A stretch of DNA of 64,000 nt, taken from positions 9,920,001-9,984,000 of the forward strand of contig OY754464.1 of assembly GCA_963575645.1 (NCBI GenBank), read 5' to 3'. Below the pieces are notes generated by a model that did not search any database, had not been told where the DNA came from, and worked only from the letters and a program-made list of their open reading frames with translations. Positions 1-64,000 of this stretch are shown piece after piece; within the stretch, counting starts at the first letter, position 1; the number at the start of each line of letters is the position of its first letter. This DNA comes from Xanthostigma xanthostigma (taxonomy: Eukaryota > Arthropoda > Insecta > Raphidioptera > Raphidiidae). The position numbers were made by a program, and so were the translations under genes.

Positions 1-456
1 CAGTACGCACTACACAAGAGTGCAGACTGCAGAGGTGTGAACTGCCATCATACATGCTCAGGAGTCACGAAGCATTGCACAGCGCAATACACACACTCAG
101 CTCTGAGCTCATTTTAATATGATTCTGATCTTATATTATTCGCATTTCGGATAATATAAAGTATAATAAAAGCTTAACAATAATACTGTTTATTGTTACA
201 ATATTATATCTTTGTCAACGACGTCAATGTGAACGATTTAAGTCACTGTAAGCTTAGCACTATTACACTTACACTTTACAGTGTGTCATTCAACAGTAAA
301 TGACTCAGCAAAGATAACTCCTTACGTGCATAATTCACTAGTGCCTCTGTGGCCTGTGCTGTGAGCCCTCTGTAAATGTGCGAATGCAACAGTACAAAGC
401 AATGGCGCTCAGAGTGAGTCATTTACAAAAAAAAGAGCGACACATACACATCACTA
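1..456 (-). mobile_element. hAT-1 non-autonomous MITE, cut by window edge
   Basis: Reverse-strand copy of the six-copy hAT-1 family. It shares the internal blocks seen at 41637-42264 (for example GTGCAGACTGCAGAGG) and finishes with a worn version of the terminal GACACATCACTA. No open frame. The far end lies outside the window, so no target duplication can be read. Confidence 0.8.
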
Positions 457-469
457 TAGTATTAGTATA

Positions 470-1276
470 CAGTGTAACCTCTCATAACGGACACCTCTAA
501 TGAGCGGACAGCTCTATTAGGCGGACACTATGTGATAGTCCGGAATGAAGTACAAGAGAATTCCATAAGACATAATCTCTCTTGAGCGGACTCTCTTTTG
601 GGCGGACGCGGACGCAATATTTAAGTACAAAACTTGTAAAATTCTCTCTTAAACGGACACAAAATTAAAAATGTTGCAACACGTTGCACTATAAAAAAAT
701 TATTTAGGCGAATTCATTACCATCGATAATAACTTATTAGTGGAAGATGATGATGACACCTCTTTTAACAAAATTGTAAAAAAAGGCGACAACCTGACGT
801 TAGTGAATCTGACGAATCCGATGAAGAAATAACCATAACTGATCAATCTAATGCTATAAGTTATCAGCAGGCCATTGGTATGTTGAAAACAATTACAGAA
901 TTTGCCAAAACTAAAGGAGATTCAACAGCAATGCAGATGTTATCTGACTTGGAATTACATTTTCAAGACAACGTGCTTAAAACTAATACGCGTCAAACTA
1001 CCATAATTGATTTTTTCAAGCCAACTAAGTTATACTTTTTATGTTTGATTTTTTGATTTCATACGTAGGTATGCATATTAATGTATATGAGAAAACAATA
1101 AAATTCTACCCTATTATGTAAATAAAAAATATGTATGTACATATTATGTAGTATGTATGTATCTACATACATAATAATATGTATGTGTTTTTTATTTTTT
1201 CCCATACGCGGACACCTCTCTTAGGCGGACATATTTTAATAGTCCCGAAGGTGTCCGCTTAAGAGAGATTTCACTG
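470..1276 (+). mobile_element. pogo/Tigger-like DNA transposon, internally deleted
   Basis: Imperfect terminal inverted repeats start CAGTGTAACCTCTC and end GAGAGATTTCACTG, flanked by TA on both sides (468-469, 1277-1278), the target duplication of the Tc1/mariner-pogo group. The left 200 bp carries about five variants of CTCT-TTA-GCGGAC, likely transposase-binding sites. Only the end of the transposase survives (710-1056), so most of the coding region has been lost. Confidence 0.85.
710..1056 (+). pseudogene. pogo-family transposase, C-terminal remnant
   Basis: Two frames read as the acidic tail of a Tigger/pogo transposase: EFITIDNNLLVEDDDD from 710, then, after a shift near 790, SDESDEEITITDQSNAISYQ from 802 to the stop at 1054. 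The helical stretch around QAIGMLKTITEFAK matches the usual tail of the family. The end contains RQTTIIDFFKP (from about 991), which fits the PCNA-interacting box QxxIxxFF; PCNA binding is known for Drosophila pogo transposase. The DNA-binding and DDE catalytic domains are absent, so it cannot transpose itself. Confidence 0.8.
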
Positions 1277-1416
1277 TATTTTCATCTTTTAGGATGTGCA
1301 TTTACAGATAAGATTTGTCAAACAACAATATAAAATAATGTTTAAAAGATTTACAATCGATAATAATTACATAAAGATGTTCATACTGTAAAAACATTTG
1401 TTAATTAAAAAATATC

Positions 1417-1527
1417 TCAGATTCTTATAAAAAAATTTTTAAAATTTCTTTCATTTCTTAACATCACTGGTAGCTTGTTAAAAAAGATAACCCCAGAACA
1501 CTGAGGAGAAGATGTAAAAAAAGTTGT
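1417..1527 (-). pseudogene. LINE reverse transcriptase C-terminal remnant
   Basis: The reverse strand reads TFFTSSPQCSGVIFFNKLPV followed by MLRNERNFKNFFIRI and a stop. The NKLP...FK..F pattern is the recurring C-terminal tail of Jockey/CR1-type LINE ORF2 proteins, also seen at 15186-15672 and 16906-17602. Only about 35 residues remain and the rest of the element is not recognisable. Confidence 0.5.
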
Positions 1528-3028
1528 GCGACTGCTGATTTTTAAGAAGGAATTTTAAATAATGTAAAAATATTGGAAAAACACGATATAAAGATATTGA
1601 TTTTCATATTTACTCACTAAATAAACACAAAAATCAACAAATATTATACGCCATGTATTTAAAAATTAATAAATGGTTGCTAATTACACAACTAAAGTAC
1701 TAACACAGACTGGATGAAATGAGTAGTTTATTTTTTATCTCTTAAAATAAATAATTTCAAAATTATAAAACCTATGATATTTCACTTCCGTAGTGTTAGG
1801 TAATAATTTATTTTTGACTTTTGAGTAGTTTCGTTCTAGTTTTAAAAACTTGATGGCTATATGACATAAAACAAGTTCTCGTTAAGTAGTTCTTCAGTAG
1901 TCACTGAATGAGTCACCAGGGCATTGTAACTTGACAGAGACATAAAAAAACCTTGCGTCAGAGATGTACTTAAATATTTTTTTTGTTTGTGTTATTTCAA
2001 TATATTATATATTCGGAACCCAAAGGAATGGTGAGACCTCTGGTGAGAAATGCGCCGAACTGTCCTAAGGGGGGTTTTTGACAGGTAAACATTGATTTAG
2101 AAAAGCATGATGAAGTCTAGGTTAGCCTTTATCATGCTTTTCCTAAAACCCAACCGATGGCGTTAGTGTAAACGTCAAAAAGAGTTTCACAAAATAATAA
2201 TGTTTTATCCTAACCCAATTGCACACAAAACTTCCACTAACTTTAATGTTTTACAACTATACACTTCACAAAAGGTTAATAAACAACACATAAATACATT
2301 CACAAGAGCAAACTGTACTCCGCGTTTATAGGTTAGATATTATGATCTATTATTATTTTATCAGACGAATAAATATTTATAGCCTGGAAGTAGGACAGAA
2401 TAGTAAGCACTAAACATTATTATGGCTGGTGAATTGAATTAACGCGATTTATTCGGAGGAATAGTTACCTGAAGAACAAATCAACCGAATAAATAACTGC
2501 TTATACTTTCGATGAATATGACCATGATTCAATATACCTAATAGTCTAATACCCATATGCACTTTTCCTACATTCTTTTGCCACAGTAAATATTAAAGCC
2601 GTCCCTGTACGTCCAATTGCGCGCGTATACAACCATTTAAAGCAAACTTTAAATTGATCTAATTTACTCTTTATTTCGTGCTTAATATAAATTAAGGTCA
2701 CCAACTGTACACCGCTGTAATTTTCTTATGAACAAAGTAAACATGCTTAGCGAACTTTTTCCGACAATTTAATGTCAGCCGTCTCTTTCCATTTAACGGT
2801 TTGAACGCATCGTTGGTCGGCCTCCTCGTCTGAAGTGAATATGTCTGTGCAATGGGGGAGTTAAATGACCTTTACCAGAAACAATGTACACGGTATTATA
2901 GAACACTTAACTAACGTGACCTCTATATTTAACTCTTTGCCCTCGTCTAATGTCAGTGGAAGTTTAGCGCGCTTTTCACACGACTTATATATTTCTTTTT
3001 GTGATGCCGACTCGGGAACATATTGCCA
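1528..3028. other. AT-rich DNA without recognised genes
   Basis: No coding pattern on either strand. A small hairpin with arms GAAAAGCATGATGAA-like and TTTATCATGCTTTTC lies near 2098-2142. The rest is unassigned, probably worn repeat or intron sequence upstream of the WW exon. Confidence 0.5.
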
Positions 3029-3089
3029 AGTGATGTGTCGTTCATAATGAACGACTCCCTTCTCGGAGCGGAGCGAGTCGCTCTTTTTT

Positions 3090-3574
3090 AACCGACTTCG
3101 ACAAAAAGGAGGAGGTTCTATGTTCGTCTGTATATATATTTTTTTTTTATGTATGTTCACCGATTTTTCCGTCAATTATGGACCGATTTTCAAATTTTTT
3201 TTTTATTCGAAAGAGTGCACCTCAGAGGTGGTCCCATCGGAACCAAGTCAGGATCTGATGGTTGATTCCGGAGAAATCGAGGGAAACTCTCAAATTTCAA
3301 AGAAACGCATAATGTTTTTTATGTATGTTAACCGATTTTTAGTGTTAGATTAACATTAAAAAGAGAAAAATAAAATATTTTTAACAAAAAAATTGAACCG
3401 ACTTCACACTAAAAAGTAAAAAATAATTGCGTATTGAAATGTTTTGGAGTCGGTGTCAGCCAAAATGATCTATTCCGAGAACTACACCGACTCCAAAACA
3501 TTTCAATACGCAATTATTTTTTACTTTTTAGTGTGAAGTCGGTTCAATTTTTTTGTTAAAAATATTTTTTTTGT
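3090..3574 (+). mobile_element. SB snapback element, copy 1 (nested in hAT-1)
   Basis: Begins AACCGACTTC...AAGGAGGAGGTTCTATG and ends in a giant hairpin followed by GAAGTCGGTTCAATTTT, so the tips are inverted repeats (AACCGACTTC / GAAGTCGGTT). The family looks like a non-autonomous element I remember as abundant in Lepidoptera; its superfamily is not settled here. It landed in the T-run of the hAT-1 MITE. Copies 2 and 3 are at 19764 and 57137. No credible protein. Confidence 0.75.
3372..3568. repeat. perfect 85-bp inverted repeat with 27-nt loop
   Basis: Arms 3372-3456 and 3484-3568 are exact reverse complements by my reading; the loop 3457-3483 begins CAGCCAAAATGATC. It forms the 3' part of SB copy 1. 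Transcribed, it would make a long double-stranded stem. Confidence 0.9.
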
Positions 3575-3978
3575 GAATGATTCACTCCGAGCGCCAATCG
3601 CCATTTCTCTGTGCTGAGCTGTTCTGTACTGTTGCATTCGCACATTTACAGAGCGCACACAGCACAGGCCACAGAGGCACTAGTGAACTTTGCACGTACG
3701 GAGTTATCTTGTTGAGTCATTTAATGTTGAATGACACACTGCAAGTGTAATAGTACTAAGCTTAACAGTGACTTAAACCATTCACATTGACGTCGCTGAC
3801 AAAGATATAATATTGTAAACATTATTATTGTTAACGTATAGAGCATTAAAATGAAAGCTTGTTTTTAAAAATGTTTTTTAAATTTTATTCCCACTTGAGT
3901 CCGCCTTTTGTATACTCTCCACAGATTGATCCTTAAAATAGTTTCATTGTTGTAAACGTGTCATCTTTTTGTTACAGG

Positions 3979-4216
3979 TAGTTGTCGCGGAGTGTCGCGT
4001 ATAAATAAATCGGTGCGGTCGCCAGCTGCACATGCTGCTGCAAGCGACTTGCACCGGCGGCAGTGCCGCCTCCGCTACTGGCGGCGCGCCGCCCCCAGGG
4101 ACCACTCAACAGAATCCGCCGCAGCATGCGTTGCACTGTTCGGCCGCCGGCAACCAAAAGCAGACGCCGACATGGACGGCCCACGCCACCAAAGACAATC
4201 GGATCTACTATTGCAA
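3979..4216 (+). CDS. host exon with N-terminal half of a WW domain
   Basis: The exon follows a pyrimidine-rich acceptor (TTTTTGTTACAG, ending 3978) and ends at the donor GTGAGT (4217-4222). The open part, 4032-4214, reads MLLQATCTGGSAASATGG, a low-complexity Gly/Ala/Pro/Gln stretch, then TWTAHATKDNRIYYC. That is the first WW tryptophan, the first two strands and the aromatic block of a WW domain, a small module that binds proline-rich partners. The two spare bases AA at the donor would complete Asn with a T or C from the next exon, giving the conserved YYxN. A stop in frame at 4002 means either that Met at 4032 starts translation in this exon or that the true acceptor lies further in (weak option at 4025). 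The start context is poor. The region is visibly GC-rich against AT-rich flanks. The second WW half is not found downstream. Prp40, TCERG1 and other WW proteins are possible; I cannot name the gene. Confidence 0.7.
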
Positions 4217-4242
4217 GTGAGTTTTTATCGATCACGTAATCT

Positions 4243-5043
4243 TTACAAAAAAAATCCAGCCAATTGGGCGACGGGACCATTCCAACTTAAAAAATATTGA
4301 CATTTCGCACGTTGAAAACAATAGTGACACTATATAAAAAAGTTGACTTTTTGTAAGATTCATGTTTTACTGCAAAAGTGTCACTATACGAAAATTTTCG
4401 TTTGCTCATAAACCCACTTACTTCCGCTAGACTGAGCTAGTGTCACTTTATATTTTGAAAGAATTGCCCATGGTCATGACTGATATAACGACACTATTTT
4501 GATTGTGTCAAAGCAGTTGTTTGGTACGTACGTCGCTGTAAGTGAAAAAGTGACACATTTTGTTAAACGACAGTTTACTGCGATTACAGTTGCTACATAA
4601 ATTAATGCAAGTAAGTAAATACATAAAATGACACATTTTGTTTAGTGACACTTTTTGCAGTTGAAGTCTCCAATTTACTGATTATAGGTGATGACAACAA
4701 TGACACTAAACAAAAAATTATTGTAAAAAGGTCTTTTTTTTTAATAACTTTATTTTTAACATTGTGGTCAAAAATAAATTAAAACAATAATAAATTGTCT
4801 CATTATTAACAAAAGTATTTTAATAGTAACTTTTTTAGGACAAAACAATAATATTAAAACTAAAAAATGCTCTACTGTAAAATGTCATTTTTTACATAAT
4901 GCTACTTTTGTTTTCAACGTGCGATTTGATATAGTGTAATAAAGAAAATATCTGATATCGTTTGAGGTGACGCGGGTAATGGCTAGTATTTAGTATGATA
5001 TTTGCTGTACGTTGCCATGGTTACCTAAATATATGTTCCACGT
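4243..5043 (+). mobile_element. interspersed repeat K, copy 1, interrupted by a MITE
   Basis: The outer parts (4243-4305 and 4924-5043) match 8321-8503: both contain CCAGCCAATTGGGCGACG, ATATCTGATATCG and ATGTTCCACGT. The MITE 4306-4923 separates them. Class unknown. The repeat begins only about 25 bp after the splice donor of the WW exon. Confidence 0.75.
4306..4923. mobile_element. MITE with inverted termini CGCACGTTGAAAAC
   Basis: Ends CGCACGTTGAAAACAA and TTGTTTTCAACGTGCG are inverted repeats, flanked by a direct ATTT (4302-4305, 4924-4927). The copy of repeat K at 8321 shows the empty site. The inside carries at least nine TGACAC/GTGTCA motifs in both orientations (for example 4324, 4378, 4440, 4550, 4629, 4645, 4701). 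No protein. A 4-bp duplication leaves the superfamily open. Confidence 0.8.
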
Positions 5044-5440
5044 CATGTAACTACAAAACAGAAAAATAGCTAATTTTTTTTTTCAAAATATTACCGAAAC
5101 TATAAAGTTTAGAAAAAAATGTCTTAACAAGACTTTCTGGAAAAAATAACTAGAATAATAAGCCGTTATGAAAAGTATACCATTATTATATAAAAAACAC
5201 CGTTATAGCATATATTTCTTCTGCGCATGCGCCGATTATCACCAAAAACAATAGGGCTCTTCATAGCTGCATACCAAACATCCTTCCAAAATTTTGTTTC
5301 AATCCGCTCATCCGTTTGACCTGTATCGTGCTCACAGAGTTTTTCCAAAAATATGTTTTTTGGATTCAGGGAAACTCAAAACGAAAAAATTTTGAAAAGT
5401 TATTTTTTTTACCTAAACTAGTACCATTCCCCACTTGTGG
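5044..5440 (+). repeat. single unit of repeat N (related to 28940-34000)
   Basis: Contains GTTATGAAAAGTATACC, CTGCGCATGCGCCGA, CCAAAAACAATAGG and AATTTTGTTTCAATCCGC in the order seen at 33717-33920, so it is a lone diverged piece of the element that holds the ~123-bp array. No gene. Confidence 0.65.
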
Positions 5441-5757
5441 GTTGGAATGGTAAATCATCGAATTTTTTTTTTTTTTTTTGAACATTTGAGTTCGTCTATT
5501 GCTTTGTACTGTAGCTGGCAGTCAGTGTAAAATATCCGCTGTGCAGTGTTGACCGGCTGGCGGTTAAACTAACATGAAACATCGCTTTTCAATTAAGATC
5601 TGTCGCAATAAAACCGCTCTCCAGTTATCTGTGACCTGTTTGTGGCAGAAACACCAGTAGCGTCTCGGAACTCACCAAAAGGCATAACTCACACCGCAGA
5701 AGCGCGTACAGGAATCCTATCTGTCTATATGATATATATCTAATGTCGTAATCTATT
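5441..5757. other. unassigned, poly-T rich
   Basis: Holds a T-run near 5465-5480 and no recognisable gene or repeat boundary until the HT element begins. Confidence 0.5.
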
Positions 5758-6694
5758 TCTATACTAATATGTAAAGCTGAAGAGTTTGTTTGTTTGGTTG
5801 AACGCGCTAATCTCAGGAACTAGTATTACTGGTTCGAATTGATTTTTTTTTTATCGAGGAAGGCTATAGGCTATATAATATCACGCTACGACCAATAGGG
5901 GCGGAGCATCAATGAAAAATATCACAAAATATAACTCAAAATTTGTTCGTCAGACAAAATCTTTTGAACGGTAACTTCGATCATCATGAAATTTGGACAC
6001 AACATTCACCTCGGCAAACTAAGATAGACTATATAAAATCACGCTACGACTAATAAGAGCGGAAAATCAATGAAAAATGTTCCAGAATGTCAGTCAAAAT
6101 TTTTGCACAATATACTTATATTCAGGTGAAATGCCCTAACTGAATATCCCAATATTAGCGGCACACGTACAGAAGCTCGCTTAACTCAGTCGGTAGAGCG
6201 CTCGACTCTTAATCGCAGGGTCGTGGGTTCGAGCCACACCTTGAATGAATATGTTTTTAATGTTTTTTTTTTTATTTTCTACATTGATTTCTTCTAAGGC
6301 TATCATTTAAATTTATTTTAGTTTTATTTACGACTAATTAAAATTAAATAAATCTTATAAATAATAGCTCATTTGAAAACTATTACAGTACCTATACCTA
6401 TATATTAAAATAATTTTCCTACAGTGTTTTCAATTAAATATTTATTATGTTTTATTAATTATACAGTAATTATTGATTTAAAATAAATAATTATTAGATA
6501 CTTAAAAAAAAATATTTACATCAAAAATGGAGGTTTGAGTTTAAAATAAGTAATAAAGCAGGGAACTGCCGAAAACTGCAAAAAATTTGGACCCAACATT
6601 CATCTCGGTAAACTAAGATGAATGTGCGTACTCATGTCCCTTCCATCCCCATTCGTACTTTTGCACCCGGGTGAAACCGGGCGGGGCCGCTAGT
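5758..6694 (+). mobile_element. HT Helitron-like element with internal tRNA-Lys module
   Basis: Starts TCTATACTAATATGTAAAGC and ends GGGGCCGCTAGT, fitting the Helitron signature 5'-TC...CTRRT-3' with no target duplication. The block AACGCGCTAATCTCAGGAAC and the 3' block CCATTCGTACTTTTGCACCC recur in the other HT copies. In the middle lies a tRNA-Lys-like sequence (6175-6247). No RepHel protein, so non-autonomous. Confidence 0.75.
6175..6247 (+). pseudogene. tRNA-Lys(CTT)-like module inside HT element
   Basis: D-arm CTCAGTCGGTAGAGC, anticodon loop CTCTTAA with anticodon CTT, and T-arm GTGGGTTCGAGCC are intact to the eye, while the acceptor ends no longer pair and the anticodon stem keeps only some pairs. 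It sits at the same place in HT copies at 26838 and 42946. Probably non-functional as a tRNA; the A and B boxes could still recruit RNA polymerase III. Confidence 0.75.
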
Positions 6695-7090
6695 ATAAAT
6701 ATAATACAATTACACAAGTTTTTGTCTTTAGATTTCGTATCTTGGATTAGTTAGATCTGTAAAACGATTAGCAAGATTAAAGCCTAAGTAATTTAATGTA
6801 ACCAATTTATACGAATTGTCGCGTTTAATGTGGTGTTGTTTATCAGTTCACATCTAATGCGTTTTTGTGTGCGCAGTTGCGAAGAAAACGTTTAAATACC
6901 CGAACTGAATAGAATTTGCATACTATTAAATTGTTCGCCTGTTCCTTGCATTTACATGTAATATATGCACTGAAGAAGACAGCACGCGCTACGTCTAGAC
7001 AATCTGTGTTTCGTTTAGACGGTTACATAAGTTGTCGAGTGTTGTCAGTAGTATTTAGTATTGTAAGCTGAACGAAATTATGTTGAAGTA
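6695..7090. other. unassigned AT-rich spacer
   Basis: No gene or repeat boundary seen between the HT element and the Harbinger-like element. Confidence 0.45.
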
Positions 7091-7731
7091 AAGCGGTCTA
7101 CACACCTTGATACAAGCTGAGATGCAGGCAACGACTCTATGTTTCATGAAACTTGCATCAGTTGCATAAATGCCTACTTAAATCGAAACCTATTGCGATG
7201 CCTGAATCGACTCCATGTTCATGCAATACAAGAATAGTAGGTTAAGTTATTTTCTAGGTACCTAGTGCTTGACGAATAAAATGAGGTACGTTTTGCCAAC
7301 ACCGGTTTTATTAGCAGTAGTTGGGGCACTCTTTATACTCCATAAAAGAAAAAGGAAATGGTCAAAAAGATGGTTTATAGAAAGAAAACGTTATTCAAAT
7401 GCTTTATTGGAAGAGCTAAAAGTACATTTGTCTTCCAAAGACACGTATGCAGATGATAAATGTTTATGAACTCTTCCCAAAATACACGATCACTTTCCAT
7501 CATGGAATTTACACACACAAACAACAAAGTAACGTCTAAAATGGCGCGGGAAAATAAATTAATATCGTCTTGGCATCGACGCAATTCTATACACGCTGAA
7601 ACTTGCATCAGCATCACCGATTCGGCGTCGTGGCTCGCCGACCAAAATGGGATTCCAGACTCCGAATCTCTGCAGGCCGCAACTGATGCCAAATACGTGG
7701 TTCAGCTTGTATCAAGGTGTGTAGGCCGCTT
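7091..7731 (+). mobile_element. Harbinger-like element, deleted
   Basis: A 30-bp inverted repeat with one mismatch forms the ends: AAGCGGTCTACACACC... at left (7091-7120) and ...GGTGTGTAGGCCGCTT at right (7702-7731). It encloses a short frame (7281-7469) resembling the start of the HARBI1-type nuclease. I could not read a clean 3-bp target duplication, so the exact tips are uncertain. Confidence 0.65.
7281..7469 (+). pseudogene. PIF/Harbinger nuclease N-terminal fragment
   Basis: MRYVLPTPVLLAVVGALFIL, then KRKRKWSKRWFIERKRYSNA and LLEELKVHLSSKD. The basic-aromatic block followed by LLxEL is the usual N-terminal signature of Harbinger nucleases (family form: K-R-W-W...R...G-F-LL-EL). The frame stops at 7467 and the DDE catalytic region is missing, so this is an inactive stub of about 62 residues. 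Its place between inverted termini supports the assignment. Confidence 0.55.
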
Positions 7732-7794
7732 GAAACACTATTTTTGTTGTGAAACATCTATTAGCGCACTTGTCAGTACTATAATTTAATATAA

Positions 7795-7955
7795 ATTTTA
7801 TAGTTCGAATTTATTTATGCTTTTATGACAATAATTTATTGGTATCATCGACTTATAACCTTTTGTAAAAATGTATTATGGAAAAGTTCCCATTTAGAAT
7901 TCGACTTACATTTGATTGGGACTGTAACGCATCAACCTCCTTAATTATTAGTGTC
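7795..7955 (+). repeat. interspersed repeat R, copy 1
   Basis: Matches 48100-48245 on the opposite strand: GGTATCATCGACTTATAACC, GAATTCGACTTACATTTGAT and ACGCATCAACCTCCTTAA are shared. Class unknown, no coding capacity. Confidence 0.7.
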
Positions 7956-8320
7956 TTTGTCAAAAGTCGAATTGTCTTATTTCGAGCTTTGGTTCATTGG
8001 TACACAATACAGCGGGCCCATATATAGCATTTCAAAGCCATTTATTGTCTGCATATACAGCATGTACTGTGTCCGTAGATTGAATATTCCAAAAAAGAAT
8101 TTGCATGTAAAATAGAATCCGTTTTTTAGATAGATTCGATGGAACGTGTTTGCTTAACTTCTTTTTTTATATAGCTACTTTCGGTGTCAGTAAGTTGTAT
8201 TATCATACTGGAGGATTATTATCGAGATATCTTTTTGTAAAACCCTGTCCACACTATTTTCACTTTATTTAGCTTGTTGCGTTGCCAATCGGTAACGTCA
8301 GTACCGCGTAGATAAAACTT
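7956..8320. other. unassigned spacer
   Basis: No gene or repeat recognised. Confidence 0.4.
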
Positions 8321-8503
8321 TATAAAAAAAATTCCAGCCAATTGGGCGACGGGACCATTCCAACTTCAAAAATGTTGACATTTGATTAAAATAAAGAAAA
8401 TAAAATATCTGATATCGCGTGAGGTGACGTGGGTAATGGCTAGTATTCAATATGATATTTGCTATTCTTTGGCATGGTTACCAACATAATATGTTCCACG
8501 TGG
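8321..8503 (+). mobile_element. interspersed repeat K, copy 2 (uninterrupted)
   Basis: Same order of blocks as 4243-5043 (CCAGCCAATTGGGCGACG, GATATCGCGTGAGGTGACG, ATGTTCCACGT) but without the inserted MITE, so it works as the empty-site control. Confidence 0.75.
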
Positions 8504-8734
8504 CAGACTGAAAATATCGCTATTATTAGATCTGATTTCAGAGGTGTACGCGCAGTATTGTCATTATCAGTCTATGAAAATTTCGACTATTTCTTATTTA
8601 TTTGACTTTGCGACTCGACTACCCTTAAAGACAACGTTTTACGATTTTCCTTTCAGGTGTTTCTATTAGCTTCTATAAACTTAGATATAATTAAAAATAT
8701 AATTAATATAGAACATGCTGCTGTTATTAATTTA

Positions 8735-8880
8735 GGCCTAGCACACATGAAGAGCGTTCAACGCGCGTTGGCTCAACGCGCGCTTACAATTTCTATACAA
8801 TTGTATAGAACTGTTTATATGATAACGCGCGTTCAACGCGCCACTAACGCGCGTTGAACGCCTCTCATATAAACTAGGCC
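8735..8880. mobile_element. 146-bp Harbinger-like MITE, GC-rich palindrome
   Basis: Ends GGCCTAG and CTAGGCC are inverted repeats, flanked by TTA (8732-8734, 8881-8883), the target duplication typical of PIF/Harbinger. Arms of about 38 bp carry GCGTTCAACGCGCGTT, and this motif recurs four times in the element. No protein. Confidence 0.75.
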
Positions 8881-9349
8881 TTAAAGAGAGCAAGTGTGAC
8901 CTAAAAATATGTAGGTATATAAAAGAACGTTACGTTATTATAAAATAATGTTAAGAAATTTTTATTCTATTTACACCTATTTTTTTTGTAATTATTTTAA
9001 AACTTAAGTACAGTGAGAACCTGCTGCTTATTAAAATGTGAATTTCATACATCGTTTGTTTCTCTTTTAATCCTCGTTAAATTATGTTTTCCGCGGAAAT
9101 ATACAGTGGGGTTGCGATAATCGGACATTTGTGGTATTCAAATAAACGAAGTTGCCTGATTATTAAGACCGCGTTGTTATCTCATCATTTCGACACTGGA
9201 CATAAATTTCTATTTAATGAAGATCAAATATTAGATAAAGAGTCAAATTGGAAGAAACGCAATATCAGTGAAATGTGTTTTCTTATGCCGACACTTCACA
9301 TGACTATTTGTATTTGTGTATTTGGCATATTTGCCAAACAATTACCAAG
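8881..9349. other. unassigned; no convincing gene
   Basis: An open frame begins at 9084 and runs to 9488 but crosses into the inverted-repeat cluster that follows and matches nothing I know. I treat it as chance. Confidence 0.4.
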
Positions 9350-9715
9350 TGTGGAGGGTCTATTTGACAAAGTGTTGGCCTTATTTGCCTATTCGACAAA
9401 TAAGGCCAATACCAAATACGCGTTACCGTGCGCTTGTCGGTTTTTCGAGGCACATCAAAGGAGTCAAATAGGCAAATACGGCAAATAAACCGTCCACACA
9501 ATGGCTATATTCAGAAGCGCACGCGTCGTGAACCTGTACGGACGTGCAGTATTTTTGTGTCTGTGCTGTGAGCGAGAACTGGAACAATTACTATTGAAAA
9601 TGAATTGGGACAATGAAACAGTGCTAAAATTCCTGGAATTTTGAACCTTGCGTTCTGCTGCCAAATGTTTGTGTGTGTGCTATTTGACTGCCATGTGTGG
9701 ATGGTCGTATTTGCC
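9350..9715. mobile_element. fold-back MITE pieces with GTGTGGA..TATTTG termini
   Basis: GTGTGGAGGGTCTATTTG near 9350 is inverted at 9484-9501 (CAAATAAACCGTCCACAC), enclosing a 12-bp-arm palindrome TTGGCCTTATTT / AAATAAGGCCAA (9377-9412). A third end, TGTGTGGATGGTCGTATTTG, lies at 9691. This suggests two overlapping or tandem copies of one small MITE. Confidence 0.6.
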
Positions 9716-10135
9716 TCTATTTGCATGTTTGTCTTGAACGTCATATATTTTGCCAAATAAAACAAACACCCAATAGCGAACACAGATAGCCACCTTTAGA
9801 AAAAACAATTCTATTAATTATTATAGAACAGACACTCAAAATTTAAGTAGTCAGTATAACTATGTTATGAAATTAAACTAACTTTCAAATTTTTATTTTT
9901 TATTGTTTAAAAATTTATACATAAACTTGTTGCCATGTTTTTGTCTTATGTACCTTAACTTTTGTTAATTGCTATGGTTAGTAATTAATGTTTATTTTCA
10001 TAATTACTGTTTTGAATTTTCATATTGTACTTGAACAAGTCTAAGTCTATAGACGAAACGTCGTACATTAATAAATCTAACTTTTTGTCCACAATCCTGC
10101 GATTTTTCTTATTTATTGCTGTAATAAAACACACT
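9716..10135. other. unassigned AT-rich DNA
   Basis: Contains a short GTCTATAGAC palindrome followed by GAAACGTCG near 10047, similar in style to the tails at 10155 and 53165, but no gene. Confidence 0.4.
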
Positions 10136-10272
10136 TGAAATTCTACAAAATTTTTCTCTCTCGATGATCGTTTCGGATAGTCAGTCCATCTTCAGGAGTA
10201 CAGACACATAATGAAGATGGACCGATTGTCCGAAGCGATCGTCGATAGAGAGAAAATATTTTGTAGATTTGT
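10136..10272. repeat. inverted repeat, ~60-bp arms
   Basis: Left arm AATTCTACAAAATTTTTCTC...CCATCTTCA and right arm TGAAGATGGACCG...TTTTGTAGATTT pair around a loop of about 18 nt (ACAGACACATA). Probably a fold-back remnant. Confidence 0.7.
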
Positions 10273-10750
10273 TATTAATCTTGTTCTACTTAGTATAGTA
10301 TGGCATAGCTGCATAAAGAAGAAGAATTTCCTAAAGTTCTGTTACAAATATTATCAAAGGACAAAGTCGAGTCAGTCGAAATTTTCGTGGAATTTTAAGA
10401 AGTTTGTTCTTATTGATTATTATTTATATCTTTTGTAATTATAATTCACTCGTTTATCTTCTCCCACCTTGCAGTACATTTTCTTCTTTGACAATTATAT
10501 ATTCCCGTTTCTTTTATTCGCGCCAATTCGCAGTTTCATAAATGCTTTTTAAATAATTTATTTTATTCAAAAGAAAATATGTATTGTTATAGAAGAAACG
10601 CTTCGTTATTTGTGAAGATCTTACAGTTAAATACAAAAAGAAAACGTTTTTATCTAAAAAACTTTTTAAATTGTGCTCATTGTGTTTATCAGTTGACATT
10701 CTGATGTTTAACTGCTGTGTATTTTAGATATTAAATTTAATTAATTAATA
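10273..10750. other. unassigned AT-rich DNA
   Basis: No coding pattern or repeat boundary recognised. Confidence 0.4.
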
Positions 10751-10935
10751 CCGAGCGGTGTAGCGTAGTGGTGAGAGCACTAGACTCGCATTCCGGAGGT
10801 ACCGGGTTCGAATCCCGGCGGGATGTGACTGGGACTTTTTCCTGCTGCCCCTGCCTTTCGCCGAGAAACGATCATTCCTGTACCAGCCATCTTGTTGAAG
10901 TTTTCCATGGTTTTCCTCAATAATTAAAAAAAAAA
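10751..10935 (+). mobile_element. tRNA-derived SINE, short form
   Basis: Head CCGAGCGGTGTAGCGTAGTG ... GGTACCGGGTTCGAATCCCG carries A-box- and B-box-like polymerase III promoter parts; the body (CCTGTACCAGCCATCTTG, TTTTCCATGGTTTTCCTC) matches the longer SINEs at 53344 and 54983. This copy stops after CTCAATAATT and ends in an A-run, so it lacks the distal half and the TTA-type tail. Confidence 0.8.
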
Positions 10936-10950
10936 TATCGATGTGGCTCA

Positions 10951-11442
10951 AAGGAGCGTCACTAGACAGTGCGCACTACTCAAGAGTGCAGACTGCAGAG
11001 GTGTGAACTGTCATCATGCATGCTCAGGAGTCATGTAGCATTGCACAATGCATAGCACAATACACACACTCAACTCTGAGCTCATTTTCATATGATTCTG
11101 ATCTTATATTATTCGCATTTTGGATAAACTATAAAGTATAATAAAAGCTTAACAATAATAATGTTTGTTGTTACAATATTAGATATATCTTTGTCAACGA
11201 CGTCAATGTGAATGGTTTAAGTCACTGTAAGCTTAGTACTACTACACTTACAGTGTGTCATTCAACATTAAATGACCCAGCAAAATTCACTAGTGCCTCT
11301 GTGACCTGGTGCTGTGTGCGCTCTGTAAATGTGCAAATGCAACAGTACAGAACAGCTTAGCACGGTGCAATGGCGCTCGGAGTGAGTCATTCACAATAAA
11401 AAGAGCGACTTACTCCGCTCCGAGCAAGGAACGACACATCAC
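10951..11442 (-). mobile_element. hAT-1 MITE, reverse copy, one end missing
   Basis: Aligns with the reverse complement of 41637-42264 from GGAGCGTCACTAGACAG to ACGACACATCAC. The right element tip (at the left here) is absent and the other tip is interrupted by the next MITE. Confidence 0.8.
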
Positions 11443-11446
11443 CTTA

Positions 11447-11601
11447 ATCTACATTGGACTCGTAGTTCTCCCGTCGGACATCAGAAGAAAGGCAAACATC
11501 AATATAATGTAGGCACCTACATTATAATCTTTACTTCCGATTTTGTCCGACGTCGGCCGACATCGGATGGGGAGAAATACCGATCCAGTGTATGTCCAGC
11601 C
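11447..11601. mobile_element. small MITE with TTA duplication
   Basis: Imperfect inverted ends (ACATTGGACTCGTAGTTCTCC against GGAGAAATACCGATCCAGTG) flanked by TTA (11444-11446, 11602-11604). Fits Harbinger-type targeting. It sits at the worn tip of the hAT-1 copy. Confidence 0.5.
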
Positions 11602-11948
11602 TTAGCAGTGGTATAATTTCTCATTGTTAGCGATAATGTGACAATCGTTCACAAAATGTGTTTACAAAATCAAGTACTTAGTAATGAATGACTATTTATT
11701 CAAAGGTTACACATAAATATCTCAACACATTTGTGGTTTGTCAAAAGCTACACCCAGTACGTGTAGTTGTAATTCTACTAATGCGTTTAACACGTGTTCC
11801 TTCTGTCCTCAGTTCAACGTTATTCCATTCGTTTCTCACATCGCATAAATATATAAATGAAGCCACAAGCCAAAGTGCTTTTTGTGTCGACTTTTGGATA
11901 TTTTTTGTGAGATAATTTTACCTCTCGGACTCAACTGGGGAATTGTAC
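11602..11948. other. unassigned spacer
   Basis: No gene recognised. Confidence 0.4.
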
Positions 11949-12235
11949 TGTAACAAAACTGTTGTAGTCCGTGACGGAAATTATTTATTTGCAATAATAA
12001 ATGTTTAACAAAACAGTAAAACACACAAACGAAAGCGTACTTCTTTAACTTAACAGAAATAATAACGTGAACAGAAACAAAACTAAAAGTTCTAAACTAT
12101 AAAATAAAAAAACTAAGTAACAGAATATAGTCACTAAATTATGTACACAAAATATTTACATCACAGGAACACAACACAAAGTTTATCAGCACACTTGTCT
12201 ATTAACTATAAATGATTTATGTAAAACCACTCACT
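11949..12235 (-). mobile_element. LTR fragment, gypsy-like family
   Basis: Begins TGTAACAAAACTG and follows the same block order as the solo LTR at 18187-18765. A partial, aged fossil without internal region. Confidence 0.65.
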
Positions 12236-12363
12236 AAAGTTATAATTTATTTCCACAGTATATTTATGTTATTTATGTTACATAAGCAGCAGTTATTTTT
12301 TTTTTAATTATTGGCTTTTGTTTTTAGTAACATTTAGCCACGACAAATATGCATTTATTATTT

Positions 12364-12680
12364 ATTAATAAATAAAATTATCGACCAATTTTTCAGACAG
12401 TATATTAACAAAAAATATCAATAATACATTAACGTTTCGATCCGGATTTGGATCTAAAAATATAAAAAAGTACCTAATTAATAATTAGTTTCTATTTATT
12501 TTTAATATTATAGAAATATTGAAAAAATAATAACAAACAATGTTTTATTACGTAGTCATGGAAATAATTGTGAGCATCTATAAAGAAAGAAAAATTATTA
12601 AAAACAATATTATTTCAAAATAATATTATATACCTATATTACTGAAGAGTTCTAATCAGACGTTAATCAAAGATTTGAAC
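12364..12680. repeat. repeat U pieces
   Basis: Holds AATAAAATTATCGACCAATT (12366 on), TTAACGTTTCGATCCG, and GAAGAGTTCTAATCAGACG (12641 on). The same blocks occur at 53045-53230, and the first also at 15688, 16200 (inverted) and 34098. Class unknown, possibly the tail of a retroposon. Confidence 0.6.
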
Positions 12681-13419
12681 ATTTATTATTTAACCATTCA
12701 TTGCTTAAAATTAATTAATTAATTAGACAGGAACACAATAGAAGGATGGACCATGGATAATAAGTAAAGGTTTAATGGAGAGCACGAGCCAAGCGAACAG
12801 GATGATACACACAAGACCAGCCGTTGATTAAACAGATTAAAAATAGGATGAGTCGATTTTATATTAATTAAAATTAATTAGAGACTTCAAAAAAATCTAA
12901 TTACATAACCGCAAACTTGTGGAGGCATGACTTATTTAATTATTACAAAAATGTGTTTAATATAATATTGAAGATAGGAATTAGGAATAATGAGAATAGC
13001 TACGAGAATTGTAAAGCAGTTAATTTAATTCTGGAAATTAACGAGTTTTTCAAAGAGATCCTGTTCCGTTTGCATGACCGAACTTGTATCTTCTTTTTTA
13101 GATACAAGCAATAATTTGTGGCAGTTTTATATCCTTCATGAAGTGTTTAAAACTTCTCTCTTCTGGGTTTGTCGAGTGAAATGTTATATTACGAGTATCT
13201 GCAGAATATACGTGCTGCAACAAAACATACATTTTCGTAATTTCTGATGAAAATGACTTTAACCCTTTCGGTCCTTTAAATATCAAATATAAACATTTCA
13301 TTGTGCTTGGGGTTTATCTGAGATGTGAGCATGCCAAACAAATCTATGTGGGCTCGAAATATCGAGTCAAGTGTTGACCGCAGTCATCGATTTAAACAAA
13401 GCTGGTAAAAGTGTACATT
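12681..13419. other. unassigned AT-rich DNA
   Basis: No convincing gene. Short frames at 12917 and 13098 (reverse) show no family pattern. Confidence 0.4.
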
Positions 13420-14664
13420 CTGATTATGTGTACAAATTCCAGTTCTGGACAACAATATGATTTACACAGTAAATTCTAAATGGCAGAATATAAAAAAGGG
13501 TGTGCCTCAGGGATCAATACTAGGACCCCTGATATTTATAATCTATACAAATGATTTTCCTATAAAAATACCACACAAACCATCATGTATGCGGATGACA
13601 CGACGCTATTAATTGAAACGACGACGACTTAAACCTAACAACCGAAGTAGATAATACAATAGAGATGGCTAAGAAATGGTATGAGGATAACGGACTATCG
13701 CTAAACGTTAATAAAACCAAACTGCTAAGACTGGGAACATATGGAACAACAACGAACACATTAAAAATAAACAATAATGCTTTTCAAGCTGAAAAATCTA
13801 TTAAGTTTTTAGGAGTTACAATAGACAATAAACTCTCCTATAAACCACATATTGAAGATTTAAACAAAATATCTCTTACGACAATTAAGAAAAATTGCAC
13901 CAGAGGAAGTAGTTATAAATGCGTATTATGCTTTTACACCTTCTCGTTTAAAATACGGAATAATCTTCTGGGGAGTTTCGTCACACATCGATCTTATATT
14001 ACGAAAACAAAAACTTATTATTGGAACAATGAAAAATATAAAGCAAAAAAGACGGGTTGCACTCCGGGAGTGCCGGCAGAAGTGAAAACTTGAGTATTAA
14101 CGTCTTACGAATTTTCGATCAGGTCACGTGTCCTGACGCGAGTTTAACATTTTTTACCCATTACAAAAAAAGTGTACAACGCCGCTAAAGAAGTTTTCAC
14201 TTCAAAAAGACAGCTGCAAACCACATTTCCGAAATCTAAAAATTTTAACTGTAACCAGTATCTTCATTCTAGAATGTGTAATATTTTACAGAAAAAATAC
14301 TGATCTGTTTACTAACCAAAGTCATATACATAATTACCCTACACGGAACAAAAATACCTAATATTGAAAAAATTCAGACCAATTTGGAGGCTGTAAATAG
14401 TGGTTTAAAATTAAATAATACAATAGCAAACATTTATAACAAACTGCCTAATACTTTAGTAAAATTAAACAGTAATAGACTAAAAAATAAATTAAAACAG
14501 GAATTGATAAAACTAGCACCATATTACACTGGACGATTTTTATACATTTATTTCAACATTTAATTAAACTTAGTTAGGTATTGTTTTCTGACATATTTTA
14601 TGCTCACAAGTTGAGTTTTTACTATAATGTAAAATTGGATAAAATAAAGATTATTAATTATTAT
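13420..14664 (+). mobile_element. LINE, 5'-truncated, reverse transcriptase core
   Basis: Jockey/CR1-type ORF2 remnant. [20 protein letters not shown] (13500-13559) is the palm-domain motif that precedes the catalytic site, and MYADDTTLL (from about 13586) is the catalytic box with its two aspartates. A frame change lies between them, then a stop, and the protein resumes as MAKKWYEDNGLSLNVNKTKL (13665 on) with IKFLGVTIDNKLSYKPHI, the usual thumb-region pattern. Further pieces run to about 14540, and the element ends near the ATTATTAATTATTATTA tail. The endonuclease and ORF1 are missing. It cannot be active. Confidence 0.8.
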
Positions 14665-15185
14665 TAGGTACTTAGTATAATTTACGCATGTAAATCTATT
14701 TTTCTTGTGCGGATATTTATTTTAATTTTATGATCTTAACTTTATTAATTATATTTAAAAACTAATTAAACATCTTATGTTAGTGATTATCTTAATACAA
14801 TTTGTTTTTGCCTGTTGTCCATTTCAACGGATATACGATTCCAAAAATCTGTAAATGTAAATTAAGTTTTTCACCCTAAATAAGCCCAACACGTAAAACT
14901 ATTGCATTTCAGCTCATCGAAATATTGTTCCATTCTGTAAGAAAGATAGGATAAGTGTATGCATGCACATAAATCACAAAATCCGTCATAACGAGTGTCC
15001 CAGGGTAGCCAACCGAATGTAATTGAAAGAGATATTATGAACTCCGTGTATTTAAGTAACTGCGAAACTTGTTACACAAAATAAACTTCATATTTCTTCT
15101 GAAAGGTGCAAGAAAATGTTTATAAAGTTTGTGTCTGGTTTTTTTCCGTAAATCTTTAAAAAAAAATTAACTTTTGATAAAATAC
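14665..15185. other. unassigned AT-rich DNA
   Basis: No gene or repeat boundary recognised between two LINE fragments. Confidence 0.4.
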
Positions 15186-15672
15186 TAATGAGGCGAAACG
15201 CTTTATATAGTGCAGTTATTCCATGTTGTATAGACACTAACACATTAAGGATAATGTATTTTGGAAGCTTTCTAGCCAGGATGGGATATGGCATCATTTT
15301 TTGGGGAGCTGCAAATACTGAGATAATTTTTAAATTGCAAAAATATGCCCTAAGGACATTAGCCGGTTTTGGAGCACGAGATTCATGCAGAGGGGTATTT
15401 AGGAGACGTGGTCTTATGACGCTTCCCTGTGTGTACATTTACGAATGTCTTATGTTTGTCAGGAAAAATCCGTCAGTTTTTGAGAATTACAAATTGAACC
15501 ATAATCTAAATCCTAGGGGAGCAAATGATTTTCGTTTACCAGCTCATTCCTTAATTGCCTTTGAGGGAGGTGCACTTTACAACTGTTTGAAATTAAACAA
15601 CACTCTTCCAACTAAAATAAAGAACATTGAGTCCCTGCCTCGTTTCAAGCAAGTTCTAGGGAATGAACTGTA
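15186..15672 (+). mobile_element. LINE ORF2 C-terminal fragment, open frame
   Basis: An uninterrupted 161-residue frame: MRRNALYSAVIPCCIDTNTL, GYGIIFWG (the conserved YGI.FWG block of Jockey/CR1 LINEs), QKYALRTLAGFGARDSCRGV, and a C-terminal NTLPTKIKNIE...FKQVL tail. This is the region after the reverse transcriptase domain. Nothing of the upstream polymerase is present. A clean frame suggests a younger insertion than the LINE at 13420. Confidence 0.75.
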
Positions 15673-15687
15673 AACAAAGAATTTTAC

Positions 15688-16238
15688 AAATAAATAAAAT
15701 TGTCGACCAATTTTTTTCTCAGACCATATATATTGACAAAAAATAATATAAAAATATAAATACACCCATCCCCCGATTTACACGGTACTTGTTTTACACG
15801 TTTTCGCTTTTACACGGTTTTCCAAATAAGTTTTTTTTTGTTTTTATCGCACTCTACTAAATGCTACTGTGATTGAACACGTGCGCTGTGTACACATCTC
15901 ACGGGGAATCCCGAGCTTATGTGCTGACTTGCTGCACACGCACACTATGTCTGTAGTTATTCGCATAAAATTAAAGTGTTTCCGTAATATATTACATATT
16001 TTAACCTGTCAATGCGTTTTATTTTTATTTCTGTGTACACCTAAAAATATTGAAAAAAATCACAACTGTTAAATAGTAAAATTATGCATTTTCTGCGAGC
16101 TTTTCGATTTACACGGTTTTGACTTGAAAATTTTTAATGTTCGATTGACACGTTTTTCTCAGGAACGTATCTACCGTGTTCGGGGGATAGGTGTATATAT
16201 GGTCTGAGAAAAAAATTGGTCGACAATTTTATTTATTT
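15688..16238. repeat. fold-back repeat enclosing a MITE
   Basis: Arms 15688-15732 and 16195-16238 are near-perfect inverted copies of AATAAAATTGTCGACCAATT...CTCAGACCATATATA (repeat U type). The loop has received the MITE at 15763-16193. Confidence 0.75.
15763..16193. mobile_element. pogo/Tc1-type MITE, TA target
   Basis: Ends CACCCATCCCCCGATTTACA and ACGGTA... mirror TACCGTGTTCGGGGGATAGG at the right; TA flanks both sides (15761-15762, 16194-16195). Internal copies of GATTTACACGGT sit near both ends. No transposase. Confidence 0.7.
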
Positions 16239-16528
16239 GAAGAGTTCTATTCAGATGTTAAAAAAATAATTTTACAAATTAAATGATTTTATAGTGTAAA
16301 CAATTGTAAATGACATTTACAAACTTATTGTCAATTGTAACGAAATATATTATTATTATTATTATTAAACTTAGGGTTGCAGAAAGGTTTGTTAAAAAAT
16401 TACCTATACGTATTTCTCCATGTGAAAAACAGTAGAACTTTAAATCGACCGTGCTCGAAAAATAATTGATCGATTGAAACAATACTTTTCCTAAACGGTG
16501 TATATGTTACGGTCAATGTCCGGAATCC

Positions 16529-16568
16529 GGGCAATGTCGACATTGACCGGTCAATGTCGACAATGCCC
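16529..16568. repeat. 40-bp palindrome
   Basis: GGGCAATGTCGACATTGACC is followed directly by its inverse with one mismatch. More CAATGTC motifs lie just upstream (16512 on), so it may be the centre of a small fold-back element. Confidence 0.7.
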
Positions 16569-16817
16569 GAGCCACATCGAAATCGGACAAGGTTCAAAAA
16601 ATAGATTTTTTATAAACATGAAACGTTGACATTTGGTTGTATCTTTATCATGATAAGTTATCATTAACGCTTTATGGAATTTTTATCACTGATATCAACT
16701 ATTGAAGAATATGTGTCAGCCTACCGGGTCCACTAGTATCTTAAAAAATCGATTCTTTAAATTTATGTGAATTTGACTCTATTCAATAAATAGAGTAACT
16801 GTGATCCATTGAAGTTA

Positions 16818-17700
16818 ATGATAGAGTTTTGGAAAGAATTCCGTGGCATTAGAATCGAAAATGAAGCAATACTGAAATTTTTAAACTTGCATTTAATACT
16901 GACGTTTGATGATACAAAACGTATCGAAACGTTTAGGGAAAAAAATATCTAAATTATGTTATTCACTGTATAGATTGCGAGATATAGTGTCACTTGAAGT
17001 ACTGATGCAAGTGTACTATGCTCAGATACATTCAAACATCAAATATGGGATTCTCTTTTGGGGAAACTCAATTGAAGTAGGAAAAATTTTAAAAGCACAG
17101 AAAAGATGCCTAAGAATCATGAAGAATCTTAAACAAACAGAACATGCCAAACCAATTTTTAAGGAGTTAAAAATATTAACTGTGATACAGTGATCGATAT
17201 CTACATAATGGAATGTCTACGTCAAAAGTAACATTTTATTTGAAAACCATCAGTTTGAACACAAATATAATACCAGGAATACTTACAGAAAAGCTAATCA
17301 CAGTGCAAACGACAAAATCATATATAGATAAAGGAGTACTAAATATGTGCATAAGAATATATAACAAAATCCCCAGCCATATACAAAACTTAAAAATGCC
17401 GTCCTTCAAAAAACATTAAAAAAATTTTTTATTAACAAAAAACTACTATAATCTGAAAGAATTTGTTGACTGGTAGTCTTTCATACTTCATTTTTTAATG
17501 TAACTTTTAAATTTTAATGTAACTTTTAATATGTATTGTAGGACGTCTTGCATACCTTACGGTTTAACTGCAAATAAAAATTTATTATTATTATTATTAT
17601 TGTTAGTATTAAATGCAAGTTTAAAAAAAATTTCAGTATTGCTCCATTTTCGATCCTTATGCCACGTAATTCTTTCCAAAACTCTATCTTTAAATTTATG
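16818..17700. mobile_element. fold-back MITE interrupted by a LINE
   Basis: TAGAGTTTTGGAAAGAATTC...GCATTTAATACTG (16822-16900) returns inverted as TATTAAATGCAAG...GAATTCTTTCCAAAACTCTA-like sequence at 17607-17690. The arms are about 80 bp with few mismatches. The LINE tail at 16906-17602 fills the loop. Confidence 0.75.
16906..17602 (+). mobile_element. LINE 3' fragment with ATT tail
   Basis: First frame: VSKRLGKKISKLCYSLYRLR, then IKYGILFWGN and KAQKRCLRIM, the YG..FWG block of Jockey/CR1 LINEs. After a stop at about 17191 the remainder continues in another frame with NKIPSHIQNLKMPSFKKH (17357-17417). The 3' end is (ATT)n at 17581-17602. The 5' part was never copied or is lost. Confidence 0.8.
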
Positions 17701-17715
17701 TCTCTTCATCGTTGC

Positions 17716-18186
17716 TATTTTTTTCGATTTTCGCATAACATTTGTAAACATTTTATGCGCTTACACAACTGTATAAAAATATAACTATAAAAGACATGTA
17801 GTAATAGTCAACAGCACAAGGGGTTTACATTTATATTTTGTCATCGTTTTTATGCTCGCATAGGTTTTTGTCTGCATAAAAAATCTGACTGATGTTTTGT
17901 AATATAACAATGAAATGGAGACCACCGTTCCTCCGCCTCCAGTTATGTAACGAGGAAGATGAGATGAAGATAAAAACAGGTTTATAAACCAAACTGTAAT
18001 TAATTCGCTGCATGTTTTGTACTGCAGACATATTGTACTTAATATTATGTATATGGAACAGTTCAAGTAAATATATAGTTCATTCTTCATTCGCTAATTT
18101 TATTAACGTACCGATGGTGGAATGTCGTCAACGAAGAACAATAGATACAGATTTCTGTAAACGAAGTCTTATAGTCATATCTATAT
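17716..18186. other. unassigned spacer
   Basis: Overlapping reverse-strand frames around 17785-18090 have no recognisable family pattern. Confidence 0.4.
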
Positions 18187-18765
18187 TGTAACAAAACTGT
18201 TCTAGTCTGTGGTGAAAATTATTTATTTACAATAATAAATGTAAAACAAAACAGTTAAACACACAAACGAAAGTGTACTTCTTTAACAAACAGTAATAAT
18301 AACGTTAACAGAAACGGAACTAATAGTTCTAACTAATGAAATAAAAGACTAAGTAACAGAGAATATAAAGTCACTAATTATGTACACAAAATATTTACAA
18401 TACAGGAACACACCAAAGTTTATTAGCACACTTGTTAACTACATATAAACACACGATTATTTACAAAAAGTTATTTATGTTAAACCAGATTTATATAACT
18501 GCACTTAATGATTTATGTCACAACGCACTGGCACTGTATAAACACATGAACGCCTCACGAACAACTGACTGACCTGCCAACCACTCCGCTCGCATTTTAT
18601 AGCTTCGTCCCCCGCCTATAGAATGTTCTGGAAGCACCGAGATCCTCTCTTCACCTGCATTGGCTTCTCCAGGCAATTCTATGAAGGTTTTTTGGCTACC
18701 TGTTTTCCATTGTTGTTAGAAGATTCCACAGAACCCATAGTCGTCCCAACAAGGGGCACGCAACA
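18187..18765 (-). mobile_element. solo LTR, gypsy-like
   Basis: A full LTR on the reverse strand with TGT...ACA-type ends and a direct 4-bp ATAT on each side (18183-18186, 18766-18769). No internal region, so it is a solo LTR left by recombination. Looks whole and fairly recent. It lies at the very tip of an HQ element. Confidence 0.8.
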
Positions 18766-18768
18766 ATA

Positions 18769-18907
18769 TCTATACTAATATTTTTAAGAGGTAAAGTTTG
18801 TAAGTTTTGGATGTTGGAGGTAATCTCCGAAACTACTCATCCGATTTCAAACATTTTTTCACCAGTATTTAGAATGGACTTTCAGGATGGACATAGGCTA
18901 TAATATA
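18769..18907 (+). mobile_element. HQ Helitron-like element, 5' part
   Basis: TCTATACTAATATTTTTAAG at the start, then GAGGTAATCTCCGAAAC and GACATAGGCTATAAT, as in 36101-36328 and 40159-40410. The copy ends where a second LTR fragment begins. Confidence 0.7.
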
Positions 18908-18908
18908 T

Positions 18909-19090
18909 TGTTGCGCGATCCCTGTTGGGACGACTATGAGTTCCATAGAATGTTCCAGACCACGACAACAACAACAATGAAAAGCAGGTAAAAACACGAC
19001 CTTCTTAGAATTGCCTGAAGAATGCAATGCATGTTAAGAAAGGTTGAGATGCTTCCAGAACATTCGATAGGCGGTTATAGGAAGTTATAT
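18909..19090 (+). mobile_element. LTR fragment, same family, opposite orientation
   Basis: Starts TGTTGCGCGATCCCTGTTGG and follows the first third of the LTR seen at 56031. A partial fossil; together with 18187-18765 it brackets the HQ piece. Confidence 0.65.
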
Positions 19091-19763
19091 TTCTTTCGCG
19101 TGATTAAAAACTAATTTTTAATTTGCATGCAAATAAGAATATTATTGTCATTTATTTTTGAGATCAAAAAAATGTTTCTTCTGAAATGTAGGTATATGCA
19201 TCTATATTTTATATGTATCTCCATTTCGTTTGAAATATTTTTTGCGCATTTGTCCTGTTAAAAATTTAATGACATAAAATTATGTTCATGTTGTCGGAAA
19301 AGGTCTCAAATGGCCAATTTGAATACTTAATACAATTATTCACATTTTCTATTTGTGTCGTCCTTCTTGTACGTTTTCATAAATCTTTTAAAAGCCACCT
19401 ATAAAAAATTGCCATAATCTACGTAACCGGAGGAAATCACTTTTCTCATCTGAGATTTTTTTGTATCTACATAATACATAGAACCTATCTAGGACCAAAT
19501 GGCAAAGTCGTTTATGGCGAATTAATTCCAATTTACTAATTCACCTAGTTCTAAGCCGTTTAAATTTTAGAATTACCTACATTGTATCTACTTACCTTAT
19601 TTTTATAGACTCGTGCATATAGCCTTAGCTGCTGCGCACGTTAATAATAATAATAAAAAAAAAATCCAATTTACACACATCGGTGTCCGTTTAGTGCCGT
19701 GAACGCGGTCAGTGAAAAATAACATATCTATACGCCTTTAGCTTACGGCAGTGGCGTCTTTTT
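19091..19763. other. unassigned AT-rich DNA
   Basis: No gene seen; a short (AAT)n run lies near 19642. Confidence 0.4.
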
Positions 19764-20241
19764 AACTGACTTCAAAAAAGGAGGAGGTTCTATGTTCGTC
19801 TGTATATATATATATTTTTTTATGTATGTTCACCGATTTCTCCGTCAATCATGGACCGATTTAAAAATTTTTTTTTATTCGAAAGAATGCATTTCCGAGG
19901 TGGTCCCATCGGAACCAAGTCATGATCTGAGGGTGGAATCCGGAGAAATCGAGGGAAACTCTCAAATTTTACCCATTGCAATACTTCATAAAATAACTGC
20001 ATAATTTTTAGTGTTAGATTGAGTAAATATCTAACACTAAAAAGAGAAAAATAAAATATTTTTAACAAAGAAATTGAACCGACTTCAAAATATGCACTAA
20101 AAAGTAACAAAATAATTGCATTTTTGGAGTCGGTGTCAGCCAAGGAAACACTACAATATACCTAGCAATAATAACACCGACTCTAAAAATGCAATTTTTT
20201 TATTACTTTTTAGTGCATATTTTGAAGTCGGTTCAATTTCT
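19764..20241 (+). mobile_element. SB snapback element, copy 2
   Basis: AACTGACTTCAAAAAAGG at the start, GAAGTCGGTTCAATTTC at the end, and a terminal hairpin with arms of about 70 bp (20069-20136, 20174-20240) around a loop of about 37 nt. The loop begins CAGCCAAGG like copy 1 but continues differently. More diverged arms indicate an older copy. Confidence 0.75.
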
Positions 20242-20283
20242 TTATATCTTTGTTGCTTCAGTGTCCGTGCCGTGATGTTTTAT

Positions 20284-20440
20284 ATACAGTGTAAATTCTA
20301 TATAGTGAACTTCTATTTAACAAAAAACTCCTTAAAACGTAGAAATCGCTAAGGCTTGTTTGGTTTATATTGTTAACCACATATTGAAATACTCTATATA
20401 GCGTAACAACCACTCTCAATAGCGAAACAATGCGTCATTA
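20284..20440. mobile_element. pogo-like MITE remnant
   Basis: TACAGTGTAAATTCTATATA at the left and CTCTATATAGCGTAACAACC with CTCTCAATAGCG at the right resemble the termini of the pogo fragment at 54766-55430. Ends against the SINE tail. Confidence 0.5.
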
Positions 20441-20817
20441 ATAGTAATAATAATGCGTTTAATTTCCGTTTCTAGATTTTATGTCATAACAGACGCCATT
20501 CGCGCCATTACTATTTTCCATCTATCATACTTTCCCGTTATTTTCTACATTTTTAAACTTCTACTTAATTAATAGCAATGGGCGAATGAAGGAATTTTAG
20601 GACATTAGGATAAGGTAGGCATATTTTGAGCATAGGAGTTTGACAGGTAATCGGCCATGGCCTTGAATAAGGGACCATCTCGACATTTATCTGGAATTAT
20701 TGAGGGAAACCATCGAAAACCTCAACAAGATGGCCGGCACAGAAATTATCATTTCCCGGCGTGAGACAGTTGGAAAAAGTCCCAGTCACATCTGTCCCCG
20801 TCGGGATTCGAACCCCA
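20441..20817 (-). mobile_element. tRNA-derived SINE, head lost
   Basis: Reverse copy with the TTA-type tail at 20441-20455 and the body blocks GGTAATCGGCCATGGCC and CAACAAGATGGCCGG. It runs into GGGATTCGAACCCC (B box) and then stops, so the A-box half of the tRNA head is missing. Confidence 0.8.
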
Positions 20818-22149
20818 AATTTCAAACAAGGCGCTGAAGAAGTGGATGATCTTGAGCCACCACCAAGCATTGAACAAATTCATTTTATTTAACGGAGATG
20901 ATCCCACTACATCCCGAGATATGAATAAAATATAACGAAAGATGCATTTAATATACTATGACGTATAAAATGACAAACTAAATTTCGCCCTGTAGCTGGA
21001 ATTCGGCCTATAACGAAATTTCGCCCTGTAATATAACTTACTAATATATATAACAACACATACAGTAGAATAGAATAGAATAGAATATTATTAAGAACCA
21101 GAGTAGGTATAATAGCGTTAAGAACAAATGCAATATAATATCACTTATATTAAGAATTATCTTTTTTTTTAAAAATCACAGTTTAAAATTTGAACATTAT
21201 CATAAAAAAGTCATAGTCATTAAAAATTACAATGCACCATTTAAAAGGTTTAACAAAAATACAACTTTAACATAGTAAGAGGTTAAAAAAAATAATTATT
21301 ATTCACCCATGCTAAAGAAAGGCACACGCAGTAGGTACACAGCTCACACGGAGAAGCAACGAAGTGTATAGTATACGCGCGCGCACACACAAGTGAGTCG
21401 AGAGCGGTGGCGTAGAGGGGGCACGACGGCAAGAAAGCTCGTCACGGCATACGAATTGCAGTAATGCGCCGATAGATGTTTCACATCAAAAACGCATCCG
21501 AGGATATATGGAGAAAAAATGTGGTAAATTCGCCATAAGCGGCTTTGTGTTTTGGTCGCAGATACGCGTGCACTATATCGTGTTGTTAAAAAGAACGCAG
21601 AATATAGGTTGCATGTCTACATTTACAAAGCTTTAAAATAATAGGCCTATTTATTCATACTCACCCTCCTTCGCAAGTACTGCTTATAGTGTAGGTACCT
21701 TCGCGCTGCATATGTATGCAGTCAGGTGTGCGTATGTACGAAGAAGAGTCAAAGATTTTGCGAATATAAAATAGCTTTGTTACGTGTAAGGTTAGTAGAT
21801 ATTACGTGTGAATACAGTGATGACACTTTGAGAATTGATTTTCACTTAACCCTATAAAATGAAAATCCCCTAAAAAACATAGTTTTCCAAATATTTTCCC
21901 CTAAATTTTTAAAATTTGAATGTTTGTTGTAAATTATTTTTAAAATGTGTATTAATTAACTAAAAATTAAATTCTTAAACTTCTACTGTCGGTAATACAG
22001 GGTCAGTATTTAGATCAGCTGACGTAGGAGCGCTTGTGCAGTATTTTTAAATTGGTATTTTTTAATATTTTAATTAGGGCCATGTAAAAATAATTACCCT
22101 AAAATTTTCCCTGAATAAAAAAAATTTCCCCTAAATTTAGGTGGAAACA
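20818..22149. other. unassigned region with (TAGAA)n
   Basis: A (TAGAA)5 microsatellite at 21064-21090 and a GC-richer patch around 21340-21470 (CGCGCGCGCACACACA). No open frame with family pattern on either strand. Confidence 0.45.
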
Positions 22150-22395
22150 CTGTGTGAATGGAGTATTTTGCAACATGTAAGAAAAAATGGATTGGAACCT
22201 ACAGGGATACCGAAAAAGATGCAGACCAAAAATATTCTGGAGAAGAACTTCGTGAAGAAGTTATGGAACAAGGAACTAGGTACCTACCTGGCTTCAAGTC
22301 AAACATTTGGCAAAAGATAGGACTAAATTTAAAATTTTCGTAGAGGCCCTATGCTCCACTTAGGAGTTAAAGGAATTTATTATTATTATTAAGAA
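22150..22395 (+). mobile_element. LINE 3' terminal remnant
   Basis: Frame from 22158 reads MEYFATCKKKWIGTYRDTEK ... GTRYLPGFKSNIWQKIGLNL; a parallel frame gives FVEALCST before the TTATTATTATTA tail (22378-22390). A C-terminal VEALC followed by a TTA tail is what I expect of CR1/RTE-type LINEs. Only the last 60 or so residues remain. Confidence 0.45.
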
Positions 22396-23159
22396 AAAAT
22401 CTAATAATATATATTCTTTATAGATTTTATGTAAAAAGCAAACGAGAAATGTTGATTTCTATTCATAATAATGCAATATAAATTATATAATTCAATTTTA
22501 AAAATTATATTTATTAACCTGTTCTTCAAGAGTCTAAACTCTGTTCGCCATGATGTATTCCGGCGTGACGTCACTTCGTTTGTAAACTAGCTACGTTTAT
22601 GTTGTGTTGTGTGTTATTTTGAAGTTTTTTCAAGTTATTATCACGTTTATAGAAATACAAATTTCAATCTGTCCGTAACTAAGCTCCAAATATTCACAAT
22701 CTATTTTAATGACCTGTTTCGATTAATATTGCATATACCTATTAGGTACAAGTATGTTAATTTGCGAGTTTCGAGATTACTGAGTGTGACCACGACGAAA
22801 CTGATTTTTTTTACCGCTGTTCTCGTGAGTATACATTTTTTTCGATGAATCTCTTTAGCAACCTTCGTAGCAACTCTCAGTTACGACGTGAAATGAAATG
22901 AAATAATATACATCGCCGTTAAACCTTCCATTTTTCATATAAAACGATGGAACCAGTTGCAGTAGGTACTCAGGTAGGGTTGGTAAGTAGTAGGTCGGTG
23001 TAAAATATCCATTTGCACAATGACTAAAATATGTTTATATAAAAAAAATAGGGCTTTTACCGTTACAGAATTACTCCTATAGTGACAAAAAATTTAGTAG
23101 GTTTATAAATTATTAATTTTACGTAAACTTATTAGAGTAGATAATAATTTTTTTTAGGG
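22396..23159. other. unassigned spacer
   Basis: No gene recognised; the short frame at 22609 has no family pattern. Confidence 0.4.
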
Positions 23160-24139
23160 TGATTTCGTGTTTTCATGCGTTTGGCGGATCTACAACTTTT
23201 TAAGACACTAAAAATTTTTTGGCCCGTTTTATATTAACCGAACTTATAGAAAAAGTCAATCGATTCCGAAAATCCGCAACCCTGTATCACTTTTGATTTC
23301 AGAGATATGAGCGTTTATTTATATTATTTGGGAAAAACTTAAAAACGCCATAACTTCTAAACAACGAATGAGGTGGGAGTGGCCGGAATCGATTCAGCTC
23401 GATTTTTTCTATAAGAATAACCTCAATTGTGAGTCGTCTGTAAACAATATCTTACAGATTTCTTGTTTTTTTTTTTCAAGAAAACGGAAAAAGTAAGAAA
23501 AAAATTGAAAAATTTTTAAAAAACAAATTCGCTCTGTTGTGTTTGATATTATACATACATATAGAAAAAGTTATTCTGAATCGATTTCGACAATCCGCAA
23601 CCTTGTGGCTCTTTTATAGTTACGGAGATTTAGCCAATTTAAACTGTTTAAATTTTTATACATTTTAAACCGTCATAGCTTCTAAACTAATCGAGATACG
23701 AATTTGCGCTTAGACCCTAATCGATTCACCGTATTTTTTTCAATAAGACACGGTAATATTAAGCATATCTGAGATATTTTTATATTTTTCCAAATATCGT
23801 AAATCTTTTCGTGTTTTCATGCCTTTATCGAATCTACAACTTTTTAAGACACTAAAAGGTTTTTGGTCCGTTTTATGTTAACCGAACTTATGGAAAAAGT
23901 CAATCGATTCCGAAAATCCCTGTATCACTTTTGGTTTCAGAGATATGAGCGTTTATTTATATTATTTGGGAAAAACTTAAAAACGCCTTAACTTCTAAAC
24001 GACGAATGATACTGAGGTGGGAGTGGTCGGAATCGATTCAGCTCGATTTTTTCTATAAGAACAACCTTAGTTGTAGGTCGTTTGTGAACAATATCTCACA
24101 GATCTCTGAGTTTTCTTAAAAACGGAAAAAGTAAGAAGG
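23160..24139 (+). repeat. three tandem ~325-bp units
   Basis: Units near 23160-23505 and 23808-24139 are close copies (CATGCGTTTGGCGGATCTAC / CATGCCTTTATCGAATCTAC, then CTTTTTAAGACACTAAAA, GAGATATGAGCGTTTATT, AACTTCTAAAC). The stretch between them is a more diverged unit with the same themes (CAATCCGCAACC, CATAGCTTCTAAAC). Non-coding. Confidence 0.7.
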
Positions 24140-25507
24140 GTATACCCCCTTATTACAAAATTGAAAAAGATGCAAAAGGGCGGCTAGTAATTATTATATT
24201 AGTTAGATAAATCGTAAGAAGTTGAAAAGGTTGATAAACTTGAAATTGATTTTATTAAATTGTACGTTTCGTCATTTAATTATCAGCGACTTACTAATAA
24301 AATTCAATTGTTGAAAATAAAAACTTTTTGTTAAAATAATAAACAGTAATTATTATAAAGTGGCAGCAATTAGTCTTTCCTTAGAATGACATCAAGATTA
24401 TTTTATGGTAAATTCTTCGCTGACACGTTGCTTGATTAGGTAATACATAATATATATGCTATATATCAGCGTATACCAATTATACAATGGGGAACGTGGT
24501 GGGGAAGAGGATCGATATCGAATGTCTTAACTCTTAGTAAACCGCATATAGTTGGTTAACAAATGTATACGAACTAGGAATTTAGGATGACGACGGGTAG
24601 GCACCGGAGTAGAATTGAGTCGTCGGGATATTCAATTCTGAAAGCTTAGAATTGTAAGGATAATTCTCAATTGTCTAATTTTGCTCGAATTCCGATAATT
24701 TATAATATAGACCAAGAGCTCATGACAAAAAAGTGCAAGAGCTTAGGAAAGGCTAATATTTATTAGCATATATTTAAGGTGTATAATATATTGCAGCAAG
24801 CATTGTTACATTAACTCTCTCTTTTGTAATATTGTCAAAATTAGTTTTCCTTAGCTACGCAGGAAAAATGAATGTTGTTATCAATTTGGAAAAAATCAAT
24901 TCAAATAATAGATCTTGAGAAAACAATTCATTACTAATTTTTTATAGTTCAAGTCTAAGTGTTTTATTTATTTTAAAGTAAGAACTTTATTAAGTACTTA
25001 CAATATGAATATCCTGTAAATGTAAATATGCTTAGCGAGATTTTATAGATATAGGGATATCCACTAAATTCACAATCTTAAAAAATCCTAAGCTCTAGAA
25101 ATATGCTTTCGAGTGCGCTGAATCCGAATATGACATTTTTATTTTATACAGGATGACACTTTTCAACATTACCTAGTTTTAGACTATTTTTCTATTTCTA
25201 AAAAAAGCACAAAAGTAATTGAACATGGAACATGTTTGTGAATTCAATGGATATCTCCATATCTAAAATCTCGCTTAACATATCTGTAGCTAAAAATCTA
25301 TTGATTTTTAAGCTATGCGCCCATGGACAATTTTTCTGTGACCATTAAATTATAAAATAAAACCATTTTCGATCAATTTAACCGAGAACTAAATCCCATA
25401 AGGTTTGTGCGAGATCCTCTCAACCAGTTACTAAATTTTCCGCTGTCATCTAACGAAATACTAGTAACTAAATTTCGCCCTGTTATCTAGATGCCGCCTT
25501 CAACTAA
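24140..25507. other. unassigned, contains a 45-bp inverted repeat
   Basis: TGCTTAGCGAGATTTTATAG...AAATTCAC (25031-25074) is inverted at 25240-25285 (GTGAATTCAATGG...CTCGCTTAACATA). A fold-back element of about 260 bp is likely. The rest is unassigned. Confidence 0.5.
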
Positions 25508-25932
25508 AGCCATGTTTAATCCAACGCACACAAACGTAACGTCCTTCCTAGCGCTGATTTTCTTAGTTGATATTATGTTGTCGCTTCACACAAGACGTCT
25601 TTACAAGCTTGCTCTGCAGGTAGATTCGGTGCGCGCGCAGTGATAGAACGGTAACAAAAGTGCATGGTTAATGTCTCTGAACAGAACACACGCTATGGCA
25701 TAGTGTATATGGGCGTTTGTTTAAGTCACCCACGTGACAAGATACTGCTTCCTGATTGATTCTTGCTCATACCTAGCAGCGGACCTAGAAGAAAAATAGT
25801 CCTCGTTTTAATTTTAAAACCTATCTTGTGAGATAGCAGACGAGCTCGCAGTGACGTCATTTTCAGCCTCGTACCCAGCCTACCGGCCAGCAGGAGTCCA
25901 AGCAGCGTTTCTAGCCTCGTGTGCAACGGCCT
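25508..25932 (-). mobile_element. Harbinger-type MITE, copy 1
   Basis: Right end CCTCGTGTGCAACGGCCT followed by TAA (25933-25935); TAA also precedes the left end (25505-25507). Body blocks CAGTGACGTCATTTTCAGCC, GTGACAAGATACTGCTTCC and GGTGCGCGCGCAGTGATAG are shared with 63179-63959. The left tip is diverged. Confidence 0.7.
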
Positions 25933-26104
25933 TAAGTGTGTCCTGCGTGAACAGTACACTGTTCTGAACACACCTTTATCCTTTGTCTATACTTTACCAC
26001 ATTGTAAGGAGACTGCCTGCCTGACGGACAGACTGTAACTTAGTGTACAATATTGTCAAAGTTTAGTAGGCTTCAGGGATGTAATTATGTAGTCAAACTA
26101 AGCA

Positions 26105-26512
26105 GTTTAGGGTGTGATCAAATGTTCATAGCAACTATAGAACCGAATCTCTGTTCTGAATTGGGTATGTGATTAATTTTTCTTTTTACTGAATCGATTG
26201 TAATCAAATTTTGTAAGTGTGCCTTAACTTACGCTATAGGATAGTTTTTATTATTTTTTTGTGTGCAAAATTACGGTGTTTTCTAAAAAAAACTGTTTTA
26301 GTAACATGCAGCGACATCTGATAGAATTTGTTTAAAGTTAGTAGTTCAGAACCAAACAAAAAAAATGTTTTAGTACCGAGTACCAACATTTGTTACAATT
26401 CGCTCAAAGCTATTAGTTCAAAAGCTAATTAGTTCAGACGCCGGGCCGCAAACGAAACACATTTTGCAGGATTATATCTATCGCACCCGCGTGAAACCGG
26501 GACGGACCGCTA
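26105..26512 (+). mobile_element. repeat P, Helitron-like 3' end
   Basis: Ends GGGACGGACCGCTAGT. On the reverse strand it holds imperfect repeats of GAACTAATAGCTTTGAGC and ATCAGATGTCGCTAC about 60 bp apart, as also at 49800-50116 and 62580-62820. No protein. Confidence 0.6.
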
Positions 26513-26837
26513 GTAAATTAATAGAATTACATCTTTGAGGTTATGTGACACGCACGTGATAAATGCGGAACATTGACAACGTGAGTTGGTGAACACAACA
26601 GACCGAAATCGTGGTGGTGGAGGTAGCGTGATTGTCCGGAATTGTTTGTTTGACAGCGGAAGTGAATAATCTGATAAAATGTCAAACGTAAATTAGTACC
26701 TTAAACGCATTATCGCCTTTCTATTTTAGTAATGTTCGCGGTAATGTGGAACACTTAGAATGTTAGTACGTAACATTCTGTGTTTAACTTACATATCCAT
26801 TGAATACGCAATTTACATGAGAGATTTTCGACTTGTA
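26513..26837. other. unassigned spacer
   Basis: No gene or repeat boundary recognised. Confidence 0.4.
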
Positions 26838-27258
26838 TCTATACTAATATATAAAGCTGAAGAGTTTATTTGTTTGTTTGGTTGAACGCGCTAATCTCAG
26901 GAACTACTGGTTTGAATTGAAAAAAAAATTTTTTGTTGGATAGGCCATTTATCGAGGAAAGCTATAGGCTATATAATATCATGCTACGACCCATAGGCGC
27001 GGAGCATCAATGAAAAATGTTGCAAAATGTATCTCAAAAATAGCTTCTGTTCAGATGAAATGCCGTAACTACATATATCAATATTAGGACGTACATTCAC
27101 AAGCCCGGCTAGCTCAGTCGGTAGAGCATGCGACTGTTAATATCAGAGTCGTGGGTTCGAGCCCAACGTTGGGCGAATATATTTTTAATTTTTTTTATTT
27201 TCTACATTGCTTTCTTCTAAGGCTTACATTTAAATTTATTTTAATTTTATTTTCGCAT
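26838..27258 (+). mobile_element. HT Helitron-like element, 3' end lost
   Basis: TCTATACTAATATATAAAGC start after an A, then the HT blocks up to the tRNA module (27103-27175) and the following TTTCTACATTGCTTTCTTC. Similarity stops near 27258, so the CTAGT end is missing. Confidence 0.75.
27103..27175 (+). pseudogene. tRNA-Lys-like module, anticodon changed to GTT
   Basis: Begins GCCCGGCTAGCTCAGTCGG and ends GTTGGGCG, so acceptor stem, D-arm and most of the T-arm still pair. The loop reads CTGTTAA, turning the lysine anticodon CTT into GTT (asparagine), and the anticodon stem has two mismatches. Best preserved of the three modules, but unlikely to be a working tRNA. Confidence 0.75.
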
Positions 27259-27801
27259 TTATGTTTTTGATGGGATTATTATTTCTGGAATTTAGATAGT
27301 AAAATCGCCTAACCTCTGATCTCTAATATACGCTATTAACCGGATCGATTTTGATGAAACTTGGTACACTATCAACTGGTGTTCGACCTGCAACGACACA
27401 GTTCGAGTTAAGGTAGGATTCCCATCAGAATTGATACCTATTAACTCGAGCTAGTCTGCGGAAAAAACCGATGTTCACGCGAGCGAGTCTACGGACAAAA
27501 CCGATGTTCACTCGAACGTATCCGCCGGCAAAAACTAATGTAATAATGCGTTTAATAGACTGAATTGCACGCGAAAGTTTGACTTACGGCGCTGCTAACT
27601 TTCCGGGCGTGTAATGCATTAATGTGGTGAATACAATGGTAAGCGTTAATGCCGCATAGATAATCGTTAAATTAACAACGACTCTATACAGAGCACAAAT
27701 CTGCACATTATAGCCGACACATCCTGTTTATCTGTACCGATGCTATAGCAATACGTAAGGCGGTTTCACATTGTAAAGAAATAAAGCCAGTTCCCATCTA
27801 A
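27259..27801. other. unassigned; short tandem repeat
   Basis: Two to three ~44-bp repeats of ACCGATGTTCACGCGAGCGA type lie at about 27446-27540. No gene. Confidence 0.45.
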
Positions 27802-28136
27802 CGTCGCTGCAGACGAGGCTAGAAACGCTGCTAGGAGTTCTGCTAGCCGGTAGACTGGGTACGAAGCTAGAAATGACGTCACTGCAGGCTGGCCTGCTAG
27901 CTCACAAGATAGGTTTTAAAATTAGAACAAGGGCTATTTTCCCTGCGAGATTTGATGCTAGGTATGAGCAAGAACCAATCAGGAAGCAGTATCTTGTCAC
28001 GTAGGCACTTGAACAAACACCCACAAACCAACATGGCGTCATTCTGTTCACAGTTAGACAACAGACACGTTTTGCTCTGTGTATATATTCGAACTGTCAC
28101 TGCGCGCGCAACAGATCTATCAACAAATCAAGCTTA
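27802..28136 (+). mobile_element. Harbinger-type MITE, truncated
   Basis: Starts after TAA (27799-27801) with CGTCGCTGCAGACGAGGC, then ACGAAGCTAGAAATGACG, CTAGGTATGAGCAAGAACC and CACTGCGCGCGCAACAG, the reverse order of copy 1. It stops before the second terminus. Confidence 0.65.
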
Positions 28137-28525
28137 GGGAAAACCAATTGCTCTTTATTATTATTATTTTCTATTCTTTTGATTGTGTAACAGCCTTTAA
28201 TGTGTTTTACATATATTATGAGCGTGGTTTGTGTGCGTGTCTTTATAGCCTCAGAATACATCTGTTTATTTATTTTATGCATCAAATTTATTGCGGTTTC
28301 CTGAATGTTCTCTAATGGCGCTTAAAATATCCTACAATGTTATTGTTTTCTTAACAACTTTAAATCCTTTAGCAAAGTTTTGTCAATCGTGGCTGTATTT
28401 GTGATATTCGGAAGTGGAATTGGGGGATATTGTACTCATGTGACTGTCAAAACTCACTACCTCTCGTTTGGAACATAAGGTCACACCTCGTCGGAATACA
28501 TGACGCGTAACAACACTAAGTATAC
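28137..28525. other. unassigned spacer
   Basis: No gene recognised. Confidence 0.4.
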
Positions 28526-28630
28526 TGTAACGAAACTGGCAAAACTGTCCGTTGTTGGTGGTTAAAATATTTATTTACAAAAATAAACGTTAACAAATAC
28601 AAACTAAAGTACTTCTCTAATAATAATGAA
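28526..28630 (-). mobile_element. LTR end fragment, gypsy-like family
   Basis: TGTAACGAAACTGGC and the blocks that follow resemble the reverse-strand LTR ends at 11949 and 18187. A short old fossil. Confidence 0.5.
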
Positions 28631-28939
28631 CCAGTGGGAGTATATACCCAAGTAATTCAAGAATTACAAGGCGCGAAATTTTACGTCATATACCCCGGTG
28701 TTTTGCTTGAAAATCGGTGTATATATTTAACGACACTTGGAGAATAATATAGTATAACTTAATTTACTTATTCTAAGTAAAAATAACAGTTGAAAATAAT
28801 GAAACACAGAAAGGAAAATATAATTTTAATAAATTCATGGTTCTCTATGTAATATGTTATTGTGTCATGCAAAAATTAAACATAACTAACATCTTCAGAA
28901 CAAAAGAATAACAGATTTGTTTTTAAAAAATATTTCTGA
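28631..28939. other. unassigned AT-rich spacer
   Basis: No gene recognised. Confidence 0.4.
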
Positions 28940-29634
28940 AATTATGAGTTTAGAAAAAAAAATTCATAACTTTCTTGTAAAAACAGATAGAAAAATAAAC
29001 CGTTATGAAAAGTACCCAATTATTATATAAAAACAACTTTATAACATATATGTGCCGACTTTAGCTCAAAGAATTTTTTACAAAACTTTCTTTAAAATAG
29101 AATAATAAAACATTATAAAAAGTACACCATTATTATATAAAAAACAACGATGGCATGTATCTCTTTTGCGCATGCGCCGATTTTTCCCAAAAATTATACA
29201 AAACTCTTGTAAAAATAGATCGAATAATAAACTGTTATGAGAAGTATACCATTGTTATATACAAACAACTTTATAACTTATACCTCTTCTGCGCATGCGC
29301 CGACTTTCCCTCAAAAACATTTTACAAAACTTTCTTGTAAAGTAGAATAATAAAACATTATAAAAAGTACACCATTATTATATAAAAAACAACTATGGCT
29401 TGTATCTCTTTTGCGCATGCGCCGATTTTTCCCAAAACTTATACAAAACTCTTGTAAAAATAAATCGAATAACAAACTGTTATGAAAAGTATACCGTTGT
29501 TATAAACAAACAACTTTATAACTTATACCTCTTCTGCGCATGCGCCGACTTTCCCTCAAAAAACATTTTAGAAAACTTTCTTGTAAAGTAGAATCATAAA
29601 ACATTATAAAAAGTACACCATTATTATATAAAAA
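28940..29634 (+). repeat. ~123-bp tandem array with 245-bp dimer order
   Basis: CTGCGCATGCGCCGA-type boxes recur at about 29167, 29290, 29412 and 29535 (spacing 122-123 bp). Alternate units match best: CATTATAAAAAGTACACC at 29111, 29356 and 29601 against CTGTTATGAGAAGTATACC-type in between. The true higher-order unit is therefore about 245 bp, which gives two look-alike short frames (29155 and 29400). Related to 5044-5440 and 33717 onward. Confidence 0.8.
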
Positions 29635-29638
29635 AATT

Positions 29639-29829
29639 GGTTGTCTGTAAAGTCGGTTTACGGACGATAGTTTAACGTGATAACGTATTCCGCTCGAATA
29701 TCATATTTAATAATACATTACTGCGCTCTCGCTTACACGCACAGGGTCAGGCGGAACGTTATGGAACGTTACACTTTTTCGTGCGTGCAGCTGGTGTTTC
29801 ATCAATTTATAAGACGTATCACGTCAAAA
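29639..29829 (+). mobile_element. AATT-targeting small element L, copy 1
   Basis: GTTGTCTGTAAAGTCGG and TTACGGACGATAG at the left, CATCAATTTATAAGACG and TCACGTCAAAA at the right; inner ACGTGATAACGT and ACGT-ATCACGT are inverted. AATT precedes it (29635-29638), and the right flank is altered where the satellite starts. Confidence 0.75.
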
Positions 29830-29831
29830 AC

Positions 29832-30411
29832 TTAGTCACCATCTTTAGAAGTCCGCCATATTGGATTTAGAGTGACGTCACTTTATTTTTCGAGTTATTC
29901 TCAGCAAGCCCTTTCATTTGATACCCATATTGTAAGAAAGCATAGTAAAATTAGTCCGCCATCTTTAGAACTCCGCCATATTGGATTTAGAGTGACGTCA
30001 CTTTATGTTTCGAGTTATTTTCAGCAAGCCCTTTCATTTGATACCCATATTGTAGGAAAGCATAATAAAATTAGTCCGCCATCTTTAGAAGTCCGCCATA
30101 TTGGATTTAGAGTGACGTAACTTTATGTTTCGAGTTATTCTCAGCAAGCCCTTTCATTTGATACCCATATTGTAGGAAAGCATAATAAAATTAGTCCGCC
30201 ATCTTTAGAAGTCCGCCATATTGGATTTAGAGTGACGTCACTTTATGTTTCGAGTTACTCTCAGCAAGCCCTTTCATTTGATACCCATATTGTAGGAAAG
30301 CATACTAAAATTAGTCCGCCATCTTTAGAAGTCCGCCATATTGGATTTAGAGTGACGTCACTTTATTTTTCGAGTTATTCTCAGCAAGCCCTTTCATTTG
30401 ATACCCATATT
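29832..30411 (+). repeat. 120-bp satellite array, left block
   Basis: Five copies of a 120-bp unit holding GTCCGCCATCTTTAGAAG, CGCCATATTGGATTTAGAG, TGACGTCA and CAAGCCCTTTCATTTGATAC, with phase points at 29868, 29988, 30108, 30228 and 30348. Units differ by only a few bases. The block is cut by a LINE at CCCATATT. Confidence 0.95.
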
Positions 30412-31243
30412 AAATTTGACTCAAAGCTATTTTTCACAGACCATGTAATTAAAATCATCAATGAAGCATATCGTATGCTAGGTATTATAATCAGGTTCTC
30501 CAAAGATTTCAATTCGACAAACGTTATGTTCACTCTTTTTTATACACTCGTTCGTAGTAGACTAGAATATGCTTCCATCGTATGGAGTCCAGGGTATCAG
30601 GTTCATATTCGAAACATAGAAAAAATTCAAAGCAGATTTTTGAGATTTGTATTTTTCAAATTATTCCACACTTATCCCACTTTTATGCCCTACCGTGATC
30701 TACTCAATCTTTTTAATATTACATCGCTGGAAGGTAGAAGGAATTGTAGCGCCATCATGTTCTGTTTTAAATTATTTCACAACATCATAAGTGACAATTA
30801 TTTATTATCGCAATTCCAGTTTAAAATTCCACATCTGGCAACTAGACCAACACATGAGATATTTATGTACTCCAGAATCAATACTCGTCAACACGAAAAT
30901 TCACCAGTATTGCGAATGGCAATTCTTATAAACCTTATAAGCGTAACTTATCCTGCAATTGATTTTTTTAATGATAAATTGTGCAATTTTCTTAAAGTTA
31001 TCGCAAAGCATTACGCAAATAAATAATGGCTTAAAATTGTAACCTTATTATTATTATTATTATTATTAAATTATTACTTATATCCAAGCAAAACTGTTTT
31101 GGTCTGACTAGAATTTAGAATTTAGTTTCTGTTATATGATTTTTTTCCCTCTTTTAAGTGCATGTTCTCTTATATATATATATGTATTTTTTTTGTATTC
31201 TCTGTAAATGGGTCTTCCTGTTGAGAATAAATCTATTATTATT
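30412..31243 (+). mobile_element. 5'-truncated LINE inside the satellite
   Basis: Flanked by direct ATATT (30407-30411, 31244-31248). The open frame to 31026 reads KFDSKLFFTDHVIKIINEAY, RMLGIIIRFSKDFN, LVRSRLEYASIVWSPGYQVH and IEKIQSRFLRFV: the region after the catalytic core in Jockey-type LINE ORF2 proteins (F..HI..I..A...LG, then LEYA..VW.P). It stops after HYANK, followed by a 200-bp 3' region and an ATT-type tail. The uninterrupted frame points to a recent insertion. By chance the satellite is open in the same frame, so a fused 264-residue frame runs across the junction. Confidence 0.9.
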
Positions 31244-31248
31244 ATATT

Positions 31249-33716
31249 GTTGGAAAGCATAATAAAATTAGTCCGCCCTCTTTAGAAGTCCGCCATATTG
31301 GATTTAGAGTAATGTCACTTTATTTTTCGAGTTATTCTCAGCAAGCCTTTTCATTTGATACCCATATTGTAGGAAAACATAATAAAATTAGTCCGCCATC
31401 TTTAGAAGTCCGCCATATTGGATTTAGAGTAATGTCACTTTATTTTTCGAGTTATTCTCAGCAAGCCCTTTCATTTGATACCCATATTGTAGGAAAACAT
31501 AATAAAATTAGTCCGCCATCTTTAGAAGTCCGCCATATTGGATGTAGAGTGACGTCACTTTATTTTTCGAGTTATTCTCAGCAAGCCCTTTCATTTGATA
31601 CCCATATTGTAGGAAAGCATAATAAAATTAGTCCGCGATCTTTAGAAGTCCGCCATATTGGATTTAGAGTGACGTCACTTTATTTTTCGAGTTATTCTCA
31701 GCAAGCCCTTTCATTTGATACCCATATTGTAGGAAAACATAATAAAATAGTCCGCCATCTTTAGAAGTCCGCCATATTGGATGTAGAGTGACGTCACTTT
31801 ATTTTTCGAGTTATTCTCAGAAAGCCCTTTCATTTGATACCCATATTGTAGGAAAGCATAATAAAATTAGTCCGCCATCTTTAGAAGTCCGCCATATTGG
31901 ATTTAGAGTGACGACACTTTATGTTTCGAGTTACTCTCAGCAAGCCCTTTCATTTGATACCCATATTGTAGGAAAGCATAATTAAATTAGTCCGCCATCT
32001 TTAGAAGTCCGCCATATTGGATTTAGACCAATGTCACTTTATTTTTCGAGTTATTCTCAGCAAGCCCTTTCATTTGACACCCATATTGTAGGAAAACATA
32101 ATAAAATTAGTCCGCCATCTTTAGAAGTCCGCCATATTGGATTTAGAGTAATGTCACTTTATTTTTCGAGTTATTCTCAGCAAGCCCTTTCATTTGATAC
32201 CCATATTGTAGGAAAGCATAATAAAATTAGTCCGCCATCTTTAGAAGTCCGCCATATTGGATTTAGAGTGGCGTCACTTTATGTTTCGAGTTACTTTCAG
32301 CAAGCCCTTTCATTTGATACCCATATTGTAGTAAAGCATAATAAAATTAGTCCGCCATCTTTAGAAGTCCGCCATATTGGATGTAGAGTCACGTCACTTT
32401 ATTTTTCGAGTTATTCTCAGCAAGCCCTTTGATTTGATACCCATATTGTAGGAAAGCATAATAAAATTAGTCCGCCATCTTTAGAAGTCCGCCATATTGG
32501 ATTTAGAGTGACGTCACTTTATTTTTCGAGTTATTCTCAGCAAGCCCTTTCATTTGATACCCATATTGTTGGAAAGCATAATAAAATTAGTCCACCATCT
32601 TTAGAAGTCCGCCATATTGGATTTAGAGTAATGTCACTTTATTTTTCGAGTTATTCTCAGCAAGCCCTTTTATTTGATACCCATATTGTAGGAAAACATA
32701 ATAAAATTAGTCCGCCATCTTTAGAAGTCCGCCATATTGGATTTAGAGTAATGTCACTTTATTTTTCGAGTTATTCTCAGCAAGCCCTTTCATTTGATAC
32801 CCATATTGTTAGAAAGCATAATAAAATTAGTCCGCCATCTTTAGAAGTCCGCCATATTGGATTTAGAGTAATGTCACTTTATTTTTCGAGTTATTCTCAG
32901 CAAGCCCTTTCATTTGATACCCATATTGTAGGAAAACATAATAAAATTAGTCCGCCATCTTTAGAAGTCCGTCATATTGGATGTAGAGTGACGTCACTTT
33001 ATTTTTCGAGTTATTCTCAGCAAGCCCTTTCATTTGATACCCATATTGTTAGAAAGCATAATAAAATTAGTCCGCCATCTTTAGAAGTCCGCCATATTGG
33101 ATTTAGAGTAATGTCACTTTATTTTTCGAGTTATTCTTAGCAAGCCCTTTCATTTGATACCCATATTGTAGGAAAACATAATAAAATTAGTCCGCCATCT
33201 TTAGAAGTCCGCCATATTGGATGTAGAGTGACGTCACTTTATTTTTCGAGTTATTCTCAGCAAGCCCTTTCATTTGATACCCATATTGTAGGAAAGCATA
33301 ATAAAATTAGTCCGCCATTTTTAGAAGTCCGCCATATTGGATTTAGAGTGACGTCACTTTATTTTTCGAGTTATTCTCAGCAAGCCCTTTCATTTGATAC
33401 CCATATTGTTGGAAAGCATAATAAAATTAGTCCGCCATCTTTAGAAGTCCGCCATATTGGATTTAGAGTAATGTCACTTTATTTTTCGAGTTATTCTCAG
33501 CAAGCCCTTTCATTTGATACCCATATTGTAGGAAAACATAATAAAATTAGTCCGCCATCTTTAGAAGTCCGCCATATTGGATGTAGAGTGACGTCACTTT
33601 ATTTTTCGAGTTATTCTCAGCAAGCCCTTTCATTTGATACCCATATTGTAGGAAAACATAATAAAATTAGTCCGCCATCTTTAGAAGTCCGCCATATTGG
33701 ATTTATAGTGACGTCA
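31249..33716 (+). repeat. 120-bp satellite array, right block
   Basis: Twenty-one more units (phase points 31305 to 33704, all 120 bp apart except one 119-bp step near 31745). Variants travel together: GTAATGTCAC units, GGATGTAGAGTGACGTCAC units, and GTTGG/GTTAG against GTAGGAAA linkers, giving local 240- and 360-bp higher-order patterns between 32864 and 33584. The array is open in one frame for long runs only because 120 is a multiple of three; I do not call it coding. Confidence 0.95.
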
Positions 33717-34600
33717 CCGATTTTCCCCAAAAAATTTACAAAAACTTCTAGTAAAAATAGATAGAGTAAAAACCGTTTTAAAAACTATATTATTATTATA
33801 TAAAACAACATTATAAGAGATATATTCTTTTAAGCATGCGCCGATGTTCCCCAAAAACAATAGGCCACTTCATATTTGCATATCAAACATCCTCCCAAAA
33901 TTTGGTTTCAATCCGCTCTTCCTTGATGTCGGAATGATAAGAAATGTCAAAAGTGACGTTTGCATCAGCTGTCAAAGTATTAAGTTCTAATAATTAGTTA
34001 TTCAAATTGTTAACTTAGAAGGCGTTGCTTTTCATAAATATTTCAAATGGCATCCGTTTTTGAACAAATGCTATCTCCTTTGTTTTATTATTGTCATAAA
34101 TAAAATTATCGACCAATTTTATTTTAAGACAGAACATACGCAATAATTAAATTACCATGTTATACCGTGCAACAGAGAGAGATAACCGAAAGATGTTTGC
34201 TATCGGTTATATCAGATTGAATTTATTTCTATATAAATGTGTATAAGAAAAGTGATTGGGCGAATTCTGTTGTACGAAATTTATGTAAAATTTTCTCCTC
34301 TTTCGTTTAAGACAGGTTTCGAACCGATCTGATTTAAATTGAGCGAGTTATAAGCGAAAAACTTCGTTTTTTCTAAATTGCTCCCCTCTGGAGCAAAAAT
34401 TCAAAAATCGGGCGACGTTAGGATTTAAGTTACCCGGAGACAAATCGAACAAAAAAAAGTTTTTTAAAATCGGTTAAGTCGTTTGGGCTGTACGCTGGAT
34501 ACAAAAAGCGTGACTCACAGATTCACAGATTCACAGATTCACAGATTCACAGACAAAGCGAGTACATATAGGCGCTTTAGCTTACGCTATTCGCGCCTAA
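33717..34600 (+). repeat. repeat N, last unit and 3' part
   Basis: Continues the ~123-bp array (CGATTTTCCCCAAAAAAT, AAGCATGCGCCGATG), then CAAAATTTGGTTTCAATCCG and GTTTAAGACAGGTTTCGAAC, shared with 48400-48835, and ends in a tail with ATTCACAG repeated about five times (34506-34552). It looks like the 3' half of one larger element into which the satellite and element L were placed. Confidence 0.65.
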
Positions 34601-34977
34601 AAATGAAATAAAAAAATAAATAACGAAAGACAACCGAATTCTAAAACAACTATAATAACACGAAACTACGATGTACACATAATGTTTATATCACGGTTCT
34701 CTATTTATATTGTAATGGTTATTTATGTCGCGCTCTATATTTAGGTACTGTTCTGATACTGACTGACTGCCCTGTCTTCCACGCTAGCGCTGTTTATATA
34801 AGTTCTTCAGCCGCATTCTGGAACATTCTTCGACATTATAGAAGCTTCGACACTCTTCTATGCAGATAACAATGCGCGCATTGTTGTCTATGTGGGTCCG
34901 ACAACAATGCGAGTATTGTTGTCTACGCGATTCTGACAACAATGCACTACCGCCGCCTCCAGTGGAGTCTCGTTACA
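34601..34977 (-). mobile_element. possible LTR remnant, different subfamily
   Basis: The reverse strand starts TGTAACGAGACTCCACTGG and has a TATATAAAC-like box near 34795 and repeated GACAACAATGCG motifs. Probably an aged solo LTR; the far boundary is not resolved. Confidence 0.45.
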
Positions 34978-35306
34978 ATACAATCTACTATTACGTCCTC
35001 AGTCCTCTGTAAACAATAAAGCAAGAAATAAAAAGAAAATTTAACATGTGGCATATCGGTGAAAAAAAACCTATATACCTAATTGGATATAAAATTTCTT
35101 CAATGTCTTTCTGGTTGTAAGTTTGTTTTTCTAATTTATGATAACGATAATGCGCCTTTTAAATCTATATTAATAAAAAAAGAATCTTTTACTACGTGAA
35201 TGACCTTGTCAGGTGTGTTTTGAAACAATTAACTTTTAACACATCAAACTGGGAATACAGTGTGACAGAAAAATAAACAAATTTTCAGGTAGACACACCT
35301 ACTTAG
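34978..35306. other. unassigned AT-rich spacer
   Basis: No gene recognised between the LTR-like remnant and the hAT-1 copy. Confidence 0.4.
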
Positions 35307-35835
35307 TAGTGATGTGTTGCTCCTGAGCGAGTCGTTCATAATGAACGAGTCCTTTCTCGGAGCGGAGCGAGTCGCTCTTTTTTGTGAATGACTCACTCCG
35401 AGCGCCACTGCTCTGTGCTGAGCTATTCTGTACTGTTGCATTCGCACATTTGTAGAGGAACTTTGCACGTACGGAGTTATCTTTGCTGAGTCGTTTAATG
35501 TTGAATGACACACTGTTTACGGTGACTTAAACCATTCACATTGACGTCGTTGACAAAGATATAATATTGTAACAATAAACATTATTATTGTTATACTTTA
35601 TCCGAAATGCGAATAATATAAGATCAGAATCATATGAAAATGAGTTCATAGCTGAGTGTGTGTATTGTGCTGTGCAATGCTACGTGACTGTTCATACCTC
35701 TGCAGTCTGCACTCTTGTGTAGTGCGTATACTGTCTAGTGCCGCTCCTTTGAACGACTCCCTCTGAGCGACTCTTTTTAGTGAGCGGAGCGCACGGAGCC
35801 AGCTCCCAATAAAGAGTCATGTGGACACATCACTA
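35307..35835 (+). mobile_element. hAT-1 MITE with perfect 8-bp duplication
   Basis: TAGTGATGTGTTGC at the left, GTGGACACATCACTA at the right, flanked by CTACTTAG on both sides (35299-35306, 35836-35843). The subterminal GAGCGAGTCGTTC palindromes are present. About 100 bp shorter inside than the 41637 copy. No frame. Confidence 0.95.
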
Positions 35836-36100
35836 CTACTTAGTCATTTGTGTGATGATTGCCAAGTAAATAACACCTCGGCACTTGACATCATCTCTTG
35901 TAATGTTGTATTTTAAGTCTAACCTTAAAATGATGACCGTTTTTATCAAAATAAGTATTTAAATTTTAAATGATGTCAACAAACATAGGTATTACGAAAT
36001 TCAATTATATCATCGGAATTTCAAGGTTTCTAATTTTGCTTGCATTAAAAACTTTTAGCATTTTATTTTGTTACAGTATTTTTGTACAGATTTATTGAGG

Positions 36101-36328
36101 ACTAGCGGCCCGGTCTGGCTTCGTCCAAATTTGTAGATTGGCACCGTTTTTCGTCGACTTACGTTGCAAAATTGGTCTCCACGAAAAGCACTTTTATATT
36201 TGAACGCGATAATATATAGCCTATGTCCTGAAGGTCCATTAATATTGGTGAAAACATTTTTGAAATCGGATAGTTTCGGAGATTACCTCCTACATCCAAA
36301 CTTTACTTTTTTATAATATTAGTATAGA
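36101..36328 (-). mobile_element. HQ Helitron-like element, complete short copy
   Basis: The reverse strand begins TCTATACTAATATTAT and ends GACCGGGCCGCTAGT, no target duplication. Internal GGTAATCTCCGAAACTATCC and GTAAGTCGACGAAAAACGG match 40159-40410. Non-coding, 228 bp. Confidence 0.75.
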
Positions 36329-37123
36329 TTAGATTGTGGATTATAGACGCTTGACAAGTGAGAAATTTATATATAACTTCCTAATGTGTGTCTATTGGTC
36401 CAAATGTTCATCTTTCCGCGCCCTCGAGAAAGCCCCTCGTTAACCTAGGATGCTGAAACTTTGTGGTATTGAAGGAGATTTATTTGGTTGAAGAACAATT
36501 GAAAAAATAAGCTTGACCAGAGTGTCGCTTGTGGCCACCGTTTCGAAAAATATATTTTTGGAACAAACTTCTATTAACAATTTGTAGTTTGAAGTTGGGA
36601 AAAAACCTAATGAGTTCGAATTTTTGGATTTTCCCTCCAGGATTAGTGAGGTTTTTTAAAAGCTTTTAGTATTGATAAGTATACGAGATACTGATATTAA
36701 AAAAAATTGTGCAATGACAAAGTTCGATTATTAAATTATTATTATGTCCCGGCATAGGTATAATAAATGTTTTAAAATTATGTTGGGGTATAATAAAAAT
36801 TATTTAAACTGTGTACACATCTTAATAAGTTGCATAGTTCTATTTTTTCTTGTGCGTTGAGGATAAAATTATTACCACGCACAATTGCACATACCGCTAA
36901 ACAAGCGGTATGTGCTTTATTATCGCTTTGTGCGTCAGAGATGACTTTCGTTCATACAAGAAGTTATATCTAAGTTAATTTTACAAGAAATCCATTCAAA
37001 TTGTAGCTTTTTGAAAAGAGGAGATTCTGTTCTATATAACAGAACCATTTTTAGATCGATTCGAGTTCATAATTACTACTAAAAATGTAATTGAAAATCA
37101 CGAACAGCAGTTGTCTGTTGGTC
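36329..37123. other. unassigned; small hairpin at 36887-36915
   Basis: GCACATACCGCT and AGCGGTATGTGC pair perfectly around AAACA; outer CGCACAA and TTTGTGCG also pair. Otherwise no gene. Confidence 0.5.
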
Positions 37124-37170
37124 TGTACGTACGTACGTATGTACGTACTAGTGATGTGCCGGATATCATA
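37124..37170. repeat. (GTAC)n run and a lone hAT terminus
   Basis: A GTAC/GTAT microsatellite (37127-37148) is followed by TAGTGATGTGCCGGATATC, a typical hAT end. I see no matching opposite end, so the element is probably truncated. Confidence 0.5.
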
Positions 37171-38247
37171 CAGTGGAAAACTTGCGGAGTGCACTTTTGG
37201 TTTTGCCAACTATTTTTATTTCTTTCAAAGATTTCAAATGAAAAATAAATTTTATTTTTAAGCGAAACGTGAGATATTTATCAGGTAACATCAATGGATA
37301 AAAATACAGAGACTCGGATCCTATAGGGGATCCAGATGCAAAGATGCAGATCAAAGATTTATTATCTAGTAGATACATTACATTATCTCATGTATCTAAA
37401 TTATGTCATCATATCGAGATATTAGTCTCCGGACGTGAGAATGTGCTTTGACATTCTGCGGACACAATTATGCATAATCATTACATTATCTAGTTAAACG
37501 CACCACTGTGTAACGTATAGAACTTGAGAAGATAACAAGGTCAACTTAACTATATTGACATATATAGAGTCCTCTCTTTATAGTCCGGGAGGTGGTGTCA
37601 AAATTTTTCAGTGATTTATCTCCGACTCAAATGTAATTGATTGAAGAGTTTAACCATTACTCTGTTCGAAATCGAAAGTCAGTCAGCGCGACCGCGGTGG
37701 GTGTGGGCGTGGGAGGCTGTGAAACTCGTCGGAAAAACTATGAAAAAAAGTGATAAATCTGCCGATGAAAATTTGTTAGATTGTAAATAATTGATGATTA
37801 AACGTGAAAATACTCGTCAGTCACTTTCCCGACGGGGGAAACATCGTCAGTCAGAGGCTTGAAGCCTTTAAAAGAATATCAATTCCAGTGTTTGAATTTA
37901 AAATCGATATTTTCAGAACGAACAGTAGGAACTGAAATGTAGAATAGTCAAAAATAAAATTGATTAGTTGATTACAAAAACCTGTGTTTTATTCATCATC
38001 AAACCTTAACCACCCCGTCTTGCCCCACTTTTCCCTAAATTTCAACACAATTGACCCAGCGGTTTGGCCGTGAAAGCGTAATAGATAAACAAACTTTCGC
38101 ATTTATATTAGTATGGATTAGTAAATATTATGTAGTTTTTGTCATTTCAAGTAGCGATAATTATAAGTCATCAAAATCGGTCCGGGGGTTTCTGAGATAA
38201 GCGTTTCTGAAACTTGTACAAAAACAGTACTTGGCCGATTTTCGTGA
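37171..38247. other. unassigned region
   Basis: A GC-richer patch at 37680-37730, a CGTCAGTCA motif repeated at 37815 and 37850, and a generic element tail near 38060-38117 (TTTGGCCGTGAAAGCG ... ATTAGTATGGATT). No gene recognised. Confidence 0.4.
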
Positions 38248-38997
38248 TCACTATTATATATATTAATACGCTAATAAGCTTTAAGATGTTTGCCTCCCTT
38301 TTTAGAAAAAACCGCACAATTTCTCCACATAAATTATATACCATTTTACAGATAATTGCTTGCTCTACTGACATCGACAACTAAAAAATTTATTATTGCT
38401 ATTGTTTTTGTGAATTAATTAAATTAAACTCTGAACAACGTCTGCCATGTGACGGCCGCGGCGTAACGTTAACACTTCGATCTGTCATCTGACCATCATA
38501 TTGTAAATACTGCATACTGCCATCGGACTGGCAACGCTGAACAACGCTTTTGCTACTTGCGCCTCTGTAATCTGTATGACAATTTTAGAAAAATATTTCT
38601 TTTACAACAAAAAGAAGAACGTTATAAGCAGTGTGCAAAATTAGAAACGAATTGAATACCTGCAATCATATTTAAAAAAAATTAGTTGTCTGTAAAGTCT
38701 GTTTACGGACGATAGTTTTACGTGATAACGTCATAAAGAAACATTGATGAACTCTCTGACGTCACGCGAGAAGAGAGAGAAATGCGTACAAGCCGACGCT
38801 TGGGCCGATCGTGCCTCTCTATCGCTTATACCGCGCTCTCGCTTGCACGCTCAGGCTCAGGCGGAACGTGACACTTTTTCGTGCGTGCAGCCGGTGTTTC
38901 ATCAATTTATAAGACGTTATATCACGTCAAAACAATTTTGTAAAGTGATAATTATTATACTTATTTAGTGCGAATAATTCGCACAGGTCACGCTAGT
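38248..38997 (+). mobile_element. HM Helitron-like element, copy 1, with insertion
   Basis: Starts TCACTATTATATATATTAAT and ends with the palindrome GTGCGAATAATTCGCAC, then 7 nt, then CTAGT followed by T: the hairpin-CTRRT layout of Helitron 3' ends. Internal ACAATTTCTCCACATAAATT is shared with copy 2. Element L sits inside at 38684-38933. No Rep/helicase. Confidence 0.8.
38684..38933 (+). mobile_element. AATT-targeting element L, copy 2
   Basis: GTTGTCTGTAAAGTCTG ... ATCACGTCAAAAC flanked by AATT (38680-38683, 38934-38937). HM copy 2 has the empty sequence at this place (TATTTAAAAAATAATTTTG near 39905). 250 bp, non-coding. Confidence 0.85.
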
Positions 38998-39473
38998 TAT
39001 ATTTATAACGTAGTCTCGAATCTTGATGTTCAAGTCGCAGGGTACTCTACCTAGTATAATATAGTACAGCTTATGGCATGGCGGACAGCTGTTTACCGAA
39101 CGCATTTCGGCACTATAATCATTAAATTAACATGTAATAACATCAACGCCATGCACTAGCTAATTCTCCTTGCCTCTATATTGTACCGTTAACCTGTTTT
39201 CCTTGTCTTACGATAGAACGAACTGTTTCTCCTTGTCTCTGTCTTGTCTACTGCGTACGCATATTGTGCTGGATAGAGAGGGAGAGAGAAAGCTCCTTTG
39301 TTTCCGCTCAGATATTTAAGTTTAGCAACTAAATTTAACGATAGTCGTTAAGTTTTAGGAGCGACCCTATTATGTAACACGATAAGTGATTGTATAAATG
39401 ATTATGATTTTTTTTATCGATGTAGTAGTACAATGATCTAATTGGTCTTTAAATAAAATTATAAATAAAATAA
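38998..39473. other. unassigned spacer between HM copies
   Basis: No gene recognised; pyrimidine/purine-rich patches around 39260-39300. Confidence 0.4.
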
Positions 39474-39984
39474 TCATCATATATATTAATACGCTAAGGT
39501 TAAAGATGTTTGCCTCCCTTTTTAGAAAAAACCTCACAATTTCTCCACATAAATTATATATCATTTTACAGATAATTGCTTGCTCTGCTGACATCGACAA
39601 CTAAAAAATGTATTATTGCTTTTGTTTTTGTAAATTAATTAAAATACAGCAACGCTGAACAACGTCTGCCATCTAACGGCTTTAATTTTGAAACAGCGAG
39701 CAACGCTGAACAACGTCACAGCAATGCTGCATGATGCCATCTGGCTTAGCTCAACGCTTTTGCTACTTGCGCCTCTATAATATGACAATTTTAGTTAAAT
39801 ATTTCTTCGATCTGTCATCTGAGCTTCATATTGTAATACAACAAAAAGAAGAACGTTATAAGCAGTGTGCAAAATTAGAAACGAATTGAATACCTGCAAT
39901 CATATTTAAAAAATAATTTTGTAAAGTGATAATTATTAATATTATACTTATTTAGTGCGAATAATTCGTACAGGTCACACTAGT
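39474..39984 (+). mobile_element. HM Helitron-like element, copy 2
   Basis: TCATCATATATATTAATACG start, hairpin GTGCGAATAATTCGTAC, CTAGT end at 39980-39984. Shares the internal order with copy 1 about 1 kb upstream, but without element L. The tract around 39650-39780 contains extra GCAACGCTGAACAACG repeats. Confidence 0.8.
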
Positions 39985-40158
39985 AAAATTTGATTTGCTT
40001 AAGGCGAGGTCTGAATATGATCACAACGAGATTGAAAAATTGAATTGAACAAAACAATGTCGTGGTCGACAATGCAGAGTGTTAATGTTGTTTCAAAAAG
40101 ACCCAACGTTTTATTAATGTCTCGAATTATTTAGGTGATTTATGAATTTTCCTATTTG

Positions 40159-40410
40159 TCTATACTATAGTATCATAAAGAGGTAAAGCTTGTAAGTTTG
40201 GATGTAGGAAGTAATCTCCGAAACCATTCATCCGATTTCAAAAATGTTTTGACCAATATTTAGAATATATGGACCTTCAGGATAGACATAGGCTATATAT
40301 TATCGCGTTAAAATAAAAGCTCTTTTCGTCGAGACCAATTTTGCAACGTAAGTCGACGAAAAAACGGTTGCAATCTACAAATTCAGGTGAAGCCGGACTG
40401 AGCCTCTAGT
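40159..40410 (+). mobile_element. HQ Helitron-like element, copy 3
   Basis: TCTATACTATAGTATC start, GACTGAGCCTCTAGT end. Central GTAAGTCGACGAAAAAACGG and CATAGGCTATATATTATCGC match 36101-36328. Confidence 0.75.
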
Positions 40411-41628
40411 TAATAGATAAAATCGTAATGAATCTCTATATAACTGTTAGCCATTATGACTTCATATTAATAAATCTAGAAGTAGAGGCAATGCCAAATG
40501 AATTTTTACTGTTCCCTCACATAAATTTAGTAAGGTATGCCTTACCAAAAAATAAATAAATAAAAATAGGAATTCGTAGATGAAAAATATTTATGCATTT
40601 TTTTTCTTTTTGTTTCAGGTAAGCATCTTACTCAGTTTTGTTTTCTGCTCTAGTCAATGGATGATGTAAGGTTTATATTTTTTTTACCTTTAAGATGATC
40701 GTGGTGTAAAAAATATCTAAAAATTTACCTGTACCTACGTTTATTTTTTTAAGTGTTGATTGATTTATGCCGTGCCGTTCTGGACCGAGCTTGATTAATT
40801 CATTGCTGGAAAAAATGTTTCTTACATTACAACGAACAACAATTAACTGTAGGTCCCAACCAATCCTGGATCTTCGTGGTGGACATGATGAATTTGGGAC
40901 CCAAATATGTGGTTCCCAAGAGTTTAAAGTTACGCATCATCGCATTTGTTATTGTCCGGCACCTTCATAAAAAGATTTCTATTCTGTCACCACCACTCCC
41001 CAAAATCATCTTTTTCCCAGAGTATGGGTACCAAAGGTTTTGTGTCTCAGATACCCTACTTACGGTTGAGATAAGACCGGAAATTCTGATCGAAATTCCA
41101 AATGTTTTAATGACGCCAGACACTTGAAAAGGTTGATTCTTTTGAACGGAAAACCAAATGTTTCGTCTCTAGTAAGCTAATTTGGTATTATAATTATTCA
41201 GAATATTTCGATAGTATATTAATTTTAATCAAAATTCGTGTGAGATTGACTGAATGTTTTGCATAAGCAATATCTGTGCATAAAATTGCACCAAACATTT
41301 TAAAATATGTAAATACAATCATAATACTGATAGATGAATCGATACTCAATATTTCAATATCCGTACAACAAAGGCAAAACGCTTGCATAAAATACCTATC
41401 TAAATGCATGGAAAAGTTATTTATGCGTGGGCTGTGGTACGCCGTGTGCATTTCCTATGTACATGTAAGTTTTGCTCTTCCGCTGAATTTGTTACATATT
41501 ATAATATATTTAAAATTTATTTTTGCCCTTTTTGTCTGAATCTAAGCCGAAGTTTACAAGTATTTTACTTTCTTATTAAACCCAATATGCATTCGGTTTT
41601 ATACAACTTGTCTAACGTAGGAAGGATC
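40411..41628. other. unassigned; no convincing gene
   Basis: Overlapping frames at 40767-41127 and 41194-41539 show no known domain and no coding bias that I can see. Confidence 0.4.
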
Positions 41629-41636
41629 ATAGATAC

Positions 41637-42264
41637 TAGTGATGTGTCGCTCCTGAGCGAGTCGTTCATATTGAACGAATCCTTTTTCGGAGCGGAGCTA
41701 GCGCTCTTTTTTTTGCGAATGACTCACTCCAAGCGCCATTGCTCTGTGCTGAGCTATTCTGTATTGTTGCATTCGTACATTTACAGAGCGCACACAGCAT
41801 AGGCCACAGAGGCACTAGTGAATTTTGCACGTACGGAGTTATCTTTGCTGAGTCATTTATTGTTGAATGACACTGTAAGTGTAATAGTACTATGCTTATA
41901 GTGACTTAAACCATTCACATTGACGGCATTGATAAAGATATAGGTAATATTGTAACAATAAACATTATTATTGTTAAGCTTTTATTATACTTTATAGTTT
42001 ATCCGAAATACGAATAATATATTAAGATCAGAATCATATTAAAATGAGCTCAGAGTTGAGTGTGTGTATTGTGCTGTGCATTGCGCAATGCTACATGACT
42101 CCTGAGCATGTATGATGACAGTTCAGACCTCTGCAGTCTGCACTCTTGTGTAGTTCGTACTGTCTAGTGTCGCTCCTTTGAACGACTCCCTCTTAGCGAC
42201 TCTTTTTAGTGAGCGGAGCGCACGGAGCCAGCTCCCAATAAAGACTCATGTGGACACATCACTA
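41637..42264 (+). mobile_element. hAT-1 MITE, best preserved copy
   Basis: TAGTGATGTGTCGCTCC at the left and GTGGACACATCACTA at the right, flanked by ATAGATAC on both sides (41629-41636, 42265-42272). A perfect 8-bp duplication and 12-bp inverted tips place it in the hAT superfamily. Subterminal GAGCGAGTC/GAACGACTC blocks form extra inverted repeats. No transposase. Confidence 0.95.
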
Positions 42265-42509
42265 ATAGATACCTACTCACAGTCACATGTACCTAAGTCA
42301 AAGAAAATGCTCTTCCTAGACGTAATCACAGCCGAAATAAGTTGACTATATCCGTCACTCAATGCTGTATCTGTTAGTTTTAAATAAATAATATTTATGA
42401 TTTTGGTAGCATTGTTCTAATAATTTATCTAAATGCATATCATTATCTTACAATAGGCATGATGACAGTATAAATAAAAGAATCAAAGAAAAATGGTTTT
42501 AGAGAAAAA

Positions 42510-42640
42510 TATATGTCATAGGTTATTTTTGAGGTTAGTAACTTGCAACTAACGAAAGCCATACTATTTTTACTACTAGGTAACTACTTTTAAGAAAATA
42601 CTTAATATTATAAATCATATCATTAAGTAAATTTACAAAC
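42510..42640 (-). repeat. interspersed repeat T, copy 1
   Basis: Reverse-complement match to 56868-57000: CATACTATTTTTACTACTAG, TTAATATTATAAATCATATC. Class unknown. The surrounding 42273-42945 holds no gene. Confidence 0.6.
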
Positions 42641-42945
42641 TTTTCTACGAAATACCTCTGCACGACAGCCCTACATCCATAAAAATGCAATAATTTGCGT
42701 TAAAATTTAATTTATTGCTGAAAACATGTTTTTTTCGGAAATAGACGTGTACCTACATTATAGAACTGGATTTCAAAATCCTATTTTATGTCTTCGACTA
42801 GGTGATGGTATTGGGAAAGAAAATACTTGTCGGAACCTTTCCGTGATGATTGGTAGGTCTGATGATCATTTGGCTTAGTTTGACGTAATATTATTTTTAG
42901 TACACTTTAAGCTTTGTTCAAAGAAATTACACACTTTTATTAATA

Positions 42946-43664
42946 ACTAGCACCCGGGTGCAAAAGAACGAATGGGGAAGGAAGGGACATGAGTACGCAC
43001 ATTCATCTTAGTGTACCGAGATGAATGTTGTGTCCAAACTTCATAATGATCGGAGTTACCGTTCAAAAGTTTTTGTCGTTAAAAAGCAGTACCTATTTAT
43101 ACTTTTTTTAAGTAATAAATTTCTTTTAATACCTATAATAAGTATTTAATTGAAAACACTGAAGGAAAATTATTTTTATAGTTGTAACAATTTTCAAATG
43201 AGCTATTAATTAGATTTATTTAATTTTAATTAGTCGTAATAAAATTTTAAAAAATTGAAATGTAAGCCTTAGAAGAAAGCAATGTAGAAAATAAAAAAAA
43301 AATAAATAAAAATATATTGGCCGACGTGGGGCTTGAACCCTAGACCCTGGAATTAAGAGTCTTACGCTCTATCGACTGAGCTATCCGGGCTTGTAAACTT
43401 GGCGCGCTAATATTGCAATATTTAGTTAAAGCATTTCACCTGATAATATTTGTCGGACGGACTAATTTTGAGATACATCTTGCAACATTTTTCATTGATG
43501 TTCCGCTCCAATTGGTCGTAGCGTAATATTATATAGCCTCGATAAATGAGCTATCCAACAAAAAATAAATTTCAATTCGAACCAGTAGCTACTGAGATTA
43601 GCGCGTTCAACCAACCAAACAAACAAACAAACTCTTCAAATTTATATATTAGGTAGTATATAGA
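42946..43664 (-). mobile_element. HT Helitron-like element with tRNA module
   Basis: The reverse strand runs from TCTATATACTACCTAATA to GCACCCGGGTGCTAGT. It has the full HT order: 5' block AACGCGCTAATCTCAG, tRNA-Lys module (43318-43390), AT-rich middle, GGTAACTCCGATCATTATG and the 3' end. 719 bp, non-autonomous. Confidence 0.8.
43318..43390 (-). pseudogene. tRNA-Lys(CTT)-like module inside HT element
   Basis: The reverse strand reads GCCCGGATAGCTCAGTCG ... ACTCTTAATTCCAGG ... GGGTTCAAGCCCCACG. Anticodon CTT and a near-complete B box remain; acceptor and anticodon stems have mismatches. Same position within HT as 6175 and 27103. Confidence 0.75.
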
Positions 43665-44290
43665 TGAAGTAAGAATTCGATCAGAAAAGGTGTGAGTCAT
43701 TACAGGTGATATAGGGAAAGTGCCAAGTTAATAATTAATAACACTTTACAATAATTTAATTTATTTACGTCACAGTGTTCTAAGTGGCTTACTCAAAAGT
43801 TATGACACTCGCATAAAACATGTCAACTCGATTAAGAAACTGGCGGAGTGTGTTTTACGGAGAAGCGGAACGAAGAAGGACTATTCAGGAGAAGAGTAGA
43901 GTGTTCAGCTAAATGAGGAGAAATGATATTTATCATCTTGTTAGTTTTAAACGGCAAGATAAATGTTTCGGCTCAACAGTCACTGCCTGGCAGTCGCTAT
44001 GAAATCACAATACATATAGTGGTAGGTTGAATGGGTTGAAGACGGTTGGAGGGGGGAGAGGAGGAGGGGTGGGGGGCTCTAGAAGGCGGTTGTGCGGTGC
44101 GACATATGTGTGTCGCAGTGGATATAAAGTAATATAAGTGCGGGAGTAGATTTATAACTCGTGTGAAGTGTGCAACATGAAGCGGGGGCGGTTCTGCGGT
44201 TTGCCTATACATACAGGGTGCAGTCGAGCTTTGCCTGTACGTAGTTCGCAAACAAAAAACTTGATACTGACACACTTCTGCAATTTGTCT
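43665..44290. other. unassigned region with G-rich tract
   Basis: The G-rich tract at 44046-44080 contains GGAGGGGGGAGAGGAGG and GGGGTGGGGGG, followed by the palindrome TGCGACATATGTGTGTCGCA (44097-44116) and a GATATAAAG box (44119 on). Could be a promoter-like or G-quadruplex site; no gene shown. Confidence 0.45.
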
Positions 44291-44965
44291 CGTACTCTGC
44301 ACATGAGGCTAGAAACACTGCCGGGATGTCTGTTGGCCGGCAGGCTGGCTACGAGGCTGGAAATGACGTCACTGCGGGCTCGCCTGCTAGCTCACAAGAT
44401 GGAATCTAAAGTCCGCTGCACACGAGGCTGGATTTGCCGCTGGGTTCCTTGCTATTGTTCCTATTATGTGCTCGCTTAACACGAGACGTTTTTACAAGTT
44501 TGCTCTGAGGGTAGATTCGGTGAGCGCGCAGTGGATAGAACGGTAACAAAGTGCATGTTTATTGTCTCTGAACAAAACACACACTATGGCATAGTGTTTG
44601 TTCAAGTCGCCCACATGACACGATGCTGTTTTCTGATTGGTTCTTGCTCAGAGCGTGCAGGGGATCTAGCAAGAAAAATACCCCTGTTTTAATTTTTTAA
44701 CCTATCTTGAGAGCTAGCAGCCCGCAGTGACGTCAATTCCAGCTTCGTACTCAGCCTACCGGTCAGCAGAAGTCCAAGCAGTGTTTCTAGTCTCGTGTGC
44801 AGCGGCCTTAAAATTAGAACAGCGGTTATTTTTCTTGCTCGGTCATCTGCTTGCTCTGAGCAAGAACCAATGAGGAAACAGTATCTTGTCACGTGGGCGG
44901 CATGAACAAACGGCTACAAACCAAACGCTGTGTGTATTCTGTTCAGAGACAATAAACGTCCACTT
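44291..44965 (+). mobile_element. Harbinger-type MITE (outer), split by its own family
   Basis: GAGGCTAGAAACACTGCC...GCTAGCTCACAAGATGG (to 44409) joins AAATTAGAACAGCGG (44812 on) as in 27802-28136 once the inner copy is removed. It continues to GAGCAAGAACCAATGAGG, TTGTCACGTGGGCG and about 44965, lacking the distal tip. Confidence 0.75.
44410..44808 (-). mobile_element. Harbinger-type MITE (inner), intact ends
   Basis: AGTCCGCTGCACACGAGGC and CTCGTGTGCAGCGGCCT are inverted termini flanked by TAA (44407-44409, 44809-44811). Body GGTGAGCGCGCAGTGG, TGACACGATGCTG and CAGTGACGTCAATTCC match 25508-25932 and 63179-63959. 399 bp, no transposase. Confidence 0.9.
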
Positions 44966-45730
44966 TTGTTAGTACGTGCGGCCGAAAGATGAAGCCACCG
45001 GGTCATATAGTGAAGTGAATGCATTGCGCCCGCCTTCTAGCTTGCTATTGGCTGTTTCGGAGATCCATGTGCGTCGGGTGTTTTCTATATTTTTCTTATG
45101 TTTATATGTTTTCTTATTCCGCACGGCACTGTCTGCGGGCAAGCAGGCGTTCACTAGCATATTATTGATGACGTGCCTGGCTTCATCTCTCACCGCGGGC
45201 ACTATCATTCTATCACTGCGCGCGTACCGAACCCACCTACAAGACAAGTTTGAAAATACGTCTGGTGTGAAGCAAGCAAATAGTTCGCTAATAATAAAGA
45301 GGTGCAAAATACCCTTTATATACTTTCGTATAAAAAAGAGGTGGTTTGCTTTCGTTTGTAATCTAATTCCGTTTTCTTGTGGGATTATCGAGTATTTTGT
45401 ATGATTTATAGACGGAAAAACGCGTTTCTAGAATGTTTTTGTCTGTCTGTTTGTACCAGCATCACTTAGAAAACGAGTGAACTGCTTTGGATGAAACACT
45501 TGTAATTGGCAAGGCTAGTAGAGTGTAAGGCTGCCTCGTTCCATTGGACCAATGAGCGTGAGTATGGAAATGGTGTCAACTGGCGGTCCGTTCATATGAA
45601 TTACAATAAGAGAATAGACATATTTTTTTTTTTATAAAACTTCGATTAATATTTATACCTAAAATATTGTAATTTTTAATCTTTGTGAGTTGGGCTGAAT
45701 GTCTGTAGACTCATTATCTTTATATTAAAC
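44966..45730. other. unassigned, opposed open frames
   Basis: The + frame 44976-45404 reads MRPKDEATGSYSEVNALRPP with a hydrophobic stretch (FSIFFLCLYVFLF) and LLMTCLASSLTAGTIILSL. The - frame 45307-44969 overlaps it. I recognise neither; the composition is GC-richer than the neighbours. It could be old element or host flank. Confidence 0.35.
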
Positions 45731-46040
45731 ACTAGCGGTCCCGCCTGGTTTCACCCGGGTGCAAAAAAACGAATGGTGGGGGGGGGTACATGAGTACGCA
45801 CGTTCATCTTAGTTTACCGAGATGAATGTTGTGTCCAAATGTAACTATGATCGGAGTTACCGTTCAAAAGTTTTTGTCGGATGGACATTTACATTTTGCA
45901 ACATTTTTCATTGATGCTCCGCTCCTATTGGTCGTAGCGTGATATTATATAGCGTATAGCCTTCCTCGATAAATGGACTATCCAACAAAAAACATTTTTC
46001 AAATCGAACCAGTAGTTCCTGAGATTAACGCGTTCAACAA
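45731..46040 (-). mobile_element. HT element without tRNA module
   Basis: ACTAGCGGTCCCGCCTGG at the 3' tip, then GATCGGAGTTACCGTTC, GGTCGTAGCGTGATATTAT and TTCCTGAGATTAACGCGTTC. The middle containing the tRNA module is deleted and the 5' tip is lost. Confidence 0.75.
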
Positions 46041-46502
46041 AACAATGAATGGCGGACATTGTCAAATAACTATTTTTTTTTTAAATTTTATTTATTTTAT
46101 ATTTTTTTATTTGCTTTCTTCTATTTTTATGTTAAGAAAAAGACGGTCGAATATTTTTGTCGAGAAAATGATTCAAAAATACTCACAAATATTGCAAGTA
46201 TCAATCAATATTTTGACTTCTGTAATGTTGTTAAATACTCCCATAAAAGTGGAAAAAAGCGACATTGCCTCACAATAATTTGACAGATCCGCCGAATGAC
46301 GTCATTACTATCAAACGGAACAACGCAACATATACGCTACTTTTATTTAACCGGTTACGCTGGGATTAAGAACGCTCTCGTCAAAGTTTACAAAAACGTC
46401 AACGAAGGCACGGGTATGATAAATAGGATTTTAATATTTAAAATATCTATTTAGTATTTGTTAAATTTGAAATAAAAAAAAGTTAAAAAAACCAATGACT
46501 AC
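46041..46502. other. unassigned AT-rich DNA
   Basis: A short frame at 45973-46278 starts inside the HT element and is not credible as a gene. Confidence 0.4.
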
Positions 46503-46506
46503 AATT

Positions 46507-47092
46507 TTTTGACGTGATAACGTCTTATAAATTGATGAATCACCAATCTTATAAATTGATAAAACACCGGCTGCATGCACGAAAAAGTGTAACGTTCCTA
46601 ACGTAACGGTCGTAACGTTCCGCCTGACCCTGTGCGTGCTTTTCTCGAAAACGGCCCTAACGATTTGGATGAAATTTACTGAAAAGGGATTTTGGGGGGC
46701 AAAAAATCGTTTTAGCTAGGTCTCATCTCTCGAAAAAATCGTTTTCTTACAAATTTTATCATTATAAAAATCAATTTTTTGACGTATGAAAATACTTAAA
46801 TATTGTAAGTAGGTTTTGGAATTTTATATAAACAGTGAAACAATTGTTTTCAAAATATTATGACAGCTAATCTTTGAGACTTAAAATAAATACGAAAGAA
46901 AGAAAGTTAATAAAAAAAAAAATATTTTTATAGGTGTGAGTAATTTAATAAATAAAATTTACCTAAATTTGAAGCGAAAGATGCAATATCATAGATTCGA
47001 ATTATTATAATTATTATATAAATTTAGGTTATGTATTACAGAATACGTTATCACGTAAAACTATCGTCCGTAAACCGACTTTACAGACATCC
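46507..47092 (-). mobile_element. AATT-targeting element L, copy 3
   Basis: Flanked by AATT (46503-46506, 47093-47096). The reverse strand starts GGATGTCTGTAAAGTCGG and ends TTATCACGTCAAAA. Its inside differs from copies 1 and 2 except near the ends (CGTTCCGCCTGACCC, ACACCGGCTGCATGC). Confidence 0.8.
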
Positions 47093-47096
47093 AATT

Positions 47097-48099
47097 TTTT
47101 TTTTATGAGAATTAGTTCATAATTTTAGTTGTTTTTTACTTTTTATGTAGAAGAAAAATAGAAAAAAAAAACTAAAACTATGAATATTTGTGATACTAAT
47201 GTATATAGGGTGTTTTAAAATAACTGAAGTAGTAGATAAATCCATATTAAAATACCTGTCACTGTTTTAAAATCTCTACTTTTAATAAAACTCTAGCGCA
47301 TGTTGAGACAATGTACGCGATAAACGCGAGAACCTTTGAACCAATTTGTAAAACTATTTCACTGTTTGTAAAGGTCGCTGCATACCTACAAAGCTGGTTT
47401 CGTCTAAAATGTTTAGAAATACCATCACTTATTAAAATATTATTTAAAATCGTAAGAGTCAGTCCTCTGGTCGGTCACCAACCCGAAAAAATTGACAAAA
47501 TACATAAGTTTGTAAACATGTAATTTAAGAAATTAATGAATTTTCTTCAGATAAATTGTGATCATATTATGTAAACACTATACTTTCTGATAGTTACAAT
47601 GAAGTATAAATATAAAAAAAAACTTTTGTCATGAAATTTGGAGTACAGTCTCCTGCCTTAATTTTTCAATGATGCACTGTTGTCTACCGATCGCAAAGCT
47701 ATCATTTTGAGTTAAACGGAACGTTATCAGTGTGAAGTTCGTTACGTGAAGACAGAGCGGCGCTATCGCTATATGAAAACTTTAAAACTATTTATAGATA
47801 TTATTAAATTATGTTGAAATACTCAGTTCCTTGGGATCAGTCCCATGGTAACAGTCCCATGCTGTGAAAGATGACAGGGAAAACTGTTGGTACTAGTTGT
47901 TCATGTGTTTTAATGTATGTTACCTTTGATCAAATTTTGGAAAAACTTCCTGTGTCTCGTTTACAGTTAAAGTTACAAGAAAAATTTGGTTTTCCTTTAT
48001 AAAATCATCCCGTGTCAATTTCATTTAAAATAAAATAAATTGTCTAATACTGAAAATTGCTGCTGGCCCCATTATTAACTAATTTTATATTCAATCTAA
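47097..48099. other. unassigned AT-rich DNA
   Basis: No gene or repeat boundary recognised. Confidence 0.4.
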
Positions 48100-48245
48100 A
48101 GCACTTAAGGAGGTTGATGCGTTACAGTCCCAATCAAAAGTAAGTCGAATTCTAAATGGGAATTTTTCCATAATAAATTTTTACAAAAGGTTATAAGTCG
48201 ATGATACCAATAAATTATTATCATAAAGGCATAAATAATTTTTTT
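48100..48245 (-). repeat. interspersed repeat R, copy 2
   Basis: AAGGAGGTTGATGCG, AAGTAAGTCGAATTC and GGTTATAAGTCGATGATACC are the reverse complement of 7795-7955. Confidence 0.7.
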
Positions 48246-48330
48246 TTTTAATATTAATTAATTAGTTCAGTATTTTACTTAATGGACTAACTTTTGAATT
48301 TTTTGTACAAAGTTAGGTTAGAAAAAAATG

Positions 48331-48978
48331 GTTGTCTGTAAAGTCGGTTTACGGACGATAGTTTTACGTGATAACGTATTCCGTAATACATAACCTAAAC
48401 CTCCCAAAATTTGGTTTCAATCCGCTTATCCTTGGTGTCGGAATGATAAGAAATGTCAAAAGTGACGTTTGCAACTTACAAAGTATTATGTTCTAATAAT
48501 AATTAGTTATTCCAATACTTAACTTAGCAGGCTTTGCATTTCACAATATACTAATGTCAAAAAATTGAATTAAACATTAGAAATGCAGCTGTTTTCTTGT
48601 TAAGACAAGACATACGTTTGCTTCTAATTTCCATGTACGGCAAACAAAGACAACCGACCGCGTCGCGTCATGCATTACACAACATTGCATTTATACAGCT
48701 ATTTTTCTATATAAATTTGTATAAAAAAACTGTTTAGGCAAATTCTGTTATACGAAATCTATGTAAAATGTTCTCCTCTTTCGTTTAAGACTGGTTTCAA
48801 ACCGATCTGATTTAAATTGAGCGAGAAATTAGCAAAAAGCACGCACAGGGTCAGGCGGAACGTTACGCGTTAGGAACGTTAGGAACGTTACGTTACACTT
48901 TTTCGAACATGCAGCCGGTGTTTTATCAATTTATAATATTGGTGATTCATCAATTTATAAGACGTTATCACGTCAAAA
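48331..48978 (+). mobile_element. element L, copy 4, carrying repeat N sequence
   Basis: GTTGTCTGTAAAGTCGG start and GACGTTATCACGTCAAAA end. The centre (48400-48835) is repeat N material as at 33890-34370, in the same order. Flanks do not show a clean AATT pair. Confidence 0.7.
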
Positions 48979-49651
48979 TAAATTTATGTAAATATCTGTA
49001 TTTTACATATTTTTTGAAGTAAATAATTAAAAAAATGAAATTAAAAGTATTAAAAATCAAAATTAAATCATTAAAAAGTTGAAAATTCAGTAAAAATTGT
49101 TAAAATTGTCAAGAACAAAAGTCCATAATATTTAATATTTTTTTTTATTGATTAAAATTAATTAAATTAGAAAAAATATTAAAATATGCGTAAGACATCG
49201 ATGCTTTACATAGTTAGTTTTCGGAACTGCTGACATTTGGTTATTTGCAAAAAATTAAAATGTACTGTTTGCATGCTAGGTTGACATATTTTCCGTAAGA
49301 CTACATGTAAAAGTTTTTTTAATTTTTAACTTTATAAATCTCCTAATAATTTTGGATTTTTTACAGAAAATTTTGTCATAAAAAAAAAACTATTAAAAAA
49401 ACTTTATTTCAGATTTTTTTTATCTTCGTAAAACGGCTGAAAGTGACCCTGTTAGTAGAGAAATGCCCAAAATATTTAAATTTGATTGAATTCTTATGAA
49501 AAATGATTAACGGATGAACAATACACCTTGTATAATATATATATGCATGTATATATAGATATGTGTGCAACATAATTCATTTCAAGCGAAGCCTCTCGTT
49601 GATATCTCGAGCCCAGGCCTTGTTGGCTGTTCGTATAACTATAATCCGTTT
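48979..49651. other. unassigned, very AT-rich
   Basis: No gene; the reverse frame at 49494-49793 has no family pattern. Confidence 0.4.
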
Positions 49652-50211
49652 TAGGGCTGGGATTAGTTATCGATATATCGATAACTGTCTCTTTTTTATC
49701 GATTATGTATGGGTTCAAATAAAAAATGGGCGTGATTAATTTGCATGTAAATAATGTATATAAGTAAAATAATAAAAATATTGAGATTAGCATTAGCGTT
49801 TCGTTTGCGACCCGGCGTCTGAACTAATAGCGTTGAGCAAATTCTACCAGATTTGCTTCTGAACTAATAGCTTTGAGCGAATTCTAACAGATGTCGCTAC
49901 TTGGCACTAAAACGTTTTTTTTGTTTGTTTCTGAACTAATAGCTTCGAGCAAATTCTATCAGATGTCGCTACATCTTACTAAAACAGTTTTTTTACAAAT
50001 TTTATACAAAATTAAAAACACACAATTACAAGACACATTTACAAAATTTCATTAAAATCGGTTCAGTGGTTTCGGAGACCAGCGCGGACGAACATCGTGA
50101 CACGAGATTTTTACATACCGGGTGTTCAAAAATGCTACCATTGAGGTCGATAATATTTCCAAAATATAAATTACCGATAATTTGGCATCACTGCTCGGAG
50201 CTCCCAGCCCT
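49652..50211. mobile_element. possible hAT element holding repeat P
   Basis: TAGGGCTGGGATTAG at the left and AGCTCCCAGCCCTA at the right are hAT-like inverted tips, but flanking 8-mers (ATCCGTTT, TAAGTGTG) do not match. Inside, 49800-50116 is repeat P, with three GAACTAATAGC units. Confidence 0.5.
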
Positions 50212-50554
50212 ATAAGTGTGTGTGTGTGTGTGTTGGCTGTATCATACTATCGTCGATAAATCAGGCGGGTGGATTTACCGACCGATCTACCCGTTTTGTA
50301 CAAATATTCTCACACAGTCGTACTCCCAGCTACAAACTCTCTAACATAAATAGAGTGCTTTTATTGTATAAATACGACTACTTAGTATCATCCTGAGACT
50401 GTCATTGCCTTTGAAATTCATTTCGTTCTGTGTATGATGTTAATTTTTATTGTAATTGATCGGTCAACCGAACTGACCGATTTTCAATAATGTTCTACCA
50501 TATACTTTTATTTTATACCAAGCATAAAAATAAGATCGTAATGGAACCATTAGG
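50212..50554. other. unassigned, (GT)n microsatellite
   Basis: (GT)n at about 50216-50233; no gene. Confidence 0.45.
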
Positions 50555-50562
50555 GTGCAAAG

Positions 50563-51219
50563 CAGCGTTGCCAGTTTTTTTTTTTTTGCCAAGTCGGGAT
50601 TTTGGAAGACTTTGAGTGAAAACAGCGGGATTTTTTCGTCGAAAGCGGGACATAGTAAAAAAACGTATATAATCAGAAGTTTTCAAATATTTATCTTTTT
50701 ATTTGAATTAAAATTACGTTTACGTGACAATAGGCAGCAAAAATAGCCATAGAAAATGTATTTTAATAAAAATATAATATTTTAAAACAGATTTACCCTA
50801 TCGTTAAATAGTTGAGTCTTATTCGTCTTTAAAAAAAAAAAAACAGAAATCAAAATCAAAAAAGTTTTATTCATTATTATAGGAAAATATGGCGTTTCAA
50901 ACAATAGCCTGTGGAGTGAGTGTTACAAATTGCAACTTACAATAAGAGAATAATTATTTATAAGAATTACTTCTTTATGATATTTCTGTGAAGATTTAAC
51001 TTCTTTCCTTTTTCTCTTTAATAAAGATGATGAACTCAATTCACAGGATAGCTGTAAAAAATTGTTTAAACTGGCCGGTACTCACTTGTCTGTGCCACCC
51101 ACCCACAATTCCTCAGCACGCTGCGCGCACGGTCGAATTATCCCCAAAAAGCGGGACTGAGCCTGTCCCGCGCGGGACATTTAATTTTGATTTAAAAATC
51201 GGGACGTCTGGCAACGCTG
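50563..51219. mobile_element. hAT MITE, CAGCGTTGCCAG termini
   Basis: CAGCGTTGCCAG and CTGGCAACGCTG are perfect inverted tips, flanked by GTGCAAAG (50555-50562, 51220-51227). Subterminal CGGGATTTT / AAAATCGGGAC blocks (GTCGGGATTTTGG, AAAAATCGGGACG) are inverted too. The GC-richer core at 51070-51150 is non-coding. Confidence 0.95.
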
Positions 51220-51227
51220 GTGCAAAG

Positions 51228-53044
51228 ATATATTTCTGTCATAAGAACTCGTTGGCTCCGATTGGCTGAATGTCATAGAAAAATACATAAAGTTTTTGAA
51301 ACAGAGATACAATTGACTCTCTGTTTTGACCATAGAGAGATATTAGACTGGAGTACGCGAGTGAGCCGTGAAAGTGTCTGCAATTCAGACAGAGAACAGT
51401 TCCTTATCTCTATGGTAACAATGATACAAAACAATGCTGATTTGAGTAAACAAATATTTGGATTTCTGGAATTTCCGCAGCGTTCTCTCTCTCAACTGAG
51501 GACACTTATGGCAAGCATACGAAGTAGCGAACTCTAGTTACTTATATCTCTGTGGTTTTGACATGTCTATGATGACGTAAAGATACGTGGCTATCATCCT
51601 ATCATCGGAGAAATCAGGGAATTACATCGAAAAAATTATCAAGCTGACATTAACTGTCTCGTTTCAATTCAATAATTTGATATCAATCTACCAACACAAT
51701 CAGGTACTGCACAACACATGTCATGCTTCTTCTTCGATTTTTCAATTTTTTATTTTCAAAATACGCAATGTTTTATTATATAAAACGCTTCGCATAGGAT
51801 AGTTCACTGAAATGCTGAGTAGATTGCGCGTGGTTAAAGTAAAGTCCCAATACTGTTAATAAAAAATGTTCTACTTCGATTCACCACTGTTCAGAACGAT
51901 CGGCGTCGCACAATCTAAGCGGGCGCATGGTAAAATACGTCTTCGGCGGCTCTCTAATCCACAATTTAATAACTCTATGAACAAAAGGTATACCGTGAGG
52001 CATAATATCGGTGCGGTATTTTCACTTCCGGAATCTCGTCCCAACATTTAGGTATATATTATGTGTGTAGTATGTAATACGAGGTCCCTTTTCTGAATTA
52101 GGTTAGGTGCTAACGTCCGTGTGTGAGGATTTCTAGACGTAGCACTGTAACCGACTTCCCCCCTCTTCCTCCCGATTCCCGAACATTTCACCTTCATCAT
52201 ATTGGGACCGTAGGATATATTATTATGTATGTATTTTGTAAGTACTATAATACAGAAGGGATTGTTATAGGTATAAGAAAAAGGGTTCATCTGTTTTTGT
52301 TATGAATTAATGATCGTGCTCAGACATTGTTTTGTGTAAATAACAAGTGTTTCTGGCATTTAATTAATAAACCAACAGCCTCCAGTGATGTCACCTTTTT
52401 GAAATTGATCTTTAATTATATGCGATATACCGGGTCGGAATCAGGACGGGTTATGAAGACAATTGGGCTTTTGAATGAATTTTTTTTTTGTCATAAATGG
52501 AAAGATCGTATATAAGCTTTATAACAAAACTTTTTTTCTTTTTTTTATTTTCGTTATAATTCAAAAGTTATATCAAATTAAAAATAAATTTTTGTACCCA
52601 GTTCCGAGAACGCGCCGACATTTCCCGAACATAATGTGACGTCATAATGTTTTAGTCAATACACATGTAGAAGCCATTGATAGTATACTGCGCATATACA
52701 TTTTACCATTATGACGTCACAACTGTCAAAAACAATTTTAGAGCGTTTGCAGTCACGTGATTTTTTTTAATATTTTATCAATTTTAAATTGCTTATAATT
52801 AATTTAAAAAAAGTTTTTTGAAAGTTTTTCGCATCGATTATCAATATTATTTATAACAAAGTTTTAAAATACAATAAAAAAATCGATCATTATTTTTTTT
52901 TCAAAAGCCTAATTGTAGCGGGCCGCGAGCGGAAAACGAACCTAATCGCAACATTTATTTTTGAAGTTAATACAATCTTTTGATGCGTTCTGAAAAAATG
53001 ATGAGAGCGAATTTTTACGGTGTAAAGGTCGCTATACCATATTA
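51228..53044. other. unassigned; open frame 51220-51537
   Basis: The + frame at 51228-51537 (FDHREILDWSTRVSRESVCN, EQFLISMVTMIQNN) is unusually clean for this window and adjoins the insertion site of the hAT MITE, but I do not recognise it. An inverted pair around TGACGTCATAATG / CATTATGACGTCA lies at 52634-52720. Nothing else found. Confidence 0.35.
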
Positions 53045-53230
53045 TAGTGTTCAAATCTTTGATTAACGTCTGATTAGAACTCTTCAATAAATAAAATTAT
53101 CGACTAATTTTTCAGAAAATATATATTACTAAAAAATATATATAATTAATACATTAACGTTTCGATCCGAATTTGGACCTTCTTCAGAACTGATCTAAAA
53201 AATATAAAAAGTAATTAATATTTAGTTTCT
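53045..53230 (-). repeat. repeat U, longer copy
   Basis: The reverse strand has CTGAAGAAGGTCC...GGATCGAAACGTTAATG, then AGTCGATAATTTTATTTATT and GAAGAGTTCTAATCAGACG. Same blocks as 12364-12680. Possibly a retroposon tail. Confidence 0.6.
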
Positions 53231-53343
53231 AATTAGTGTTTTTATAAAATTCGTCCAAAGTTATTAATATCAAAATATTGAAAAAATAATAATTATAGTG
53301 TACCTCGGCGTCAACTTAGTTAAAGAAAAGTATTATTTCAATA

Positions 53344-53745
53344 ATAATAATTCTCGACTTTACGTCATAACAGACGCCATTCGCACCATTACTATTTTCC
53401 ATCTATCAACACTTCCCGTTATTTTCTACATTTTTAACTAATTAATAGCAATGAGCGAATGAAGGAATTTTAGGACACTAAAATAAGGTAGGCAAATTTT
53501 GAGCATAGGAGTTTGACAGGTAATCGGCCATGGCCTTGAATAAGGAACCATCTCGACATTTATCTAAGGAATTGTTGAGGGAAACCATGGAAAATATCAA
53601 CAAGATTGTCGGTACAGGAATTACCGTTTCTCGGCGAGAGGTAGCAGGAAAAACTCCCAGCCACATCTACCCCCGCCGGGATTCGAACCCGGTACTTCCC
53701 GAATGCGAGTCTAGTGCTCTCACCACTACGCTACACCGCTCGGTA
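53344..53745 (-). mobile_element. full-length tRNA-derived SINE
   Basis: A 13-bp TATTATTTCAATA lies on both sides (53331-53343, 53746-53758). The reverse strand opens with CCGAGCGGTGTAGCGTAGTG and CCGGGTTCGAATCCCG (A- and B-box-like), then a ~300-bp body ending near GTCGAGAATTATTATT. Reference copy of the family here. Confidence 0.9.
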
Positions 53746-53758
53746 TATTATTTCAATA

Positions 53759-54765
53759 GATGGAATATTTTTAGAGCAGGAAATGGTTTTCATATAGCGA
53801 AATATGTATTGTTACAATCTAAAGCAATTGTCAAATAAGATTTTCCTGATGAGATAGAGACTTGAAATTTTTAACTTAACTCAGAATTAGATGACAATAC
53901 AAGAAAATGTGGAAATAATAAAAGAAATAAAAACATTTTCAATCTACCACGTTTTTAAAACGAACTAAAAAGTATAAAAATCAGGAAGGTTAAAATCAAT
54001 TATAAAATTCCACCTGGACAGACATACAAGAAAATATCATCCGAACAGACATACAAAAAAACACCACCCGAAAAGAAATACAAGAAGGCGAGTTGATAAA
54101 AACGTGGTAAAAATCAAGTACTTGCAGGCCATTAGGTACATTCTACCAGGAAATGGAGAGACCCCGTAACTATATCTTAATATAGGTAGTACATATTTAT
54201 ATATTATTATTATTATCAATCGTCAGTAATCGAAGTTTATAACACGAAGATGCGATGCTGTTTGAATTGTACATCTGCTTCGAAATGCTTTACTGATTGC
54301 TAGAAAGAGATAAACACATCACTGCTGTCATGAAACTGGGTGTAACTTCAACTTGACATGCACATGAATCATTTCTGTTGATTTAATTATTTAATATCTC
54401 TTCAAAATTAATTTAACTAATTTCAGCTGTAAAACAATGTGCTCTGTACCGACTATAGAAATTGTAAAAATCCGCTGCTACCCTATATGAAATTATTTTT
54501 CCAACTTTTTTTTGTTTTATTTTTATTTTTTCAAAAAACACATTTTAGAATCTGTTTTCCCCCTCTATTTTCAAAACAAGTAGGTATACCTACATCAACT
54601 ATAATTTCTAAAAAACTAGTGGTATTACAGAAATTATGATGTTTTTAACTGCTATAGCGTACAGGATTTAAAGGCAAATAATATTTTCCAAAAATTATAT
54701 TATGAAAGTATCGAGTAGGCTTTCCTGCTCTTTCTTAGTTGCCCACAAACTTGCAAACTGTGAAC
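53759..54765. other. unassigned spacer
   Basis: No gene or repeat boundary recognised. Confidence 0.4.
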
Positions 54766-54939
54766 ATGGCGAGTAAAAGAAAATCTTTGTGTATTGACGA
54801 AAAAGTTTTATTAATACGCGCAATAGAGGCGGGAGAAAAGATAAGTGATGTTGGAAGACGCTTTGGATTAAATACATATTATAGTAAAAACATATTAATG
54901 GATTATTTCTTCTCTCCGTTTAACGGCAACTCTCAATAA
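54766..54939 (+). pseudogene. pogo transposase N-terminal HTH fragment
   Basis: MASKRKSLCIDEKVLLIRAI then EAGEKISDVGRRFGL matches the first helix-turn-helix of CENP-B/pogo DNA-binding domains (K-R-K...L...EK..vI..iE.G.k.sdia..fgl). After about residue 36 the sequence no longer fits the family, and the catalytic domain is absent. Confidence 0.75.
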
Positions 54940-54982
54940 CGCCACAAAGTGCACATTCCCTTGAGTGTCGCTATATAGAGTT

Positions 54983-55410
54983 AATAATAATAATAATAAT
55001 GCGTTTAACGTCTGTTTCTCGACTTTGTCATAGAGACGCCATTTGCACCATTACTATTTTTTTTCTACCACACTTATTTTCTACAATTTTTAAACTTCAA
55101 CTTAATTAATAGCAATGGGCAAATGGAGGAATTTTTAGGAAATTAGGATAAGGTAGTCAAATTTTGAGCATAGGAGTTTAACAGGTAATCGGCCATGGCC
55201 TTGAATAAGGAGCCATCTCGATATTTATCTGGAATTATTGAGGGAAATTATGGAAAAAAACCTTAACAAGATGGCCGGTATAGGAATTACCGTTTTTCGG
55301 CAAGAGGCAGTGGGAAAAACTCCCAGCCACTTCTACCCCTGTCGGGATTCGAACCCGGTACCTCCCGAATGTGAATCTAGTGCTCTTACTGCTACGCCAT
55401 TCCGCTCGGC
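54983..55410 (-). mobile_element. full-length tRNA-derived SINE in pogo remnant
   Basis: GCTATATAGAGTT is duplicated on both sides (54970-54982, 55411-55423). Reverse-strand head with GGGTTCGAATCCCGAC; TTA-type tail on the other side. Younger than the pogo element it interrupts. Confidence 0.9.
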
Positions 55411-55430
55411 GCTATATAGAGTTTCCACTG

Positions 55431-56030
55431 TATATATTTAGAAATTTTTAATCAATATCTATCGGTACCTATATAGGGCTTAACTTTTGTCATTTTTCCT
55501 GTCAGTATAAATTAAAAAAGATCATTCTTATATTTCTTTTATTCTGTTATTGGTTTTATTTTTTTTTACAAAACAGTAATCTCTTTTTCAAGCTGACTTT
55601 CCCTTTTATATATTTGTTTAAAAACAAAGCGACAGTTAAATAAATTGTCGAAACCACTTAGTTTTCCAATTTTTTTCATTTGAAAAGTTCTGCCAGTGAC
55701 AGTAAGCTTTTGCAGCACGCTGCCTGTCGTCCGTATTGATTGTTAAAAAAATGAAAATTGAGTGGACAGCGCAGAAGGCTGATACACATTGTGCTGCGTA
55801 ACTGCCATTCAATCAAGTGGAAATATATGGCCAATCGTTGCCTGGACACACAAGATACACGTTTGTCTGATCCTTTGTTAAATTGGGATAGCGCTTTCTC
55901 TGTAGTACTCCTGGCTGTTCTCCGAAAATCCATCCGCTTCTTTATAAGTTTCTCTTATATACTGTAAAATATAAAGTTGACACAAATAATAGGCATGATG
56001 ACAGATTTTGAAATCTCGTTCTATAATGTA
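55431..56030. other. unassigned spacer
   Basis: Overlapping opposed frames around 55676-56111 show no family pattern. Confidence 0.4.
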
Positions 56031-56674
56031 TCGTTGCGCGCTCCCTGTTGGGACGACTATGGATTCTGTAGAATCTTCTAGCAACAACAACAATGGAAAA
56101 CAGGTAGCCAAGAAAACCCGACCTTCTTAGAATTGCCTGGAGAAGCTAATACATGTAAAAAAAGTTGAGTAGCTTCTAGAACATTCGACAGGCGGGGGAC
56201 GAAGCTATAAAATGCGAGCGGAGTGGTCAGTCAGTCAGTTGGTTAGTTGCAGCACGTACGTACAGTGGATTACAGACAAGTGTGAAATAAATTGTTCAGT
56301 CGGTACAGCAAGGCCGAAGTAACTGCTAAGATAGAAGATAAATGAGCTGTGTAAACCATTGAGTGCAATTATATAAATCTGGTTTTACATAAAGAGCTTC
56401 TGTGTTGTAAATAATCGTGTGTATATAGTTAATAGACAAGTGTGCTAATAAACTTTGGTGTGTTCCCGTATTGTAAATATTTAGTGTACATAATTAGTGA
56501 CTTTATATTCTTTTGTTACTTAGTCTTCTATTTTATTATTTAGAACTATCGTTATTTTGTTTCCGTTAACGTTATTATTACTGTTAGTTAAAGAAGTACT
56601 TTTTCGTTTGTGTGTTTAACTGTTTTGTTAAACGTTTATTACTGTAAATAAATAATTTCCACCACGAACTAGAA
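56031..56674 (+). mobile_element. LTR, gypsy-like, near complete
   Basis: Same family as 18187-18765. Promoter parts are visible: TATAAAA near 56204 and an insect-type initiator TCAGTCAGT about 25 bp on, plus AATAAA signals. No internal region on either side, so a solo LTR fossil. Confidence 0.75.
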
Positions 56675-56867
56675 GTATCTACACGTCTACTATTTCCGAA
56701 AAAAACATTATTTCAGCAATAAAATTGTAAATTATTGCGTTTTTATTTTTGTATTTTGAACTAATCGTGAAAACGCTTGTGACGCCACGCCTTAGTGACA
56801 GCTGACATTAGATGTTGTATTTATGGGTATATAGAGCTATGGTTCAAAGGTATTTCTTAGAAAGGTA

Positions 56868-57000
56868 TGTACATTTACTTAATGATATGATTTATAATAA
56901 GTATTTTCTAAAAAATAGGTAGGTACTTAGTAGTAAAAATAGTATGGTTTTCTTTAGTTACAAGTTAACTAACCTCAAAAATGACATAAAATATCACAAA
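56868..57000 (+). repeat. interspersed repeat T, copy 2
   Basis: GATATGATTTATAATAAG, CTTAGTAGTAAAAATAGTAT and AAGTTAACTAACCTCAAAAA are the reverse complement of 42510-42640. Confidence 0.6.
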
Positions 57001-57136
57001 AAACTAATAAAAAACAAACCAACTTATAAAATGATTCAGACGTGAATGATCACAACAAAAATTTATGATTATGTACTCTTTGATTTAAGAAGGCGTGACG
57101 TCATTCGGTTTTCAGTCAACATGGCCGATTGCGGTA

Positions 57137-57640
57137 TTTTTAACCGACTTCAACAAAAAGGAGGAGGTTCTATGTTCGTCTGTATATTTTTTTTAATTTT
57201 TTTTATGTAGGTACGTTCACCGATTTCTCCGTCAATTATGGACCGATTTTCATTTTTTTTTTTTACTCGAAAGAGTGCACCTCAGAGGTGGTCCCATCGG
57301 AACCAAGTCAGGATCTGATGGCGGAATCCAGAGAAATCGAGGGAAACTCTCAAATTTCAAAGGCACGCATAATGTTTTTTATGTATGTTCACCGATTTTT
57401 AGTGTTAGATTAACACTAAAAAGAGAAAAATAAAATATTTTTAACAAAAAAATTGAACCGACTTCACACTAAAAAGTAAAAAATAATTGCGTGTTGAAAT
57501 GTTTTGGAGTCGGTGTAGTTCTCGGAATAGATTTCATTTTGGCTGTTACCGACTCCAAAACATTTCAATACGCAATTATTTTTTACTTTTTAGAGTGAAG
57601 TCGGTTCAATTTTTTTGTTAAAAATATTTTATATAGTTTT
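57137..57640 (+). mobile_element. SB snapback element, copy 3, loop inverted
   Basis: AACCGACTTCAACAAAAAGG start, GAAGTCGGTTCAATTTT end. Hairpin arms of about 85 bp (57433-57518 and 57548-57630) with two mismatches. The loop begins AGTTCTCGGAATAGAT, the reverse complement of the loop in copy 1. Confidence 0.85.
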
Positions 57641-58362
57641 ATTTTATTACAAATCTTATTAAAACCAATGTTTATATTAACACTGGGTCATTTTTTAGAA
57701 TCGTTTCAACATATATTTTTCTCTATTAAAAATTAAGGTCGAAGATACAGAAATGTTGGAAACCATTGCAGTAAATATGAGAAATGTAGCTCTTGATTAT
57801 TTCGTTACCGAACTTAAATCTAACCGGGTGAATTCAGAGCTGAAAGCTATTATAGGAGTAAATATACTCAAGTAAAACTGTTTGTATGCATAATTTTTAA
57901 TAATAATATGATTCGTCTACTGTATAAAAAACAACTGCTATATAGATGTTGTTGACTGGGGAATATAGAAAATTGAAACTTGTGTACTCGTATAATATAT
58001 GAGATTGGTACAGCCACAGTTAAGTTGCAAACAAAATCCGACTTCTGTTTGGTTTTCAACTTACGTCTCTGAAATAATGTTTACACAGCGATATTGCCAA
58101 TGTCTGGCTGTGCAGACCTGAGAAATTGTTTTTGAAAGTTTCTTTTTCAATCATATCCACGCGCGTTCTGATCTCGGATCTGTCAACAATGTTTGATACA
58201 ATTATCAAATATTCAAATGAGTTATTTGTTATGTAGTGCCTTGCTTTTCCCTTACGTATTAAATTAACGGCCCGGTCCGGATTCGTCCGGATTTGTACAT
58301 ATTAAAGATAAAATGTTCAATTGGATAAAGATTAATACTTACTTTTATTTCAACTAATAATA
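57641..58362. other. unassigned, with HQ 3' tip at 58265-58310
   Basis: AACGGCCCGGTCCGGATTCG near 58266 is the reverse-strand 3' tip of an HQ element. Otherwise no gene. Confidence 0.45.
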
Positions 58363-59260
58363 GTATATTGTGCGACTAGTGAGAGAAGGAGAAGATTCAT
58401 GAGCGTGAAATTTGCCGCACGAGCTTAGCGAGTGCGGTAACACGCGAGTGGAATATTCTCCTTCGACCAATGGTCGTACATAATATTTTATTCAAATAGC
58501 ACGAGTAATATGTAATCGGGGCCCTGATAAAAGAGCGAAAAATAATAAATCATTTCATTGATTGACGTATCCACCGCCCTCGATACACACAAGATGGCCC
58601 TGACTTTCGCTGAATTGCGATGCTGTTTTCATATATACAAAACGCTACCGCGTTCCTATTGGTCCAGAAACTATGCAGTTATTATTCATTATTGTACGCT
58701 TCCGCTCGCTACTGCGTTCCTATTGGTCCAGAAACTATGCAGTTATTATTCATTATTGTACGCTTCCGCTCGCTACCGCGTTCCTATTGGTCCAGAAACT
58801 ATGCAGTTATTATTCATTATTGTACGCTTCCGCTCGCTATTGCGTTCCTATTGGTCCAGAAAATTTATTATCGTACAGTACGGCTCATTATTAGCACTCT
58901 ACGCGTCAACATGAAGTAATTTATTATTTCTCCCGAGTTTAGTAGGGCCCCGAAATTATATATTACTCACGCGTGTTGAATAATAGTATATTGTGCGACT
59001 AGTGAGAGAAGGAGAAGATTCCATGAGCGTGAAATTTGCCACACAAGCGTAGCGAGTGCGGTAACACGCGAGTTGAATATTCCCCTTCGATCAATAGTCG
59101 CACATAATACTTAATTCAACTAGCACGAGTAATATGTAATCGGGACCCTGATAAAAGAGGGAGAAATAATAAATTACTTCATGTTGACGCGTAGAGTGCG
59201 AATAATGAGCCGAAACTGCACGGTAATATATTGCTGCATAGTTTCTGGACCAATAAGAAC
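58363..59260. mobile_element. fold-back element with duplicated ends
   Basis: The block ATTGTGCGACTAGTGAGAG...GAATATTCTCCTTCGA (58365-58470) recurs at 58987-59093, and AACATGAAGTAATTTATTAT at 58909 returns inverted at 59165-59185. Between them lies the 64-bp tandem array. Probably two inverted copies of one element. Confidence 0.6.
58640..58865 (+). repeat. 64-bp tandem repeat, ~3.5 units
   Basis: GCGTTCCTATTGGTCCAGAA starts at about 58650, 58714, 58778 and 58842, a 64-bp step. Each unit has ATTGG, an inverted CCAAT box. Since 64 is not a multiple of three, the same peptide appears in all three frames, a sign of repeat rather than gene. Confidence 0.9.
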
Positions 59261-59789
59261 GCGGCAAACTTTTGCGTTATGTTTCGCATCTTCTGGTTCT
59301 GCTGCAGAAGTGCCATGTGTATAGAGAATGCATCTGTGTTAAATATGATCCGATGAGCCGTCAGGTCAGAAAGAAGTGGGTCGACTCCCACGAATTTTCT
59401 GGCGGAGTCGAGTCTCTGAACCGGTTAAGAACAGAGCTACTCAACCCTAGATACTATTTTCTAGCGGCTACGGAACCCTAAAAATTATGATTTGATAGGG
59501 AATACCGATAAAAATATTTTGTGGTTAATCACTATAAATGTTTTATCCGTTCATTCCCGGAAGATATCCTTAGTTTTATTTATTTCAAATATAGAACAAC
59601 CACTGATGCAAGTTTTCATTACCTACAATAAACAGAGCATTGTCATTTGTCTCGCTCTTTACCATTCAAAGGGAGTGTCAATATAACCGCCAATCACTGT
59701 ACGGCTGTTTTCATATTGACACCGTTCAATCGGTAAACGTCACCGAATGGTGTATTTCATGTACATATTAAGATAATCTGTATCTACTA
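59261..59789. other. unassigned spacer
   Basis: No gene recognised. Confidence 0.4.
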
Positions 59790-60370
59790 TAGTGATGTGT
59801 CACTCCTGAGCGAGTCGTTCATAATGGATGACTCCTTTCTCGGAGCGGAGTGAGTCACTCTTTTTTTGTGAATGACTCACTTCGAGATTGCTCTGTGCTG
59901 TGCTGAGCTATTCTGTACTGTTGCATTCGCACATTTACAAAGCGCACACAGCACAGACCACAGAGGCACTAGTGAATTTTGCACGTACGGAATTATCTTT
60001 GCTGAGTCATTTAATGTTGAATGACACACTGTAATTGTAATAGTACTAAGCTTACAGTGACTTAAATCATTCACATTGACGTCGTTGACAAAGATATAAT
60101 ATTGTAACAATGAACATTATTATTGTTAAGCTTTTATTATACTTTATAGTTTTATCCGAAATGCGAATAATAGATTAAGAACAGAATCATATTAAAATGA
60201 ACTCAGTGCTAAGTGTGTGTATTGTGCTGTGTATTGTGCAATGCTACATGACTCCTGACCATGTATGATGACAGTTTACATCTCTGAACTACTCGCTCTG
60301 AGCGACTCTTTTTAGTGTGCGGAGCGCACGGAGCCAGCTCCCAATAAAGAGTCATGTGGACACATGACTA
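59790..60370 (+). mobile_element. hAT-1 MITE inserted at an HT tip
   Basis: TAGTGATGTGTCACTCC left, GTGGACACATGACTA right. Flanks share TATCTAC but not a full 8-mer. The following element starts at once, so the MITE sits at or in the 5' tip of the HT copy at 60374. Confidence 0.85.
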
Positions 60371-60373
60371 ATA

Positions 60374-60672
60374 TCTACACAAATATATAAGTAAAACTGA
60401 AGAGTTTGCTTGTTTGTTTGTTTGGTTGAACACGCTAATCTCAGGAACTACTGGTTCGAATTGAATTTTTTTTTGTTGGATAGTCCATTTATCAAGGAAG
60501 GCTATAGGCTATATAATATCACGCTACGACCAATAGGAGCGGAACATCAATGAAAAACGTTGCAAAATGTAACTTAAAATTTATCCATCCGACAAAAACT
60601 TTTGAACGGTAACTCCGATCATCATGAAATTTGGACACAACGTTCATTGCGGTAAACTAAGAGGAACGTCTT
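60374..60672 (+). mobile_element. HT element, 3' truncated, no tRNA module
   Basis: TCTACACAAATATATAAG, AACACGCTAATCTCAGGAAC, ATCACGCTACGACCAATAGG, GGTAACTCCGATCATCATG, then lost after GCGGTAAACTAAGAGG. Confidence 0.7.
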
Positions 60673-61010
60673 TACTAACACTAAAAATGTAAATTAAATA
60701 ACGACAAACAAGTGAATAACCGTTTATTTTTATGATAGATAATTGTTATGATATTTTTCCGTGTCACGATAAATTCATTTCTTAGTTTTCTGTATCAAAT
60801 ACATTTTCAATGTGTAGCCGTGTCCAACAGGAAAAGTAAATTGATGTAAAAATTGGACAAAGCTTCATCGAATGCGAGGAACACTGTTAATAAAAGACGT
60901 CTCGTTCCCTCGGGATTCGTCTTTTATTATAGATGGAACGGGAATTTTTCCAATGTCATTTATTATTTGCAATAATAAGAACTTGTTCGTATGATTGATG
61001 AAGTGTTATA
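60673..61010. other. unassigned spacer
   Basis: No gene recognised. Confidence 0.4.
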
Positions 61011-61150
61011 CAGGATGATTTTTAAGTTGATTCTTTTTTTAACAGCGTGTAGAAATCAAATGGACGAACAAATATTTTAAGCAACTTTTTTATCAAAACT
61101 CAAAAATAAAAGAGTAGCAGCCGTTCAAACTTTAATTAAATTTTATATCA

Positions 61151-61396
61151 TTAATTCAAAAGCCCGGTTAACACACGCGAAGAAATGGTAGCACGAATCG
61201 GAAATGCATCCCAAATAATTCGCGGAAGGCCCTTATCGCTACTACAAGCATCTTTGTGTCCAACAAAACGGGGACAACTTGGAACAATTTCTGTGAATAC
61301 TTGATAATGACATAACATATTTTCATAGTGACATAGCATAACGCCAGGACCGACCTCAAGATTTAATAAAACTTTGAAAACCCGTTTCTCTTTCAT
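61151..61396 (-). pseudogene. unrecognised frame inside inverted-repeat element
   Basis: The reverse strand reads MKEKRVFKVLLNLEVGPGVM ... PSCPRFVGHKDACSSDKGLP and RIIWDAFPIRATISSRVLTG, 81 residues. It fills the space between the inner arms. I know no domain like it; it may be a transposase piece or chance. Confidence 0.3.
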
Positions 61397-61430
61397 TTTT
61401 GAGTTTCGATAAAAAAGTTACTTAAAATAT

Positions 61431-61751
61431 AATAATAATAATAATGCGTTTAACGTTCGTTTCTCGACTTTATGTCATAACAGACGCCGTTCACACCATT
61501 ACTATTTTTTTTCTACCACACTTCCCGTTATTTTCTACAATTTTTAAACTTCAACTTAATTAATAGCAATGGGCGAATGAAGGAATTTTTAGGAAATTAA
61601 GATAAGGTAGGTAAATTTTGAGAATAGGAGCTTGACAGGCAATCGGCCATGGCCTTGAATATGGAACCATCTCGATATTTATCTGGAATTGTTGAGGTAA
61701 ACCATGGAAAACCTCGACAAGATGGCCGGTACAGGAATTACCGTTTCTCGG
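61431..61751 (-). mobile_element. 5'-truncated SINE with duplication
   Basis: TAAAATAT on both sides (61423-61430, 61752-61759). TTA-type tail and body are present, but the copy stops at CCGTTTCTCGG, before the tRNA head. A target duplication at a truncated end suggests incomplete reverse transcription at insertion. Confidence 0.85.
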
Positions 61752-61822
61752 TAAAATATTTTTTGATTTCTACACGCTGTTAAAAAAGAAGAATCAACTT
61801 AAAAATCTTCCTGTATATATTT

Positions 61823-62236
61823 TTTCCGTCACTGTCCTTTTGAATAAGGCATTCCTTTACAATTTTCTCAGCGCTTAATCACCTCGACGTACTTTAATTT
61901 AAAAGGCCTGTTTTGTAAGACATGTGACGATTCTGAGTTGTTAATCTAAACGCTTACATTATATGTGTGTAGCCTGCGGTTTTGCATTTAAAACTTATCT
62001 TCCTTGCAGCCTAGCCACGAATGAAGCGTGCCCTTTTATTTTTTTATTCAGACAACGTTTTCCTAGTCCATAGATACCATCCTAGATACCATCTACAGTG
62101 TAGATGGTATCTATAGAGCAAAATAAATATATATAAACCCGATCCTGTAGATTCTACAGGATCGGGTTTATCCGTGTACAAGTGTCCGCCAGACGCAGTT
62201 GAAGTTCAAATATTCAAAGTTGCATCTTTCTTGTAT
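61823..62236. other. unassigned, two perfect palindromes at 62083-62170
   Basis: TAGATACCATCTACA / TGTAGATGGTATCTA (62083-62097, 62099-62113) and TAAACCCGATCCTGTAGA with its inverse (62134-62151, 62153-62170), each with a single-base centre. No gene. Confidence 0.7.
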
Positions 62237-62579
62237 ACTAGCGGTCCCGCCCGGTTTCACCCGAGTGCAAAAGAACGAATGGGGGGGCATGAGCACGCAC
62301 GTTCATCTCAGTTTACCGAGATAAATGTTGTGTTCAAATTTCATGAGGATCGGAGTTACCGTTCAAAAGTTTTTGTCGGACGGACAAATTTTGAGTTACA
62401 TTTTTTAATTGATGCTCCGCTCCGATTGGTCGTAGCGTGATATTATATAGCCTATAGCCTTCCTCGATAAATCGACTATCCAACAAAAAATTGTTTTTTC
62501 AATTAGAATCAGTAGTTCCTGAGATTAGCGCGTCCAACCAAACAAACAAACAAACTCTTCAGCTTTATATACTAGTATA
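62237..62579 (-). mobile_element. HT element, short form without tRNA
   Basis: ACTAGCGGTCCCGCCCGG at the 3' tip to CTCTTCAGCTTTATATACT at the 5' end. Joins the 5' and 3' HT blocks directly, about 340 bp. Confidence 0.75.
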
Positions 62580-62820
62580 TACCCGAGTGCAGCGATAGAT
62601 ATGGTTCTGCAAAATGTATTTCGTTTGCGGCCCGGCGTCTGAACTAAATAGCTTTGAGCAAATTCTACCAGATTTACTTCTAAACTAATAGCTTTGAGCA
62701 AATCCTATCAGATGTCGCTACTTGGTACTAAAACAGTTTTTTTTTGTCCGCTTCTGAACTAATAGCTTTGAGTAAATTCTATCAGATGTCGCTACCTGGT
62801 ACTTTAGACAAAACACGTTC
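62580..62820 (-). mobile_element. repeat P, copy 3
   Basis: GCGATAGATATGGTTCTGC, TTGCGGCCCGGCGTCTGAAC, then three GAACTAATAGCTTTGAGC units with ATCAGATGTCGCTAC. Abuts the HT copy. Confidence 0.65.
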
Positions 62821-63178
62821 AATATTCATGAATTTTTCTTCTGAAAGAAAAAAAATAGGTAAAACTTCACGACGACATCGTTGTAACATTATTGGCTTAT
62901 TCTGTTAAAGAACCCACATTTTTAAAAGACTTTCGCTGTCCTAGTACGTGCCTTGTAATCAACTTTTCGCGTATTTGTGGAATGCCCTACTAACTATAGT
63001 ATACTTTTATGTTTTTTCTTGTGTTTGAGACTGCTGATACAGTCTGATCACGTGAATGAATACATTATAAACTCTTAGATGATATAGCAAAGAAAAAAAG
63101 AAGGAAAAGTTCACAAGAAAACTCTTGTAAGTTTTCTTGAACTGGACGGTGTAGTTGCAGATAGTATCGTGTGTGTAA
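62821..63178. other. unassigned spacer
   Basis: No gene recognised. Confidence 0.4.
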
Positions 63179-63959
63179 AGGCCGCTGCACACGAGGCTAG
63201 ATTCACTGCTAGATTGTTTGCTAGATTTTCCTACTAGTTTTCTAGCGCTGGTTTTCTTGATTGCTGCTAAGTAGAGCTGTAACAAACCGTATGTATTCGT
63301 TACTGAGTAACGGCTACATCGTCTGACTCGAAGTAACGAACCGTTACTTACAAATTCATTTCGTTACTCGCATTTGTCGTATCCATGTCAATTCGACTCG
63401 TTTGATGAGGTTGTACGTTATACGAACGAAGTCATACCGTATCACGTATGCGACGCGCCTCGATGCGATGATACATGCGTGATGCTGTTAGTACGCGATT
63501 GTATGTCGTATGAAAAGTAACGAGTAACGTAACGGTACGAAAGTAACGGGTACTGGTTCTTTAACTAACGAATACATACGGGTACGGAATTTCTCGTTAC
63601 TTTTACAGTTCTACTGCTAAGTGCTCGCTTCACTCGAGACTATTTTTCAAGCTTGATTTGTGGATAGATCTGGTGCGCGCGCAGTGACAGTTCGAATATA
63701 AACACAGAGCAAAACGTGTCTGCTGTCTCACTGTGAACAGAATGCGACACCATGTTGGTTTGTGGGTGTTTGTTCAAGTGCCCACGTGGCAAGATACTGC
63801 TTGGTTCTAGGTCATACCTAGCAGCAAATCTCGCAGGGAAAATAGCCCTTGTTCTAATTTTAAAACCTATTTTGTGAGGTAGCAGGCCAGTCCGCAGTGA
63901 CGTCATTTCTAGCTTCGTACCCAGCCTACCGGCTAGCAGAACTCCTAGTGCAGCGACCT
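63179..63959 (-). mobile_element. Harbinger-type MITE, whole, with nested hAT MITE
   Basis: AGGCCGCTGCACACGAGGC and GTGCAGCGACCT termini, flanked by TAA (63176-63178, 63960-63962). Body as in 25508-25932 (GGTGCGCGCGCAGTGACAG, GTGGCAAGATACTGC, CAGTGACGTCATTTCTAGC). Length without the insert is about 430 bp. Confidence 0.9.
63272..63613. mobile_element. hAT MITE nested in Harbinger MITE
   Basis: TAGAGCTGTAACAAACC and TTTTACAGTTCTA are inverted tips; CTGCTAAG is duplicated exactly (63264-63271, 63614-63621). Inner GTATGTATTCGTTACTGAG and TAACGAATACATACG also pair, so the ends form an extended hairpin. 342 bp, non-coding. Confidence 0.95.
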
Positions 63960-64000
63960 TAAGCTAGTCTCGTAAGGGTTGGAAAAGTTGTAGCCTGTGG

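Follow-up and report, generated by a model that had tools for sequence, protein, structure and literature searches.

A non-autonomous Helitron family carrying a tRNA-Lys-derived segment at an internal position

Helitron copies with and without a tRNA module

The window, the whole 64-kb stretch of DNA that was analysed, contains copies of one Helitron family that carry a tRNA-derived module as well as copies that lack it. The features are listed by coordinate and strand:

5758..6693, + strand: tRNA-bearing Helitron copy of subfamily c1, from TC start to CTAG end
6175..6247, + strand: tRNA-Lys-derived module, anticodon CTT
26838..27252, + strand: tRNA-bearing copy, nearest subfamily c4, 3'-truncated beyond the tail
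27103..27175, + strand: tRNA module, anticodon GTT
42947..43664, - strand: tRNA-bearing copy of subfamily c3, 3' stem region without its right half
43318..43390, - strand: tRNA module, anticodon CTT
43079..43448, - strand: inserted segment X, 370 bp, read against the tRNA-less consensus and missing from tRNA-less copies
43449..43455, - strand: CGACAAA, left repeat beside X
43072..43078, - strand: CGACAAA, right repeat beside X
62238..62579, - strand: tRNA-less copy, 5' end altered, CTAG end intact
45732..46045, - strand: tRNA-less copy, 5'-truncated
60374..60669, + strand: tRNA-less copy without 3' end

The original prediction of three tRNA-like segments at these places, each followed by the same tail, agrees with the sequence, as does its reading of the anticodon CTT in two of them (6175 and 43390); the third (27103) has GTT. 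The mid-element position of the tRNA also stood, but the predicted 340-420 bp of preceding 5' sequence did not, since the distance from element start to tRNA is 417, 265 and 274 bp in the three copies. The 417-bp distance in the 5758 copy is due to an internal duplication, in which 5866-5944 is repeated at 6024-6102. The tRNA begins 265-417 bp into the element, always at the same internal place, and this is unlike the layout of a SINE, as had been proposed. The tRNA-less copies predicted at 45731, 60374 and 62237 exist, but only the last has both ends, the 5' one being altered. The 43664 copy terminates in ...GGGTGCTAGT, where half of the 3' stem region, on the right, is gone, and its segment X is made up of a 58-bp leader, the tRNA, T-runs and an AT-rich tail.

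Compared with a canonical tRNA-Lys-CTT reference, the module at 6175..6247 is identical at 59/73 positions (first T-run at 6254-6258) and that at 27103..27175 at 68/73 (T-run at 27182-27186). The 27103 copy is the only one of the three window modules that ARAGORN calls (as Asn, anticodon GTT) and the only one that reaches the Rfam gathering score.

Helitron identity and genome-wide abundance

The element starts with TCTATAC and finishes with GCTAG, giving it the TC start and CTRR end of a Helitron; among 91 complete copies, pattern matching found the exact start in 67 and a recognised end in 83. An A precedes and a T follows the element in 50/60 copies, corresponding to an A|T target. The longest match between flanks is 4 bp and the distribution of flank repeats resembles that of shuffled flanks, indicating that there is no target duplication. 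One related empty site has no gap at the junction, and other empty sites differ by 1-8 bp nearby. Two forms of the 3' region were folded; one has a candidate 5-bp stem 12 bases short of the terminus, and the folding energy of the 3' stem is no better than that of shuffled sequences (94 and 107 of 200 shuffles fold as well or better). The ends and the target thus bear out the Helitron identity that had been proposed: the tRNA-Lys segment is carried by a non-autonomous Helitron with a TC start, a CTAG end and an A|T target. Helitron_like_N has 89 matches in the genome, and in many of them an open frame of about 1,555 aa is present. As far as these elements were read, an autonomous RepHel partner with the ends of this family was not found, the end probes matching short low-complexity stretches only, and viral contigs gave no match to the tail or to a 20-base 5' pattern.

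Exact genome-wide searches located the 24-mer that follows the tRNA at 3,812 places, a 27-mer from the 5' end at 6,291 and the tRNA-less junction at 2,185, and the reversed-sequence controls gave 0 places; the tail therefore recurs far above chance. When 39 loci were picked by the 5' end alone, 24 carried the tRNA, 10 were complete and tRNA-less (tRNA-less consensus about 345 bp) and 5 were truncated or unscorable, so the two forms coexist as originally suggested. This sample takes in the first 42 places listed for one contig (C1) except three, which belong to the tail sample and carry the tRNA; one locus (L082) was fetched over too short an interval. In all 24 tRNA-bearing loci, the leader and tRNA match in the same order and orientation, and the tail is present in 23. 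Helitron sequence likewise adjoins the module in 12/12 loci sampled by the tail (on both sides in 10), in 30/30 fetched tRNA-Lys matches and in the 4 loci fetched from 14 places at which a pattern search placed the 3' end of X without Helitron continuation. The tRNA pieces are thus passengers of a transposon that has been copied thousands of times, not separate insertions, and the refuting condition named with the original prediction, independent insertions, was not borne out in these loci.

State and divergence of the tRNA module

The tRNA module was assessed in 34 copies sampled without bias (25 c2, 8 c3 and 1 c1, the most tRNA-like subfamily, c4, being absent), of which 29 have kept the A and B boxes. 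A run of at least four T lies no more than 49 bases past the B box in 31/34; in the remaining three, part of the tRNA is deleted and no anchoring of the boxes was possible. The anticodon stems are broken, with 2, 3 and 2 of 5 pairs formed in the c1, c2 and c4 consensuses, respectively (c3 was not scored), and the anticodon triplet was GTC in 14 copies, CTT in 7, ATC in 1, TTC in 1 and not read in 11. ARAGORN called none of these 34 copies and 19 of 97 overall, 18 of the 19 coming from loci fetched with a tRNA query. The set of 97, also used for subfamilies, left out L001, L009 and copies longer than 1,000 bp; the consensus set left out L001 and L009, which duplicate window copies, and L047 (>1,000 bp). 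Copies of c1, c3 and c4 were mostly fetched by queries that contain the module. In the consensuses scored, the module lacks the cloverleaf with a paired anticodon stem that defines a functional tRNA-Lys gene.

Because of the T-run behind the tRNA, any Pol III transcript should end within the element. The suggestion that a Pol III promoter in the module influences nearby DNA was not supported by this arrangement, and such an effect would appear a weak proposition.

Mean identity between the four tRNA-bearing consensuses is 77% in the leader and 84% in the tRNA versus 94% in the tail, 93% in the 5' part and 89% in the 3' part. Shared variants are 4.1 times as frequent in leader and tRNA as in the ends, a value reached by 0/5000 permutations. 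The leader and tRNA of c2 have a raised total divergence without a corresponding rise in private mutations, for which the ratio is 1.18 (0.78-1.72 by site bootstrap; reached by 903/5000 permutations). Divergence in c3 is 3.9% in the 5' part, 4.6% in the leader, 4.4% in the tRNA and 3.8% in the 3' part, so that no excess stands out clearly (36 copies, mostly fetched by module queries). The extra divergence of the module is shared variation, not private mutation, and transcription-linked mutation in individual copies was rejected on these grounds. In c2 the B box is 4.5% diverged versus 10.0% for the rest of the tRNA, whereas the A box, at 9.2%, is not less diverged; with so few sites, selection on the Pol III boxes is not claimed. 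It is improbable that Pol III actively transcribes the module in source copies and that the Helitron has in this way spread thousands of short promoters, each with a terminator of its own, through the genome; if so, the roughly fourfold surplus of shared variants across leader and tRNA would be the trace of transcription-linked mutation in those sources.

Probable gain of the segment and comparison with known systems

Among 36 copies of subfamily c3, CGACAAA stands before X in 28 and after X in 21. It precedes X in none of 29 c2 and none of 23 c4 copies and is on neither side of X in c1 (9 copies), so only c3 has both repeats. In the consensus of 13 tRNA-less copies the insertion site is uninterrupted. 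Since X lies between two repeats in c3, the tRNA-less ancestor probably gained the tRNA segment.

We consider it fairly probable that host DNA comprising a tRNA-Lys(CTT) gene, the leader in front of it and its 3' terminator entered a short non-autonomous Helitron without a tRNA on one occasion, and that the composite then spread by rolling-circle transposition. The host piece would have been captured during repair or replication, and proteins supplied in trans would have multiplied the composite to thousands. The tRNA, which keeps its A and B boxes but has lost the pairing that a working tRNA needs, would now be a passenger; if Pol III still binds, it would produce a tRNA-sized RNA stopping at the T-run just past the tRNA. 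The donor locus of X was not found in these searches, which counts against this reading, as do the restriction of both repeats to c3, a 3' stem that folds no better than shuffled sequence and the failure to find an autonomous partner with these ends. The canonical tRNA-Lys-CTT sequence has 0 exact places and 21 at no more than 3 mismatches in the genome searched, which has N stretches, and patterns related to it have 1 place each. Given the form of the query and the N stretches, we draw no inference that Helitrons are the sole source of tRNA-Lys-CTT.

A less likely but still appreciable alternative is that a tRNA-derived SINE or other small transposon inserted itself into the Helitron, where it makes up X or the end of X, and has since been copied with its host element, as reported for Metulj in Heliconius. 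The 7-bp repeats bordering X in c3 would fit such an event, the CGACAAA pair being equally interpretable as a target site duplicated when a transposon inserted, and SINE composites with mariner and with a Helitron-like element have been reported, as far as the published description goes (PMC4016481). However, X begins 58 bp before the tRNA in the 43664 copy rather than with a SINE head, T-runs right behind the tRNA (31/34) leave no transcribed-through SINE body, and X ends in neither poly-A nor a short tandem repeat. Moreover, neither the 12 loci sampled by the tail, nor the 30 fetched as tRNA hits, nor the 4 read out of 14 odd 3' boundaries held a free copy of X with its own target duplications. 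An LTR origin of the Helenus type was rejected, as the ends of X are not TG...CA.

Repeated gain or replacement of the module, whether by recapture or by exchange among tRNA-bearing copies, would account for the lower similarity of leader and tRNA between subfamilies relative to the other parts, and for the excess of shared variants in them. All four tRNA-bearing consensuses, however, have the same tail immediately after the tRNA, and the position of the module is constant, making this reading quite unlikely. The lower identity of leader and tRNA would nonetheless fit more than one event. That each tRNA piece was inserted independently at a common site, as their varying anticodon triplets might suggest, is contradicted by the common leader, order, orientation and tail, and can be given almost no credence.

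The family can be compared with several known systems. It is a case with defined ends, a tRNA-less form, insert borders and high copy number. No published Helitron family with a tRNA gene inside it came up in a literature search limited to open-licence papers, and the papers listed there for the letters of the 5' end look unrelated from their titles. For annotators, thousands of Helitron-borne tRNA-like pieces, some still called Lys or Asn by tRNA finders, can inflate tRNA counts and pass for SINEs.

Lep1 non-autonomous Helitrons of Lepidoptera are described with a TC start, a CTRR/CTRY end and an A|T target without target duplication (PMC4038834). By that description, they share with the present family the start, the type of end, the target, acquired internal sequence and very many copies, but their acquired sequence is at the 3' end, whereas here it is mid-element and includes a tRNA gene. 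In Arabidopsis, a tRNA-Cys cluster overlaps annotated Helitrons, although by the published account the tools used there did not bear out that annotation (PMC10701932). It likewise places tRNA genes inside Helitron-annotated DNA, but as a local tandem cluster, whereas the present elements are single, dispersed and have defined ends. Helenus non-autonomous LTR retrotransposons, as outlined by their authors, are also mobile non-SINE elements with a tRNA-derived part, hymenopteran families aligning to tRNA-Lys-CTT, although that part lies in the retrotransposon LTR and not in a Helitron (PMC10886601). On the published description, the nearest precedent is the Metulj SINE/Helitron composite of Heliconius, for which 21,461 copies are reported with data not shown and the expansion mechanism left open (PMC4016481). 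Both repeats join a tRNA-derived piece with Pol III boxes to a Helitron-like piece; the Heliconius composite holds a SINE, whereas the present family holds a tRNA-gene-like segment with a terminator and no SINE layout, and its ends, target and tRNA-less form are described here.

Position of the tRNA module within a Helitron family

Across the 623 Mb genome (28 contigs; the window lies at C1:9920001-9984000), the 24-mer that follows the tRNA in the AT-rich tail was found at 3,812 exact places, the 27-mer at the 5' start of the element at 6,291 and the tRNA-less junction at 2,185, and reversed-sequence controls for all three gave 0 places genome-wide. To avoid selection by the tRNA, we took 39 loci from the 27-mer list on contig C1 (39 of its first 42 places). 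The leader and tRNA matched in the same order at 24 of these loci, with the tail also present in 23 of the 24, in agreement with the original prediction that the tRNA occupies the same internal place in a Helitron family. Ten loci were complete and tRNA-less, so the predicted coexistence of tRNA-bearing and tRNA-less forms also holds, and five were truncated, nested or (one) incompletely covered. Helitron sequence adjoined the module on at least one side at 12/12 loci chosen by the tail (both sides at 10/12; tRNA match at 11/12) and adjoined the tRNA at all 30 loci fetched from a search with canonical tRNA-Lys-CTT (40 scored among 1,557 candidates), arguing against independent insertion of the tRNA pieces. 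The end pattern of X, the inserted segment holding leader, tRNA and tail, occurred without a Helitron continuation at 14 places, and a Helitron part lay upstream in all four of those fetched. On these sequence comparisons, the tRNA module is part of the Helitron.

Copies start with TCTATACTAATATATAAAG and end with CACCCGGGTGAAACCGGGCGGGACCGCTAG. Complete copies are preceded by A in 91% (n=67) and followed by T in 88% (n=83), jointly in 50/60, and their flank-to-flank matches are not longer than in shuffled flanks. The joined flanks of the copy at locus L073 matched locus L010 without a gap at the junction (81/90 identical overall), and window positions 5050-4988 also aligned with the L073 flanks, lacking one base close to the junction; two further empty-site candidates had differences of 7-8 bp there. 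A 5-bp stem stands upstream of the 3' end, with a folding energy ordinary for that composition. Judged by its ends and target, the element is a non-autonomous Helitron. Beyond the T at +1, the 3' flanks prefer A, T, A and A at +7 to +10 (76, 67, 72 and 61%, respectively; n=83 copies), a pattern that would fit insertion machinery reading T-N5-ATAA.

RepHel genes with long open frames are present in the genome (89 domain matches), and end probes of the tRNA-bearing family gave only short low-complexity matches in the RepHel flanks read, which stop short of the element ends. Genome-wide, these genes (e.g., L095-L108) have open frames near 1,555-1,560 aa and form two groups about 90% alike; identity between copies of one group is 99.8-100% across the compared 3.5 kb, indicating a recently active autonomous Helitron.

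Probable gain and divergence of the module

Compared with the 345-bp consensus of 13 tRNA-less copies, tRNA-bearing subfamily c3 contains the extra segment X with CGACAAA at both borders, before X in 28/36 copies and after it in 21/36. In the window, X is read as follows.

43448-43079: X in the window copy, 370 bp, read from the window sequence

The right repeat is found in 19/29 copies of subfamily c2 and 7/23 of c4, the left in 0/29 and 0/23, and neither in nine copies of c1; later deletion and recombination would account for these absences. Mean identity across the four tRNA-bearing consensuses is 93% in the 5' part, 94% in the tail, 89% in the 3' part, 84% in the tRNA and 77% in the leader. 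The common tail would fit a single gain, and the variability of leader and tRNA between the consensuses is compatible with more than one. The copy at 5758 contains part of the Helitron 5' half twice (5866-5944 and 6024-6102) and thus resembles a recombinant of tRNA-less and tRNA-bearing copies.

With CpG sites and homopolymers excluded, 25 c2 copies chosen without the tRNA diverged from their consensus by 2.7% in both the 5' and 3' parts. Divergence was 6.9% for the leader and 9.0% for the tRNA, then 5.3% over the 60 bases behind it and 4.0% over the remaining tail. Because this raised module divergence resembled transcription-linked mutation, we divided the variants into private and shared, with sampling sites masked too. 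Private rates did not differ (ratio 1.18, 0.78-1.72), which speaks against such mutation in individual c2 copies. Shared variants in leader and tRNA exceeded those of the ends 4.1-fold (0/5000 permutations) and those of the tail 2.1-fold (139/5000), which places the origin of the excess among source elements. Two readings fit: constraint acts on the ends and spares the interior, or the module evolves faster in those sources that are active. The c3 copies, mostly chosen by the module, had no clear excess there. The c2 ends differed from consensus by 2.9% (180 of 6,169 cells) versus 4.7% (114 of 2,405) for the ten tRNA-less copies of the 5' sample; as the tRNA-less set may mix subfamilies, a later spread of the main tRNA-bearing form is no more than suggested.

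State of the tRNA and Pol III signals

The c4 tRNA is identical at 70/73 positions to canonical tRNA-Lys-CTT; the canonical animal sequence itself had no exact place in the genome copy searched, which stretches masked as N or a differing host sequence may explain. ARAGORN called 19/97 copies, 14 as Lys(CTT); 18 of the 19 came from tRNA-query loci and the remaining one was the window copy at 26838; none of the 34 copies chosen without the tRNA was called. The consensuses keep 2/5 (c1), 3/5 (c2) and 2/5 (c4) anticodon stem pairs, c3 being left out of the scoring for a deletion. Among the 34 copies, 29 have A and B boxes with at most one mismatch each, mostly 44 bases apart, and 31 have a run of at least four T within 49 bases further on; in reversed elements a B box at the same threshold matched in 1/34. 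The predicted transcript would be tRNA-sized and end within the element. Such a transcript argues against a SINE, as the original prediction had held from the layout, and against its proposal that a Pol III promoter could matter for nearby DNA.

Other features in the window are listed here.

10759-10820, + strand: Rfam tRNA match, anticodon region CGC
53674-53735, - strand: Rfam tRNA match, anticodon region CGC, inside repeat family D12
29708-33843: 120-bp units repeated in tandem as two blocks, with open frames running through the units

The two tRNA matches are nearly identical and, since the second lies inside D12, the pair resembles a separate tRNA-derived SINE. A 264-aa open frame (30232-31026) that, by eye, looks reverse-transcriptase-like ends in the gap of about 650 bp between the repeat blocks.

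The open-licence literature searched yielded no description of a Helitron family carrying a tRNA gene internally. A report on Heliconius mentions a composite repeat, left uncharacterised, in which a Metulj SINE is joined to a Helitron-like element (PMC4016481).
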